From assembly GCA_000611775.1 (NCBI GenBank), contig KK106981.1, positions 10,381,183-10,445,182 on the forward strand: DNA of 64,000 bases, read 5' to 3'. Below, piece by piece: positions 1 through 64,000 of the stretch. The position numbers were made by a program, and so were the translations under genes. How positions within the stretch are numbered: position 1 is the first letter of the stretch; each line of letters opens with the position of its first letter. This DNA comes from Umbilicaria muhlenbergii (taxonomy: Eukaryota; Ascomycota; Lecanoromycetes; Umbilicariales; Umbilicariaceae). The notes under the pieces were generated by a model. That model was not told where the DNA came from. It did no database searches and saw nothing but the letters and a program-made list of their open reading frames with translations.

Positions 1-687
1 GCGGAAAGAGGATGCTCTAAGCTCAGGGGCATCTAGCCGAGTAAGCCAGGCTTGATATTGGACCGCACGCGTGCACAAGCATTCATGGGGCGCGATCTCG
101 ATTCAAATTGGAGAAAGCTCATATCTCGTATGCACGGCTTGTCACCTTGGTCATGCGGAAGGGCCGAGTATCATGCGATGCTGGCTGCCTGAAAGATGTG
201 AGACGCGCTCCTGTTATAAAAGAGTAACATACTGTATGTACTGCCTTGGCTCAGGCCATTCGGCGCGCGCTCGTCGGCAAATAAAACCACAACCATAACA
301 CTCCTGTTCCTTTGTGATCATTTCACGTCTATTGTGAGGTTGACGCTCGGAGTTGAGAGCATTGTCCAGGACGTTTGAGGGGCTTGTCGAAGGACAAATG
401 CCTTAATTGGTTCTCATGGTCCGAAGTCTGCGGCAAAACCAGATATAACCAAGCAACAAGGCGTTGCAAGAACGCCCGCGTACTGGGGGACGTTGTAGTG
501 GCGTTCGTGGGTGCTCTCAAAGTGTCGATCGTACACAATGTTTGGCAGGTCCCCGGGCACGAAATACGAGAGTAGTCCAGGTTGAAATTGCTCTCCCGTC
601 CTTCAAAACTCGAAAACCGGCTCCTTGAGGTGACTTGACCTGCAGCGAAACATCGCTCACCACTGAATGGTCTCTGCAGCCTTCCGG
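1..687. other. gene-poor stretch at left edge
   Basis: I see no supportable gene here. The open frames on both strands are short, lack family resemblance, and overlap each other in several frames. The stretch may hold the 3' part of the doubtful secreted ORF that starts at 852 on the minus strand, but no intron that joins the pieces convincingly is visible. Confidence 0.4.
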
Positions 688-852
688 CTAGAGAAGCCGC
701 GGGTGGGTAGTCACCATGCCGTCGGAGAAAACAAAGGAGGAGCCGATGGGACCACACACAGCCAGTTGAACGTCACCTTGCACAACTGAGCTACCCAGGC
801 AAAAGGCAATCGCGGCCAGTGCGAGGAAACTTCTTAGTGCAACAGATAACAT
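688..852 (-). CDS. possible first exon or relic of a small secreted protein
   Basis: On the minus strand an ATG at 852 opens a 54-codon frame that begins MLSVALRSFLALAAIAF and continues to a CLGSSVVQG-like cleavage region, which is a good signal peptide. The mature part has one cysteine (AVCGPIG). The frame stops at 688. A GTGACT donor-like site lies inside the frame after a Met-coding ATG, so this may be exon 1 of a spliced gene running toward position 330. I could not find a downstream exon that keeps a convincing frame. It does not carry the HQxT signature of the four-gene secreted family described elsewhere in the window. It could equally be chance or a pseudogene. Confidence 0.25.
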   Translation of the reverse strand: MLSVALRSFLALAAIAFCLGSSVVQGDVQLAVCGPIGSSFVFSDGMVTTHPRLL

Positions 853-1901
853 TCAACTCGAGTCAAACCCAACTGGGCGCCCAACAGTCGGATGAGAAGT
901 GATAAGTTAATTAAGTAATTTCATAACTATGTTAGCATGCTTACAATTGGCTAATGACCCCTGGATCCCCCCCACCCCCCCTCCAAACAAATGATTAATG
1001 ATCGCGGAGTACCCTTCCATGATAAGCCGCCTCCGTAATTCACCTAATTTGCCCGTCATAATGCCAGATCTTAACATCGTCATCAGTGTCTCTATTGACT
1101 CCATCAAAAGCGGCCTGACTGATCACGTAATGCTTGATCATTGACATCCTACAAGGTGTAAGCGGCGGGAACTGCAGTGACGAAGCAACAGAGGCGGCAG
1201 TGACAGTAGAGGGACGCAGTGACAGTAAGGTAGAGAGCAAAAGCCAACAGAAGCGTAGTTTTCGGCTATTTATAATGTCTATTTAGGACGTCTAAAATAA
1301 AACAGAGAAAAATAAACGCAACACAAGGCGCGAAAGACACAGCGAATGCGCAAGAAAGCAGGCTTCTCGAAAGCAAAGGATTCAGCCTCTACGCACGGGG
1401 AGTACGTCAATTTGAGACGAGTTACTCCCCGGTCATGCTCTCAATGGGGGAGAACTCAAGATGTCATGAGCTAGTTTAGAATGCGTTGAATTGACCCATC
1501 AATTCTCCATGATAACCGTGCCCCACAACTAAAGATCGTTCGCTTACGATGCACTTTTCAATTTTGTGATTCAAAACATGGGAGCGCTTCTGGATAGACC
1601 CCTCCATGCATGTGGCTTATTTTAGCGCCTGATCGTGATTTATGGTGTACAGGTCTGTACTCTGTAACCACAGTCGTTAACCTGCTCAGTGTGTGTTCTG
1701 CTACACTTCGTCTCCACTATGTCCGACATTCCACATTAACCCGCAAACACAACAGCGCTGACAGTCTTGAACGATTGTGACTCAGCTCGCGATTCTCGCT
1801 GAATGCAGTGGCTATAGATGTCAAGGTTTACCTATTTGAATTCGATCTGGTCCACATACAAGCTCTAGCAATGGTACTCTATGTTCATTGCTTGATCTTA
1901 C
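853..1901. other. intergenic region upstream of the NLR gene
   Basis: Nothing with family resemblance is seen. It includes a poly-C/poly-G stretch near 966-980, a pair of similar AGTGACAG(T/A)-type short repeats near 1198-1230, and probably the promoter and 5' leader of the NLR gene. A possible 3' splice site just before or within the annotated NLR start (around 1925-1935) means that the first exon of that gene could lie in this stretch. Confidence 0.4.
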
Positions 1902-4900
1902 ATGGAGCATATGCTAATGCTGATTTACCAGTTCAGGAAGCTACGATTCAATCGATCCCACTCAGATGAAGGACGACCCAACAATCGGGCCTCATCCTCT
2001 TCACTCAACCGATATTCTTCCACAAGCTCCGCATCGAGCGAACCCAGAAAAGGAGATTCTACTCCAAATGTTCTGCAGGTATCAGATAGGCGATCCTCTC
2101 AATTAAGCTCGAACCTAAGCTTTCGCGACCCGAGTCCTTCGCCGGAACGGAGGAATGAGTCACTTGGACTTCAGGTCATATATCAGCCAGCATCTGCAGC
2201 GTCACTGGACGTCATTTTCGTACACGGCCTTGGAGGTGATAGCCGAAAATCATGGTCGAAGAACCACGATCTCCACCTCTTTTGGCCTCAGCTTTGGCTG
2301 CCGCTAGAGCCAGGCATAGACCAGGCTAGAATCTTCAGCTTCGGATATAATGCCAGCTTTCACGCCGGCGCGGCAAAAAGCATTTCCAACATCGCTGATT
2401 TTGCAAAGGAACTGCTCTTCGAGATGAAATTTGCAACAGACGAACAGGGACGAGATCTTGGGATGGGCAAGGTTCCCATCATATTTGTTGTTCATTCCAT
2501 GGGTGGCTTGGTTGTCAAGAAGGCATATCTTCTCGGTCAAAACGACGAGCACTATCAAGAGATTGTTGAATCTATTTCAGCCATAATTTTCCTCGGTACT
2601 CCTCATCGCGGCACAAATCTAGCTGAGCTACTCAACAAAATCCTTTTTGTCTCATTCCAATCTCCCAAGAGCTTCATTGTAGATTTGAACAGGAGCTCGC
2701 CTGCCCTTGAGGAACTCAATGAGCAGTTTCGCCACGTTGCGCCGAGGCTTTCAATTGTCTCCTTCTACGAAACGCTCTCAACCACAGTGGGCCCAAGGAA
2801 GTTGATGGTGCTAGAAAAGGATTCATCAATTCTTGGATACCCTGGCGAAATCTCCAGGTCTCTCAACGCGAATCACCATGACCTGTGCAAATACTCCAGC
2901 CCACAGGACCCCAACTATGTTAGCGTACGAAATACTATGAAATCCCTAGTGGGACGATTTCGTTCAAAAGGCACCGAGCTTTGGACCAATCAATATTCAG
3001 AAGAAGTGAAGGAAGTCGAAAAGCTTTTCGCGATTGGTGAAGTTCCGGAAGATGATTTAAGCTTTTTTCGACGACGCTGGATGCCCGGTACTTGCGACTG
3101 GCTCCTTTCTGAGCCGGATATCAAGCTTTGGCTGGATGATACCACATCGAACTCGCATGTTGCGTGGTTAAGTGCGCCTCCTGCTAGTGGCAAATCGATT
3201 CTTTCTACGCATGTTATTAGTCACCTACGGGAGTCAGGCCATGCTTGCCAATACTTTTTCTTCAAGTTCGGCGATCAGATGAAACGATCCTTGAATGTTC
3301 TTCTAAGATCGATCGGATACCAGATGGCCAGGGACATTCCAGCGTTCAGACGCAAACTGATAGACCTCTCAGGAGAGAGCCTTCGGCTCGAGAAGACAGA
3401 CCCATCCGTCATCTGGCAGAAGGTTTTTGAATCTATTGTTTTCAAGATGGAGCTTCACGATTCCCTGCATTGGGTGATCGACGCACTCGATGAGTCAGAG
3501 ACCCCCAAGGCGCTTCTTAACCTGTTGCATGGTCTTTCTCAATCACGGACGCCTATACGGATACTGATCGTTAGTCGGAATATAGAGTCACTGTTTCACG
3601 CGTTCAACAGGCTCGCCGGTTCAGTTCAAGTCAGTTTCATCAAGAAAGACGGACGAGACCACAACATCTCTGATATCTCTATGTTTGTGAATGAAGAGAT
3701 GAAGCACATGCGTGGAAGTGATAACCTTAAGCACCAAATAATGCAAAGCATTCTTCGCCGAGCTCAAGGAAACTTCTTGTGGGTCCGGCTTGTCCTCGAA
3801 GAAATCTCGAATTGTCACACGGAACAAGACATTCGAGATACCTTGGAAGATATTCCAGATGGTATGAGTCAGCTCTATCAAAGAATGGAACATGCTATCG
3901 CAAATAGCCCGAAAAGGACAGATCGGACGTTAGCGAAGACAATACTTCAATGGACCATATGTGCCCAGCGACCGCTGGCATTAACGGAGCTAGCAAACGC
4001 CTTAACACCAGAGTATTCTGAGTTTCCGGACCTGAGAAGGACCATTCAAGACGTCTGTAGGCAGTTTGTTGTCATTGATGACACAGATCGCGTTACGATG
4101 GTGCATGAGACAGCACGTGATTATTTAACCAGAACTCCCAGTCTTCAGATCTCAATAAATCCCAAAGAAACTCATGCCGAGCTATTCATGAAAACAATCA
4201 CATCCATCCTTGATCCTAACCTTCGATCTCAGCTCACGCAGGGTCAGCGTTTGTTCCAAAGCACGAATCCATTTGTCTTCTATGCTGCCGTAGCATGGAC
4301 ATACCATCTCCGTCATGCTGCCGATTCAGATAAGATACTGACTTTACTGGTCAGTTTTTTCGCAGGGCCCTCTGTGCTCACATGGATACACTTAATTGCT
4401 TTTTCCAATCAACTAGAAGCTCTGGTGAAAGCTGCAAAGGGATTGACGTCGTTTGCCGGTCTTTGCCGCAAGCGAAATGCCATGAAGAACCCGATGTTAC
4501 ATCGTCTTCGTGATTTGGAGCTCCTTGATATGTGGGCGGTTGACCTCGTCAAGATGGTTGGGAAATTTCACAGGCAACTGCTTTCTGATCCAGCAGCAAT
4601 TTACAAACTCATACCTTCATTCTGCCCTGAAAAATCGATCCTACACCGGCAATTTTACCGACCTGAGTCATCAGATCTGTCGATCTCTGGTATTTCAAAC
4701 AATACGTGGAACGACAATCTAGCCAGAATTACTTTACGCAATGGTGATCAAGCCTGGAAGATAACTTGCGCCGGTCATCATTTTGCCGTCTTGAGCTCAA
4801 CAGGAGCAGTTATTGTGAGGAAATCTATCAACTTTGAAGAGGTCTGCACACTGCAGCATCAAGAGCCCGTCACAGCAATGTGTTTCAACCTCAAAGGTGA

Positions 4901-6842
4901 TAAATTTGTTTCATATGGCTTGAAGAGTAGCAAGCTCTGGTCCGTCCCTTCAGGTCAAATTCTGGCTTCAACATCGAATCCAGCTTTCGTAAAGGCAATG
5001 ACGATCTCTTTCGCAGAAAATGACACCAAGATTTTGACAGGCTCAGACGACAGGATGATAAGATTCCTTTACACTGAGAAATTCAAAACAGGTTGGCATG
5101 TGGTGGACGCGGCGCTCCTCAGGGAGACCTCTCAAATTGATGGAACATTCCTCAACTCTCCTATGTACATGGTCTTCAATGGGGATGCCACGCTCGTGGG
5201 CGTGTGTTATCGCGGATTTCCTCTCTCAGTGTGGGCAATAAACGAATCCCTCCTGGTTGGCAGGTGCAAACGAGCCAAAGAGTTTCGAGCTAACCACGCC
5301 CGACCCTCAACCAGTTGGTTCGCCGTTGATCGATTTACCTGGAATCCTGTTACTGGACACATCATCGGCTGCTACAGGGATGGCTGCATCTTCAAATGGC
5401 ATCCTGTGTCCGATGAGAACCAAGAAAAGGCTGAAACAGCTGATGAGGTCTCAGCCAGTCCGGATGGCAAGCTTTTCATCACCAGTAACAGCGACGGTAC
5501 TGTCAAGGTCTGGAATTTTGCGTATTTCAGTGTGGTATATCAGCTCTCTTCTGGAGATCTCGTAACTGGTTTGGCATTTAGTCCCGACTGCAAGCGCTTC
5601 TATGATCTACGAGGTTCTTCGGTCAACGCATGGGAGCCCAACAGTCTCATCCGTTTCTCGGAGATTGAGGAGACCTTTAGCGACACAGCGAGTGAGGATC
5701 AATCGCCAACATCTGTCTCACAAGCTTCAGAGGCGTGGGTTGCACAATTTGAACCGGTTTGTGCTCTTGCTGCTGCTCCAGGAAGTTCGTTCTATTGCGT
5801 TGGTAACGAAGAAGGTGTAGTGGAGCTATTTGATACTACCCAGGGGAAGTTGCTAGAGCTTGCCAGATTCCTGAACTTCCTCAGTGTCAGTAAAATGGCA
5901 TGGGGTGAAGACCGCCAGCACATTGTCGCGGCAGATCTCGGTGGAGACATTTTCGTGAAACGCCTGACGGTCTCGGCTGTTGGCACTGGACAAAGCAACA
6001 TAGAAGCGCAACCTATTCTTATTCCTAAGATCAACCTGGAAGGTCGCGGCATCCACGAAGTCCTCCTGGATCGGAAGTCGACATTGCTCTTGGTCATGAG
6101 TGAGAATCGCGGCGAAGTCTGGTCTCTGAGCACAGGTACTGTGCAAACTTCTAGAGAATTGGAAAACGATGCTGTCCGAAGATGGCTCAATCATCCGACG
6201 CAGAGCAATTTGCTTCTAGGGTTTGGACCGAGTGATTTGAGGATACTCCACTGGAATGACTTGACAGACTTGGGCCGCCTTCAGTTCCGAGAAGAACGAC
6301 CCAGGCTGAATAGCCAAGTCAGGTTTGATGTCAACGAACATCATGAATCTTCTCTAGATCATCTGTCAATAGCTCCAAGCAATGACCTCGGGGCCTCCTC
6401 CACCGTCACTAAAGCAATATTCAGCCAAGATCGGAAACACTTCCTAGTACACATTTTAAAAAGTCCGGCTCAAGGGACCGCCTCAAAACGGTTGCTCATC
6501 TTTGAGACCTCCTCGTTTGGAATCTCTAATGGGATTGACTGCGCTATCCCCGTGGCCTATCTTTACATTCCACCCGTGATAGTGGCACGAGTTGATGTTC
6601 CTCTAGGGGTTCTACCTGGATCACTACTTGTTTTCTTGGACCAAGATTTGTGGATATGCACATATAGATTGGGCTCAGTATATGATGACGAGGCGGTCAA
6701 ACGCCACTATTTTATTCCCAGAGACTGGGCGGGCACTGAAAGCTTGGAACAATGTTGCCTATTGGAAGACGGTACATTACTTTTCCCCAGGGACGGGGAA
6801 GTTGCCGTAATCAAAAGTACCCTTGGAGCAGCGGATTTTTGA
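1902..6842 (+). CDS. NLR-type STAND protein: SesB-like esterase - NACHT - WD40
   Basis: A 1646-residue intracellular immune-receptor-like protein in one long exon. Residues 1-95 are a Ser-rich low-complexity leader. An alpha/beta-hydrolase domain follows: VHGLGGDSRKSW near 105, the nucleophile motif VHSMGGL near 196 (catalytic Ser), and a candidate catalytic His in ANHHDLCKY near 324. This arrangement is the SesB/PGAP1-like esterase known at the N-terminus of fungal NLRs. A NACHT NTPase comes next, with P-loop APPASGKS near 425-433 and Walker B HWVIDALDES near 522-530, then a winged-helix-like region. Residues about 950-1640 are divergent WD40 repeats, with motifs such as DGTVKVWNF and SPDGKLF. 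Fungal NLRs of this kind are inferred to act in non-self recognition or heterokaryon incompatibility. The start is uncertain: a branch-like sequence and CAG lie just inside the first codons, so the true N-terminus may come from an upstream exon. Confidence 0.93.
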   Translation: MEHMLMLIYQFRKLRFNRSHSDEGRPNNRASSSSLNRYSSTSSASSEPRKGDSTPNVLQVSDRRSSQLSSNLSFRDPSPSPERRNESLGLQVIYQPASAASLDVIFVHGLGGDSRKSWSKNHDLHLFWPQLWLPLEPGIDQARIFSFGYNASFHAGAAKSISNIADFAKELLFEMKFATDEQGRDLGMGKVPIIFVVHSMGGLVVKKAYLLGQNDEHYQEIVESISAIIFLGTPHRGTNLAELLNKILFVSFQSPKSFIVDLNRSSPALEELNEQFRHVAPRLSIVSFYETLSTTVGPRKLMVLEKDSSILGYPGEISRSLNANHHDLCKYSSPQDPNYVSVRNTMKSLVGRFRSKGTELWTNQYSEEVKEVEKLFAIGEVPEDDLSFFRRRWMPGTCDWLLSEPDIKLWLDDTTSNSHVAWLSAPPASGKSILSTHVISHLRESGHACQYFFFKFGDQMKRSLNVLLRSIGYQMARDIPAFRRKLIDLSGESLRLEKTDPSVIWQKVFESIVFKMELHDSLHWVIDALDESETPKALLNLLHGLSQSRTPIRILIVSRNIESLFHAFNRLAGSVQVSFIKKDGRDHNISDISMFVNEEMKHMRGSDNLKHQIMQSILRRAQGNFLWVRLVLEEISNCHTEQDIRDTLEDIPDGMSQLYQRMEHAIANSPKRTDRTLAKTILQWTICAQRPLALTELANALTPEYSEFPDLRRTIQDVCRQFVVIDDTDRVTMVHETARDYLTRTPSLQISINPKETHAELFMKTITSILDPNLRSQLTQGQRLFQSTNPFVFYAAVAWTYHLRHAADSDKILTLLVSFFAGPSVLTWIHLIAFSNQLEALVKAAKGLTSFAGLCRKRNAMKNPMLHRLRDLELLDMWAVDLVKMVGKFHRQLLSDPAAIYKLIPSFCPEKSILHRQFYRPESSDLSISGISNNTWNDNLARITLRNGDQAWKITCAGHHFAVLSSTGAVIVRKSINFEEVCTLQHQEPVTAMCFNLKGDKFVSYGLKSSKLWSVPSGQILASTSNPAFVKAMTISFAENDTKILTGSDDRMIRFLYTEKFKTGWHVVDAALLRETSQIDGTFLNSPMYMVFNGDATLVGVCYRGFPLSVWAINESLLVGRCKRAKEFRANHARPSTSWFAVDRFTWNPVTGHIIGCYRDGCIFKWHPVSDENQEKAETADEVSASPDGKLFITSNSDGTVKVWNFAYFSVVYQLSSGDLVTGLAFSPDCKRFYDLRGSSVNAWEPNSLIRFSEIEETFSDTASEDQSPTSVSQASEAWVAQFEPVCALAAAPGSSFYCVGNEEGVVELFDTTQGKLLELARFLNFLSVSKMAWGEDRQHIVAADLGGDIFVKRLTVSAVGTGQSNIEAQPILIPKINLEGRGIHEVLLDRKSTLLLVMSENRGEVWSLSTGTVQTSRELENDAVRRWLNHPTQSNLLLGFGPSDLRILHWNDLTDLGRLQFREERPRLNSQVRFDVNEHHESSLDHLSIAPSNDLGASSTVTKAIFSQDRKHFLVHILKSPAQGTASKRLLIFETSSFGISNGIDCAIPVAYLYIPPVIVARVDVPLGVLPGSLLVFLDQDLWICTYRLGSVYDDEAVKRHYFIPRDWAGTESLEQCCLLEDGTLLFPRDGEVAVIKSTLGAADF

Positions 6843-7603
6843 TAAGACACTTAGTCGATTGTGGTAGTGTTGTCTGAACATGCCTTGCAGTTCTGCAGAA
6901 CTCTTTGGAGACTCCAGCGCATAATGCTGGCACGGCGCCAACTCGTTAATTGACCGCTCCGTAGTAAAAGCATATAAGGGGTCCTCCTTATCTCTCATCC
7001 CCGTGATTGTAAACCTGCAGCCTCTGGCTTGGGAAGCCTGCGCTCCATAACTTCTTATTTTCTTATACCTTCTTCAACAAAACACACTCGGGAATCCCCA
7101 GCTGTGAAACAATAATGAACAGCACCATATTGCCCGGTAAAGACAAAAGCAAGATTGGAGTGCTAAAGCCCAATGACTTAACTTTCAGCATCTGCGCACA
7201 TCATCCTCTTTACATTCTCATCATTAACAGAACACCAAGGAGGCCTTCCTGATCAGACAACTGCCACATATTATCATGATTCGCCCTGAGGGTAATCCGC
7301 CGATATAGAGTAAGAAGTGAGTACTCTCAGAAAGTCCGAAAACGAGGGGGTACTGGGGGGGTCTTCACAGTCGGATAACCGCTGAATGGGACGTAACACA
7401 GTGACCTGCTCGATGATGCCAATTGGAGAAGCGGAACTCTGCATGTGCCAGAAACATAGTGAAGCTGGACGATCATGGCTGCACTCAGACTCAGGTCATG
7501 CCATGCCCTCACTGCTGGACTACTCTACACTTCTCGAGACCCGGATTCCTGGCGATGAAGCCTTCAGTCTTATTTTTGTAGCCAAACCCGATCTTTACTG
7601 GCC
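6843..7603. other. intergenic: NLR 3' region and MFS promoter
   Basis: No gene is seen. The stretch holds the 3' UTR of the NLR and, after about 7300, the presumed promoter and leader of the MFS transporter. Overlapping short frames on both strands (for example one that runs into the MFS gene from 7386) are shadows. Confidence 0.5.
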
Positions 7604-9310
7604 ATGCCGTTACTTGACCCGACCTCCACCAACAATCCCTCCCTATTTTCCTCCAACGCCAACCAGTCAATTTCGGAGCCACATAGCTCACGTCACGATG
7701 CTGACCAGTCATCAACGCCGTCCTCAGGAGCTCCCACGGCGCCTTCTCCGCCTGCTGCGCCAGATCCTTATACGACTTTCACCCGCAAAGAGAAGCGCCT
7801 ACTCACTTTCCTACTCGGCCTTGCAACCCTCACTTCTCCCTTGACGGCCACGATCTACCTCCCTCTTCTTCCCCTCCTGCGTGCACATTTCAATACCTCT
7901 ACCCAAGCCATCAACCTCACCATCACACTCTACATCATCTTCCAAGCTCTCTCCTGCTTGATCTTCGGCCCACTGTCCGACTCTCTTGGTCGTCGGCCCG
8001 TGTATCTTTTCACATTAGCCTTGTACATGGTAGCGAACCTGGGCTTGGCCCTCAGCAAATACAGCTATGCTGCCTTACTCGGCTTGCGGACTTTGCAGAG
8101 CCTTGGCGCGAGTGCGGCGTTTGCAGTCAGTTACGGCGTTGTGGCGGACGTCTGCATACCCGCAGAGAGAGGGAGCATGGTGGGGCCGATCTCTATGCTC
8201 TTGAATCTGGGGGCGTGTATTGGGCCCGTGATTGGTGGGTTGGTTGCATTCACGTCGGGAAGCTACGAGTGGGTATTTTGGGCTCTTACTATCGTTGGAG
8301 GCATTTTGCTCTTGGGTGTTGGAACTTTTCTCTCGGAAACGGCGAGGAATGTGGTGGGCAACGGCAACGCAAACACGCAGCAGAAGTGGTGGGAAAGGAG
8401 TTGGTGGAGTTTGGGGAAAAGGTGGATAAAGAACAGGAGAAGCAACAGCAAGGACGCAGACATCGTGACGGCTGAAAACACCACTGACAGGTCTCCTGTC
8501 ACTCTCCAAAGGAGTTTCCGCATTCGAAACCCACTAGCATGTCTCCGCATCATCTTCCACCGCGACACCTTCTGCATCCTCTGGATGCCCGCCTCCTTCT
8601 ACCTAATCGACTACTCATTCCTCGCCGCAACCCCATCCATCTACAAAACCACCTACCAATTCAACGAGCTTAAAATCGGCCTGACATACCTCCCCCGCGG
8701 CGTCGGCATCATCATCGGCGGCTACCTCAACGGCAAACTAATGGACCACAACTACCGCGCCACCGCCCGCCAGATCAACCAAACATTAAACGCAGTAACC
8801 GGCGACGACCTGGCGCACTTCCCCATCGAACAAGCGCGCACACGCCGCACACCCATCCTCCTCGCCATCTCCACCGCGACGATCATCGGCTACGGCTGGG
8901 CCGTAAACTACCACGCTCGCGTCTCCATCCTGCTTATACTGCAATTCATCCAAGGCGTCTGGGGCACGTGCTTCTACACCACTTACAACACACTACTCGT
9001 AGATGTCTTCCCTGCGAGTCCGAGCACCGCGGCTGCGGCAGCGAGTATCACACGATGCGCAATGGCGGCTGCCGGTGTGGCGATTCTGCAGCCGCTGCTC
9101 GACGCGGCGGGACGCGGATGGTATTTCACCGTCTTGGGGATTTGGAGTGGTGGGTGTGGTGCCGTAGCGGTCTGGGCTATCCAGACGCATGGGATGCAGT
9201 GGAGGAGGGCGAGGACCGCCAAAGCCGCTCTTAAGGCTCGGGAGAAAGACGGAGTTGGTTCGGGTGGCGTAGATAGCCTTGCCGCGAGAGATGTCGAAAA
9301 GAACACATGA
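7604..9310 (+). CDS. MFS transporter, DHA1 family drug:H+ antiporter
   Basis: A 568-residue, single-exon membrane transporter. After a Ser/Pro-rich cytosolic N-terminus (about 1-65) come twelve hydrophobic segments split 6+6 by a polar central loop (about 245-300). The segment between helices 2 and 3 carries MFS motif A, GPLSDSLGRRPVYL, near residue 122. Helix 5 carries the antiporter motif C-like sequence GPVIGG near 207. The first helix, with TIYLPLLPLL, is typical of DHA1 (Qdr/Tpo/Flr-like) exporters. The length matches the family. The likely role is proton-driven efflux of drugs, polyamines or similar solutes at the plasma membrane; the substrate cannot be read from the sequence. The start ATG is the first in frame before the low-complexity leader. 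Confidence 0.93.
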   Translation: MPLLDPTSTNNPSLFSSNANQSISEPHSSRHDADQSSTPSSGAPTAPSPPAAPDPYTTFTRKEKRLLTFLLGLATLTSPLTATIYLPLLPLLRAHFNTSTQAINLTITLYIIFQALSCLIFGPLSDSLGRRPVYLFTLALYMVANLGLALSKYSYAALLGLRTLQSLGASAAFAVSYGVVADVCIPAERGSMVGPISMLLNLGACIGPVIGGLVAFTSGSYEWVFWALTIVGGILLLGVGTFLSETARNVVGNGNANTQQKWWERSWWSLGKRWIKNRRSNSKDADIVTAENTTDRSPVTLQRSFRIRNPLACLRIIFHRDTFCILWMPASFYLIDYSFLAATPSIYKTTYQFNELKIGLTYLPRGVGIIIGGYLNGKLMDHNYRATARQINQTLNAVTGDDLAHFPIEQARTRRTPILLAISTATIIGYGWAVNYHARVSILLILQFIQGVWGTCFYTTYNTLLVDVFPASPSTAAAAASITRCAMAAAGVAILQPLLDAAGRGWYFTVLGIWSGGCGAVAVWAIQTHGMQWRRARTAKAALKAREKDGVGSGGVDSLAARDVEKNT

Positions 9311-9964
9311 CCGAGAAAGAAAAGCTCTGGTGCTAGTTGCACGCTCAGGGCAGCATCGTCCTGAGCCCGGACCAGGGGCTAGCTCGACGTGAGGAAAGTG
9401 GTCTTTAGGCAGACTGTTTGACGCTACACGGATCCTGTTCCGCTGCCTGACGGCTTCGTAGAAAGCGTTACTGCCCATTAGCTGATAAGTTACGTCGCGG
9501 GCGGCGGACTCACTATCAATCGCAGAAGCCCTCCTATGCCCCGCATCCTGGAGCATCAATAATTCAAGATAGGTAGCCAAAGATAGTTTAGATAGAGGAG
9601 GGTCTCCTTGGCATCAGTATCGGCCGATGTTGAATAACTGGATTTACCCCTGAGACAATTAAGCTTGTAAACAACGGAGTCCTGCTTATCGTCGACCCGA
9701 CCTGGATCGGACTAAACCCGATACAGCTATTCGGAGCGACATCAACTCCATTGCAATCGGATATTCTACCCTTTGCAAAACTACCCCACACTCTTCAAAT
9801 CCTCGAGCTCCACCGAGTCCGGACAGATAGTGGCCAGCTATATATTCCACACATAACACATACCGCCATGGCAACTTATCTCCAACCCCCACTCCAACTT
9901 CCCCCCATTCGCCAATCCTCCATTTCCAACCCTCCCAGCTTCTCCCAGCACAGCCGCCATAATA
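9311..9964. other. intergenic, upstream of deacetylase relic
   Basis: No supportable gene. An ATG at 9868 lies in a good context (GCCATGG) but in a different frame from the deacetylase exon that follows, and runs only 56 codons. I see no plausible intron joining the two. Confidence 0.4.
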
Positions 9965-11421
9965 CCCAAGAAAGTCCAACTCTGCTACGGCGTCGACGTC
10001 GACTGCGTGTCCGGCTGGATCGGATCCTATGGCGGTGAAGACAGCATCAGCGATATCTCCCGGGGTTTGCAAGCGGGCGAGCAGAATGTGTTCAGGTTGT
10101 TGAAGCTGTTTAAGAAATACAATATGACGCAGACGTTTTATATTCCGGGACATTCGTTGGAGACGTTCCCGAAGGAGTGTGCGAAGATTAGAGATGTGAG
10201 TGTACTGTGCTTGTGGTTCCTGGGGGCCACCGGGTCAGCGAAGGGGTAGGGGCAGGTGCAGGGACAGACGGAATTAAAGTGAGATATGATGACTGATGTA
10301 TTATTCGTGGTGGGAATCTAGGCTGGTCATGAAATGTATGTACTTTCTTCCCCCCTTTCCCCCTGTCGAAGGCTTCATCTGCTCAATGGCTGATACTGAC
10401 CCCACAACCAGAGGTCTTCACGGCTACACCCACGAAGAACCCAACAAGCTCTCTCCTCAGCAACAAAAAGACGTCTTTGAGCACACCTATGACATCATGA
10501 CAAAATTCGTTGGCGCCCCGCCTAAAGGCATCGTCACCCCCATGTGTCAGATCTCGGCTGCGAGTAGTAAGATGCTGATGAATAAGGGCATGGAATATGT
10601 TTATAGTGCTATGCATCGGGACTGTGTGCCGTATTATTTGAAGGTTGATGATAAGTGAGTCGTCTCTTATCCTCGGCCGCGGCGGAAAGAGGGGATGGAA
10701 AGGAAAGGGAATGGGAAGGGAAGGGAAGAGAAGGGAAGTCTTCGAAGAAACGTAGCTGACTGATGGGCGGAATAGATGGGAGAAAGTCGACCCGGAAAAA
10801 GAGGCCAAGGAGTGGATGAAACCGCTCGTGAGGGGCACGGTTACGGATTTGATATCTATCCCCATGAATTGATATTAAGACGGTACGCACCCATCTATTC
10901 GCCCCACTGAAAATTGGCAGCCCATCTGCTCATACCTTGGCTAACGGCACTCATGTATACAGACCTCATCCCCCTAGTCTTCATCCCCAACATGCCCAAC
11001 TGCGGCGGCTGGACAGACCCCGACGTACTGCTTAAGATCTGGAAGGATCGCTTCGAGTACTTCTACCGCGAATACGACTATTTCATCTTCCCCATGCGGT
11101 ACGCCCTTCCCCCTCACCTTTCTCTTTCCCCATCTCCGCCCGTTCCTCCGCCCTCCCCTTCTCTGATCTGTTCCGTCCATCTCCGCCGTTCGCATTCTTT
11201 TCAGTCCGGAGCAACTCGCTAATACGGTTCGATAGCATCCACCCGGACGCTTCCGGCCAAGCCCAACACATCCTCGTGCACGAGAAATTCATCGAGTGGG
11301 TCAACACGCACGATGGCGTCGAGTGGGTGCCGATGTATCAGATGGCGAGGACGTTTCGGGAAATGTACCCTACTAAGGAGGAGTGGTTGAAGGCGGAGGA
11401 GGAGAGGGGGTGTACGATCTA
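9965..11421 (+). pseudogene. polysaccharide deacetylase (PuuE/allantoinase-like clade), decayed
   Basis: Six exons can be traced: to 10195, 10322-10335 (only 14 nt, coding AGHEI), 10412-10654, 10776-10882, 10963-11098 and 11236-11421. Together they give a NodB-type deacetylase of the fungal PuuE-like clade: catalytic/metal [32 protein letters not shown], metal motif HGYTHE, then IHPDASG and a normal C-terminus. Three things are wrong. No in-frame ATG precedes the conserved start; the codon where homologues have Met before PKKVQLC reads ATA at 9962. The exon with IPMN is followed by two in-frame stops, TGA at 10870 and TAA at 10876, exactly where the family has its N-W-Y-x-D-D segment. The usual W-W-E catalytic-loop motif reads PMCQIS. 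All splice sites remain good, so the decay looks recent. Sequencing error or an unseen splice cannot be excluded. Confidence 0.75.
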
Positions 11422-11835
11422 GGTGGGGGAAGATGTGTAGTTCGGAGTGAATTAATTTTTTTAGTAGCGCCGTCAGCGCCGTCATGAACGTGGGCTCGGT
11501 TCTTTCATCTTTCAAAGCTCGAAATCCACCACTGTGGTGTGTGTAAAATCTATTCCGCCACCTTCATACTCCGTTGTCGATTTTCTCGATGCGTTGCGGC
11601 TGATCTCTTGATGAGTGATCAAGGCCCTCCTCCCTCCCCCGCCCCCGACGGGTATATCGTTGAATACGTACTTCGGTGGCTGGAGATATGCTCTGGATTG
11701 GGTTCGCAGAAGGATGTTGTGAGTCCGACGAGTGTGAATCGGAGTCCATCCTTCTCATCTCCGTAATGTCGTGACGGGCTTCGGGCCTCCCGCAATCTTG
11801 TCCCTTGCTTCATATATAACTCTGTATCAAGCTCT

Positions 11836-11965
11836 TCCCTCCTCCCCCCCTTCCCTCCTTCCCTCCTCCCCTCCTTCCCTCCTTCCCTCCTTCCCTCCTT
11901 CCCTCCTTCCCTCCTTCCCTCCTCCCCTCCTTCCCTCCTTCCCCCCTTCCCTCCTTCTCCCCCTT
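11836..11965. repeat. CT-rich tandem repeat, (TTCCCTCC)n
   Basis: About 130 bp of near-perfect TTCCCTCC units with a few TCCCCTCC variants. One strand is pure pyrimidine, so the tract could adopt triplex (H-DNA) structure. It creates spurious Pro/Ser-rich and Gly/Arg/Glu-rich frames. Confidence 0.95.
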
Positions 11966-12124
11966 TCCCTATCCACCCAGCCCCCAGCCCCCAGCCCCCC
12001 ACCCCAACCCCGCCATCTACCACAGCTCGCAAGCTCCACGTCCAGCCAGAGAAGGAAAGAAGTCGAGTTCAGTCTGGAGGCATGGATCGGACTCCCTCAA
12101 ACAAGCAGCAAGAGAAGTGCGGGA

Positions 12125-12199
12125 TAGAGAGAGAGAGAGATATGTTTTGGGGGCGTTGTCAGGCGGCTGGGTAGGAGGGAGAGGGGAGAAGAGGGGAGA

Positions 12200-12238
<39 letters not shown>

Positions 12239-12245
12239 GTCTAGG
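12125..12245. repeat. (GA)n microsatellite
   Basis: Purine-only runs of GAGAGA. The longest uninterrupted block is about 30-35 bp near 12204-12236, with shorter blocks near 12126-12142 and 12266-12290. It lies about 200 bp from the CT-rich repeat, on the opposite purine/pyrimidine strand. Confidence 0.95.
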
Positions 12246-13050
12246 GGGCGTTGTTGTCACGTGGCTGAGAGAGAGGGAGAGGGAGGAGAGAGGGGTGGGT
12301 TGGTGGGGGGGTCCGCGTATGGCAACGACGGAATTAAGCGGAGGATAGAACCTGGTGCGGCGGGAAGGAAGGATGGAAGCGAAGGAAAGAAGGAGGGGGT
12401 TGTTGTAGTACCTGCCTGCCTTCCTGCCTGCCCACCTGTCGCTTCCGCAATACCTCACGAGCACCAACGCTCGTCCAGAGAAAGACTCGCTAATGCGGCG
12501 GTGGGGAGGCCAGGACTCACTTAAGGTCAGGGCCACGACATGAGCGCTCGAGACGCTTTGGAATTGAGGGTGCTGTCGTAGGAGACGTAGGAAAACCACC
12601 GCCGTATCGAGTCGGCGAAGTTCACGCACGACCGCGAGGCTTATCTTCTGTCGTTGGTGGGATTTGGGGTCAGGATGGTATTTTGATCAATCGAGTCCGT
12701 CAAAAGTGGGGCGGCCGGCCCTGCCTGGCCTGCCTGCCTGCCCAACCCAGCATAGCACATAGGAAAGACGTATTCACAAAGGTAAACCTGCCGCCAGAAG
12801 CACCTCAGTTGGAGCCATTCGAGGCATAGAGCAAAAGGCAATGCCAACATGCGTGACGATATAAGATTCCCCCCCCCAGGCTCTCCTCGCTCCGTTGTAA
12901 GCCAGCAATCACCTCAGCAATTTTAGTCCCCGTGTGTCAACAACTAGCTTAATCAAAGTCCAGAACCCCCGTATCCACGCCCGAAGCTACCCAGCTCGCT
13001 GGATCGAGTACCGCTTAAAAACCCCCTTCCCCTACCAGTCCCCAGCCCAA

Positions 13051-14754
13051 TTAAAATCCCCGCCGCAATCTCACAGGTACCTCACCCGCTCCCCCTTCAT
13101 TCGTATTGGCTGAGCCTTCAGTAGGACTGGGGTAATACCACGTAGTAACAGCAATGATGATGTAGACCAAAACGCACAGGGCACCTTCCAGGTAATTGGA
13201 TTTCCCATCGCGGAGGAAGTTGCCCACGACGAGGATGGACAGGATCAGGCACACGATCATGAAGATTTCGAAGTTGAGGTCCTGTTGTTCGAAGAAAGTG
13301 TAAGCAGCGGGATGGACGTGGGGTGGAGGGAGGTGGCGCTTACCATGTTTTTGTTGAGACCCCAACCTACTATGACAACGAGCGAAGAGTTCAGTAATGC
13401 GGTTTGTATGGTGGCTCCCAAGACGTGGGCTAGAGCGAAGTTCATCTGGTGGGTATGAGCAGTGATGTCAAAGGCGTGGTCCATGTTAGAAGAATATACC
13501 TGATCGTCGTATGCTTCATCAATTGCAGTCAAATGCTCTGCAAATTTCTCTACCAGAGGGACCAGAATGAGACCCATGAAGCTATCACTAACGTGCTTTT
13601 CATGCACGATATAGTCTATCTCCTCAACTATGACGGACTGTGTCAGCTGAATGGATTTAGTAGGCAGGAAGAAGCAGTGAGCACTTACCTAGGAAAACCG
13701 CATGCATTGAAACACACGTCAAAGCGATTATGAGAGCAACAACACATTCGGTCAGTGTCAGCTTGTCTTTTTTCAGATCCTTGTGCCTATCTGCGTCCTT
13801 TTCCTCGTCTGCCCCCAAGACGTCATCGTATATGGTGTGGTGCGAGCGCATCTGGAACCACACATACCTTCAAACGCCAATTAGCATTTGGTGTGGTAGA
13901 CTTAGGGGCGATATTGGACTTACAACAAGAAGGCCACCAGAAGGATGATGGCCGTGGCTCGGCTTATCTTCAATATATTGGCTCGCAGCAATGCCTCGTT
14001 CATTGTGCCTGTGAGGGCCGTAGAGAAGGCGCTTGGAATGAGAAGACCAAACCCGGCCACGAGCATTAGCCCACTGCCCACTTCACTGATCGCCTCGTGG
14101 AACACCTGCTCGTGCCTCTTAAATCCTCCCACGAGGAAGCAGAAGCCCAAGCATAGCAACAAATTGGCAAGTATGGAACCGAGGATGGCGGCTTGAATGA
14201 CAGGTATTAAGCCATCATTCACGCTGTTGTGCAGTAGTACCATGAAAAGCACAATCTCAACAATGCTTCCGAGGAAGGTTTCGAGAAGAACACCTATAGA
14301 ACGCTTAGTGATCGAACACACAAGGGCATGTTTCACCCATACCGATCACTCTCGGAAGCTTCCTCGCAAGTTCCTGACCTGCAAAACCTACCAGGTTGGC
14401 TGCCGGGATCATGGCGATATAATTGAGGGCAAAGACCCACAAAGGAAGATCGGGTCGGGCAAAGTGTATGGCGATAGCAGCGGGAACGACAGGCCATAGC
14501 ACATTGACGACCTTGGAGGCCGTACTCGTACTGCGAAAGCAGATCCTTAGGAAGTGCAAGGGGTGGATGCCTTTCCGGCCGCTTTCTCCGTCCGGGTGGA
14601 TGCCCCTGGTGACCTTGTGTCCATTGTGGTTGAACCTTGGTAGATGCGCATGTTCTTTGTTGTGCGGGTGTATGTTTTCGGATCGGGTGGTGAGCTCGAT
14701 GGGTAGGTCTGAATTGGCAGTGGAGCCCTGGGGCTTGCGTCGGAAATTCGCCAT
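13051..14754 (-). CDS. Ca2+/H+ (cation/proton) exchanger, CAX family
   Basis: A 473-residue vacuolar-type cation antiporter in six exons: 14754-14343, 14293-13924, 13867-13689, 13627-13500, 13445-13344 and 13281-13051. The lengths sum to exactly 474 codons. About 110 polar N-terminal residues are followed by two blocks of hydrophobic helices around an acidic/Lys loop (DEEKDADRHKDLKKDKLT). The two CAX alpha-repeats are recognisable but divergent: GSIVEIVLF near residue 145 and EKFAEHLTAIDEA near 347, where typical CAX proteins have GNATE and GNAAEH motifs. The predicted role is proton-driven Ca2+ (or Mn2+) loading of the vacuole or another acidic compartment. The 54-nt intron 13446-13499 is a multiple of three and has no stop, so its retention would insert 18 residues just after the second repeat. 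Confidence 0.9.
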
Positions 14755-15767
14755 TGTTGTTTTGTGAAATGCTAGTCCGCGACCTTGCTCTTGCTTTTGC
14801 TTTGCAACTCTATGGTTGTCCTGTCAACTCCTGGCTGGCACGAGGATGGCAGACCGATGTTTTGGATCCGTACAGGTCCAGTGTCAGTATCTGGGGTGTA
14901 AAAGGATCGTTAGTGGAGACAGGTATTTTTGCTTATAGAAAGACGGGAAAGTGATGTGGCCCTGCGCTTCACGGCTGCAAAGTCGTGGTTGACGGTACTG
15001 TCATGAAAATAGCATCTCCGCAAAGAGGGCCGAGGGAAGTCCGACAGGAGGCAGTCAAGTAAGTCCCCGAGTGAATGTTGATGCCCGCTGTGAAGATGGA
15101 GATGATCAGGTTCCTTGAAAGAGGAAGACGACGCAAGACGGCCGGGTGCCAAGAGGGCCTTTCATCATGTTTGCAATTGGCACCATTTGGCACCGCGTTT
15201 GGGCAGTGCTTTTGGCAATTGGCACAGACGAAAGCTGCTCCTGACAAGCCGGATCATCGTGGCAAGGGGCCTTATTCGCGCTTGGCGTGCTGCAGCCAAG
15301 GCAGGACGAGAGTGGCGCTGACTTCTGCTTGTTTCGTCCTCCACACAGCTCTCGTTTGATTACCCGCTCGCGCCCTCAGGATTGCGACGATGGCAACGGA
15401 GGGCATCGCTGGGACAGTACAAGTATCAGTGCCATGTCACACTGACATGGGCCAACTGAATGGCGGACGATTGCAGCGGAAGGGGCAGCGGAAGCGTCAA
15501 TTTGACAACACATCAGACAAGCATAGTGGCCACCTTGGACACCAAGGTGGGGCGACATTATAGTTAGCTTATGTAATCAACCTGTGCAGCACCCTGTACA
15601 GGAGCAATATCACTCACTACTGAAAAATGCTCTAAATTGTTGAAATGTAGTATTTCGGCAAGCTACAGGGCTGAAATGGTGAGCTGCAAATGCATAACAA
15701 TTCATTGACTGCCTGGTTCCTTCCTCCTCAGGTAAAATCATGATAGTAAGTCCCCCCCCTCTATTTC

Positions 15768-15856
15768 CCCCCCTGCATCAGGTCTGTTTTCTACCTGCAT
15801 CAGGCCTGTTTTCTACCTGCCTCAGTGCTGTTTTCTACCTGCCTCAGGGCTGTTCG
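15768..15856. repeat. 22-bp tandem repeat, about four copies
   Basis: Imperfect tandem units built on CTGTTTTCTACCTGCMTCAG, repeating every 22 bp. Differences between units are mostly C/T and G/A. It lies inside the CpG-poor island. Confidence 0.9.
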
Positions 15857-16305
15857 TATATCTGTATTGGTGGTGTACAGGCTACTGTTTCAGCCTGTAC
15901 ACAGTTGCTGTTCATTTCCAGTTGAGTTTGATTTCAGTGGCTGCAAGGCCTGCGCATGCCTTATACATATATAACGTAGTCTATAATGTAGTGGTGCAGC
16001 TCAGTAGAACCCCTGTTGGCTGCGAAAGGTGTCTTCAGGCCTTTGTGGGTGTTGATCAGGTGGTGTAGAGGGCAGAACAGGGTGAGGTGGGTGAGGTGGG
16101 CGTAGGTAAAGGCGCACTCATGGTCGTGGATGAGGTGCAGGGTGTGAGAGGGCTGTTGCAGTGATGCTCTCTACCTGAGTAGAAGGTGGAGCAGCCGGTG
16201 AAGGAGGTATCAGCCGTAGACGTGTCTCAGGAGCAGGGTTTTCAGACCTGCGCTGATGTTTGGCAGGGTGGGCGTTGTCCTGACGCACATTGGGATCAAG
16301 GATGC

Positions 16306-16500
16306 TCAGAGGCTGTTGAATGCAGCAACGTCTCTGCTCAGACTGTATACATATGAGACGGAGCAATAAAGACGCGTGTTTAGGTGGCTCACACTATTAT
16401 GACACGTTATACAGGTCCTGAATTGGCCTGGGCTGATCAATTTATCAAAATCAGATAAGGCACGCCGCTGCAAGCATTTTGTGCAGACCTTAACAGCCAT
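16306..16500 (-). CDS. small zinc-ribbon-like ORF, likely transposon-derived
   Basis: A 64-codon frame beginning MAVKVCTKCLQRRALSDF and continuing to FRTCITCHN. The spacing C-x2-C ... DF ... TC-x2-C is that of a small zinc ribbon. The minus-strand ORF at 45078-45290 has the same layout (CSSCRCLKPAADF ... KTCSACRA). Both lie in CpG-depleted islands, so I infer that they are N-terminal fragments of a mobile-element protein rather than host genes. Residues after about 36 show no clear similarity between the two. Confidence 0.35.
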   Translation of the reverse strand: MAVKVCTKCLQRRALSDFDKLISPGQFRTCITCHNSVSHLNTRLYCSVSYVYSLSRDVAAFNSL

Positions 16501-17250
16501 TGCACTGTCATTGAACTGTTGAACTGAGTGTTTAGTCTACTGAAGAGGTTGTGTGCAACCCGAAAGGCTCAAGTGCGGTCACGGGACAGCACTTTTTCAT
16601 GATTACGTGGGAGCCAATCGCTTAAGTCATGGTGGGCTGTTGTGTAATACTATATAGATTGTGTGCTGACTAATACATGCTGCACCCCTTTCTCCCACAA
16701 TCCCACAATCCCACAATCCCTGTCACGCCTGTATCTCGGACGATTTCACGTGACTCGCACACCTTTCCAGGGAGCTCCTTCAGCCCGTAGGGGGGTGGGG
16801 GGCATCATTCGATGAAGTGGCACAGTCGGTGAACACCAGTACCATATCAGCAACGAGAAATGTCAGTTCGTTGTTCTCAGAGTGCACAGAGAAGAGCTCA
16901 GTGACTTCGACCATGTTTACCATGTGCTGGTCGAGTTCAATGCCATCTGGAGAAAACGAAGTAAGCCTTTGCCGGCCCGCTCGAGGTGCAGGGGTGGCGG
17001 ATAAATATTCCTCTGGGACATGTGCACGTGCGTAGGGATTAATATAGGGTCATTGTTGGTGATAAGCTCCCAAGAGCGGTCACGGCAGCGCGGATGAAAG
17101 TACAGAAAGAAGGGCATCTTGAGAGAGATCGTTGGCCAGGCCAGTGGCTAACGCCATCTCTCCCAGTCCTTCCTGGTATGATTGTAGCCGTGGCATTCAT
17201 ACAAGCAAGCCGAGTCCAACCAGCTCGGAAACCCGAAACGCTCACACTTG

Positions 17251-17887
17251 TCAGTCAAACCCTAACGAACCCTGGCCAACTTGATGCGGCCCATCGTACA
17301 GCTTGAATTGCACAGCCCCATACCCAACCCTCCACATATACAATTCCATCCCCTTCAGAGCCGAAGACAGCACTCCATACGTGACCTGGTGGTTGTTCGC
17401 ATTCTGCACCTGCAGCACCACACGGCTGTCCCCGCGTTGATACCACGTAAATCTCCCGTCCTGCAGCATTCCGTCCCCTTTGGCCGCTATCCGTCCCGCC
17501 ACCGCTCTGTCGGCCCCTTGCAAGAGATTTACGATCGCGTCGCTGGGGATGGGCACGCCAGGGTTGAGGATGAGGTACGTTTCCGTGTCCGGAGTGCACC
17601 AGATGATGTTGAACATGTGGGGAAGTGGCCATATAGGGCCTTGGTGGTTGGCGGGCAGATTACTGGAAGGGTGAGAGTCAGAATAGCAGGTCTTGCTGTG
17701 TTGTGGGAGGGGGACTTGTCATCACTTACGTGCCCGCTTTTACGGCCGGTGCGTTCGCGCAGTACTCGGTCCGCCGAACGAGTGTGGATCGGGTGGATCT
17801 GGTGGCGCTGGTGATGGATGCTGCGAAGCTGAGGAAGGCAAGTAGAAGAAAGAAGAGCATTGAAGATAACGCGTTGGAGCTAAGCAT
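17251..17887 (-). CDS. small secreted protein, HQxT-GV family, member A
   Basis: Two exons, 17887-17730 and 17662-17251, give 189 residues. Exon 1 encodes MLSSNALSSMLFFLLLAF, a clear signal peptide, then a basic spacer ending in LVRR (a possible Kex2-like site), then the family motif EYCANAPAVKAGT. The phase-2 intron falls in the Thr codon of that motif. Exon 2 carries IIWCTPDTETYLIL, GDGML, QNANNHQVTYGV and YDGPHQVGQGSL. Only two cysteines of the mature chain are conserved in the family. Members B, C and D lie at 41.7, 42.8 and 53.6 kb. No known domain is recognised. Size, secretion and copy number suggest an effector or antimicrobial role, which is inference only. Confidence 0.85.
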
Positions 17888-18990
17888 GCTGGATGTAGCT
17901 TCTATGGTATGAAAAGCAGTATCAAAATATATTGATCTTCAAGAGGTAAGCCTCAGGAGAATTCATTGCGGATGCGCACACAGTGAACAACATAGACACG
18001 TGTTCTTCAACTCTGATTGTAAGTCTAGATCATAAAACCGCAGCAAGTGGTAAGTTTCCGATAGCAGGTCCATCATGTTTGGGAGGCTTCCATCAGCAAT
18101 TTGCTAGTGTTCCAGCAGACAGTTCCTGTTTCAACACGATTAAGCAGCGCAAGTTTGAACTGTGAAACTTCCGATATAAGCGGTAGCTCTCAACAAAGGG
18201 ACTGAGGAGACTTCAAATTCCTATCAATGAGAACGAACATTCCTAAATACAAAGTGCGGTTATTGTAGACCTCAACTGCTTTCAGAAGTGACCTTGCGGA
18301 TCTTGTTCAACGACCCCTCTGGAGGGTCAAGGACTCGAGAGCAATCCCCGCCACTGAGAAATGCACTGGTGATGCCGCAGCTGACTACTGGGCAGCACAA
18401 GTAGAGCGTCGCATGCGTCTCGAAAAGTCTCACTGCATGCAGTCGCACGAGTGATTGGGCTATCAAAGCCACAGTTGGTCTTCAGCTCCTCATTCCGAGT
18501 GGCTTGCTCCATGATCTATAGAGCAGTGGATATGACCGTCAGCCTTGCATTACACGTCGCTGCTTGCATCAGTAAGTGAAGTGGCAATGGGCGATGATCT
18601 GATAATAGATGGGCAACGACGTCTTCCCGAACAAGTAACTCGAGACGCCTGTGGCCTGGCCTCGCCTCTGGAGCCGTTGAATTAGGCGCAAATTACCAAT
18701 CCCGGGTTCTTCCCAGGGTCTGGACCGAAAGGCGTCGACGGGACATGCACTCTTGGCGTAGTTTGAGGAACGGCAATAAGTGTCTACCGGCAATATGCCG
18801 TTTACCGGAAATACTCCATTTTTCGCACTTCCTCCAATCATGGCATCCGCCGGTGCCATGTTGAGACAGTTCAATGTCCGGATTCCGGTCCAAAACCACC
18901 CCATCTCTCAACCTGGGAATACAAGTCTGATATCTAACTTACGACTTCGCGTTGTCAGATACAAAGTGTTAGTACTGCAAGACCCGGCTC

Positions 18991-19220
18991 CGAACGAGCG
19001 AAGCGAGACGCCGCTCAACGATCGGCAAACCCAACAAGCGCCCTGTGAAGACTGAAGGTCTGAACGGGCGCCCAGCTATCTTTGACGACCGAAGGGAGCA
19101 TGAGCAATCTTGAACATTCTCTGACGAGCAAAGCGAGACTTTGCTCAAAGAGCTGCAAACCCAGCAAGCGCCCTGTGTAGACCGAAAATCTGAACGAGCG
19201 AAGCGAGACCCTGCTCAAAC
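18991..19220. repeat. imperfect direct repeats with GAGCGAAGCGAGAC core
   Basis: Two copies of a roughly 80-bp unit (18991-19070 and 19120-19200) plus a partial third (19193-19220). Each has GACGAGCRAAGCGAGAC, then a CTCAA stretch, then CAAACCCARCAAGCGCCCTG, then a GACYGAA-rich end. A partial relative occurs at about 40992-41030 (GCGCCCTACGAGGACCGAAG). The GAGCGAAGCGAG core is itself nearly self-repeating. Confidence 0.75.
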
Positions 19221-19342
19221 AATCACTTTCTTCCTCTTCCTCTTAATGACGCCTGGATGTGGCACGGTAGAGGAAAATGAAAAAGGCGGTCGAGGTGATG
19301 TTGCTGGCATGGTTGGCTGCCAGCTTTTGCAGCCTTTGACAG

Positions 19343-19373
19343 CTCCAGCTCCAGCTCCAGCTCCAGCTCCAAC
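19343..19373. repeat. (CTCCAG)n microsatellite
   Basis: About five tandem CTCCAG hexamers in otherwise unremarkable sequence. Confidence 0.9.
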
Positions 19374-22300
19374 GCCCAATTTCGGGCAATACACTCCTCA
19401 CTCCTTCTTGCCGTGGATCCCTAGCACTGTTTTGCCTGCGAGGTCTGCCTAGAGGTACTTACACAGACTATGTCACATACTGACATGCTCAGCATCACCT
19501 CGGCCACCACTATACACTGGCTATGACTTGGCGCTAAGTACTACAAAGTACACAAGGCCCCGCCAATCCTTCACATGTATCGAATGCAGCCGCCTCCGCT
19601 ATGCCGCCCCGAGGCCAGTGCTACAGCTACCTTACCTACCTATCCTCGCCCGGACGGCATCACGGTGAGACGGGCATCCTCCAGTGTCACCGATGCCTTC
19701 CCTAGCAGTCAGCTTATGTCTACAGCCGAGATACGTAAGGATGTCAAGATCTACAAGGTCATGTGTAAACTCATGTCTCAGGCGGCGCTGGCCAATAATA
19801 GCATCGACGACACCCAGATACCTTGACATCCTTCATCGATGCTTCCTGCTTCCTTGTTTCGCTCTTTTCAGCTGAGACTTTCTTCGTGGCAGAGTGTGCA
19901 GGCAGAAAGGGGATGCGGCTGCCTAGGACCGGGCTGGGCTCAGCCGCTGCATGAGCTTATTTCCACCTGTGGCGAAGTCAGCGTATCGCTGATCGACCAA
20001 GACCGACATGAAACCGCTCGCTGCGCAGCCTGCGCATTTCCTCTTCAGGGCGGTTCAGCCTGTGGCTATGGTCCATCCGACTGGTGGTCCCGAGTATGGC
20101 TCCGCTCTTCGTCCTGCAAGGGCTCGGCTGGAGAAGTAGAATTGCGAGTGCAGGTGAGGGTGGGCGGGCTTCCACAGCTCCTGCGAGTAGTCGTAGCCGT
20201 GCCACCCACCCGAAAGCAACTGGTACACATTGACTCATTGCTCCATTTGGCGCTGCCGACGCCAACGATGCAACAATTGCTAGCCGGGGTGGAGGCGAAT
20301 CACAAGCACGCGTGACAGCCTTCCCGCAGCGGGGGAAAGATGGTTAAGTTCGAATTCCTTGCCAGCGCAGCAACGAGTCAGCGACACCGTGAGCCTTTCA
20401 CAAAGTCGATGAATACTAATACGAACACTCCAAGTCATGTCTATATTAAAATGCATCAAAATGCCAACGGTGAAGCGACCAGCGGCATTGTTCAGAGCCA
20501 TGATGATGATGGCAATCACGGGTCCCGCTGATCATTCGTAATTCACCAGGATGCTGATCAAGACGATTTGCGTCAGCCAACATCGCTGGCTCGGCCTTTG
20601 TCTGAACTCCGCTTGCTTCGTCCCCGTGACCAGAGCAGGAAAATGCCCAGTGGTGCCAGTGCACTGCATCCGAACTCCCGCAAAATCACCGTGATCGGGC
20701 TAGCCTGGCACCCGTACTGCGTTATACGCCTCTCTGCGCACTCCTACGCACAGGCAAATCTCTTCCGCACCCACATTCGCCACCGCTGGGAAAAGGGCAA
20801 TGTTCATCGTGGCAGGACCAGATCAAATCGGAGAGCCGTCAATCTCGCACCTTGCCACCGTAGAGGCACGAACATGAGTAGAAACAACGGCGCAGTGTGT
20901 TTGGCATCAGATTGCAAATGTGCACCCGCCGGCGGCGTGTCGAGACAGACACACGGCGGATGCAGTGTCGCAGCCAACTAGAAGGCTGGGGGATCGATGT
21001 GTCATTCTAGGCTAAGGAACGAGAGCTGTAGTCAAAACCCCCCCCGGCGCCCTCCCCCCCCCAAAAGAGCCCTCTCTCCAAAGCAGCAACGATGACTCCC
21101 ATAATACAGTGACCGCATTGCGACTTCTCCAGTCTGCGATTGCTGAGTATTATCCATCTGCACACCTCTCCACTCCCGTCCTCTCGTCTTTACGCTTGCT
21201 CGTGTTCTTGTTCCGCTTCTCGTTTGCCTCCTGGTCGTTGCTGGTCTGCACGAAAGCGACCGCGCGATTGTGAGACAAAGCACTCTCCTTAGGTCAGGCT
21301 CCCGCAACCATAGCCAGAAGACTCACAAGCTAAACAGCGAACAGTCATCGCGACGTCAGTCACTATTAAATCGCCACCCAGCCCTTCTGATCCTGCAAGC
21401 GTTTCATTCTCGCCTTTCGCCGCTTGATCATCTCCACGGACCCAGACCCCTACCGGTCCGGTCGCCGCCGCATTAGTCACAGGCTATTGGCCACTGCCAA
21501 TATCTTCAACCATATTCCCCTACTTCACCTCGGCTTAGGGTAATTCACCGTCAGAAATCCTTCGAGTCAATCATCCGCCCTCTCCACTCACTTTGCCTCT
21601 CAAATACAACGTCGCCATCCTGGCCTGACACCTCAAAGACGCTTCAAAACAGTCATATGGTGTCACGTCCCAAGTAATATACCATTCGCCACTGCCGTCT
21701 TTCACACAAACCAGTCACGATGTCTTTCGCGTCAGAACACGAACCTCCAGTCGTCAGTCTTACAAAGTCCACCGTCACCGTCTATTCGAACGATTCCCGT
21801 GTTGGCGGACTCATTTGAATCAATCCCACCGTGTGCATCGATCCTTCGACCTTCGCGACAGCAAATACGTTGTCCACGAGGTTCATATTCAGTTGGATTC
21901 TACTGCTACATGGTCCGGACGGTTCTCTACGGTTGATTTGTACAGACAGACACTGGAGGTATCCACAAGAACATATCGATTTCGGTCCTCGAGCTATCTG
22001 GGCACCACATCATTTTATCATCTCGTATAATACGTCGGTTTCCTGAAGCTCGAATCGTCTTTGGTCTATTCTTGTCTAGATCCCATGTGTTATAGCTGCT
22101 CCGGCGTATTGCATACCTAGGTTGACTGCGGTTATCTTCGCGGCCTCTTGGTGTACATCATCTTGCGATCAGCTACTATACTTCGGGTTTCACTGGACGT
22201 GTTTAGGTGTCAGAGGACCTCCGTCGCCTCTCTACGGCGGAATACTGTACTCGAACTCCTCGAACGGTTTGCCTAACGGTCATCTCCACCCCCCTGCCTC

Positions 22301-22408
22301 GATTGATCTTCTCTTCCGCGCCAGATCAAGCCGAAACCGCATCAAAGCGAACATTCCGCACATCTCTACTACATCACAACCTCCCCCACGACGTGCGCTT
22401 CCCCTCCG

Positions 22409-24669
22409 ATGGACTCTTCGGACGTTGGAGCCCTAGCGCCAACTCCGCTTCGCATCTCTACCAATAACACCAACAATCCTTACGCCTCTGCGGTATCCTC
22501 CGCCGCCTCATCGTCATCCTCTTCGGTCTTCTCTATTGATGCTCCCTCGTCGCAAAGCTCCGTATCATCTTCCTCAAACTCAGTGCACGTGACCTGGGAC
22601 TCGGAAAATCTCGGATCATACTTCCCGGCCGATTACTTTGTACCACATCATGCTACCGCGGCCACTTCCGATGATGCGGTTATTATCACATCCAGACCTG
22701 TTGCGCCTCGGGTAGAGCCGGGCCCTGCGCCTGTCCCTCTGGAGTTCCGACAGCACCCTCGCAGAACTCAACCTTTGGCCCAACAAGATCCACGCAATGG
22801 ATGCGCTGCGACCGTGTGCCCTCGACCACCCCCGCCTCTGGTGAGACAGAGCGATCGGAAACTCAACTTCGTTGATGGCCTTGTCGGTAAGCTGATCTGC
22901 ATCGCATGTGAGAATGATAAGTTAGTTGCTTACTTTCCTTTGTACCTGAAGATACCGCGACCCAAATGGTGGAGACTATATGGCCATTATCAATATTGGC
23001 ATGCACTCGGGACAGTGTCATTGGCGGCAAGAACGTGATCAGTCTGCGCACTTTCGTCCAAGAAGTCTTGAGACGATCACGAACGAGCTACTCGACACTG
23101 CAGGTAGCTCTCTACTATCTTATCCTCATCAAACCTTGTATACCGAAGCACGACTTCACTATGGAGCAATCCGAGGATACACAATCTTCTCGTGCCATGC
23201 AATGTGGTCGACGGATGTTCCTCGCGGCGCTCATTTTGGCTTCGAAATATCTTCAAGATCGGAACTTCTCTGCCCGGGCATGGAGCAAGATATCTGGCCT
23301 TAATACACACGAGATAAACACGAACGAGATGGCATTCCTGGAAGCTGTCAACTGGAAGCTCCACATATCGGAGTCGGTCTTCCAGCGCTGGAGCGATGTC
23401 GTTTTACGATATACCCCTTCCGCGCACTCACCCGGATCTCCGATCTCGTCCATGGTATCTCCAAGCAAATGGAAGGCTGTTATACTCTCACTGACACCGG
23501 ACATTGACAACTTTGATTTCGGATCACTGGCAATGTCTGGTAGCATGTCCCCACCCCGCCGATTTGGTACCACAAGTCCCTTTGGGTTGGCAGATGTCTC
23601 GTCCCCACGTTCTTCGGGATCGAACGACCAGACACCTACAAACCCATTTGTCATCCCACGTGTGCTGGAACCCACTCCGCGTGCATCAAACCCTATCTCC
23701 CAAGCTGTACCGACACTACCTAAGATGGGTCCTCTACCGACGCCGAAGATGACGCCGCAGGCCAGTACCTTCAGCACTCCTGCAGTGAGTGCTACTGGAC
23801 TTTGCCCGGCACGTTCGTCAATGAGTATCGCTATGACCCAAGCTCAGAACGCGAGCTTAGCCAGGACCACCGTTGATACCTGGGGCTGCAAGACTGCAGA
23901 TCAAGGCGCTTTCTCCGCATTCACCCGTCGACCATCGTTGACTGACTCTTCCTCGTCGGTGTCGTCGCCCGAGTCCATGATATCAGATACGTCGACTCGA
24001 TCTTCTCGGTCTTCATCGATCTCATCGCTAGCATCATCCACGTGCGCGCTGCCCCAGCCACGCCTGGCTATGCAAGCGACCCGTCGATGCGCGAACATGC
24101 TATCGTCGAATCCAAAGGAGAACTGTCGCAGCGCCATCCAATCATCGACTGGGGGTGTATGCTGGGGCGCTTTCGTATCTTCCCCAGAATCCTACAGCGG
24201 TCCCATGTCCGACTGCCCAACCCCTCACAACCTCCCTTCCCAACCCGCCAAGAACCACAATAACTCTGCACACGAGGCCGCTCTCGGCCTCCAAGAACTA
24301 GCCCTCAACCGCCAACGCGTCCTCCCACGGCCCAACCTCCCCTCTAAAGGTCGCAAACGCCCTTCCTCCGTGGACCTCTCGCTGCAGCAGAACGTCCGCG
24401 ATCTGATCGCCCCTAAAAACCTCGACGATATCACCAATCACTCACGGAACGGGGATGATGGCACCGTCGTCCCGGACCCTAGACTTGCCGACTCGTTCCT
24501 GGTGAGTAAAGATTCGAAATATTGTCACCGACCTAAACTCTCGGCGCCTTCTTCCAAGGACGGCAGTCGGAAGAGGGCGTGTCGGGGGGAGGAGGCTGTG
24601 AGGCTGGATAAGTTGAGGAAGGAGGCGTTGAGGATGCCGGGGCCGGGGATGTGGGATGGGATTTTATAG
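22409..24669 (+). CDS. Pho85-type cyclin, Pcl5-like
   Basis: Two exons, 22409-22886 and 22952-24669, give 731 residues. The splice joins FVDGLV to DTATQMVETIWPLS, which restores the start of the cyclin box. The N-terminal 150 residues are Ser-rich low complexity. The cyclin fold runs from about 155 to 300: IWPLSIL, FVQEVLRRSRTSYSTLQVAL, RRMFLAALILASKYLQDRN, and FLEAVNWKLHI. The long Ser/Pro-rich C-terminal region ends in RKEALRMPGPGMWDGIL, a tail that I recall as typical of filamentous-fungal Pcl5 homologues. Such cyclins direct the Pho85/PHOA kinase in the nucleus, with links to Gcn4/CpcA turnover and nutrient control. The start is the first ATG in frame; the leader upstream has several short ORFs that may temper translation. 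Confidence 0.88.
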
Positions 24670-25201
24670 TTGAGTTGGTGGGAGTGTGGATGGGGATGGG
24701 GGTGGAGGCGGAGGGGGGCGGGTTGTGGCCTAAGCTTGGCTTGGCTTGGCTTGGCTTGATCGTCTCGCTATTCGCAATATCTTGTCATCTATCTTATGTG
24801 GAGGGGGGGTGGAGTGGAAGGAATGGGACCGAATGGAATGAAGGGCAGGAGTGCATATTGCTTGGCGCGGATGGGTCTGGTCTTTTGTATCCATCTCGGC
24901 GTGGATCGGTACGGTTGGGACTGATATCTTTAAGTGGGGTTGGGGTTGTGGAGGGATGGGGAGGGGATGGAACGGTGAAAGGATGGAGATGGGATACGGG
25001 TGTATTTAGTAATACCATTGGAACCTTTTAAACTTCTACATGGGTCTGAAATGCTGGATTGTGCCGTGATGTGGTCGCTTCACTAGAGGGGTGTTTGAAA
25101 GACGGAGGATGGAGGAATGTAGCAATCGGGTCGACGAGAAACCTAAATCCACATCCAAGTCCTTTCGATGGTGGTAGGGGTACAGGTCTAGACGCCACTG
25201 G
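24670..25201. other. intergenic between cyclin and DUF2461 gene
   Basis: No gene. G-rich 3' sequence after the cyclin includes five tandem CTTGG units at about 24741-24766. The two flanking genes converge here. Confidence 0.6.
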
Positions 25202-27155
25202 CTATTCCGAGCCCGACTCCTCCCCCTCCCCTTCATCCTCCCCCTCCTCCCCCTCCTCCTCCTCCTGCTCCGCCTGGTGGCCGTTGAGGCACTAGGGCCT
25301 CTGTACATGCAACATGAATGACATGCTGATGCCAGGTGAGCACTTGATACTGCAGAGGGGTCATGAGTCAAGAAGCTGCTCAGGGTGAAGGAGCTCTGAG
25401 TGAAGCTGTTCTGAGTGAAGAAGCTGCTCCCTCACTCATCAGCTCTCAATGAGTGACAGGTCTCACTCTCTTACTTGTTAATGTTCAGATGATAAGATTG
25501 AGGAGCCTGCTCATCAGTCTGAAAAGAGTGATGAGGCTGTGTTTTCTGAGTGAACCTCTGTAAATAAGTAAATAGTTGCTTTCTGCGTTTAGCATTTTGA
25601 TGTTCAGTGTTTAGCATTCAGCGTTTAATGTTCTTTATCAGTGATCATTTGTAGGCATGAGCAGCCTCATTATGATGATATTAAATGTATTACTGTGAAG
25701 GAGTTTTTCCTTGTTTAACATTCTCCCTCAAAGTTTCAGCAAGTCATATGAGTTTTAACTGCTGATGATGACTTCTGAATGTGTCTTTTGTCAACACCTT
25801 TGTTCCCCGCCACTCCCAACCAGCAAGCAAAGAAGAAAATCCACCCACGAACCTTCGGCCGCGTCTTCAACATCCCCTCCTGATTCCCCGCCACAAACTT
25901 CTCCACCACCCCACCCACATCCTCGCGCACCCCGCCCAGAAACTCCCCCCGCAACCTCGGCGCAAGCAAGACGCGTTTCAGCCTCTCCGAATGCCCATCC
26001 ACCGCCTGCCGCAGCAGAGCCAGGGGCGCGGACTCGGGATGCCAGAGGCCGGCGCCGAGGAAGCTGTTCGACGGCGCGATTTGCAGGTAGTAGCCTGCGT
26101 AGGGGCCTTTGCGGCCGGTGCGGGACCAGGCGGCGGAGAAGTAGGTCTGCGGGCGTGGTTGGCGGTGGGGTTGGGAGAAGGGGGAAGGGGAGGAGGGGGA
26201 GGAGAGGAGAGGAGGGGATAGCGGAGGGGAGGGCAGGTACCTTGTAGGGAGTCGGGTCGGGACTGAAGCGGATGTCGCGGTATATGCGGAAGGTCTTGGG
26301 GAAACGGAGATATTAGCCGCCACCCGGGGGCCCTTGGGTTTGGGTTACGAGATCTTTGGGTGGGAGCTCGGGGATGGTTTCGTCTTTCTCGATGATTTTT
26401 TCCGTGAGCCGCTCGACGAAGGTGTCGAAGTCTTTTTTCGACTGGCGGTAATCCGCATCGTGGACTACCCAACCACCGCGAAAACCAACCCATGTCAGCC
26501 ACAGCCACCACGGATCCTCTCAACCCTAGTGAGTGCTCCACTCCGACCGACTTTTTACTGGAGAGGAAGACTCACCTTTCAACCACTCGCGATCGTTGTT
26601 CTCCCTCAACTCCCCCAGGAAAACCATCGTGTTCGGATGTATCCTCCCGTCTTCATACCGCACCCCGCCTTCCCCCCTCGCCTTCGGTAATTTGATAAAC
26701 ACCTGCTTCCCCGGCCCCAACCCAGTCTTCACGCCCGGTCTCCACAGTTCCTGCCCTTTGGCCGCTTCCGCTGCCACCCCGCCGCTACTCGGGCGGCCCC
26801 GTTTTCGCTTGGTCCGTCTGGTGTCTTCGTTGGAGGAGGAGGCGGACTCGTCTTCATCTTCTTCTTCGTCGGTCGAAGAGCTGGGAGGGGAGGAGACGGC
26901 GCTGACGGAGGCGTCTTCGTCCTCGTAGCCGGATCCTTCGTTGGCGATCTCGGATTCGGGCTCGGTGGAGGAGGGGGGGTGGGAGAAGTATTTGCTCTTT
27001 TTGGGGGTTGAGGATTTGGGGATGGGAGAGGATTTGAGGCGTTTGGAGGTGCGGGGGGTGGTGTTTGCGGGGTTGGAGGCGAGGGTGCGGCGTTTGAGGG
27101 GGGTGGTGGTGGGGGCGGGTACGGGTGCGGGTTTGGTGGAGGCGCGGCGGGGCAT
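25202..27155 (-). pseudogene. DUF2461 (TIGR02453) family gene interrupted near its 3' end
   Basis: Exons 27155-26576, 26464-26349, 26294-26241 and 26146-25853 join in frame to 348 residues. They comprise a basic, acidic and Ser-rich N-terminus from MPRRASTKP, then the DUF2461 core: GRIHPNTMVFLGELRENND, DADYRQSKKDFDTFVERL, TFRIYRDIRFSPDPTPYK, YFSAAWSRTGRKGPYAGYY. After GMLKTRPK the family normally continues with a G-Y/F-D...HPDIDLLR-type segment. Here a stop-bounded 38-codon read-through into unrelated CpG-poor DNA follows (ending 25736). The natural acidic C-terminus, NGHQAEQEEEEGEEG..., ending in a TAG at 25204-25202, is still present on the far side. About 50-70 conserved residues are missing. 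GTTCGT after the last AAG could be a donor, but I see no exon for the lost part. The biochemical role of the family is unknown to me. An earlier in-frame Met at 27239 exists, but MPRRAST is the likelier start. Confidence 0.75.
25293..25846. mobile_element. CpG-depleted insertion inside the DUF2461 gene
   Basis: About 500-550 bp of AT-richer sequence lie between the two parts of the DUF2461 gene. I count only two CG dinucleotides between 25300 and 25790, against dense CG in the exons on both sides. It has internal short repeats (GAGTGAAGAAGCTGCTC and TTTAGCATT types) and no ORF worth naming. The class is unknown: I could not find terminal repeats or a target-site duplication by eye, so a small non-autonomous element or a solo terminal repeat are both possible. 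The loss of gene sequence beside it suggests that a deletion accompanied or followed insertion. Confidence 0.5.
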
Positions 27156-27459
27156 TATTGTAAAGGGACGGAGGGGAAGTAGAAGAGGATTGCGGGATTT
27201 AGTGATTTTGGTTTGGTTGAGGGGAGCTGGAGCGTGCAATGGGTTGATGGGGAGGTTGTGGGAGGGTTGGCATAGAGATAGGAGGCGCGTGAGGTAATCG
27301 AAGCGGACACGCGCTGGGACTAGCTAGATCTGGAAGGTTTATCAACTTCTATCAAATGCGGGTTTTCGGTTGGCCCTATCATCGTAGACCAACTTCAGGG
27401 CTTGGTAACTAGGAGTCCAACACAAAAATGCTATAGCCCCTGCATGTCGACCAGCAAGT
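27156..27459. promoter_or_regulatory. shared divergent promoter, DUF2461 / TYW3
   Basis: A 304-bp gap between two divergently transcribed genes must hold both promoters. It is mostly G-rich on the plus strand near the DUF2461 start and balanced near TYW3. I see no TATA box or clear operator. Confidence 0.5.
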
Positions 27460-28481
27460 ATGCCCGCTATCCCGGCAGCTTTCACACACAAGAAGCAAAG
27501 GATTTTAGAATCCCTTGCAATCCCAGACGCAGAATACACGGATCTTTCACCCAAAGGATCAGTCGACGAAGGCATCAAAGACCTAATCAGTAAGATCAAT
27601 GGACTGGATGGCATTGTGACTACGAGCAGCTGTGCAGGACGGATCAGCGTCTTCTTAGAGGGTAGTAAAGAGCAGCATCAATCTACTGACGAGGGAAATT
27701 CAGAAGTGTCGGGAGAGCAATCGTTGCAAGCTACAGTACCAGGAGGAAAAGGCGGAGGTGGCAGATGGCTTTTTGTGTCTCACGATCCTCTGATTGTACC
27801 GCGAAAGGCGGATACGGGAGACAAACCTCTATCTAGACTCTTCGGATTATCTACCCAAGAACATATACCCGAATTTCTAGATCTAAGCAAAACACGTTTT
27901 GTAAGATTTCAATTCGAGCCCATGGTGAGCCGCAGTTGTATGGATGCAAAGATCCAAGACATCCCACTGAACTCTTGTAGATCCTCCATATCATGACTGC
28001 ATCTTTGCAGCATGCCCAGCGTGTATTGCCCGCGGCCATCAATGCCGGCTTCCGAGAAAGCGGAGTCCAAAGCCTCAAGAATCTAGTTGATCCCAACGCC
28101 TTCCCCATGGTCGCGGTGCGAACAGCTGGTCTTGCTCTCGGCTCTGTCATTGGTTGCACAACGGATGGCGAGGGTGATTTCGAAGTTCTAAGCTTGGTGA
28201 ACGAAGGCTATCTGCAGATCCTAGTGAACATTGCCAATGAACGATTCCAGGCGAATACGGAGAGAATCGAGAGATTCAGCGCACAACTCTTCAAGAGCAG
28301 GACTACCCGAGATATCGAGTGGGAAGACCCAGAAGCTCGCTGGGAGCGCAAGCGTGCCGAGGGCTTGAGGCGACGGCAGGAGGTGCATGAGTCCAGAGCT
28401 GCCACGAATGCAGTTTGCATTGAGTCCAAAGACCGAGGAGAGGGCGACAACCTAGAAATCTTAACTCTTCCGTCGACCTGA
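27460..28481 (+). CDS. TYW3: tRNA wybutosine-synthesizing protein 3 (TYW3)
   Basis: Two exons, 27460-27924 and 27981-28481, give 321 residues; the 56-nt intron has GTGAGC at its start and TTGTAG at its end. The TYW3 methyltransferase fold is seen from the N-terminus: FTHKKQRILESL, then GLDGIVTTSSCAGRISVFLEG near 48-68, then GGRWLFVSHDPL, RFVRFQFEPM, and in exon 2 AGFRESGVQSL, AVRTAGLALGSVIG and VNEGYLQILVNIANERFQAN. TYW3 acts in the cytosol in the fourth enzymatic step of wybutosine formation at position 37 of tRNA-Phe, methylating the tricyclic intermediate. The insertion of Gly- and Ser-rich residues near 70-105 is lineage variation. It is transcribed divergently from the DUF2461 gene. Confidence 0.93.
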
Positions 28482-29345
28482 AAGGCTTCCAACCTGTGAG
28501 GCGCATCCATTCTTTCATATTGGGCATAACGCCTACTCCGATTTATTGTCTGTCTTACCCTGGAGTTCCCCCCACCTGCTAGAGCGGTATTCTCCTGGTG
28601 GTCAGAGAATCTCCTCTCAAAACGGGACTTAAAAAACACCTTCGATTGTTAATTCGATGCATCTGTAACCTGAAATATAAAAGTCAACCCGGAGTAGTCA
28701 ATTCTTACAATCACAATGACACCGACATCTCATTCTTCTTGAAGACTCTTGTTCTCTTAACTTGTCTGGACCGACGCATGTAGAGAACGTAGGTTGTAAA
28801 CTTGTAGATCGGGGTGTCGGAACGCAGAACTTCAGAATACGTCAAGCACGAAAAGAGAACAGTCAAGGCGATCACTGCTGTAGCCGTAGTGGCGATTGCA
28901 TTCTCTCAGGTCAGCTTCGGGAACATTCGCAAACCGACCGGTCAGTCTTTATCGACACGGGTGGACGTGGTACTATCTCAAACACAAGAGGACAGATGGT
29001 GCACCAAAGGACACACCTTCAGGTTCAACTAGAATGTTCGGTGTCCACTGCGGCGTGTAATCAAACTGATGTCAAATAATATCAAAGCCAACAATCTACG
29101 GTGCCTAAAGACTTTTCCGCCCCTTAGTAGAAATCGACTACCAACTCCGGTGGCCTGTAACAGCACTGCCGAACTAGCCAGCTATCATCAGCTAGGGCCG
29201 TTGCTTTTCTTCCTTGACTTGCCTCGTCCTCTTGCTTTTTCCTAAGCTGTAGTAGAAGAGGTGATTGTGCTCGGTGAATTGACAGTTGAGGCAGGCGGCA
29301 CTGATGCAACTCATTGCAAGGATTTAATAGAGAACATGAAGTACC
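28482..29345. other. intergenic between TYW3 and a DUF7924 gene
   Basis: No supportable gene. The two flanking genes converge here. Short open frames around 28760-29080 on the plus strand overlap in two frames and show no resemblance to known families. Confidence 0.5.
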
Positions 29346-30773
29346 TTATCGCTTGTCGTGTTTTGCACTTCGAAGTCGTTTCTTCTTTGCAGCTTTAGGT
29401 TTATCGATTGACTCAGGCAAGATGGTGGGAGCAACTTCTTTGGCACGTGTGTATGCGTGGAGGTCATCCTTAGTCCGGCCTGCGCGCTCCTGGGCCCAGT
29501 CTTGAGCATTTCGAAGATGCTTGTATGTCTCCTTAAAGTTTTCCAACGAAGTCCCTGGGTTGTGGGTTTCCAACGGGTATTGATGATATTCCAGACCTGA
29601 GCCCTTCTTTACCACATGATTGCCGTAAACATGGACCGATTCGTTGTTAAGTCCCACAGTTAGAGCTTGCGTCTTGCCGAAAAACTCGGCCGGGTTTTTG
29701 TTCATGTGCTTATGGGTTTCGTATGCGGCATCAACCATCAGTGCTCCGTCATAGGCACACTGCATCTCTGCTGAAGTCATATTGCCGCTAGGGCCTTTCC
29801 ATTCAGCACAGAAGGTCGGCATGGCCAGCTTACACTGAGTCGGGGCAAGTGCACCACCAAGTGCGTCAAAGGCGTCCGGTGGGTACTGGTTCCTGCGGTA
29901 ACTTTCCGAGATGTCTGGCTTGGCATCAGTAAGCCCAACCGTAAGAGGGCTCTCAACCTCGGTCCACTGGAGATTGTAACAGGCTATATAGTCTTGCCTG
30001 TCAGTGTTGGTAGGGTGCTGAGCAAGTATAGGCCAGACATTTGCTTCCACCGAAAGCTCATTCTCACCACACCCGACTTGCTTGACGTATTGATTGTAGG
30101 CTTTCTGGTCTGGTGAATCTGACGAGTCTCGTGCCCTGTCCAAATACTCTTTGACCATAGTGATGTCCTCGGGTTCTTCTGCGTCGTGACGACCGTAGAT
30201 GATGCCATTTTTGTGGAGCTGGATTCCAAAAGCTTTGTCCATAGTGCTATTGATAGTGGTGTTGGTAGTGGTTTTGGCAGTGGTTTCGGCAGTGGTTTCT
30301 TCAGTGGTAGTGGCATTTTTGGACAACGCGGTCAACGGGTCTTTCCTGCGTCGCCCCATGTCTGATCGAGAATGAAACTTTAGATTTCTTATGGTCAAAG
30401 GGGCTCGCTTTAAATGGGGCTTCTCGTCGGTGGTGCTATATTTCTCGTTTTGAGAAAGGGAGTTCGCAGGATGCTCGTTGCCTTGAGTTGCGGGAGGCGA
30501 TAACGACTTCAAGTGAAAGTGTGAGTCGGTGGATTTCGAAGAGTGGTAGACGTTTAACTTCTGCTGTGGCAATATACCTTCTGCTGACCATGTAAGTGCA
30601 TACCACCAGGTTAGAATGGTTATAATGGACTGACCGTGCCCGTTGCGCTCCAGATCCTTTGTTGGCTTTCTCCGCTTGGACGGGAAAATTTGGAAGGAGG
30701 GTTTGCGTTTTCGAAAGGACGGCGGGATATCACACGCGGGAGAGGTGATCAGGGTGCCAGATCGAAGCTGCAT
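29346..30773 (-). CDS. DUF7924-like protein (PD-(D/E)xK nuclease-like), member 1
   Basis: One long frame of 475 codons. The N-terminus is basic (SFRKRKPSFQIFPSKRRKP). A Thr-rich linker (TEETTAETTAKTTTNTT) precedes the conserved region, which has YNLQWTEV, KPDISES near 284 and the E-x-K element FCAEWKGPSG near 320, followed by AEMQCAYDGALMVDAAYE. The D...E-x-K...(Q)xA layout is that of the fungal DUF7924 domain, which I recall as related to PD-(D/E)xK nucleases; the function is unknown. A likely 51-nt intron (complement 30634-30584; GTCAGT...CTAAC...TCAG) lies within the frame. It is a multiple of three and stopless and encodes a hydrophobic ILTWWYALTW patch. Splicing would give 458 residues. 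The C-terminus is Lys/Arg-rich, which suggests a nuclear location. Confidence 0.7.
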   Translation of the reverse strand: MQLRSGTLITSPACDIPPSFRKRKPSFQIFPSKRRKPTKDLERNGHGQSIITILTWWYALTWSAEGILPQQKLNVYHSSKSTDSHFHLKSLSPPATQGNEHPANSLSQNEKYSTTDEKPHLKRAPLTIRNLKFHSRSDMGRRRKDPLTALSKNATTTEETTAETTAKTTTNTTINSTMDKAFGIQLHKNGIIYGRHDAEEPEDITMVKEYLDRARDSSDSPDQKAYNQYVKQVGCGENELSVEANVWPILAQHPTNTDRQDYIACYNLQWTEVESPLTVGLTDAKPDISESYRRNQYPPDAFDALGGALAPTQCKLAMPTFCAEWKGPSGNMTSAEMQCAYDGALMVDAAYETHKHMNKNPAEFFGKTQALTVGLNNESVHVYGNHVVKKGSGLEYHQYPLETHNPGTSLENFKETYKHLRNAQDWAQERAGRTKDDLHAYTRAKEVAPTILPESIDKPKAAKKKRLRSAKHDKR

Positions 30774-31871
30774 TTTGAGAGTGACATGAGCTTCTTTTTA
30801 CATGGCGAGGGAGCGTTGGTTTGGAAGCCCAGATGTTGAGGGTGTCCCCGTTGCTTCACGAATTAAGAAGAAAGCAAGCAAGTCTAGTCACGAACCGACT
30901 AGTCAATTCATGATTTAGCAGTCATTCATGGATAGATGTCTAGTCATGGAGCGACGGAAGAACTCATAACCTAGGTAAGGCTGCTTCTTTGTACAGAGAG
31001 ATGTGATACATGATGCGTGCATGCGACAAGACACATTCCATTCTGAATGTTTGATTCTTCGCGAAGGAACTCAGTCGCTTTGTACTTCACGACATTGTCG
31101 TTAATTCATGAAGCACCGAGGTCTTTGAGAAGCAGCTGGGGACTTCATCACCTGATCGATGCTGCTTTGTGGCTGCACGACCCGGATATTAAGCCATGCA
31201 AACGGCTTCAAAGGCCGTTGTTCATTGTTCCTGGCTTGCTTCCACAAAGAAACCAGTCACTGCACGGCCCAATCAGTTGGCTAGTCAAGCTTCTGCTTTG
31301 TTCCGGGGAGGTCGTTGGTTGACGACGTAACCAGAGCACCATCGGTACGTTGTAGGTCCAATTCAGCCTCCCTCGACTCCCTGGACTTGAGGAGACTCGC
31401 TAAGGTAGGCGCCGGGGACTTGTCGTCAAGCTACCCCGAAACTCTTGCCTGTAGCCTGCATATCCACACCTCCACTCCATACCCACAAAGTACAAGGACC
31501 AACGCCTCCATTGCCTGGCCTCCTCCGCAGCCGCAATATTGGCGTATATCCGGAGCCGCGCACCTCCTCCATTTGACACTGCTCCACCTGTTCACCTGGC
31601 TTGTCCTACCACTGAATTGAGCTTGTCCGCCAATTTCTCCAAGCGATTCCGATTTACAACCACACAGCTTGTGTCATACACTGTCTTTTCAATTGTGCTG
31701 GTAGCTCAATTCGTTCGACCTTCAACCGTGGTACTACAGCGACTGTCGCTGAACAACTTCGGCCCGCGCACAGCACAAACAAGTTCAGGCCGTGAGCGGT
31801 TTTGTCTAGTCCCCAAACCTTTTGTCCCTGAACCCTTTTCCGAGCTTCTGCCACTCTCGAGGCCATTGGAG
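30774..31871. other. intergenic: divergent promoter region and glucokinase leader
   Basis: No gene is supported. It lies between the divergently transcribed DUF7924 gene and glucokinase. Several short plus-strand frames before 31872 probably belong to the glucokinase leader. Confidence 0.5.
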
Positions 31872-33606
31872 ATGTCACTCTTGAAAGAAGCGAAGCGGGT
31901 GGCCGCAGAGTTTGAGTACACGGCAGAAGACGTCCAGAAGGGTGTGAAGGAGTTCATAAGGGAGATGGGTTGGTTCTCAATACCACAATCGCAATTCCGC
32001 TGCCTAGACTTACTGAGTCTTCATGTACAGACGAGGGTCTCCAGATGACTGGCACAACTCTGAGTCAGATCCCTACATACGTCACGGCGGTACCCAATGG
32101 GACTGAGAAGGTAAGGTAGGCCCCACAGACCCTGAGGCTCTTCAAGAATTGACGGAAAGGTTTTAGGGTTTGTATCTAGCGGTAGATCTTGGCGGCACCA
32201 ATTTCCGCGTCTGTTCTATCCAATTGCATGGCAACACCACCTTCTCCCTTACGCAGTCCAAGGTGGCAATACCTCGGGAGCTCATGGTAGCCAAGACTTC
32301 GAAAGAGCTCTTCTCTTTCCTCGCCAAGCAGATCGAGAACTTCCTAAAGACACATCATCATGATCACTTCCAAGCACATATTCGACGCAGGTTAACAATG
32401 AGCGCAGAGGAAGGGTACAGGGACGAGCAGGCTTTCCAGTTGGGGTTCACCTTCAGTTTTCCCGTAGAGCAGGTCGGCATCAACAAAGGTTACCTGATCA
32501 GATGGACCAAAGGGTTCGACATTGAGGAGACCGTTGGCAAGGATGTTTGCGCGCTCCTGCAGGCCGAAATCGATGCGCTTCGCCTTCCGGTCAAGGTCGC
32601 GGCGCTCGTGAATGACACTGTCGGCACACTCATGGCAAGGTCGTATACGTCTCCCGGCAAGACAGGTACCTTGTTGGGCGCAATCTTCGGGACAGGAACG
32701 AACGGCGCATACGTGGAAAAACTGGATAAGATTACCAAAATGGCGACAATGGAAGGAAGTGCCGACTACGACAAGTCGACAGGCGAAATGATCGTCAATA
32801 CCGAATGGGGCTCCTTCGACAACCAGCTGAGCGTCCTCCCAAACACCCCTTACGACGACGCTCTCGACAAATGCACCCCCAACCCAGGCATCCAAATGTT
32901 TGAGAAGCGCATCTCCGGCATGTTCCTCGGCGAGATTCTCCGCCACGCCATCCTCGCCCTCATGAAAGACCCCGGTGTCCAGCTCTTCAAAGACGAGAAC
33001 TCCAGCACCAACGACATCCACTCCACCACCACCATCGCCGACGACTCCGCTCTCTATAAACCCTGGGCCATCGACACCAGCTTCCTTAGCATCGTCAAGG
33101 AAGACCAGAGCGCCGGCTTCCGCATCACCAGACACGTGCTCGAACGCGACCTCGGCGTCAGCGCCGCCAGCGCCGAGGACGCCGAAGCTGTCAAGATCCT
33201 CGTCGACGCCATTGGGAAGCGAGCCGCGCGCTTGAGCGCCGTCGCGCTCGGGGCTATCGTCTTGGCGACCGGCCGCCTTCGTCAGAACGCCGATCCCGTC
33301 GCTGTCACCTCTGAAGGGAAATCTCCAGACGCAACCGCGGGGGCGGAGGTCGGCGAGGAAGACATCGTCGATATCGGCGTCGACGGTAGTGTCGTCGAGT
33401 ATTATCCGGGCTTCGAAGATTATATCCGCGAGGCGTGGAGGGAGATTCCGGAGATTGGACCGGGGGGGGAGAAGAGGATTCGGATTGGGATTGCCAAGGA
33501 TGGGAGTGGGGTTGGGGCGGCGCTTATTGCGCTTGTGGCTGGGGGGGTGGAGGCGCCGGTTAAGAAGGGAGGGGAGAAGGGGGACAAGGGGTCGGATGAG
33601 TCGTGA
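31872..33606 (+). CDS. glkA: glucokinase (hexokinase family)
   Basis: Three exons, 31872-31968, 32031-32110 and 32167-33606, give 538 residues with all phases matching. Exon 1 encodes the N-terminal helix (MSLLKEAKRVAAEFEY), and exon 2 encodes EGLQMTGTTLSQIPTYV. Exon 3 starts the ATP/sugar fold: LAVDLGGTNFRVCS (phosphate 1) near 62-75, FTFSFPVEQ near 154, the sugar-binding motif LIRWTKGFDI, the catalytic-Asp motif NDTVGTL near 208, GTGTNGAYVE near 234, NTEWGSFD near 271, and C-terminal GIAKDGSGVGAAL near 500. It phosphorylates glucose to glucose-6-phosphate in the cytosol. The GYLIRWTKGFDI...GKDVCALLQ stretch is closer to fungal glucokinases than to hexokinase 1. A small insertion (VTSEGKSPDATAGAEVGEED) near 435-455 is unusual. 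The symbol follows Aspergillus usage. Confidence 0.92.
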
Positions 33607-35418
33607 TTGATCGCCACCAGGGGGGGAGGATGGGGGTTGGTTTGGGGGAAAGGTGGGGATGTGTATATAAGATTTGTGAATGGTAGATAGGGCGATAGAG
33701 GGGTTGTGCGAGATGTGGGGTTGGTGGGAATTACATACTGTTTACTCTTGTCGTGGCCAATTCCTTATGGCTGGTGGTGGTAGGACTAGGGGTATTGCGT
33801 TCAGATGCGTAGACCGCCGATTTGAGCAATGGCGGTAGGCAAGCTCGAGTGGAAATAATTGAGGGTTGTAGTGGTAAAGATTCTGTTAAAGACTATAGAT
33901 AGGAACTTAGACCAAGGGTGTTGACTTTATTTGGAGCGGGGTGTCCATGTAAGAACCTAGTGTTGTTGTTCCACGAGGCCCTCTTCACTGTTTTCTGAAC
34001 CATAGTTCACCCACGCCCCCACATAGTGACTATATAAGTCGATCATGACGCAGCTGCACGCGCGTTTGGCAGGTAGCAAGATATCAAGCCGTGTTGCGAC
34101 TGCATACTCTTGAGGCCCTGAGGCCTGGAGTGGGGGGGGGTTTATCTAAATGCTAGACTTGTAGGGTACTTTCGCCGAGGTATTGACATTTGACCGCAAA
34201 TCACCACTCGGTCTGGTCTGGGATCCTGACATACACAGGATGCAATGGTGGGATCTAGAAGAGAGATAGCTTGACGTTGGAGAGCGGTCACCCGTCTCGC
34301 ACTTCTTCATCATGACCTTGGTCTCCGCAACTTCCCTCGCGACCGCACCCATTTTGACCAAATGGCTTTTTGCGGAGACCACGGCGGAGCTCTGAACCTG
34401 TCTTTTCCTCACGAACCTTCAACAACCTGACACGTTGCGCTGAATCAGACTTTTAAAGCTCCAACCAAGCGAGTCTGCACGGTATCGAAGAGATCGGTGA
34501 CACCTGCGCCAATTGCAAGCAGCAGGCGGGCTGGAGAATCCCTAAGTAAGCAACCCAATGCAGAGGCGTCCAGCCGTAGTACGTCTCGCAATGCGCGTCA
34601 GAATGCTGGCCCGGGAGAGAGATGACAACGCCGAGGCGACCACCGGCTGCAGCGTCGTGAAGACTTCACTCTCCTCTACGGCGAAAAACAGTGGCGCCAC
34701 TCGGAATCCCCTTCGTATGAGCCATCGGAGTCGCTCGCATAAAGCGAGGAAGGTCTTGGATAGTGCACGGGTGTGCTGTCGACACGTCCATTTGGGTACC
34801 TAGGAGTCTCGACTGAAGCTGCCGCTCTGGGCTGTGGATCTGCAATATTATAGCTTGTCCTCTCATGTGTCCGGATTTGCGCCTGTTGCCGTGGACTTTG
34901 AGACCTTAGAAATCGCCTTCAAGGAGGGCCTTGTTTCGGGGGAGATCTCAGTATTGGCTCAACGCAGAAGGCTGGGCCGTCTGGGGTCTTCCGTGTAGCC
35001 GTGGCTGTTATCGTGTCGCCGCCTTTCTCCAGGTCTAGTAGGTGCGCCAGCTGATCCTTCAGATGGTGTCGAAGCTCTATGTCGGTTCATTGGCGGGATG
35101 TAAGGTCGATTGGTACGGGCGGTTATTTGGGGGCCGTTCGTATGTTTGTCGGGTGTAGCGTTCAAAAACGCCAGGAGAGCGATCAGGTCGTCGCATTGTC
35201 GTTTTCGATCTTTAGTCCGACTGCTGAGTCACTCAGACATCTTTGATGGTATTAGCGGCGAGGTGCTTGAGAGCGATTTGGACAGGAAGGCCAAGACGAT
35301 GACTCGATCAGGATGTTTCGTAGCCGCCTGCAACCTTAGAGGTAGCTATACGATCTATGCTTCCTTCTCTTCTCTTTTCACCGTACCTCGTCATTAATTT
35401 TCAAACACCTCTGTGTTT
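33607..35418. other. intergenic with an ankyrin relic
   Basis: No intact gene is seen in 1.8 kb between glucokinase and the NAA50-like gene, which converge here. A minus-strand ankyrin fragment is listed separately. A 10-bp G-run sits near 34131-34140. Confidence 0.5.
34470..34590 (-). pseudogene. ankyrin-repeat fragment with a frameshift
   Basis: On the minus strand, ETYYGWTPLHWVAYLG is directly followed, one base out of frame, by DSPARLLLAIGAGVTDL. Read together they match one canonical ankyrin repeat (GxTPLHxAAxxGxxxxxxLLLxxGA). The break falls at the GGG of 34540-34542, where one base appears to be lost. No further repeats are obvious on either side, so this is most likely the relic of an ankyrin gene. 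The match is by eye to the consensus only. Confidence 0.5.
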
Positions 35419-36306
35419 CTAGGTAGAGGTCAGGGGTGTCTCATTGGTAGTATCATCCAAGGGCGTCTCCTCTGCTTCGCCATCCAAAGTACCGGGTTCG
35501 TCCGCCCTAGCAATCTGTCCATTATCTCCCTCATCTTCACCGCATTGTCGGACCTCCTCCACGCTACCCATCGCCCCCTTTCCCACCCGGATGTAGTCGC
35601 CAACTCCCACAAGCCTCCTGACTATCCTTGCGCCGGCAGGCCGAAGTCTCCGATAATACCCCTCCACAAGCGCATTCTCCACTCGGAAACCCCTTCGAAC
35701 ATACCACTCCAACGCCTCTGTATTCACTTCCCACACATGCGCGTAGATACTCGTGATCGCAAACTCCCGGATCCCCACATTGACAACCTCCTCTAACAGC
35801 GCGGACGCAATCCCAAGCGTCCGATAAGGCGAGAGCACTCCCAGAGTCTGCACGTAGAGTTGCTTCTTCGCCACCGTCCGCGGGTCTTTTTCATCTGTCG
35901 CTACTGGTATCTCTTCTAGTCTGCATCGTATACCTCCTACTACCTTCCCGTCCTCCGTCGTAACCCCATCGCCGTCGGTCCGCTTTCGCTTTCTAGGCCG
36001 TGCACTCTCACGCCATAGCGCTAGGCGCGAAAGCGAGGAGGTTGTGGGGTCGGAGAGGGCTTCGGCGAAGAATTTGTCGGGGTAGCGGATTGGGAGGAGG
36101 AGGGATGTGAGCCGCTTGAAGGCAGGGAGGGTGGAGGGGGTGAGGGCTTGGATCGTGAGGTTTGAGGGCAGTGCTTGAGGAGGTGAAGGGGAGGTTTTGG
36201 TTCTGGTCATTGGTGGAGAGCGAGGCAGGAGGCGTGAGAGAGCTTGGAAGAGGCGGGGAGGGGAGGAAGAGGTGGTTGGGGGCTTGTTGGGGGAGTAGAG
36301 CTCCAT
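35419..36306 (-). CDS. NAA50-like N-terminal acetyltransferase (GNAT)
   Basis: A single-exon, 295-residue GNAT protein. After a Ser/Pro-rich leader the domain starts at NLTIQALTPSTLPAFKRL, near 48. It continues with LLLPIRYPDKFFAEAL (the LFPVxYxxxFY-type motif of Naa50), KVVGGIRCRLE, LYVQTLGVLSPYRTLGIAS near 147-165 (the acetyl-CoA R-x-x-G-x-A loop), then IYAHVWEVNTEALEWYVRRGF and YYRRL. This order is that of Naa50/San, which acetylates N-terminal Met and associates with the NatA complex at ribosomes. The tail after about 240 is acidic and low complexity. A second in-frame Met (MTRTKTSP, residue 33, position 36210) could be the real start, since the first 32 residues look unstructured. Confidence 0.85.
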   Translation of the reverse strand: MELYSPNKPPTTSSSPPRLFQALSRLLPRSPPMTRTKTSPSPPQALPSNLTIQALTPSTLPAFKRLTSLLLPIRYPDKFFAEALSDPTTSSLSRLALWRESARPRKRKRTDGDGVTTEDGKVVGGIRCRLEEIPVATDEKDPRTVAKKQLYVQTLGVLSPYRTLGIASALLEEVVNVGIREFAITSIYAHVWEVNTEALEWYVRRGFRVENALVEGYYRRLRPAGARIVRRLVGVGDYIRVGKGAMGSVEEVRQCGEDEGDNGQIARADEPGTLDGEAEETPLDDTTNETPLTST

Positions 36307-37138
36307 TGGCGGTCGCGTTGAGGACTCAGATGACGCTGGTGTTTTGACGCAAAGCGATAACTACCTTAACTTTGTAGCTACGCGTATAGCGTCGGATCCC
36401 AGCCGAGAATGTGTGTCGGAAGCTCATGCTTTGAGCTGGCGTACTCCGTACCAGCATGCGGGACTGACGTGGTTGCTTCTTTCGTCATCTTCCCAGTTCG
36501 GAAGATCTTATCTCGATAATCGATGAGGCTGGCTTGACGAATCAATGCAAGGTTGCCTTACCTAAGGTATGTACATGTACCTAGCGGGCGTGTGGCGGCA
36601 TTTACGGCGCCACAGCCGCTTCACGGATTGGCGCCATGCAGGGATCAGACAGCTGAGGTGCATCATCTGTGCAACCTCACGCCTTGCTGTGGCCTTATCC
36701 CATGTTCAATTCGTAGCTACTTCGGTGGAGGAGCTTCCTCTTGGTGACATTGTTGTCGGAACTCTGTTGTGCTTCGAATGCCAGTACAAACGTGAAAATC
36801 GTCACTGGAATAGCGGAACTCCTGCTGTGCTGGGCAGCCCTCCACCACCAACAGGGGCAGCAACCAAAGAGGGATGGAGGGCAAGCAGCTGGAGGCTGGT
36901 AGATTGTGGATACCGAGTGGATCTTTATTGGCTGGTCTCCACGAGCTATTGTGCTGTTTGGTGCTTGTTATTGACGTGCTGGGTGTCAATAGTGAGAGTT
37001 GCACCTATTGTTCATTTTACGCTCAGACCTCGAGAAGTTGACCAGACTAACGCGACCTCCAGACCGACTTCAGAGTTGCCCTGAACACCCATCTGTTGCT
37101 CCAATCTGGTACCACGCTTCTTTGTACGGTACCGCGAA
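36307..37138. other. intergenic, divergent promoter region
   Basis: No gene is supported. It lies between the divergent NAA50-like gene and the zinc-finger gene that starts at 37139. The frame at 36569-37084 has no recognisable features and is broken in the other frames. Confidence 0.5.
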
Positions 37139-38297
37139 ATGCCTCCCACCGAAGGAAAGAAACCTGAGCTGGTCTCAGTGCATGAAGCTAGCATGACCGA
37201 CTTGGTAAGGCGTGCACAAGACTATGAGTCTTGTATACTCGATTGGCTACCCTATATACAAATACTAATCTGTACTATAGGTATCAGCTGTGCTGAACGA
37301 CGTCCTTCACAACATCATCAGCGACGCAGTAATGAAAGTACATCGAGACGAAAAACTCCTCCGCATGCAGTCCGCTGCGATACAAGCCCAACAAGCCGCC
37401 GAAAAGACCCACAATGACGAAACGAAAAGCGACGGAACTCAATTAATTACAAAACCCGGTGCTGCAATAGCCGAAGATGGCAAGATCTACCTTAAAGGGA
37501 ACCCCCTAGCAACTACCACAACCATAACCTGCCCCAACTGCCGCCTTCCACGCCTCCTCTCCTATCCCGCCGACCCGAGATTCGAATACTGCGCAAAAAA
37601 GCCTTACCACTCGGACCCCAATCACGACATCCACGGCAATCCCTTCCCCAGCAACAAACCCACGAAATCGAAACCTGCCAAAGACACCTCCACCGCCAAT
37701 TCTACAACCACCAAAAAGGCTGCTACCACCGACACCCCACCCTCCAGCTCCCCTCCATCCTCCAATTCTCCACCGAACGAAAACGCGAAGAACACCACGT
37801 CAATACCCGTGCCCTCCTTCCCAACTACCAAATGCCCAAATTGCCCGCGCTATCTGATCATCACGCGTATAGCTCAACATCTGGAGAAATGCATGGGTAT
37901 AGCAGGAAGGCAGAGTAGCCGGAATGCGATGGCGAAGATCAGTAGTGATACGCCCAAAGACAGTCGGGCCGGGACGCCGAGGCCGGGGAAGACGGTCGGA
38001 ACGGGGGAGAAGGCGGCGAAGATGGCCGGGGATAAGACCGGGGTAGGAAAGACGGTGAAGGCGGCGGATAAGGGGAAGGGGAAGAAGAGGAAATTGAAGG
38101 CCGAGGACGAGGATGCGGAGGAGGGGACGCCGAAGAAGAAAAAGAAGGGGTTGGTTAAGAAGAGAGGGGCGGAGAAGACGGTGGAGCCGAAAGTTGATGG
38201 GGGGGCGGAGAAGACGGGGAAGGCTGGGAATGGGGAGGCGGGGGTGGGAGATGGGCTTCAGGAGAAGGGAGGAGAGAAGGGAGAGCGGGAGAGTTGA
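37139..38297 (+). CDS. Sgf11-type zinc-finger protein (SAGA-associated, putative)
   Basis: Two exons, 37139-37204 and 37281-38297, give 360 residues; the 76-nt intron ends TACTATAG. The N-terminal 60 residues form a helix-rich segment (VSAVLNDVLHNIISDAVMKVH). A Cys motif, CPNCRLPRLL...EYCAKKPY, begins near 106. Near 207 comes CPNCPRYLIITRIAQHLEKC, followed by MGIAGRQSSRNAMAKI. The C-x2-C-x(12)-H-x3-C finger with the RxSSRxAxxKI tail is the Sgf11/ATXN7-type zinc finger that binds the nucleosome surface in the SAGA deubiquitinase module. The C-terminal 120 residues are Lys/Glu/Gly-rich and disordered, with nuclear-localisation-like KKRKLK and KKKKKG runs. The exact SAGA subunit identity is inference. 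The first exon is tiny, but its frame and splice sites are clean. Confidence 0.75.
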
Positions 38298-39121
38298 GAG
38301 AGGTGGGGGTGGACTTGTCTTGGCATGGAGGACATATGGTACTTGTGCGGGCATTCAGCGGCATTTTGCGGCGTTTGTGTGGGTATTGCGGCATTCACGG
38401 GCATAGTCAGGGAGGGCATCTGGGGGTTTCTGGGCTGCATCGTATGGCATGGTTCGTGATAGGCTTGGATCGGTACATAGGTATATGTCACTATGTCATA
38501 TGACGGAATCGAATACCTTGATACCAAAAAGTACTCCATGGACGTGCTTGCGATTGAGATGTTACTGAACTTGGAGGGATGAAGAGAGGACGAGGTTGGG
38601 GAAGATGAGGGTAATGGGAGGGGGATGGGATGGGAGGCGAGTAGGAGGACTGTGGTAGGGGCATGGTAATCTGGGGGAGAGTGCTAGACCTTGAGCTGTG
38701 GAATGTGTAGTGAGTAAGTTTCCATTTGTTGGAGTCTGTTGTTGGCTATTCCGTATCGTATCCTAAGTGTGCTTTCCGACGAAAGAGCGCAGAACTTGAG
38801 GTCGGTGAAGATGCTGCAGCTAGAAATTTCGATCTTCGGGTTCGCTTTGTATTGGATGCTTCACGCTTGTAGAGCTTGGACCTGGATCTTCCAGAAGGCT
38901 GAATCTGCCGGTTCGGAAGCATTTCGACGTTTCCGGTGCATGCGCGAAGCTGCCCCCCGCCGAAAACGGAGCTCATAGAGCAGTGTCACAATAATAAGGT
39001 AACATTAACGTGCCGATACATTACAAACACTGTCTCAGCAGACGTTGAATCAGTTCCCTGTTATTGATCATCATCGGCACAACCTTGCCGCTCTTGCTGC
39101 TCCCGCCGCTGACTTGTTGAT
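38298..39121. other. intergenic, no gene seen
   Basis: G-rich 3' sequence after the zinc-finger gene, including a GGCATT-rich patch near 38340-38400 where GCGGCATTT/GCGGCATTC recurs. Nothing coding is supported before the next DUF7924 gene. Confidence 0.5.
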
Positions 39122-40516
39122 TTGCGCCTATGCATTTTCTTCCATTCATCCCTCAACAGCCTCCTCAGTATGCTGGATTGTGAGATCAAGTCCCCTCAGC
39201 CGATCCGGCCGCTGAAAAGAAAAGCATCGCAGCTCGATGCTCTCGAGACTCCTCTGTGCAAAAACTCGTATGTCGATCTATGGCTGTCGAGAAGCCTCCC
39301 CTCGATCAACCGTGGCAGGAGCCGCTCTGACAGCTTCCTTATCTTCAAGGACCCAGAGCGACAAGCACTTCGGCAGAATGGGCCGGAACCTGCTCGTCCG
39401 CTGAGCAAGCCTATTAATGCCCGGTCACTGCAACCAGAGTCGGTTCGATATTCACCAGCTCAATCACCATCTACGGTTTACGATCCTTATCAATCTCAAG
39501 ATACCTTCTATACTCCCTCAACATCCTCTACCCCGGCGTCATATTCTTACGAATCGAATATGTCATCCCCCGACTCGAAAAATGGCCCGAACAGATCGAA
39601 ACGAGTGCAATCCTCAACATACAGGAACGCCCTCGAAAGCCATGGGGTGTACGTTGACTCTTATGGCATTACAACGCCCGACACCGTTCAGACCCATGCG
39701 ACGAACATCATCAGCAGGAAACGATCCTCTCCTGGTTTGAGCGGGCAGCAGATTGAGTCTACTCGAAAGCAGCTATCCGATCTCGCCAGTACAGATGAAG
39801 GGATCACACGGGCAGGGTTCACAGGAACATCACTCTTCCCGACGAGAACAGATTACGGTGGCAGAGTCGCCGTCGGTTCTGGGTTGCGTTTTGATCGTGC
39901 CGGTCTTCCCTTTACTAGCGGCTTCAACTATCCACCAATTGTAACTCCTGTTCCTGACCTCCATTACGGGTATCCTCGAAGCAGTTTTCAACATCCCGAG
40001 TATGCAACGATGCAACACAGCCGCCTTAAACCATACAGTGAACCAAATACAGCCAACTTTTGGCCTTTTTTCGCAGTCGAGTTTAAATCTTTATCTCGTG
40101 GCGGGACTTGTTGGGTGGCAGAAAACCAGAATGCTGGGACTGGTTCCCATTGCGTCAATTCTATGGAAATTCTCATGAACTACGCCAGAGGTCAAAAGCA
40201 ACGTCGGATTACCGACACTGTGTTCTTTTCTTGTGTTGTCGACACAAGCGCAGCCTCCATCTGGGTACACTGGATGGACTTGCACGACGACCCGCGATTT
40301 TCCAGCTCCGAGATTGACCACTTTTCCTTGAAGAAACCGAAGGACCTCGTCGCATTTCGGGCAAGCGTCAGAAACATCATTGACTATGGGATAGACCAGC
40401 GCTTGACTATCATCAAAGATGCTCTCAATGATCTTCTTCCGCAGGTTGCTCAGTGGGATCAAGAGGATGAGGAATCCACACTCCAGAACAGAGATGATGG
40501 TGGTGCTGTGGAGTAG
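39122..40516 (+). CDS. DUF7924 protein (PD-(D/E)xK nuclease-like), member 2
   Basis: A single-exon frame of 464 codons. Residues 18-170 are disordered and basic/Ser-rich (RPLKRKASQLDAL, then Tyr/Ser/Pro-rich). The conserved domain runs from about 165: YRNALESHGVYVDSYG, then PVPDLHYGYP near 276, NTANFWPFFAVEFKSLSRGG near 308-327 and ENQNAGTGSHCVNSMEIL. It ends with DTVFFSCVVDTSAASIWVHW and a C-terminal helical stretch, FRASVRNIIDYGIDQRLTII. The PD...E-x-K...NQ-x-A order marks a PD-(D/E)xK-like fold. Function unknown. The first Met may not be used: MLDCEIKSPQ at residue 17 (39170) is a better start, because the preceding residues are hydrophobic leader-like and not shared with family members I recall. 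Confidence 0.8.
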   Translation: MRLCIFFHSSLNSLLSMLDCEIKSPQPIRPLKRKASQLDALETPLCKNSYVDLWLSRSLPSINRGRSRSDSFLIFKDPERQALRQNGPEPARPLSKPINARSLQPESVRYSPAQSPSTVYDPYQSQDTFYTPSTSSTPASYSYESNMSSPDSKNGPNRSKRVQSSTYRNALESHGVYVDSYGITTPDTVQTHATNIISRKRSSPGLSGQQIESTRKQLSDLASTDEGITRAGFTGTSLFPTRTDYGGRVAVGSGLRFDRAGLPFTSGFNYPPIVTPVPDLHYGYPRSSFQHPEYATMQHSRLKPYSEPNTANFWPFFAVEFKSLSRGGTCWVAENQNAGTGSHCVNSMEILMNYARGQKQRRITDTVFFSCVVDTSAASIWVHWMDLHDDPRFSSSEIDHFSLKKPKDLVAFRASVRNIIDYGIDQRLTIIKDALNDLLPQVAQWDQEDEESTLQNRDDGGAVE

Positions 40517-41718
40517 CTGGGCAGACAGTGACGCTCATGATGGGATAGACTCCGTTGAGAATTCATAGCACGGTGTGGTGTTGGCAAGGACAATCCAAGC
40601 AAATGCGAATGGGAATCCCAGACGCCGCTGTCCACATATACGTACCCACCCCTCCCGCCCCCCAAGTCTGATTTGGCCCCAGCCAACAAAGTGCTGCAAA
40701 AGTTCCGGTAGCTGGCTAGCTAGATTATTACCTTGATGGTATACTACTGAGGCGAGGATCTAGCTGGCTAGTTGCAGGCGTTCTGGACGTTATGCAGGTC
40801 ATGCGGGATGCATTGTCGTGCCAGTCATAGTCAGGGTTTCTTGGCTGGTTGGCCCCGTCTCTCCTGCGCCCCTCCTCCGCCGTAGAAGGGCGTCGGGATA
40901 GGGATTTTGTGGGAGGGTTTCAGCAGGGCTTTCCTTTTTGACATAGGTTTAGTCAACACGAGTCGATACCATGCATACCTCTCATACACCCGAAGGCGCC
41001 CTACGAGGACCGAAGGTCTGAGCGGTCTGAGAATTCAGATATGCGCACTCTACGAGTCGTTTGTTGGCAAGAAGATGAACCAACTAGCGCTACCAAGGAG
41101 AGCAGAGGAATGGTATTGTTACTATCGCTGTCCCCACCAATGTCCATCTGAATATTGATAGATGTTGGCGTTAGAATCTTTTGCCCACACCGTCTTGCTT
41201 GAAGGGCTGAGGGGGGGTCCGGCAGACTGTGACGGGTGCTGCGAAGATGAGGTAATGTGCGATAATTCAAAGCTAAGGCGTCTATATGGAATGGAAAGTT
41301 CCATGCAGAATCCCCCGGGTTTATTCTGAGGTGTGCCGGTTGCATCATGAGCTTCCATTCGAGCTTCCCCGGCCCTCTTCTATTCGGGTCATCCTCGTCG
41401 CTCAGACCATGTTTCACCGGGATACTACCAGATACTGCCCTTACATTTCCGCCTTTGCGATAGAGCCTCCTCAGCCGCATGTGTCGGGATATTTGCGACC
41501 TATCCGCGGGTTTCAAGCTAAGACCGTTGCGTCATGGTATGACTGTACGGTGTGCGGAGCGCAGGCAAGGTCCAGACAACAAAACCAGAGAGGCTGCAGA
41601 GGTGATCATAAGTAGAGAAACTGTCGTGCCGGAGGTCAACATCGTCTACTCGCTGCTACTACCTGTTCCCTTCTCTCCAAACGCGCTTCAGCAATAGACA
41701 CAAGGATTTCAAGCCATC
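40517..41718. other. intergenic upstream of secreted gene B
   Basis: No gene is supported. A minus-strand frame at 41001-41516 is long (171 codons) but has no recognisable motif and overlaps other open frames. About 40992-41030 resembles the GCGCCCTG...GACCGAAG part of the repeat at 18991-19220. Two GCTGGCTAG(C) motifs lie near 40711 and 40763. Confidence 0.45.
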
Positions 41719-42400
41719 ATGCGAGCTTTTCTTTCTATATTAACGATCTTGGCCGTGACCCTATCACTGGTTCTCGCCGTCCCTGCGCCCGATACCCCGG
41801 ATCACGCTGGCCTTTTAGCCGCATGGGGCACATACTGCGCTAATGCCCCGACGGTCCCAGTAGGAACGTAAGGCGATAACCACTTGACATCTCCTTCGTC
41901 TAGCTATACCACTCACGTCTACCAGTTTGCTTGACCCAAATCTCGTTGTCCCGATCACTCAATATGCCAAGCTGCCAAAGCTGGCCCTGAGAGTCTACTG
42001 GTGTTGCCCCTCGAGCCGCACGTACGTGGCCATCAACTACTACAACGGCATCCTTCCGGTCAGCTGGAATACCATCCAGGACCGCCTTAAGGGGGCCTTT
42101 GGCCGGACCCAGGCGAAGATCAAGACCGGCGGCGACCGCCCCATCCCTAGCGGTTTCTTTTTCTGGGGTGACGATCCCGACACGAAGGGAGTCTACATTC
42201 TCACACAGAATATCGACAATCATCAGCAGACATGGGGGGTACTCGGGGCGACGATTACGGCACTGCAGGACTTTAGCCGGACGCTGGATGGGTTGGGAAT
42301 CCCACCGCGGAATTTGGGTTTGACTATTTACGATGGGAACAATGCAGTTGGGAGGGGAAATCTGGCCTCTGCGCGCGTTCTTCCACGCTCTCGTCCGTAA
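41719..42400 (+). CDS. small secreted protein, HQxT-GV family, member B
   Basis: Two exons, 41719-41867 and 41926-42400, give 207 residues. Exon 1 encodes the signal peptide MRAFLSILTILAVTLSLVLA and then TYCANAPTVPVGT, with the phase-2 intron in the last Thr codon as in members A and D. Exon 2 carries RVYWCCPSSRTYVAINYYNG (an extra Cys compared with A and D), GVYILTQNIDNHQQTWGVLG, and YDGNNAVGRGNL. The tail is slightly longer than in the other members. It stands 377 bp upstream of member C in the same direction, a tandem pair whose sequences have diverged strongly. No enzymatic motif is visible. Confidence 0.87.
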
Positions 42401-42777
42401 GAATCGCCGAGTGTATTTGATAGAGTTGTGTTGTTCTGGGAGTCGCCACAGTTTAAACGAGTGAGATAATCAACGCCATCATCAGAGCCTCCAACAACCG
42501 GCTTTAATGAAGAAGAGTGACGTAACATCATGGAGGTCCGAGGAGCCTACCTTATATTATGGATGGCACGAATAGGTGACAGTTGATGAAACATCTGGGG
42601 TTTTCCCGCACACGCGCGGCTTGCGACCGTGGCTGTGCTGGTATACCCGGCGCCCTCTTTGATGAATGCATATCATCACCTGCAAGCAGTGAATCTCTAT
42701 TATTACGACGCCGGACTCATCACGAATCTTCTGGTGTGACAAAATCAAACTCGGTTAGGTCTGAGCTCGAGGTCGGA
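42401..42777. promoter_or_regulatory. spacer and promoter between secreted genes B and C
   Basis: A 377-bp gap between the tandem secreted genes. No ORF worth calling and no clear TATA box; it must hold the terminator of B and the promoter of C. Confidence 0.45.
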
Positions 42778-43383
42778 ATGCTCGCACTCAATCTCTCCGC
42801 CCTATTAGCCTTGGCATATACCGCCTGGGCTCTTCCACTCACCATCGACACATCTTCACTAATTTTAAGAAGCCCACCTCTGTCTAATGCGCCCCTCACT
42901 CCGTCCGAAGGGTGCGCTGAAACCCGTTTCACCCCTGCCGTGCGTCCGTCCCTCAGCTAACACTCTCCCAGCCTCTTCGACCGCCGCAACACTCTCGCTG
43001 TCCGCACCCCGGGCATCGAGGCCTACGTCGCTCCCGGCACCCAGACCAAAGTCCTGATCAAAGCCGGCTGGGTGGCCTCGAACATGTACAAGGTCCTCGA
43101 CCTCCTCCGGGCGACGATCAAGTTCGCCAAACTGCGGATTGCCGAGCGCGGAGACGGGGTCGTGCCCATCACCGACTTGGTCGCCCTGGGGAGCGCCATG
43201 GTGGGCGAGGGCGTGCATCTGACGCTGACGAACGCCAATAATCATCAGTTGACGTATGGGGTCGTCCTGGCTGCGGCGATGGCGCTGTCGGATTTTTTTG
43301 CACAGTCTGGCGGTTATCAGTCGGTCGACTTTCAGATTATTGATGGCAAGACCCTTGTGGGGACGGGCAAGATTGCCGCTTGA
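42778..43383 (+). CDS. small secreted protein, HQxT-GV family, member C (divergent)
   Basis: Exon 1, 42778-42911, encodes the signal peptide MLALNLSALLALAYTAWALP. Exon 2, 42972-43383, is 412 nt, the same length as exon 2 of member A, and encodes TLTNANNHQLTYGVVLAAA and IIDGKTLVGTGKI. The frame requires the phase-2 donor GTGCGC at 42912, just before the codons for GCAETRF that resemble the CANAP motif of the other members. The more attractive GTGCGT at 42940 would break the frame. So this copy has either moved its donor or lost the first conserved Cys by other means, and it also lacks the WC motif. Spliced this way it has 181 residues. It may be an atypical or decaying paralogue. Confidence 0.7.
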
Positions 43384-43939
43384 GCTGCGAAGTGGTGGGG
43401 GGCTTTCACTGGGGGAGCGATGCTTGGCAGGATTGCATTGTTCGTGGGAGTAGTGTGGTCTGAGGATAGACAAGAGCTTTCTACTGCTGTGTAAGCTTTA
43501 GCTCCATTTGTCTTTGAAATGGAATGATATGGAAATGAGGGCGCACTCATGTTTATAGTTCGCTGTCCGAGATCATAAGAGCTAACTCTGACATATCACT
43601 ACCGCTTATGCCGTGTGGAGCATATTTCCGATTGTGGTTAGTCTGAGCCTGTAATAAAAAATGATCCACCGTGAGGGGACCTCTCGCTTGAGGCATGAGC
43701 TTGCATGACTAAGCAAATAAGCGGACGGGACGACGAGTTTTAATCACGTGCAGGCCGTAGCCCTACCGGCTTTAATGTTATTCCCGCTAAACGTCATTAT
43801 ATACCAACCTCGGGGGCTGATGCAGGCGTAGACACGCTTAAAGGCGCCACTGTTTCATTTATATTATGTTTCAGGTTTACCCAATAGAGATTTTAGATAG
43901 ATATGTAGATTGTAGCCTCATGGCATTTGAATTTGATTT
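43384..43939. other. intergenic after secreted gene C
   Basis: Nothing coding. It is AT-richer than the gene, with no tract of note until the inverted repeat at 43940. Confidence 0.5.
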
Positions 43940-43999
43940 TCAAACACTCTGTTCAGGGAGCTAGCCTAAAGCGGCTAGCTCCCTGAACAGAGGGTTTGA
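43940..43999. repeat. perfect 20-bp inverted repeat (hairpin)
   Basis: The arms 43947-43966 (CTCTGTTCAGGGAGCTAGCC) and 43973-43992 are exact reverse complements, separated by a 6-nt loop, TAAAGC. With one mismatch the pairing extends to about 27 bp per arm (43940-43999). It stands at the left edge of a repeat-rich CpG-poor stretch and could mark an element end, a small foldback element or a structured transcript. Confidence 0.95.
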
Positions 44000-44086
44000 T
44001 GTTTGTTTGAAAGCACGCGTTTTTAAACCACCAAACATCATACTTCAATACAATATGACATCATTTACAGTAAGTTATAACCTCAT

Positions 44087-44305
44087 TCTGCTGCCTGCCT
44101 CCGCCGCTGCCTGCCTCCGCCGCTGCCTGCCTCCGCCGCTGCCTGCCTCCGCCGCTGCCTGCCTCCGCCGCTGCCGCCTCCGCCCCTGCTGCCTCCGCCG
44201 CTGCTGTCTCTGCTGTTGCTGCCTTTGCTGTTGCTGCCTTTGCTGTTGCTGCCTTTGCTGTTGCTGCCTTTGCTGTTGCTGCCTTTGCTGTTGCTGCTTT
44301 TTTTG
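44087..44305. repeat. 16-bp and 15-bp tandem repeats (CTG-rich)
   Basis: About five units of GCTGCCTGCCTCCGCC (16 bp) are followed, after a short transition, by about six units of TTGCTGCCTTTGCTG (15 bp). The second set looks like a derived form of the first in which CCG has become TTG. Read on the minus strand it gives QQQRQQQQ-type sequence and on the plus strand Cys/Leu-rich sequence. I treat both as artefacts of the repeat. Confidence 0.92.
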
Positions 44306-44339
44306 CTCACTGTTCTGCTTGTGAGCGTATGCTAACAGT

Positions 44340-45300
44340 GATATAGTCAATCAACACACTCATGATGCTTCACTCAGTGATGACATCTGACAGTGCTCCT
44401 CCTCCCCCTCCTCTCTACAACAACAAGGGCAACCTGCCCGTTGACAAGGTCATGCTGCCTGATGCAGATGATGAGGAGGAGGAGGAGAGTGACATCATTG
44501 TGATGACAAAAGAAGCTCCTGAGCCTCTCACACCTTGTAACGGCTAGCCATTTTGAATAGCTTTAACGATAGCGCTAACGGGCCCAAAAGGCACAATCGC
44601 AAGTCGTTAGACCTGTGAGCTATTCTACTATATATAAAGTAGTGAATCCACGCTACATGTTATACCATAACACACCTCAGGCCTTCAAGGGAAAGGGCAA
44701 GTGAAAGTGAGCCCCTACTGCAGTGGTCTCAGGTGCGATGCCTGACTGAGCAAGTTCAAGGTCTCAAGGTGACTTGAAGCATCACTGGCTTGCAAGAGAC
44801 ATACTGAGTGAGCCTGATATGTCCTTCTCAGCAGGTAGCGGGTGCTCAGACTGTGTGACTCAGTCTCATTTGTGTGTGGTCCGTGAGGATCACACCAAAT
44901 GTGTCAGCTGCACAGCTCAGGGTGCAGACTCCTGTGACTGAGTCAGTGCAGGCAGCAACACGACGTGTTTATTTATCTTGCTCAGCTTCCACCTCAAGAC
45001 GATTAAAGTGAACGTTCAGGCTCAATCCACTGAGTGGCGGTCTTATACAGGTGCGTTTCACTGACAGTGAATGCAACTTATCCTATACTGTAGGAACACA
45101 TCAGTGAACATGTCAGCATGAGTCTTTTTAAAACACTGATTAGAAAGATCATGGAAGAGGACCCTGAACTCACAGCTCTGCAAGCTGAACAGGTTTTCAG
45201 GTTCTGACAGCCTGTGTGACTAAAGTCAGCTGCGGGCTTCAAACACCTACAAGAACTACAGAAAAGGCAATTCATAGTAGCTATAGTCATGCAGTGAGTA
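44340..45300. mobile_element. CpG-poor island, probable decayed transposon
   Basis: TG/CA-rich, CG-poor sequence, most marked at 44690-45290. It has an acidic 61-codon plus-strand frame (44362-44547, with DADDEEEEESD) and a minus-strand zinc-ribbon ORF. The style matches the islands at 15.6-16.5 kb and 25.3-25.8 kb. The class and exact ends are not determined. Confidence 0.4.
45078..45290 (-). CDS. small zinc-ribbon-like ORF, likely transposon-derived
   Basis: A 70-codon frame with MNCLFCSSCRCLKPAADF, then QNLKTCSACRA. It has the same C-x2-C ... DF ... TC-x2-C layout as the ORF at 16306-16500. It is probably the N-terminal remnant of a mobile-element protein; the remaining residues show no recognisable domain. 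Confidence 0.35.
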   Translation of the reverse strand: MTIATMNCLFCSSCRCLKPAADFSHTGCQNLKTCSACRAVSSGSSSMIFLISVLKRLMLTCSLMCSYSIG

Positions 45301-46459
45301 CGCAGAATTTCGTGCCAAGATCATAGCGAGTCTAGTCTTGAACAGGAAAAAAACCACCCCCGGAACGGAAAAATCTGCTCCACTAGCGGCCGAACGCGAT
45401 TTGAACCCCCCTATGGAGATTTAACATGAGCAAGCTCATGAATCAATGAATACATTGCCACCACTCCATCTATTGCGCACCCTATAGGCTACAGCGGAGT
45501 TTGCTGTCGCTTGCTATGAATATTCATGCTAGTAGGATGAACGCTAGTCGTATCTCTCAAGGAGGCCACATTGCGATGAAGGCGCAGAGCCTGCTTCAAC
45601 ACGACAAGCGCTGCAAATATGGATCTATTCAATGAGTGTGATGATCACTTAAGTGCGGCGCTTTGGGAAGACAGGTTTCCTTGCTGATATGGGTGCGAGC
45701 TGCATGTTTAGGGGCGTACGGAGGGGCGGAATGATTGGCAGTCTTGACTTCTCATGCTGCTGGTCTCCTCAACCACTCAGCAACTAAGAAAGATTCTGAC
45801 AGCTGTCTTCAATGGGGAGCTGATAGAAGCCATTGCTATGAAATGTGTGGAGGGCACCGCGGGACAATGCCGCACGAGAAGAAGATCTGGACCTCTATGA
45901 CGCCGCAGAACCGGCTTGGGGATTCGGGCGAGTTGAACAACCTCTCTGCCATTTCCGCCCCCCGCATTCTTACACAATGCTTTGATCTTTAGACTATCGA
46001 AACGGTCCTCAACGAGGTAGGGTCAGATATTTGTCTTTACCTCGTGTATGCTCATGGCTACGATATCAGAAAGATGTCTATTACGCAAGGGGTGTCCTAT
46101 TGGCGGAATGTCTGCGCCTTTGGCTATGATGATGAACACGAGATCATCCGTAAAGCAAATATTAAACCAAGTATTTTGGTTGTATGGCAGGCTTTGGTCG
46201 TATAGCTACCCCATAGGTTGTCTTCACCTGCAGCTCGCCATGTCCGCATCCACTATTGTTTCCGAAGGACGAATAACAATGCTCGACACAGATTGCAGCA
46301 TATGTACCGCATGAGGGAAATTCGCGCAAATCATAATTAATATATCGTTGCTACAGCCTTGCGTCAAGCCCCATCTTCATAGATGATGACTATTCGAAGC
46401 ATCGTTCACGGCTCAGGTTGCGAGACTGAGCACAATATTCAACAGATCTGACGGAGAGG
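45301..46459. other. intergenic; possible gene remnants 45730-46200
   Basis: Around 45400-45440 a GGTTCAAATC sequence on the minus strand resembles a Pol III B box, but no complete tRNA can be folded. Around 46001-46200 an open stretch reads TIETVLNEVGSDICLYLVY and on to SYWRNVCAFGYDDEHEIIR, which has some protein-like character, just after a possible acceptor (CTTTAG). I do not recognise it and cannot connect it to an intact start, so it may be an exon of a decayed gene upstream of the PigL_N/ankyrin gene. Confidence 0.3.
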
Positions 46460-49400
46460 ATGGATCCCATTTCAACGGGGGTAGGTATCGCCGCGAGCTT
46501 GGTTACGCTGCTTGGACTTGCTGCAAACAGCTGCAAGACTCTTCACGAACTCCAACAAAAGCTACGAAGCGCGCCGGAGGACATTCAGCGGCTAGTGTTG
46601 AAGGTAGAGACGTTCAAGGCATTACTAGCAGTAACTGAACGAGAAAGCCGCAACCATGGCTCGGACAGAGTCCCCCTGGAACTTCAGCAGATGTGGACCA
46701 AGTGCGAGACAATTATGCGGAAAGACCTCGAAGCTTTTGCAGAACTAGCCAAAAAGATGAAGGATACACTCGACGGTCCGACCATTACTGGGAAGACTGT
46801 TAGGGCCAGGGCTCGGAAAATTCTCTCAGAGCAAGCCGTGCGAAAATGTGAAGATGCCTTCGATCAGTACAAAGGGGTTCTTGACTCCGTGCAGGCAATT
46901 CTGAATGGGTATGGTCTCACTGAGAGTTACTACCGAATAGTGCCTTGTTAAAGATACTTAGCTCACAGACTCGCGCCGCCATTGCGTCAATTGATGAGCA
47001 AGCACGGAAACTCAACAACATACTTGGCGAAACCCAGGCATTTCGTTCTGATACCCGAGCCGTACTCAACCAAATCCAGAGCGAGGTATCGACTGTAAAA
47101 GGCGAAACATGCGGTAGCATGCCAGATGCCGGTGTCATAGGGATATTTTCCTACGGACAAAGCCAAGGGCAAGAGGGCTTGCACAAGATCGCCAATCTCA
47201 ATACTGAAGTGCAAAACAGTTCTAGTATTGTCAAAAGTAGGATTGGTCAGCTTGAGAAAGAGATACGTGCGATCAAGTTGGGACTTATCAACATGGGACA
47301 GTGTCGCAGTGCTGAGTACCGTGACATCCGCAATCTTTTCGCCGCGGTAGGAGAGAATCACTCGGGGCTAGAGAACGCGGGGCTAGAGAACCGCCTTGGA
47401 CATATCGAAGCCGAATCACCGTGTCAAATCGAGCCAAACCTGCACCGGTCGAAGACGTCGAGGATCGGCTTCTCGTCAATACGCCAGCAGCGCAGAGAAC
47501 ACACAACACGCCGGTGTTGGAAGACCGTTCACTGGAAATGGTCAATATACGAATTTCCCATAGGAGTGTTGAGTGTTGAAACCTCGCACGAAACAGCATC
47601 CCAGCCTTCCAACCCTGAATCCTCCCCCGAAGAGCGAACTTCAGTAACCTTTATCTTCTCTCCTCCGAAATGGATTTGGAGCTCGTTAATCAAAGTCTGT
47701 TATGCAATGTCAACTGAAGGTCATGCTATTCCATATTGGCAGCGCACACAGAGTGGCGCGGTGGGTATACTACCTCCTAAGCTCACGGAATATCTCGGAG
47801 ACGATGACTTGATGGCCGTTGGAGGTCTTCTCTCCCACCTATCTTGGCAAGAAGTTCGCGATTTAGCAAGGCATCTCAAAAGATTCGGAAGAAGGCCGTT
47901 TGATATCTCGAGTGTTTTGAAATATGAACCAGGTTATGTCTGGACGCACAGGTGCCTCGCTCTCTTTATTTTCTGCAATGGAAAGCGATTGCCATTAGTG
48001 TACGTATTAGTGCTATGTGTTTTCGAGTCGTTCAAGGGTTTTCTACTAATTTACGGGGCAAATCCTACACAGAATACAGTTGATGTTCAGTCGACCTCCA
48101 AGCTACAACTGCTTATCGACCAAGAAGGGTTTTGGCTTCAGAATAGGACATAGTTGCCATTTGGTTGACAATTACCTTGAGGCTCACATTTCGGATCTGA
48201 TGAACAGACTAGACATCAACATCACCCCGCCAAACTTCTGTGATTCCCCTACGACGCCCCGGGGATTTCAGCACTTTAAAGAGTATGTAGCTCAGCATAT
48301 TGACTTCTTCAGCTACGAAAAGCTCTCAACCATGAACAAGTGGTGGATCAGTGCGTTGATGTACAGTGATGTTCACTTCAAGAACTTGATTGAGCTTCAC
48401 TTAGGCAGCTTTCAGACTCCCAACACTCTCAAAGGAACCTGTGAAAATACAGCATCTCTACGAGGTGACTTTGATTACTCACGTACTATCGGAGAAGTCA
48501 TGTCTGCAAGCAAGCCGGACCGTACAGTCTTTTTGCTATGGATTAGCACGTACGGAACGGGAGCAATGATGGATGCCTTTATCTCTGCCGGCATTGATCT
48601 GAGCGAAAGCGAAGGTTCTTGCGCCTCATATCTGGAATTCGCAGCTGCAGCACAGAACTTGTCCACCTTCCGGGTATTACTGAGAGCAGGCGCTAGACCG
48701 AATAACGGGGTCGATGCTCTCAGGGACTTCGTTGATTGTCACCGTGCGAGAGAAGATGACATACACTTTCTCAGCGGTCTCCTTCAACATAGCTCCCGAC
48801 GAGATTATCATGGCCTTTATACGGATTTTCTTGCTGAGCCGTACTCATTCCTTTGCAAATACTTCATTCCAACGCGTCTGCAGCACTACCCTGTTTCTGC
48901 GTTACAGAGCTGTCGCCTCATCGCCGAGAAATTTGTGGCTTCAGGCTGTGCAACATACTCCTATCCACCGTACCACCGCAGCTACTACCTCGGGCCCGAT
49001 GTCCTTCGCGCCTTAGCACACGACCATCTCTGCCTTCTCAAGTGTCTGATCGAAATGGGAGTAAGTCTAGATTATGTGGGCTGCGCTACGTTGACGAATG
49101 GCTACACTGCACTGCAGACTGCGTTAGAGTTAGGATATGTGGACGCCCTTGAGGCTCTGTTAGGCAGCACCAGTGGTTATGCCGACCGCAAATCAGCACT
49201 CTTGCGTGCGTATCAAAATGCAAGGTGCAATCTTACGTCAACTCATCCACGGCGAGCGCGAGGGATTGAGTCGATTGACCCAAGGAGGTATCTCAGGAGT
49301 TATGGCCGAGACCTAGAGTGTAGCTATTGGCAAAGATACTTAAGAAGCGGCGGAGCAACTTATGAGATTGATCTTGAATGCTATAATCTCATCTGTAACG

Positions 49401-49834
49401 CTCTTAAGGACATAGGCGTGGAAATTCTTGTCGATTCTCAGGAGGACTGCGCCAAAAGAGTTGACATTGGTTGTCGACAGAGACGTGGTAAGTACCGGAA
49501 CCTCACGCATCCAGGCTATCTTCTGCGCTGTAAAGATGTGGCATTGCACCTCTACAATGCGCTTCGCCGTCGAATGTACACTCCCTTCAATCGCGGTCTT
49601 GTTCGTTATACCCGAGGGTTTCAACATAGGGTGCACGAACTTACCAGAATGACAACGCTCGATTACCTTTTGTTAACATGGAGCGTGGTGGAAGTAATCC
49701 GAACACTCTTCTTTTGCATGGTTTGGGATACCGGAGTCTGGCTTTTTAAGATTCCTCGACCGCCTAAAGCGGTTCGCTACTCTCTAATCGTGTTTTTCCT
49801 AGCTACGCTATGGAGGTACTGCATACACGAGTAG
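46460..49834 (+). CDS. PigL_N-type / ankyrin-repeat protein, NLR-like without NTPase
   Basis: Three exons, 46460-46908, 46941-47999 and 48073-49834, give 1089 residues. Residues 1-150 (MDPISTGVGIAASLVTLLGL, then LRSAPEDIQRLVLKVETFKALL) form the helical N-terminal domain seen on fungal STAND proteins (PigL_N/helo-like). A coiled segment follows (ASIDEQARKLNNILGETQAF ... SSIVKSRIGQLEKEI). Residues 380-500 are a unique region. The C-terminal half has divergent ankyrin-like repeats, for example STFRVLLRAGARPNNG and NGYTALQTALELGYVDALEALL. Hydrophobic segments near the end (LLLTWSVVEVIRTLFF and SLIVFFLATLW) may be membrane-spanning. No P-loop is visible, so the usual NACHT/NB-ARC core is absent. 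The first intron would be only 32 nt, shorter than normal, so that junction is the weak point of the model. A role in non-self recognition is inferred. Confidence 0.72.
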
Positions 49835-49885
49835 ACTCTCGTCGTGGTTGACGACGGGTGACGTTGTCGTCATGAGTACAACCTT

Positions 49886-50025
49886 TCCTTCTACACTCAA
49901 AACCCTTCTCTTATGCGCAACTGTTAGAAAGAGTCCCTAACAAAGGGAGTCAAAAACTCCACGACCTGTTCTTCTACACCCGGATCTCTGCCCTCATGTC
50001 CAAGTGTTAGAAAGAATTCCAAACC
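49886..50025. repeat. imperfect 82-bp-spaced direct repeat
   Basis: CTTCTACAC...GTTAGAAAGA at about 49889-49940 recurs at about 49971-50023 with substitutions (AACTGTTAGAAAGAGTCCC against AAGTGTTAGAAAGAATTCC). Two units only, between the 3' ends of two convergent genes. Confidence 0.7.
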
Positions 50026-50069
50026 AAGAACAGTTGAAAAATCAACGCTCGAGGATCCTCACATTCTAA

Positions 50070-51460
50070 TCACGCCATCTTATTATACCCCGCCATCTCC
50101 ATCATAACCTCCTCATACCTCTCTAACTCCCCCTTCAAAAGTCCTCTCGTCACTACACCCCCGTCCAGCCCCTCAGCATCATCTCTCACATCAAAACACT
50201 CCTTCGGCCCCGCTCCAACCGCCCGACCTGCTCCTTCCATCAGCATAAATCCTTATAAACCCCCTCACGCAGCACCTACCGCACACTCCCTCATCCGCAC
50301 AACACCTCACCACCCCCGCCACCACATCCTCCGCCCTCCCCACCGGCACCCCCGCCGCCCGAAATGAGCCAATCGACTCCCGCGTCAGCGGCGTCTCCAT
50401 CAGCCACGGCGCCACCATGTTCACCCGCACTCCCACCTCCCGCATCGGCACCCGGATGGCGCGGAACAGTCCGCGCACGGCCCATTTCGAGGCCACGTAG
50501 TCGGCCAGCGGCGGGATGTCGACGTAGCTGCCTAACGAACCGATGAGGACGAGCGATTTTGTCGGCGGGGCTGGGGCCGGAGGGGTGGGCTGGGTGGAGG
50601 GGAGGGGGGCGGACAGGGGGAGGTAGTGTTGGGCGAGTTTGGTCGTGTAGTAGAGGCCGAGGTAGTTCACTTCGAGCGTGGCGAGCGGGGGAGGGGCGGG
50701 GTCGGCGGAGGAGGCGCCGGGAGGAGGCACGAAGGGAGAGCCGTTTACGCCGGCGACGGCGACGACGGCGTCGATGCTGTGGGTCGGGGCGGCGGTGAGG
50801 GTGGCTTTGAAGGCAGCGAGGTGGGAGGACCAGGAGCGGACGTCGGTGGGGATGAAACTTACGCTGGATCGATTGGGGGGTCCGTTAGTGTGAGGGGAAC
50901 TGGAAGACGTGGGGACGGAGAACAGAGGCGTGGGACGGGAGGATTGGGAGGAGAGCAGGGGGGGCGTACGGGTATCCTTGCGAGGTGAGAGAGTGAGTGT
51001 ATTTGGTGCCGAGGGTGGAGTTTATGTCGGCGATTGTGACGCGCGCGCTTGAGGGGGGAGTAGATGACGTTAGCGGACTGGGTCTCTTGGGTCAACGGAG
51101 GGGCAAGAACCCTAGCTCGCTCAGTCGCAGCACGATGGCGGCACCGAGGCCGGACGCTCCGCCCGTGACGAGAACGGTTTTGTCGCGAAGATTGGAAGTG
51201 TCGAGGGGTTTGTTGAAGTCGATTATACCCGTCGTGGCGGAGGGTGAAAGGCTGGGTGCCGTTGTTTCTGGAGAGTTGGGCCGTAGGCTGCTCTCGTGGA
51301 AGCACTGCGAGCTTGTCTTGCCGTGGAAGAGTGGGGGTATAACATATCTCAGATTGCGAGAATGAGAAGAGACGGAGTGGTACGGCGAAGCAGGGAGACT
51401 GCGGGATGGCGAAGCTGTAAAGCTGCAAAGCTTGGTAGCTGCGGTTCTCACACGATGCAT
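50070..51460 (-). CDS. short-chain dehydrogenase/reductase (15-PGDH / averantin-DH-like)
   Basis: Four exons, 51460-51111, 51047-50970, 50863-50280 and 50227-50070, give 389 residues; the lengths sum to exactly 390 codons. An N-terminal basic, Ser-rich stretch of about 90 residues could be a mitochondrial leader. The Rossmann fold begins at DKTVLVTGGASGLGAAIV, with TGxxxGxG at about 99-106. RVTIADIN gives the acidic NAD-preferring residue after beta-2. VAVAGVNG stands in place of the usual NNAG-like motif. VLIGSLGSY holds the catalytic Ser, and YVASKWAVRG holds the catalytic Tyr and Lys near 264 and 268. The C-terminus reads RRCC-free CGRAVGAGPKECFDV after splicing. A Pro-rich insertion (PLPSTQPTPPAPAPPTK) sits before the Ser strand. 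The likely activity is NAD-dependent oxidation of a hydroxyl group; the substrate is unknown. Confidence 0.87.
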
Positions 51461-53564
51461 TTCGTATTATTCTGAGACAATTAGATGCTTGAAGCCAAAG
51501 TCTGGAAACAGCACACGAGCACGTAGACAAAGACTGGAAAACATCTAATTCCTCTTGAAATAAAATCCCACAAATGAGCGATTAAAGTCTACAACAGATC
51601 ATTCACCCCTCCCCCCCCCCCAATTACCACATCTTCTTGGTCTCCTGTCAGACTGCCAGCGCATTTCCACAGATGAATTGGTGCATTGACTTAACCTGGT
51701 AATTCAAATCATTCCGCTTTCAAGACTGTGCATGAGGTGTGTGAGCACTAACGCTGGAAAACAAAATGAAGTAGCATTTCAGTGTGGTTTAACGTGCCCG
51801 GGGTTGAACAAGGTAGGCGAGTCAACTAGTGATAGGTTGTCCTTGAGCCACTGGGATTATACACTCTAGTACGCAATTCCCTATTTGGCCGACTAAAAGA
51901 AGACAGGTCCTTCGCAGTTTTTATGTGTTGTGACACGCTACGATCCGATGTATTCCACACAAGTTAGTAATACAGATAATATACAGTCTATAAGCCAATC
52001 CTCACTGTATGCCTAGAAAAAGGCGGAATTCTACCTCCACAACAGCTCGCAAACCTCGTAAGCTTTCTTGTCATTCGTCAAACATCACCAGGAGTACCTA
52101 TTCACAACACCCCATCCATCCATCCTCGAAACATGACCGCGAAAACCAAAAGTGCCACAAGTGCCCAGCCTGCTTGTGTCTCCTTCCAGTCGGAGATTAG
52201 CACAAGCGCACCAAACTGATTATAGCAAGGATTAACATACAACAAGCTGAATCATCTACTACAACTCGACGAGCGCACGGGCCGAGTATGAAGAAATTTT
52301 GGTGTACAATTTCGGCCGAGGGGAGAAAAGAGTCCAATGAGTGACCTCGTTCCTTTTGGGCGAATGTGATGACCCGGTGCCAAGTCCTGCTGCGGCGACG
52401 TCAAGGACAGCTCGCGATGAATTGATAGCGTGAAAATCGCGAAGCTGATCGTTTTGAAGGACGAGGTCTGGGATGGTACGTCCGGAGGAACGACTTCGAG
52501 AGATGGCGCTTGATATCTCTAGTCGCAGTAGACCCTCGCTCTTGCCCGCCTGGAGATGGTAGTGGGGGCACTCCGGACTGTCTTTGCGGACACGAATGAT
52601 ATGAAGGTTAGAGATAGCTGCGTCGAGTAGGGCATGTGACGCAGTAACGTATTGCAGAGTGCAGTTAGAGTAAAGTTCTGGAGCGAATTGATAAAGGTAG
52701 AAATATATTTAAGCTTCGTCGCAAACGAGTCAAAAGTTTCGTTGAGATATGCACAACGTGACCAAAGACGAAATGTCGAAGAAGGGCGCTGCGAACTGGA
52801 GAAGAACGCGTGTGATGGCTGCACGATGCATCTCTGGCTTTTTATAAAGAACTAGAGAGCAAATTATTTCGTACTCTTCATGCCGAGGATTTCCTAGAGA
52901 CGACCGCCACGGGCTTCCTAAAAGCCGCTGACGCTGGTGGCTGCTTTCTGTGGCATGGTAGAATCCGGGGCGTTTTCGTCAGGCTGTTGATCAGTATAGA
53001 ATGAGCCCATTATAGCTCATTGTAGGACACCATCGCCAAACGGGGCTACGAACGGGGTTCCGGGCTCGGGTTTGGCGAAGACCCTGATTGCGGAGAGCGA
53101 GATTCACGCTTGTCTCGGGGTCCGGTCTTGCAAGCCATTGTAGTCATAAAGGTTGATTGTTCGGGAGTGGTTAGATGATGAGGATGGAAGTACGTTGAGC
53201 TTGTGTTGGGCTCCAAGTTGCAGGTTGGAGGTTGAAATAACCATCGCGCTAGGGTCTCAATGCCCTTAGTGCCGAACTATGGGAAAGCTAATGGCTACCG
53301 TCACCATCGCTCGCAGCCTTTGGGCCAACCAGCCGAACGATACTATGCATAAGGTGGGCTCGATACAGTCACTATGCATAGGACCGATATGCATCCTTCT
53401 CTGGTATACTTATGACGTAGCATAGCGCTCCTGCAAGAAGGAGCAAGCGAGAACGCCTTGGAATTTTTGGATATCTACCGGAATACCAGGGCCGCTCCTT
53501 GAAGCAATATCATACCGGTGCCAAGCCTGCGGTTTCGCATCTTCGCTATCGGGCAGCCATCAGA
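51461..53564. other. 2.1-kb stretch without a supportable gene
   Basis: No frame here shows family resemblance. A 13-bp C-run lies near 51609-51621. The minus-strand frame at 52519-52824 (101 codons) has no recognisable motif. A GCATAGGACCGATATGCAT-like partial palindrome lies near 53375-53396. Confidence 0.45.
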
Positions 53565-54211
53565 TTAGTGAATTGACCCTTGTCCAACCTCGTTCTCCCC
53601 GTCATAGACCAAGAAAGCCGCCGCCCCAGACCCAGACTGTATCATGTAATCTGCCAAAGCCAAGAGAGCGGAGCCAAAAACGCCCCACGTGATCTGGTGA
53701 TCATTGGCATTCGATATACGAATCGTCAGACCGGCATTTGCCTTCACCCAGTATCCACCGGCTCCAATTAAACCATCGCCGTGAAGGGCAATATTGCGAG
53801 AGACTGCCTGGTAGACCTGAGCGATTGAGCTGGTCATTGTTTCGCTGACGACTGCGTTGGTGACTCTTAGAATGACATAGGTCGCGCTGTTGGGCGCACA
53901 CCAGCGTTGTGCCTCACCCCGGCGTGGTACTATGACGTGTCGAAGCATGTCCTCGATGTTCCAGCCTGGCTTAGCTATGTTCTGGGAGTTGGGGCCTACG
54001 AAGCTGAAGCGGGAGAGAATTGTCAGTGATGAAGCGCGTGGAGGATAGGTTGTAGTACATACGTCCCAGCAACCACATCGGGGAAGTTCGTGCATGGTCC
54101 CACGGCTCGAGAGGACAGCGATAATGACCTGTCTTTGATGATGGGTGATGCGAAGGCGAAGACAGCAAATTGGGCTAACGCCGCAAGAATCGAAAGGAAG
54201 AGGGCTCGCAT
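53565..54211 (-). CDS. small secreted protein, HQxT-GV family, member D
   Basis: Two exons, 54211-54063 and 54003-53565, give 195 residues. Exon 1 is 149 nt, the same length as in member B. It encodes the signal peptide MRALFLSILAALAQFAVFAF and the motif GPCTNFPDVVAGT, again with the phase-2 intron in the Thr codon. Exon 2 has QRWCAPNSATYVIL, ALHGDGLIG, RISNANDHQITWGVFGSALL and YDGENEVGQGSI. It lies closest to A and B in motif content and keeps both conserved cysteines. A longer open frame runs upstream of exon 2 through the intron, but it would lose the signal peptide, so the spliced form is preferred. Confidence 0.87.
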
Positions 54212-55285
54212 CGGAAGAGAGGCGAAGACTATGGATGGAGTTCGTCAATAAACTCGGTGTTGTTTGTGTCAATCAAAGTGGGACAGGATGTTATATTTTC
54301 GAAAACCCCGAAACAACTGCAAATCGTAGGATAGCATAGCCCAGGGTATGTATCTTATACTATGATCCAGCCAATGCTGTCGCTAATGCAGGATACATCG
54401 AACAGAACGCGAACATTCCAAGGGAGCTTAGCAAAATGGTAAAGTTGTATGGTCTCGATTCCTACGATGCGGGTGAGAAAGCAAAGAACCAAGTTGAAAC
54501 CGTAGCCGCAGACTCAGACTCTTGTTGTCCATCCGACAGTGGCGCGGAATGCTATATTCTCGAACATGGGGTAAGCCATAGGCCAGGAGGACCCCTTTCG
54601 ACAGAATCATGGCTCTCGAACAAGACTTTGGACGTGTCATCTTAGGGCCAAACATCGCGTATCGCAAATGTCGCTGCACAGCCACTGGGGACGTGGGGAA
54701 AAGGGTCCCCCCATTAGCACCCATCGTTCAAAGAAAGAGCAGTAACATTTTCAGGTGCAGCTTAGAGGCTCGGCACCGTGGCCGTGACGGTGACCAACCT
54801 TGGTTCGGACATTAATATGAGGCGTCAACCGCATTTCTCAGCTGGGGGCCTCCTCACCAACCCGATTACCAGGAGAACGGGTCAGGGCCACCAACGGCAG
54901 TTGTTGTAAAGCTGCGGGGTGTATGGACTGCTCACGCCGGATGTTCTTCCAGGGATGACTCCACGCAAATTACCGCCTTGTTTGTTGTGGAACAGAAACT
55001 GAAGCGGGCATTCTGAGATGTACACCTAGACAAGGTACGAGGAGGAGCAGATTACCCGCGCGATAGGGGATCTCGAGATCCTCGTAAAAACAAGGTACTC
55101 TTACTTGAGGTGCTGAGGTACCGAGCCTCTTCAGCCTCTTCCACGTTCCTAAAAAGCATCTCAAGATCAGCTTCTCGTCAATTACATCTTCTTCTGGCTC
55201 ATAGTGCCATTGCTCCGCTGAACGTCGTGTTCTCGCCGGTGCAGCTATCAAGCCGCGACAGTACTTATCGTCCCATCTAATCACC
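54212..55285. other. intergenic, divergent promoter region
   Basis: Between secreted gene D and the SAP-like gene, which are transcribed away from each other. Short frames only; nothing recognised. Two related stretches (TATATTTTCGAAAACCCCG near 54291 and TATATTCTCGAACATGGGG near 54553) hint at an old duplication. Confidence 0.45.
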
Positions 55286-56701
55286 ATGAGCTTCGCGCCC
55301 CCAGTTATCAAAGACCGCTTCGTCTTCAACGGCGACCTCTACATCGAAGTAGAAAACTTCAACCGCCACAAACGCGCCTCGATCGCCGAACTCACAGCAC
55401 TGCTTCGCCCTGCCCAAAAACCTTCCAAGTCAGCACTATCTGCCACCCCCGCAGATCAAGTCGGTCATTGGTACGAAGCTCAATTACTGCACTATGGACT
55501 GCCGCCCTCCAAAACCAAAGCAGTGGCGAAGGTTAGGCTGTTGGACGCGCTGAATGCTGGCAAATTGAGTATACCGCCGGAGATTGTGAGGCTAGAGAAT
55601 GAGATGAAGAAGGAATACCATGCGGCAGATAGGAAGGCAAGAGCGGCCTATAAGGCGCAGCTGGCTGCGGAGACGAAGGCGGTAGCCAAAGGTAACGAGT
55701 CTAAGGTGGGCAAGAAACGGAAGCAGTCTGAAGAGACACCGGCGGGGATGAGTTTCAATATCCAGCTCAACATTGGCGCTGGTGGTCAGGCGATGCAGAT
55801 GGTTGGGCCTACTGGAGCTGAGGGAGGGCAGTCAGCGGCGAAAAAGGCCAAGAAGTCGGTGAAGGTGGACGGCAAGGATGAGAAGCCAAAGGCAGAACCG
55901 AAGAAGCCGGCAGCGAATTCAGCCCCCAAACAACCAGCAGCGAAGAAAGCTGCTCACATGAAACCGCCAGCCGTAGGCTCAGCAGCTCAAGGCTCGTCGT
56001 CTGCACCAGACAAGCCGCGCAAGAAACAGATGGCAGTACGAACCTTGGGGCCGCCAGGAAACGGGAAGAAAGACCCCCGCGTCATGCTAGAGCTTGCACT
56101 GAAGGAGGAACAAGCACTGAAGGAGGAACTAGCAGTGAAGGCCTCGGCAACTAAGAGGGAGTCAACAACTGGAAAGCCCGCCAAGACGAAAGAATCGGTC
56201 GTCAAGAAAGAACCCCAGATCAAGAACGAAGTAAAGATCAAGCAAACACCTACTATTAAGCAGGAATCGAACCCTTGTTCCATGACCGAATCCAGCCCGA
56301 CCAAGAAAAAAGCCCAGGTCAAGAAAGAGCCCAAAGTCAAACAAGAACCCGCCGCAAGGAGCCCTGCAATCAAACGGGAAGGCAAAGTCAAGAGCGAGCC
56401 CAAAGCCAAGAGCGAGCCCAAAATCAAGCCCGAGCCCAAAATCAAGCCCGATCCCACAGTCAAACGCGAGCCCAAAGTGAAGCGTGAACCCAAAATCAAG
56501 TCCGAACCCAAAACCGAGCGCTCCAGCCCTGACTACACCAACAAAGAAGATAGTCGCGCCTTCTGGGCCTCGACTTTTCCCGGCCACTCAGCTATGGGCA
56601 TGGGAGTGCCGGACTTTCCGACGCCAGGCGCGCCAGGCGGAGAGCCCTTTTATGAATCGGATTATGAGGATGAGGAGGGTATGAGTTGGAGGCCCTATTA
56701 G
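55286..56701 (+). CDS. SAP-like, Lys-rich protein with repeated psi-K-x-E motifs
   Basis: A single-exon protein of 471 residues. The N-terminus has a short conserved start (PPVIKDRFVFNGDLYIEV). A SAP-like helix pair follows near 60-95 (LLHYGLPPSKTKAVAKVRLL), the kind of fold that binds AT-rich DNA or RNA. The region after about 120 is Lys/Ala-rich and disordered. From about 290 to 415 there is an array of short units such as VKKEPK, VKQEPA, IKPEPK and VKREPK. These fit the SUMO-acceptor consensus psi-K-x-E, and I count more than ten of them. The C-terminus is acidic (FYESDYEDEEGMSWRPY). The features fit a nuclear chromatin- or repair-associated protein, possibly heavily sumoylated. I do not recognise an exact orthologue. 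Confidence 0.8.
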   Translation: MSFAPPVIKDRFVFNGDLYIEVENFNRHKRASIAELTALLRPAQKPSKSALSATPADQVGHWYEAQLLHYGLPPSKTKAVAKVRLLDALNAGKLSIPPEIVRLENEMKKEYHAADRKARAAYKAQLAAETKAVAKGNESKVGKKRKQSEETPAGMSFNIQLNIGAGGQAMQMVGPTGAEGGQSAAKKAKKSVKVDGKDEKPKAEPKKPAANSAPKQPAAKKAAHMKPPAVGSAAQGSSSAPDKPRKKQMAVRTLGPPGNGKKDPRVMLELALKEEQALKEELAVKASATKRESTTGKPAKTKESVVKKEPQIKNEVKIKQTPTIKQESNPCSMTESSPTKKKAQVKKEPKVKQEPAARSPAIKREGKVKSEPKAKSEPKIKPEPKIKPDPTVKREPKVKREPKIKSEPKTERSSPDYTNKEDSRAFWASTFPGHSAMGMGVPDFPTPGAPGGEPFYESDYEDEEGMSWRPY

Positions 56702-57460
56702 GAATGAATGAAGGCGTGGTATGCTGGGAGGAATGGGTGGGGGGGTGCCTTAGGGTTTGTTTGGGAGTGACTCTTTGGGGCTTGATACCTTTTATGGGTT
56801 TCAATGTTCGGGGGGAATGAGGCGGACGAAGAAGATGCGGATGCTTGGATACTCTCGTGGAGGTAGTGAATATGGTGGAGATTTCTTCTAATCGCTAGTG
56901 AGACATACATACACAACAACTCAGAATGCTCTCGCAGCTTTGCATATAATGCCCCCTCCCCGGTTTTTGAGTCCCCATCGCGATATCCTGGCTTGACTCA
57001 ATGAAGGGCAGGACCAGGAGTGATGGTAGTGTGATATGAGCTTATGGCACAGCTCAGATGCTTGCGTCTTCCCATTGCAGCGTGCAATGGCCTGCGATTA
57101 ACCACCTGTTGGATGCTTGAACGCTGTGCCGAACAGTGGTAGGCGGCGCCGTTCTCTGTAATCCATGGCTTCCACGCAGCGATGCATATAATATAGTGTG
57201 TCCGAGACTTTCATGTCAGCCCGGAGATTCGTTACATGCGGAACTGCTCAGATGATGGCGAAAAATATGAGTCCCGCCATTCGTTGCCTGGCAAAGGAGC
57301 CGGATGCGCGCACCGAAGAATACTGCACGTTTTCTCATGACTAGAGCCCATACCTTGCTCGATGCGGCGAGGTGCGTTGTCTGCTTATGGCTTTTGATGC
57401 CTCTGTGGTGAAACCGTCCGGATTCTGTTTCCGAGTCCTGGGATAATCAGGTCTCCGTTG
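56702..57460. other. intergenic between convergent genes
   Basis: 3' regions of the SAP-like and DUF3431 genes. No coding sequence is supported. Confidence 0.6.
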
Positions 57461-58486
57461 TCAACATTGACCATATACGTCGCAGTAACAGCTCTGCTCG
57501 TTTGGACAGCTTTTTGAAAGTAAGCAAACACCCCCCGACATCCCAAGAGGAGTGCTACTCACTATACCGCATCTTTCCCAAAAATGACATGCCACAAATA
57601 CTCCATAACCCTCCCACTCGTCCTATCCTTCAACTCCGTATCCAACACCCACTGCCTATACTTCAAATAATCCTCCTTCGGCCTCTTAAGCACCTGTTCC
57701 CTCGACACCGCAAACTGCGCACAACACGCCGCCCCCACCTCCTCCGGCTTCTCCGTCCCCTCGAACAGCTCCCCCCATATCTCCGCCGTCACATGCACGT
57801 TGTTCCGGTGCTCCACCTCACACCCGGGGTTCCAGTTGCAGCGCAGATTGACGTATCCGTTGCGTCGCACGAAGCCCGTTCGGAGGTGGCGCAAAGAGTC
57901 GACGTTGTCGTGGAGGGGGGTGTCGGTGTGCCAGGCGGACCAGAATCCGGCGCGGTGCGGGTGGATGAATGCGATTACTGCGGGGAGGGCGTCGTAATTG
58001 TCGATTACGTAGGTTAGGTAGGCCATGGATTCGTGGCCTTTGTTGGCGGGGGTGTGGAGGGCGGCTGAGGGGTTGTCGACGGTGTAGATTGCGTGCTGCC
58101 AGCTGTGGAGAAGGGTGCATCAGTTCAGTGCGTGGAGTATCATGGTTCGGAGGTCTGTGGCCTTACTCCGGGAGGTTCTCGCCGACCCAGTCGGTGTTCT
58201 CTTTCTCCATCCTGGCCATCACGATGACTTTGTCGCCGACTTTGCCTAACGGCGGATGCTCGAAATGTCCATTGTCCTTGAAGCCTAGTGAGTTGGTGAT
58301 GTAGGCTGGGACATTGTATTGGTTCCAGATTTCGTAGAGTTTCACCTTGACCAAAATGAGGAATGCCACGACCAGAGTGGCCGCGATCAGAAGGCGATGA
58401 GCGGTCCTCATCTTGCAAGCTGGATGGCTGGCGAGCTCTGCGTTCTTCCCGGGCAGATCTGGCAAGTCAAGGGTGTTGTAGCTCAC
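57461..58486 (-). CDS. DUF3431 family protein, type II membrane
   Basis: Three exons, 58486-58167, 58102-57563 and 57491-57461, give 296 residues. The last exon is only 31 nt and encodes the Cys-rich end CYCDVYGQC. The N-terminal 25 residues are polar; HRLLIAATLVVAFLILVKV is a single membrane anchor near 31-49, which places the domain in the lumen or outside. The DUF3431 domain follows: VIVMARMEKENTDWVGENLP, WQHAIYTVDN, NKGHESMAYLTYVIDNYD, VIAFIHPHRAGFWSAWH, VNLRCNWNPGC, and EYLWHVIFGKDAVYC. The family occurs widely in fungi and often sits beside secretory or glycan-related genes, but its activity is not known to me. MRTAHRLL at residue 26 could be an alternative start just before the anchor. 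Confidence 0.85.
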
Positions 58487-60557
58487 ATGTCCACCGCTTT
58501 AAGTGCTAACGCAGCCGGAGCTTCTCGAGGCTGTGCAAGGGATGATCTTCCATGTCACATAAAAGAGAGGACACGAAAGCTCGGGTTCCTCGCCTAAGCT
58601 ACAGGTTCGGCCGTTGGATTACCTATATTGGCGATAATAGTGGTAACATGAAGGCAAGTTACTCGGGAAATTCCACAGTAAATAGATCCAATACTAATAT
58701 AATATGTTACGAGGTTTTTCACAATCCAGACGCCGTTTCGATGGTGCTATATTATTCCAGTAAGACCATTTAGTTAGTGTGGTGCTTTTTGCCACCCGCG
58801 AGCCAATCCAGTGGGGCTGAAGGCGTGGGGGCAGGCGAACCATCAGAACGATTTTGGCAGTTCACTGCCGTTTACAAGTTTCAAGTTAGACGATGCTATT
58901 AGAGGTCAATGATCTTCTCCGCCTGCAGTCTTGGTACTTAGCAAGTAGGTGTTTGCTGCTGAGGATACCCCGATAGTCGAACCTAAGACTTTTTCTCGCC
59001 AGGTCCAGTTACGGTCGCCAACCTGAGCAGCTGCTGCTTTATCCTGAGCTGAGGGTGAAGAAGCCTGAACTGAGGCTGAGCGTGCATGTGCAAGGAGTCG
59101 GGCCATTTCCGTGTTAGATCTGTAATCTACAGATGGTAGCCTCTGGCGCCATCTGTCGGCATGGACCTCATGTATATAGACACGGCGAAGGCTACCTCCT
59201 TCGAGATGGACTTCGCGTTCAACTCATGTTACGACTCTACTCATACGATTGATCTTGACTCAAGCCTTTCAATCAGCTCCAAGCCTTGCCAGTGCTATCG
59301 CGCAGTATGTGACACTCCTCTCCACGAGAATCAACTCAGGCTTTGTACGTTGAACCCCTTGGGTCGGTACGAGCCGCAACATTAAGCTATTGATAACTTA
59401 CTGAGAACAACAGCAAATATTCACGAAGAAAACATTTTCACGCTACTCATCATCACATTACAGCAAGATATACCTAGTAGCGTAGCATAGTTTGTTTCTA
59501 ATTGAAGATGTACATGTCTTTGCGATTCTTCATGATCTAGTCCTGTCTTCTTATCCTTCAGCTAACAAATGTTGGGGTGTTTCCCCGTCAGCTTGCCGCT
59601 TGCGCCTTTACAAGCGTAAGGTGATCAACCAAGGACGCGCATACAAAGTGGATCTGATGCACGAATGCGAGATCAACGGCCTCTTTCATGTCTCAAGGTG
59701 CTGGATTTTCCTCCGGTATGGGTTGCAATTAGAGAGCTGGGTTGGACGATCTCGACCTAAGTGGAACAAGGCTCCTTGAAAGGTATCTTAAGCCTCCGGC
59801 GCGCAACAAAGGGATAAGCAGACCGGATCCCGATGGTAAATGCTTCGTCAAGATTTAAGGGGGTGATCATGGCCTAGTCTGAAGAAGGAATCCCAGTCGA
59901 CTGTGCGCTGGTTCTTGCAAGATGCCTTGTGAGGAGTAGAGGAAGGATCCGAGCTAGAGATTCACCAAGACTGTAAAGGATCGGAGTTGGGCTCATCATC
60001 ATTGGCTAGGCCGATCTATGTGAGCTTAGCTCGCAGAGATGAAGGCTGTACAACTGGCCAATGCGACACGGATTCATGCAAGTACTGTCGGGGGTTGGCC
60101 GAGCGGAGCAGGTTCGTGTGGCTCCAGCTTGGCTGGTCTGGTTCGTTCGAATAAGTCTTCGTGGAGGATGGGCGGCTAGATCCGACGATGGTGGCCTGGA
60201 GCAGCAAGCTCCTCGGAGGCTCGTACTGATTTGTCTTAGAAAGGTAGTGGATACGACCTGATGGAAGGAAGGATCAGCTCATAGGCAGCAACTTGGTGGA
60301 CGCCAACGCAATCACGTCTCAGCCATCCTCTGCATAGCAGTGATCAGCATCAGCATGTCTTTGCTGACCCCCCTTGGGCCCGCCACCTCGAGCGCTCAAG
60401 TCCCGGCTAGGTCGCACTTATCCCTCTCAGGCAGCGAAACCCTGGCTTCCTGCGGTCAAAAGGAAGGTATTCTCACATGAATCTGCCCCGTGCTACCCCT
60501 AGTGGCGTAGCTTTGACGCGGTTGAAAGATTTGGATTACCAGCAGTGGCGAAGACCT

Positions 60558-61023
60558 CAACTGGACATGGCTCGAGTCCAGCGGCTTGCAGCTCGCTAGG
60601 CCCATCTGCTACGCTGCCTCGTCATCAGGCCAGAAGGCTTGCAACGACTGGGACCTAGCTTCGGAGAAGGGAGGTCCGGAGGATCAAGCTACCGTGATCC
60701 TCACGGGGTGTGTGGCACTAACTTTGCTTCCGTGAAGGCTCAGAGCCCAGATTGAATCATGAGGAGTCAGTTGAGGTCACCTGGTGCAGGTTCTGAGGTG
60801 AGTCAGACAGAAAGATTGAGAAGCAGTGATCTTCACCTCCTAAGTGATGCATGACAAATTTCATGAAGTGTTCAGATTCCACTCAGCTTGACTGATGAAA
60901 GTGGTGTACACAGACGGATCTGGAGTCACAGGCCCCTGATTTGATATGAATGACCCTGCAGACAATATCTTGCACGCCGCGGATCCAGGCCGTATGACGC
61001 AGTTTGACGCAGTTGCATGAGGG
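60558..61023 (+). repeat. diverged direct repeat, copy 1 (CpG-decayed in its 3' half)
   Basis: It starts CTGGACATGGCTCGAGTCC and pairs over its whole length with 61078-61561: shared blocks include CAGGCCAGA, TGGGACCTAG, TCGGAGAAGGG, GTGATCCTC, TCCGTGAA, TTGAGGTCAC and GCAGGTT. In the 3' half many sites that read CG in copy 2 read TG or CA here. Class unknown; no end structures seen. Confidence 0.85.
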
Positions 61024-61077
61024 CAGCTAAGTCAGATCAGAATGTGTCACCTGAGGCGGCCACAATCACACAAGGTT

Positions 61078-61561
61078 CAGCTGGACATTGCTTGAGTCCA
61101 GTGACTTCCAGCTCGCGGAGACGCATCTACTGATCTGCCTCGTTATCAGGCCAGAGGGCGCGCGCATTGGGACCTAGTGTCGGAGAAGGGGAGTCGGCTT
61201 GCATCACTAGGATTAAGATATCGTGATCCTCGCCGGCTGTGTGGCGCTAGTTTCGCCTCCGTGAAAGGCTAGAGTTAGAATTGAATCGAGGTGGGTTTGT
61301 TGAGGTCACATAGCGCAGGTTTTGAGACAGGACCAGGCGGTAAGATCCAGAAGGTGCGATCTTCACTCCCCAAGCGACTTAAGCCAGATTCACAGTCTTC
61401 GCGTTTCAATCGGCTCTTCCGATAGAATTGGTATAAGGCAAACGGGCCTGGCGAAGACAGGAATTCGAGTACCGGGTTCGATGTCAATAACCTGGCAGAC
61501 AACATCTTGCCCCCCACGGGTCAGACCGTACGGCGGAGCTCGATGTAAACTTGCATGGGAG
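61078..61561 (+). repeat. diverged direct repeat, copy 2
   Basis: The second copy of the roughly 480-bp repeat, 520 bp downstream of the first and in the same direction. It keeps more CG sites in its 3' half but has TG where copy 1 has CG near its start (GCTTGAGTCCAGTGA against GCTCGAGTCCAGCGG). A 95-codon minus-strand frame (61677-61390) covers its 3' half; I see no family in it. Confidence 0.85.
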
Positions 61562-61986
61562 TAGTAGAACTGTCTGCCCGCAGTCCTTCTTGGAATGTAC
61601 GGGTCTGGATTGAGAAAGAAGTTAAATACGGATACGCCTCGAGCACAGGTTGAGATGTCTTCTTGCCCGGGGGTCAAATACGTCCCTGTGGTTTCGTTCC
61701 ATAAAAGTGTTGTCTACAAGGCGTCAGGTTATATAGGTAGAAGCGGCCTTGCACTAGTGTAAGCTACGTGGAAGTCGCATTGGAGATGAAAAGAGCAATA
61801 ATATGTGAACAAACATCGTGAATCTAGAATTAGTCAGCCGATTACGCGGGGAAGCGTTTCGCCGGCTTGGCGTTTCATCGGCTTGGTTGCGAACCCCCCG
61901 CATTATTATTCGCGTCTGGACCACCGTTTTACTTCAAACCTGGCGGCTACATAAGTGAGGTACTGACCCTCTTGATTCCGCTCACC

Positions 61987-63862
61987 ATGGCCAGCCGTCG
62001 AGACCCTCTAGCCGCCAAAAGGAGACCGCGTGCTTCCAAGCAAAGTGACCAAGGTACGCTCCCCTCACTGGCCTACAGCGCTGCTATCCGATCTGACCCT
62101 TTACAGGAAAGCGGCCTCGAGGCATTGAGAGAGAACGGCCACGACGAAGCGCGCGCCTGGAAGGCATTTCACGACTTGCAAAGAGCAGTGAGGATAGAAA
62201 CCCTGAACAGGCATCTCCAAACCCTCCAGCAGGCAAAGTCCTTAAGGGAAGAGTAGTATGTGCCTCCATCGCTCCTCTTACCATGTTTGTATCGCTGAAC
62301 TGATCGAGGAACTTCAGCCTCCACAGATCCTGCATAACCCCTCGAAGCTCCACCAGAAACGTAAACGAGAAGCTGGACATTCTTCTCCTCAAGACCAAGA
62401 CCGGCCTCCTTCGAAGCAACCTCGAACCTTACCTCCAAGCTGCAAGACCGAAGAAGAACCACAGAAGAAAGCAGAGAGCGACACCAGCAAGAATAACGCT
62501 GACCCGGTCGAGACTTGGATTCACACCAAAAGGTGGCCCAGCCAATACTTCGAACAAGACAGCCAAGCTGGGGAAGATTTTTTTGAACACGACAGCTGGC
62601 TAGAGGAGCAAATGGAGCAGTCGTCGATCCCAGTCGTACAGTATGCGGAAATCAACGGGATGAAATACCCGCGTCCCATCAAAAAAATACCAACCTCACT
62701 CCGTCGGAAACAGTCAGACTCAAGCTTGACTGGGTCTAGCGATCAGAAGCAGAGAGAAAGCAAGAGTACCCCATACCGGAACACACGTTACCCCATATTG
62801 CTTGAGGCCAAAGGGAGTTACATGTCTGAATTCGATGTTGATGACATCCCAAAGAATGTCAAGGATCTCTGCCAGCAATTGCTGAAAAGCGACCAGACTG
62901 TTCCTCAGGACTCTTTATTTCGCGACGATCTATTCGCGAAGGTTTGCCAGAAGGTACAAGACAGAAATGAAGCTATGATTATCCAAGACATCACTCGTTT
63001 AATTGTCCCATCAGTACAAAACCTGGCCATCCGTGGTGCCACGCATCTCAAACATTTAGTGGAAAGTGTCAACGAAGGCTGGATGGGCAGCATCCCAGTC
63101 GAGGGTCCACGGCCGCAGCCAGACTACTCTGTTGGATTCAGGCGATCCGCATTCACGGACGAGCAGCTCCATAGGCTCGATCCGCTCATTGGCACCGTCT
63201 ATGATACCTCCTTTTTCGTCGCAACCTACCGGATGTACTTCCCGTTCCTCACGTGCGAAGTGAAGTGCGGTGCTGCAGCGCTTGACATCGCCGACCGGCA
63301 GAATGCTCACAGCATGACTGTTGCCGTGAGGGGCGTCGTCGAGCTCTACAAAGCCGTAAATCGCGAGAAGGAGCTTCATCGGGAGATCCTCGCCTTCTCG
63401 ATCTCGCACGATCACCGGGCGGTGAGGATCTATGGTCATTATCCTATAATCAACGGAGATAAAACCACGTTCTATCGCCATCCAATTCGCACGTTCGACT
63501 TCACAGAGTTAGATGGCATAGAGAAGTGGACGGCCTACAAGTTCACCAAAAATGTCTACGACGTTTGGATGCCGACCCACCTCACACGCATCTGCTCAGT
63601 CATCGACCAGTTACCACCCAACCTAAATTTCGAGGTTTCTCAAGGATCTGAGTTGCAATTTACGGAAGCATCGGGGCTGTCACAAGAATTGGGCGGCCTC
63701 CTCTCGGAACAGCCTAATGTTGAATGTGCTTCACGGACAAGCCAAGACGACAGTGAGCTGGCCCCAATTATTTCGCAAACGGTCACTCCAGACACCTCGG
63801 TCTCTCAAGGAAAGGAACGAGCGGCACTCAAAAGGCCGAAGAGGAAGCATACTGCAAAATAG
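61987..63862 (+). CDS. DUF7924 protein (PD-(D/E)xK nuclease-like), member 3
   Basis: Three exons, 61987-62053, 62107-62255 and 62309-63862, give 589 residues in one frame. Exon 2 read in the spliced frame encodes RPRRSARLEGIS, a basic motif common at the N-terminus of such proteins. The conserved domain runs from about 240: YRNTRYPILLEAKGSYM, LFAKVCQKVQDRNEAMIIQD, then RPQPDYSVGFRRSAF near 343, YFPFLTCEVKCGAAAL near 380-395, ADRQNAHSMTVAVRGVVELY, and REILAFSISHDHRAVRIYGHY. The D...E-V-K...RQNA order is the PD-(D/E)xK-like core of DUF7924. The C-terminus ends in a basic KRPKRKHTAK. It is the best-preserved of the three members in this window. Function unknown; a nuclear location is likely from the basic ends. 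The exon 2 donor could be 3 nt earlier, which would change only one residue. Confidence 0.82.
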
Positions 63863-64000
63863 CCACATGAAGTCTACAGAGCATCGGATAGGAAGAAGCA
63901 GCCAGGCCTTAAGGAGGAGATTACGCTGCATGCGCTACAAAACAATGGTACCTCAGGAAGCAGGCTTCCTGTGCGGGAACAAATAAAGCACTCTCTCATT

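Follow-up and report, generated by a model that had tools for sequence, protein, structure and literature searches.

Small secreted proteins of a genome-wide family in Umbilicaria muhlenbergii: a predicted KP4/Gnk2-type fold and a common promoter element

Introduction

The window analysed here, a 64,000-nucleotide stretch of contig KK106981.1 of Umbilicaria muhlenbergii, contains four genes for small, putatively secreted proteins that share a short signature. Do these genes form a local family, is that family related to any described one, and what might its products do? The original prediction, made from the letters of the window, was that the four genes are a family of four, with a signature not known from a described family, which arose by local duplication followed by fast divergence, as seen in effector or antimicrobial families.

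Results

All four genes, here called A to D, were confirmed in the sequence of the window:

17251-17887, minus strand: member A, 189 aa; Cys 43 and 75; motif NANNHQVTYGV
17730-17887, 17663-17729 and 17251-17662, minus strand: exon 1, intron (GTAAGT...CAG) and exon 2 of A
17372-17391, minus strand: HQVTYGV codons of A
41719-42400, plus strand: member B, 207 aa; Cys 40, 76 and 77; motif NIDNHQQTWGV
41719-41867, 41868-41925 and 41926-42400, plus strand: exon 1, intron and exon 2 of B
42221-42240, plus strand: HQQTWGV codons of B
42778-43383, plus strand: member C, 181 aa; no cysteine; motif NANNHQLTYGV
42778-42911, 42912-42971 and 42972-43383, plus strand: exon 1, intron (GTGCGC...CAG) and exon 2 of C
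43243-43262, plus strand: HQLTYGV codons of C
53565-54211, minus strand: member D, 195 aa; Cys 40 and 85; motif NANDHQITWGV
54063-54211, 54004-54062 and 53565-54003, minus strand: exon 1, intron and exon 2 of D
53680-53699, minus strand: HQITWGV codons of D

As predicted, each gene encodes a signal-peptide-like hydrophobic N-terminus (judged by eye and with a simple hydrophobicity score), contains a single phase-2 intron of 58-67 bases, and ends in DGx3VGxG. The intron donor of C, GTGCGC, is the weaker form. Other predicted motifs hold in part: N-x-N-[ND]-H-Q is found in A, C, and D and reads N-I-D-N-H-Q in B, and the C-x-N-x-P and W-C motifs do not extend to C, which has S-N-A-P and no W-C.

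We found that DNA patterns for HQxT[WYF]G[VIM] match 135 places genome-wide (88 with W and 47 with Y or F), with Val at the last position in 134 of them. Since the reversed control patterns gave 0 and 1 genomic matches against 88 and 47, the signature is beyond chance. After merging, the family comprises about 168 loci, and each of the 7 contigs of the 34.8-Mb genome carries some of them, so that "four-member" is true of the window alone. A search with member L062 as query, in which 150 of 190 candidates were scored, gave at least 151 matches; among the 150 of these that were listed, the exact motif is absent in 35 and an in-frame stop is present in 8.

From the 135 motif places we read out 90 distinct loci, modelled 76, and obtained a phase-2 model for 72; some automatic gene models are wrong (e.g., L001, L003+, L008, L037, and L077). 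Filtered cysteine and promoter counts refer to 61 models with a score >6.0, a set in which member C (L006, 5.7) was kept and L001 dropped by hand, and from which L048 and L079 were excluded for too low a score. The exon-2 alignment holds 49 of 54 good segments, L013, L040, L045, L066, and L071 having been left out by hand. Although overall identity is about 35%, a His, a Gln, two Asp, and an Asn are almost fully conserved in the members compared. The 49 aligned segments were selected for carrying HQxTxGV; among 20 members not so selected, fetched from the 35 without the motif, the His is kept in 18, the Gln in 18, and both Asp in all 20. Two members have AGG[RH][RH] in place of NNHQ, with the frame open over the match. 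Our data support the view that A to D are part of a coherent family whose small secreted proteins have a motif set of their own (NxNNHQxT[WYF]GV and DGx3VGxG) and whose genes have a phase-2 intron in the same position.

We then asked how these genes are related to one another. The best in-genome paralogue has a median identity of 43% and a maximum of 62% (92 of about 168 members compared, so that closer ones are possible). Environmental relatives reach 53-84% identity, above the best paralogue, and the paralogues therefore look old and retained. The closest relatives of D are P0001-P0004 and P0015. The predicted local duplication with fast divergence does not fit B and C, which are neighbours yet 27% identical. 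Among 91 ranked relatives, B and C come 73rd and 80th for each other and are among the most distant pairs. Members do cluster, with 18 of 127 gaps below 3 kb against 1.6 expected (assumed lengths were used for contigs C4 and C5), and two adjacent pairs are mutual best hits (L063 and L080). However, these are two of 11 neighbouring pairs tested, and together with the spread over all contigs and the 62% ceiling among the members compared, this makes a small local cluster born of recent duplication extremely improbable.

Searches of Pfam, NCBIfam, and PDB sequences gave no consistent match, and the scattered weak matches (e.g., Sphericase, E 0.014; Phage_lysozyme2, E 0.0027 in one of 49 segments) were never common to several members. 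Neither PF09044 (KP4) nor PF01657 (Gnk2/DUF26) was matched by the four full proteins or the 49 exon-2 segments; the limits for PF09044 were E up to 10 and up to 1, respectively. Four motif strings were absent from the article text searched, and within that text we recognised no publication describing the family, although a prior description may exist. Thus, the prediction of a signature without a described family agrees with the libraries and article text searched.

A known fold was nevertheless found with predicted models. AlphaFold models of exon 2 of A (pLDDT 88.8, pTM 0.81) and D (pLDDT 78.3, pTM 0.74), both built from the same 22-sequence set, have an identical strand-helix order and one sandwich fold. 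By VIA-align, the D model matches Zt-KP4 (Z 6.9, rmsd 3.6, 96 aligned), Y3 (5.8), and Gnk2 (5.7), with the next row at 3.6; the A model matches Zt-KP4 (Z 7.0, rmsd 3.3, 96 aligned), the DUF26 domains of PDLP5 (6.8) and PDLP8 (6.5), Gnk2 (6.4), and Y3 (5.5), with the next row at 3.4. For both models, Zt-KP4, ginkbilobin-2/DUF26, and the lectin Y3 are the only structures clearly above background. Thioesterase/FabZ-type folds ranked high by E-value in Foldseek against the PDB but were rejected at a TM of about 0.13-0.21 and an rmsd mostly >12; the KP4, Gnk2, and DUF26 rows had a TM of about 0.4. Foldseek against viral models returned nothing at E ≤0.001. The models agree with the KP4/Gnk2 type in strand/helix order and in global superposition on solved members, and it is well supported by these predictions that the family shares the beta-(alpha-beta2)2 sandwich of KP4 toxins, ginkbilobin-2/DUF26, and Y3.

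In sequence, the family stands apart from each of these groups. The genome has 14 Pfam KP4 matches, 12 of which align with six invariant cysteines, whereas family members mostly have two, next to their own motifs and intron. Profile comparison gave no sign of homology to these KP4 proteins (hhalign probability 0.4-0.7%, score within shuffles), and the family thus has neither a Pfam nor a profile match to KP4 toxins (PF09044; Zt-KP4, PDB 8ACX). Ginkbilobin-2/DUF26 proteins are antifungal and receptor-like proteins of plants with a Cys-rich motif. Y3 (5V6I), a mushroom glycan-binding protein, has no sequence match with the family and resembles its models in overall fold.

We asked whether the family also has a common promoter. 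The commonest 7-mer in the 400 bases upstream is TGAAACA, present in 31 of 61 genes against a mean of 3.4 and a maximum of 9 in shuffles, with 24 of its 43 sites 200-299 bases upstream. It is still the top word (29 of 59 genes) once genes with a shared intergenic region are removed, and similarity between promoters is limited to 2 of 1711 pairs. Within 600 bases, it precedes 1 of 13 non-family ORF starts of the window and is absent upstream of D; the other three members have the following sites:

18127-18133, minus strand: TGAAACA (Ste12/PRE-like) of A, 246 bases before the first ATG
41410-41416, minus strand (TGTTTCA on plus): TGAAACA of B, 309 bases before the ATG
42587-42593, plus strand: TGAAACA of C, 191 bases before the ATG

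The genome has 31 occurrences of the longer word TGAAACN3-4TGCGA and 28 of its reversed control; of the 31, 12 immediately precede a family member, against an expected 0.11. These counts support well that the family is co-regulated through a common TGAAACA element. TGAAACA is the Ste12 pheromone response element (PMC12712937), and Ste12-type factors drive effector genes and are required for pathogenicity in filamentous fungi (PMC10789715). We infer that a Ste12-type factor is the likely binder.

The cysteines of C(x)N(x)P and WC are both present in 53 of 72 models, both absent in 10, and single in 9 (p = 4e-6); after filtering, the numbers are 51, 7, and 3 of 61 (p = 3e-7). Since the two are lost as a pair, a disulfide between them is suggested. 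After residue 25, 38 of the 72 models have two cysteines, 15 three, 4 four, 8 one, and 7 none. LxxR is found ahead of the intron position in 49 of 72 models (shuffle mean 7.5, max 14) and past it in 52 (shuffle mean 17.5, max 26), an enrichment that suggests cutting by a Kex2-like protease. Kex2-processed pro-domain (K2PP) effectors are described as having a disordered N-terminal pro-region followed by LxxR, KR, or RR (PMC8528282); the family resembles them in its enrichment of LxxR.

Discussion

We infer from fold, conservation, and promoter that this is a Ste12-wired, KP4/Gnk2-fold secreted family acting on other cells, perhaps via glycan binding, a reading to which we give a probability of about 0.5. 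Transcription would start when a Ste12-type factor binds the observed element, mostly 200-300 bases upstream, and the protein, given its hydrophobic N-terminus, would enter the secretory pathway. A Kex2-like protease may then cut at the LxxR sites on either side of the intron position, with the core and the exon-1 peptide held together by the putative C(x)N(x)P-WC disulfide. A putative conserved polar edge of the predicted core, formed by GD(G), NxNNHQxT, and the DG turn, might bind one ligand shared across the family, for which a glycan of the cell surface is the best candidate, and the surface between the motifs, which varies among paralogues, would tune the target. Such an arsenal might be directed at other organisms and released when the fungus invades, contacts, or antagonises them. 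The effector or antimicrobial character originally proposed thus gains a predicted toxin/lectin fold and a Ste12-type promoter element.

One alternative is classical host-directed effectors, which would alter immunity or development in a plant or alga but neither kill nor bind glycans. Effectors can be under Ste12 control (PMC10789715), one survey reports Gnk2/KP4 orphan candidate effectors from each of its 20 ascomycetes (PMC10462633), and the size of the family recalls the RALPH/RNase-like effectors of powdery mildew (PMC9816061). Searches for plant-attack enzymes in the genome gave few matches, however (as lower bounds, cutinase matches at at least 2 places, at least 2 AA9 matches, and no match to pectate lyase PF00544), and a conserved polar site with old orthologues fits an arms race less well; we consider this unlikely. 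The surveyed Gnk2/KP4 proteins are likewise structure-defined secreted ascomycete orphans of low sequence identity, but massive expansions are called "rather rare" there, against about 168 copies with one sequence profile here (PMC10462633). The RALPH effectors of Blumeria share extreme expansion of one fold but are RNase-like and belong to an obligate biotroph; in the same source, a survey of 21 species, the only effector families described with ≥100 members and near species specificity are those of two obligately biotrophic fungi and one oomycete (PMC9816061). The genome of Marssonina brunnea encodes 107 IGY proteins, likewise small, secreted, and divergent (1.5% of pairs exceed 50% identity), which resemble the present family in sharing motifs and gene structure; their genes mostly have three exons, unlike the one intron of our models, and membership was rejected as the motifs described (IGY, QMxIP, LRFS, and IP) are not in the family consensus (PMC4367982).

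The promoter word could also point inward, to mating or hyphal-fusion factors, that is, Ste12-induced surface glycoproteins or lectins for recognition, adhesion, or compatibility between cells of one species. The pheromone response element as top word (PMC12712937) and the old, retained paralogues speak for this; yet Ste12-type factors also act in effector expression and pathogenicity (PMC10789715), and about 168 divergent copies with a toxin/lectin fold seem beyond what mating needs. We regard it, too, as unlikely. The near invariance of His, Gln, two Asp, and Asn would also suit enzymes that use this fold to carry a catalytic His/Asp site, but no enzyme is among the clear structural matches of A and D, and the two AGG[RH][RH] members lack NNHQ; such a function seems very improbable.

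Extending the preferred reading of a secreted family that acts on other cells, the family might be an unnamed KP4/Gnk2-superfamily sequence family of ~170 old, retained genes in one fungus, a single regulon of the pheromone/invasion MAPK via TGAAACA(-N2/3-TGCGA), encoding combinatorial two-chain, disulfide-linked lectin-toxins. We hold this tentatively, at somewhat less than even odds. If true, one conserved glycan site would be combined with variable surfaces. The conserved site raises a direct biochemical question, namely which ligand is bound. The family is another huge one, in a fungus with few plant-attack enzymes found. Through the common promoter element, deletion of one regulator should probe much of the family together, and since the paralogues look old and have recognisable orthologues, a "recent arms-race duplication" story can be tested. 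The motif and profile also give a sequence handle on a branch of the KP4/Gnk2 fold missed by the libraries searched. As a separate observation on the proposed regulon, its TGAAACA core is partly common to the KP4 toxins of this genome, whose genes carry it in 6 of 12 upstream regions.

Family size and genomic distribution

Our data indicate that the family, originally predicted to have four members, comprises at least 168 loci in this genome. We found the HQxTWG[VIM] DNA pattern at 88 genome places (reversed control, 0) and the HQxT[YF]G[VIM] pattern at 47 (reversed control, 1), with Val at the last motif position in 134 of these 135 places. A looser DNA pattern matched 137 places compared to 3 for its control, and NNHQ[FILMV]TY matched 20. 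Used as a protein query, exon 2 of L062, the central member, gave 151 matches, with 150 of 190 first-look candidates scored; among the 150 listed, 35 lack the exact motif, eight contain an in-frame stop, and 20 motif places are missing. The total of 168 loci merges motif places and L062 matches, with one place that is probably a chance match removed and one duplicate counted once; it is a lower bound since 150 of the 190 candidates were scored. Motif places are present on all seven contigs and are clustered, with 18 of 127 gaps below 3 kb compared to 1.6 expected. One member (G000:C1:10663895-10664251) lies less than 30 bases from the end of the 10.66-Mb contig.

Gene structure and conservation

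The predicted positions of the four genes of the window (A, B, C, and D) held, as did their single phase-2 intron, which spans 58-67 bases in the best splice models; these models yield proteins of 189, 207, 181, and 195 aa, respectively. The proposed N-x-N-[ND]-H-Q signature stands in A, C, and D but not in B, which reads N-I-D-N-H-Q. Member C contains zero cysteines and has a weaker splice donor.

Genome-wide, 90 distinct motif loci were read and script models were obtained for 76, of which 70 have a phase-2 intron as the best model. In the consensus of 54 good models, exon 1 encodes a signal peptide followed by LxPRSQ-CANAPxTvAGT up to the intron. Exon 2 opens with a linker containing R and LxPR, then WCAPxSxTYviLt, and continues with lLxxAyxxixxhI, GDGvIpgGxFxw, GlxlxvwNaNNHQxTWGVLgAAixALxDYM, and FxIyDGxNeVGxG. 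Pairwise identity among these models has a median of 35% and a maximum of 54%. Since the HQxT motif was used to select the modelled sets, its conservation within them is by construction; a separate check came from 20 fetched sequences of the 35 members failing the exact motif. These retain His (18/20), Gln (18/20), the first Asp (20/20), the DG turn (20/20), and Thr (17/20, with Ser in the other three), while the most variable motif residue is the Gly before Val (11 Gly, 6 Ser, 2 Arg, and 1 Ala). Members L094 and L104 carry AGG[RH][RH] in place of NNHQ, retain both Asp and the DG turn, and possibly represent a subfamily with another ligand.

Age of the family

A local duplication followed by fast divergence had been proposed for the genes of the window. 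Our data do not bear this out: neighbours B and C rank 73rd and 80th of 91 among each other's relatives, and only 2 of 11 neighbouring pairs tested are mutual best hits. Furthermore, each of 18 environmental relatives has one particular best member with 53-84% identity, compared to a median of 43% (maximum 62%) for the best in-genome paralogue of the 92 members compared. The best member is L027 for six relatives, D for five, L069 for three, and L079, L041, L011, and L066 for one each, the last three assignments being less clear-cut. The environmental relatives are putative orthologues; at least the lineages containing them would have arisen before the species diverged and then been kept.

Proposed disulfide and proteolytic processing

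The CxNxP cysteine (exon 1) and the WC cysteine (exon 2) are lost together: of 72 models, 53 have both, 10 have neither, and 9 have a single one (p = 4e-6). With weak models removed, the counts are 51, 7, and 3 of 61 (p = 3e-7); both p-values disregard relatedness among members. Among seven no-Cys members, the nearest relative also lacks both in one. LxxR, described as an expanded Kex2 motif (PMC8528282), is enriched upstream (49/72 models; shuffles mean 7.5, maximum 14) and downstream (52/72; shuffles mean 17.5, maximum 26) of the intron position, and on both sides in 38/72. We infer that the mature product consists of two chains, released by cleavage at LxxR and joined by one disulfide.

Promoter element

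An unsupervised word count of the upstream stretches of 61 family genes recovered TTGAAACA and variants. TGAAACA is the commonest upstream 7-mer, occurring within 400 bases of 31/61 genes (mononucleotide shuffles mean 3.4, maximum 9) and within 600 bases of 35/61, with 43 sites (40 distinct), 24 of which lie 200-299 bases from the ATG; 14 occur in the 600 bases downstream of family genes. In the window it is found upstream of A, B, and C, with none within 600 bases of D, and within 600 bases of 1 of 13 hand-picked non-family ORF starts. It remains the top word (29/59) without genes having a common intergenic region. Only 2 of the 1711 promoter pairs resemble each other, and the flanks contain no invariant base (G and C lead the 4th and 5th following bases, 20/43 each), so simple homology of the promoters does not account for the shared TGAAACA. 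The genome contains 8985 copies, one per 3.9 kb, and 5616 of the reversed word.

A longer form, TGAAACN3-4TGCGA, occurs in 8/61 upstreams (shuffle mean 0.05). Its 31 genomic sites are not above chance in total, given 28 for the reversed control; 12 of them lie 375-621 bases upstream of a family exon 2 on the same strand (0.11 expected), seven at genes that yielded the form and five at others. For yeast Ste12, TGAAACA is the optimal binding site (PMC12712937), and an effector promoter region that includes TGAAACA was bound by Ste12 in Cytospora (PMC10789715); Ste12 may likewise bind the sites described here. A second enriched word, TGCGCTT, occurs within 400 bases of 15/61 genes (shuffle mean 2.7, maximum 6).

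Relation to KP4 and candidate function

The genome contains 14 Pfam KP4 killer-toxin matches, on contigs C1, C2, C3, C4, C5, and C7. Against an alignment of 12 of these 14 (L105-L116), the family gave no significant profile-profile score, and the cysteine sets of the two are unlike; by sequence, the family does not belong to KP4. The family is probably a KP4 relative by fold, with a predicted KP4/Gnk2-type structure. TGAAACA is present in 6/12 KP4 upstreams (9 sites altogether).

KP4 targets calcium channels in both fungal and mammalian cells; Gnk2, Y3, and LDL are described as carbohydrate-binding toxins (PMC13211469). In the lichen fungus Cladonia grayi, a KP4-like gene has a value of 150 in a co-culture study table (PMC6652019). 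Cutinase matches at two places, two AA9 matches (both lower bounds), and no PF00544 pectate lyase match in a genome search that is itself a lower bound make an ordinary plant pathogen not evident. Given the activities of the fold relatives and the few plant-attack enzymes, our preferred reading is a Ste12-controlled arsenal of lectin-toxins that would be secreted and directed at other cells, with putative ligand and target; mating factors, immune-manipulating effectors, and enzymes are less favoured.

Other features of the window

1902-6842, plus strand, NLR-like protein with PGAP1-like domain, PF24883 (NPHP3_N), GPIID_WHD, and WD40/beta-propeller matches
29346-30773, minus strand, DUF7924 (PF25545) protein, by domain match
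39122-40516, plus strand, DUF7924 (PF25545) protein, by domain match
62258-63862, plus strand, ORF resembling, by eye, the two DUF7924 proteins

Downstream of C, at 43851-43873, two TGTTTCA words (minus-strand TGAAACA) lie 16 bases apart, with no tested ORF start within 600 bases, and a further gene start may lie nearby.
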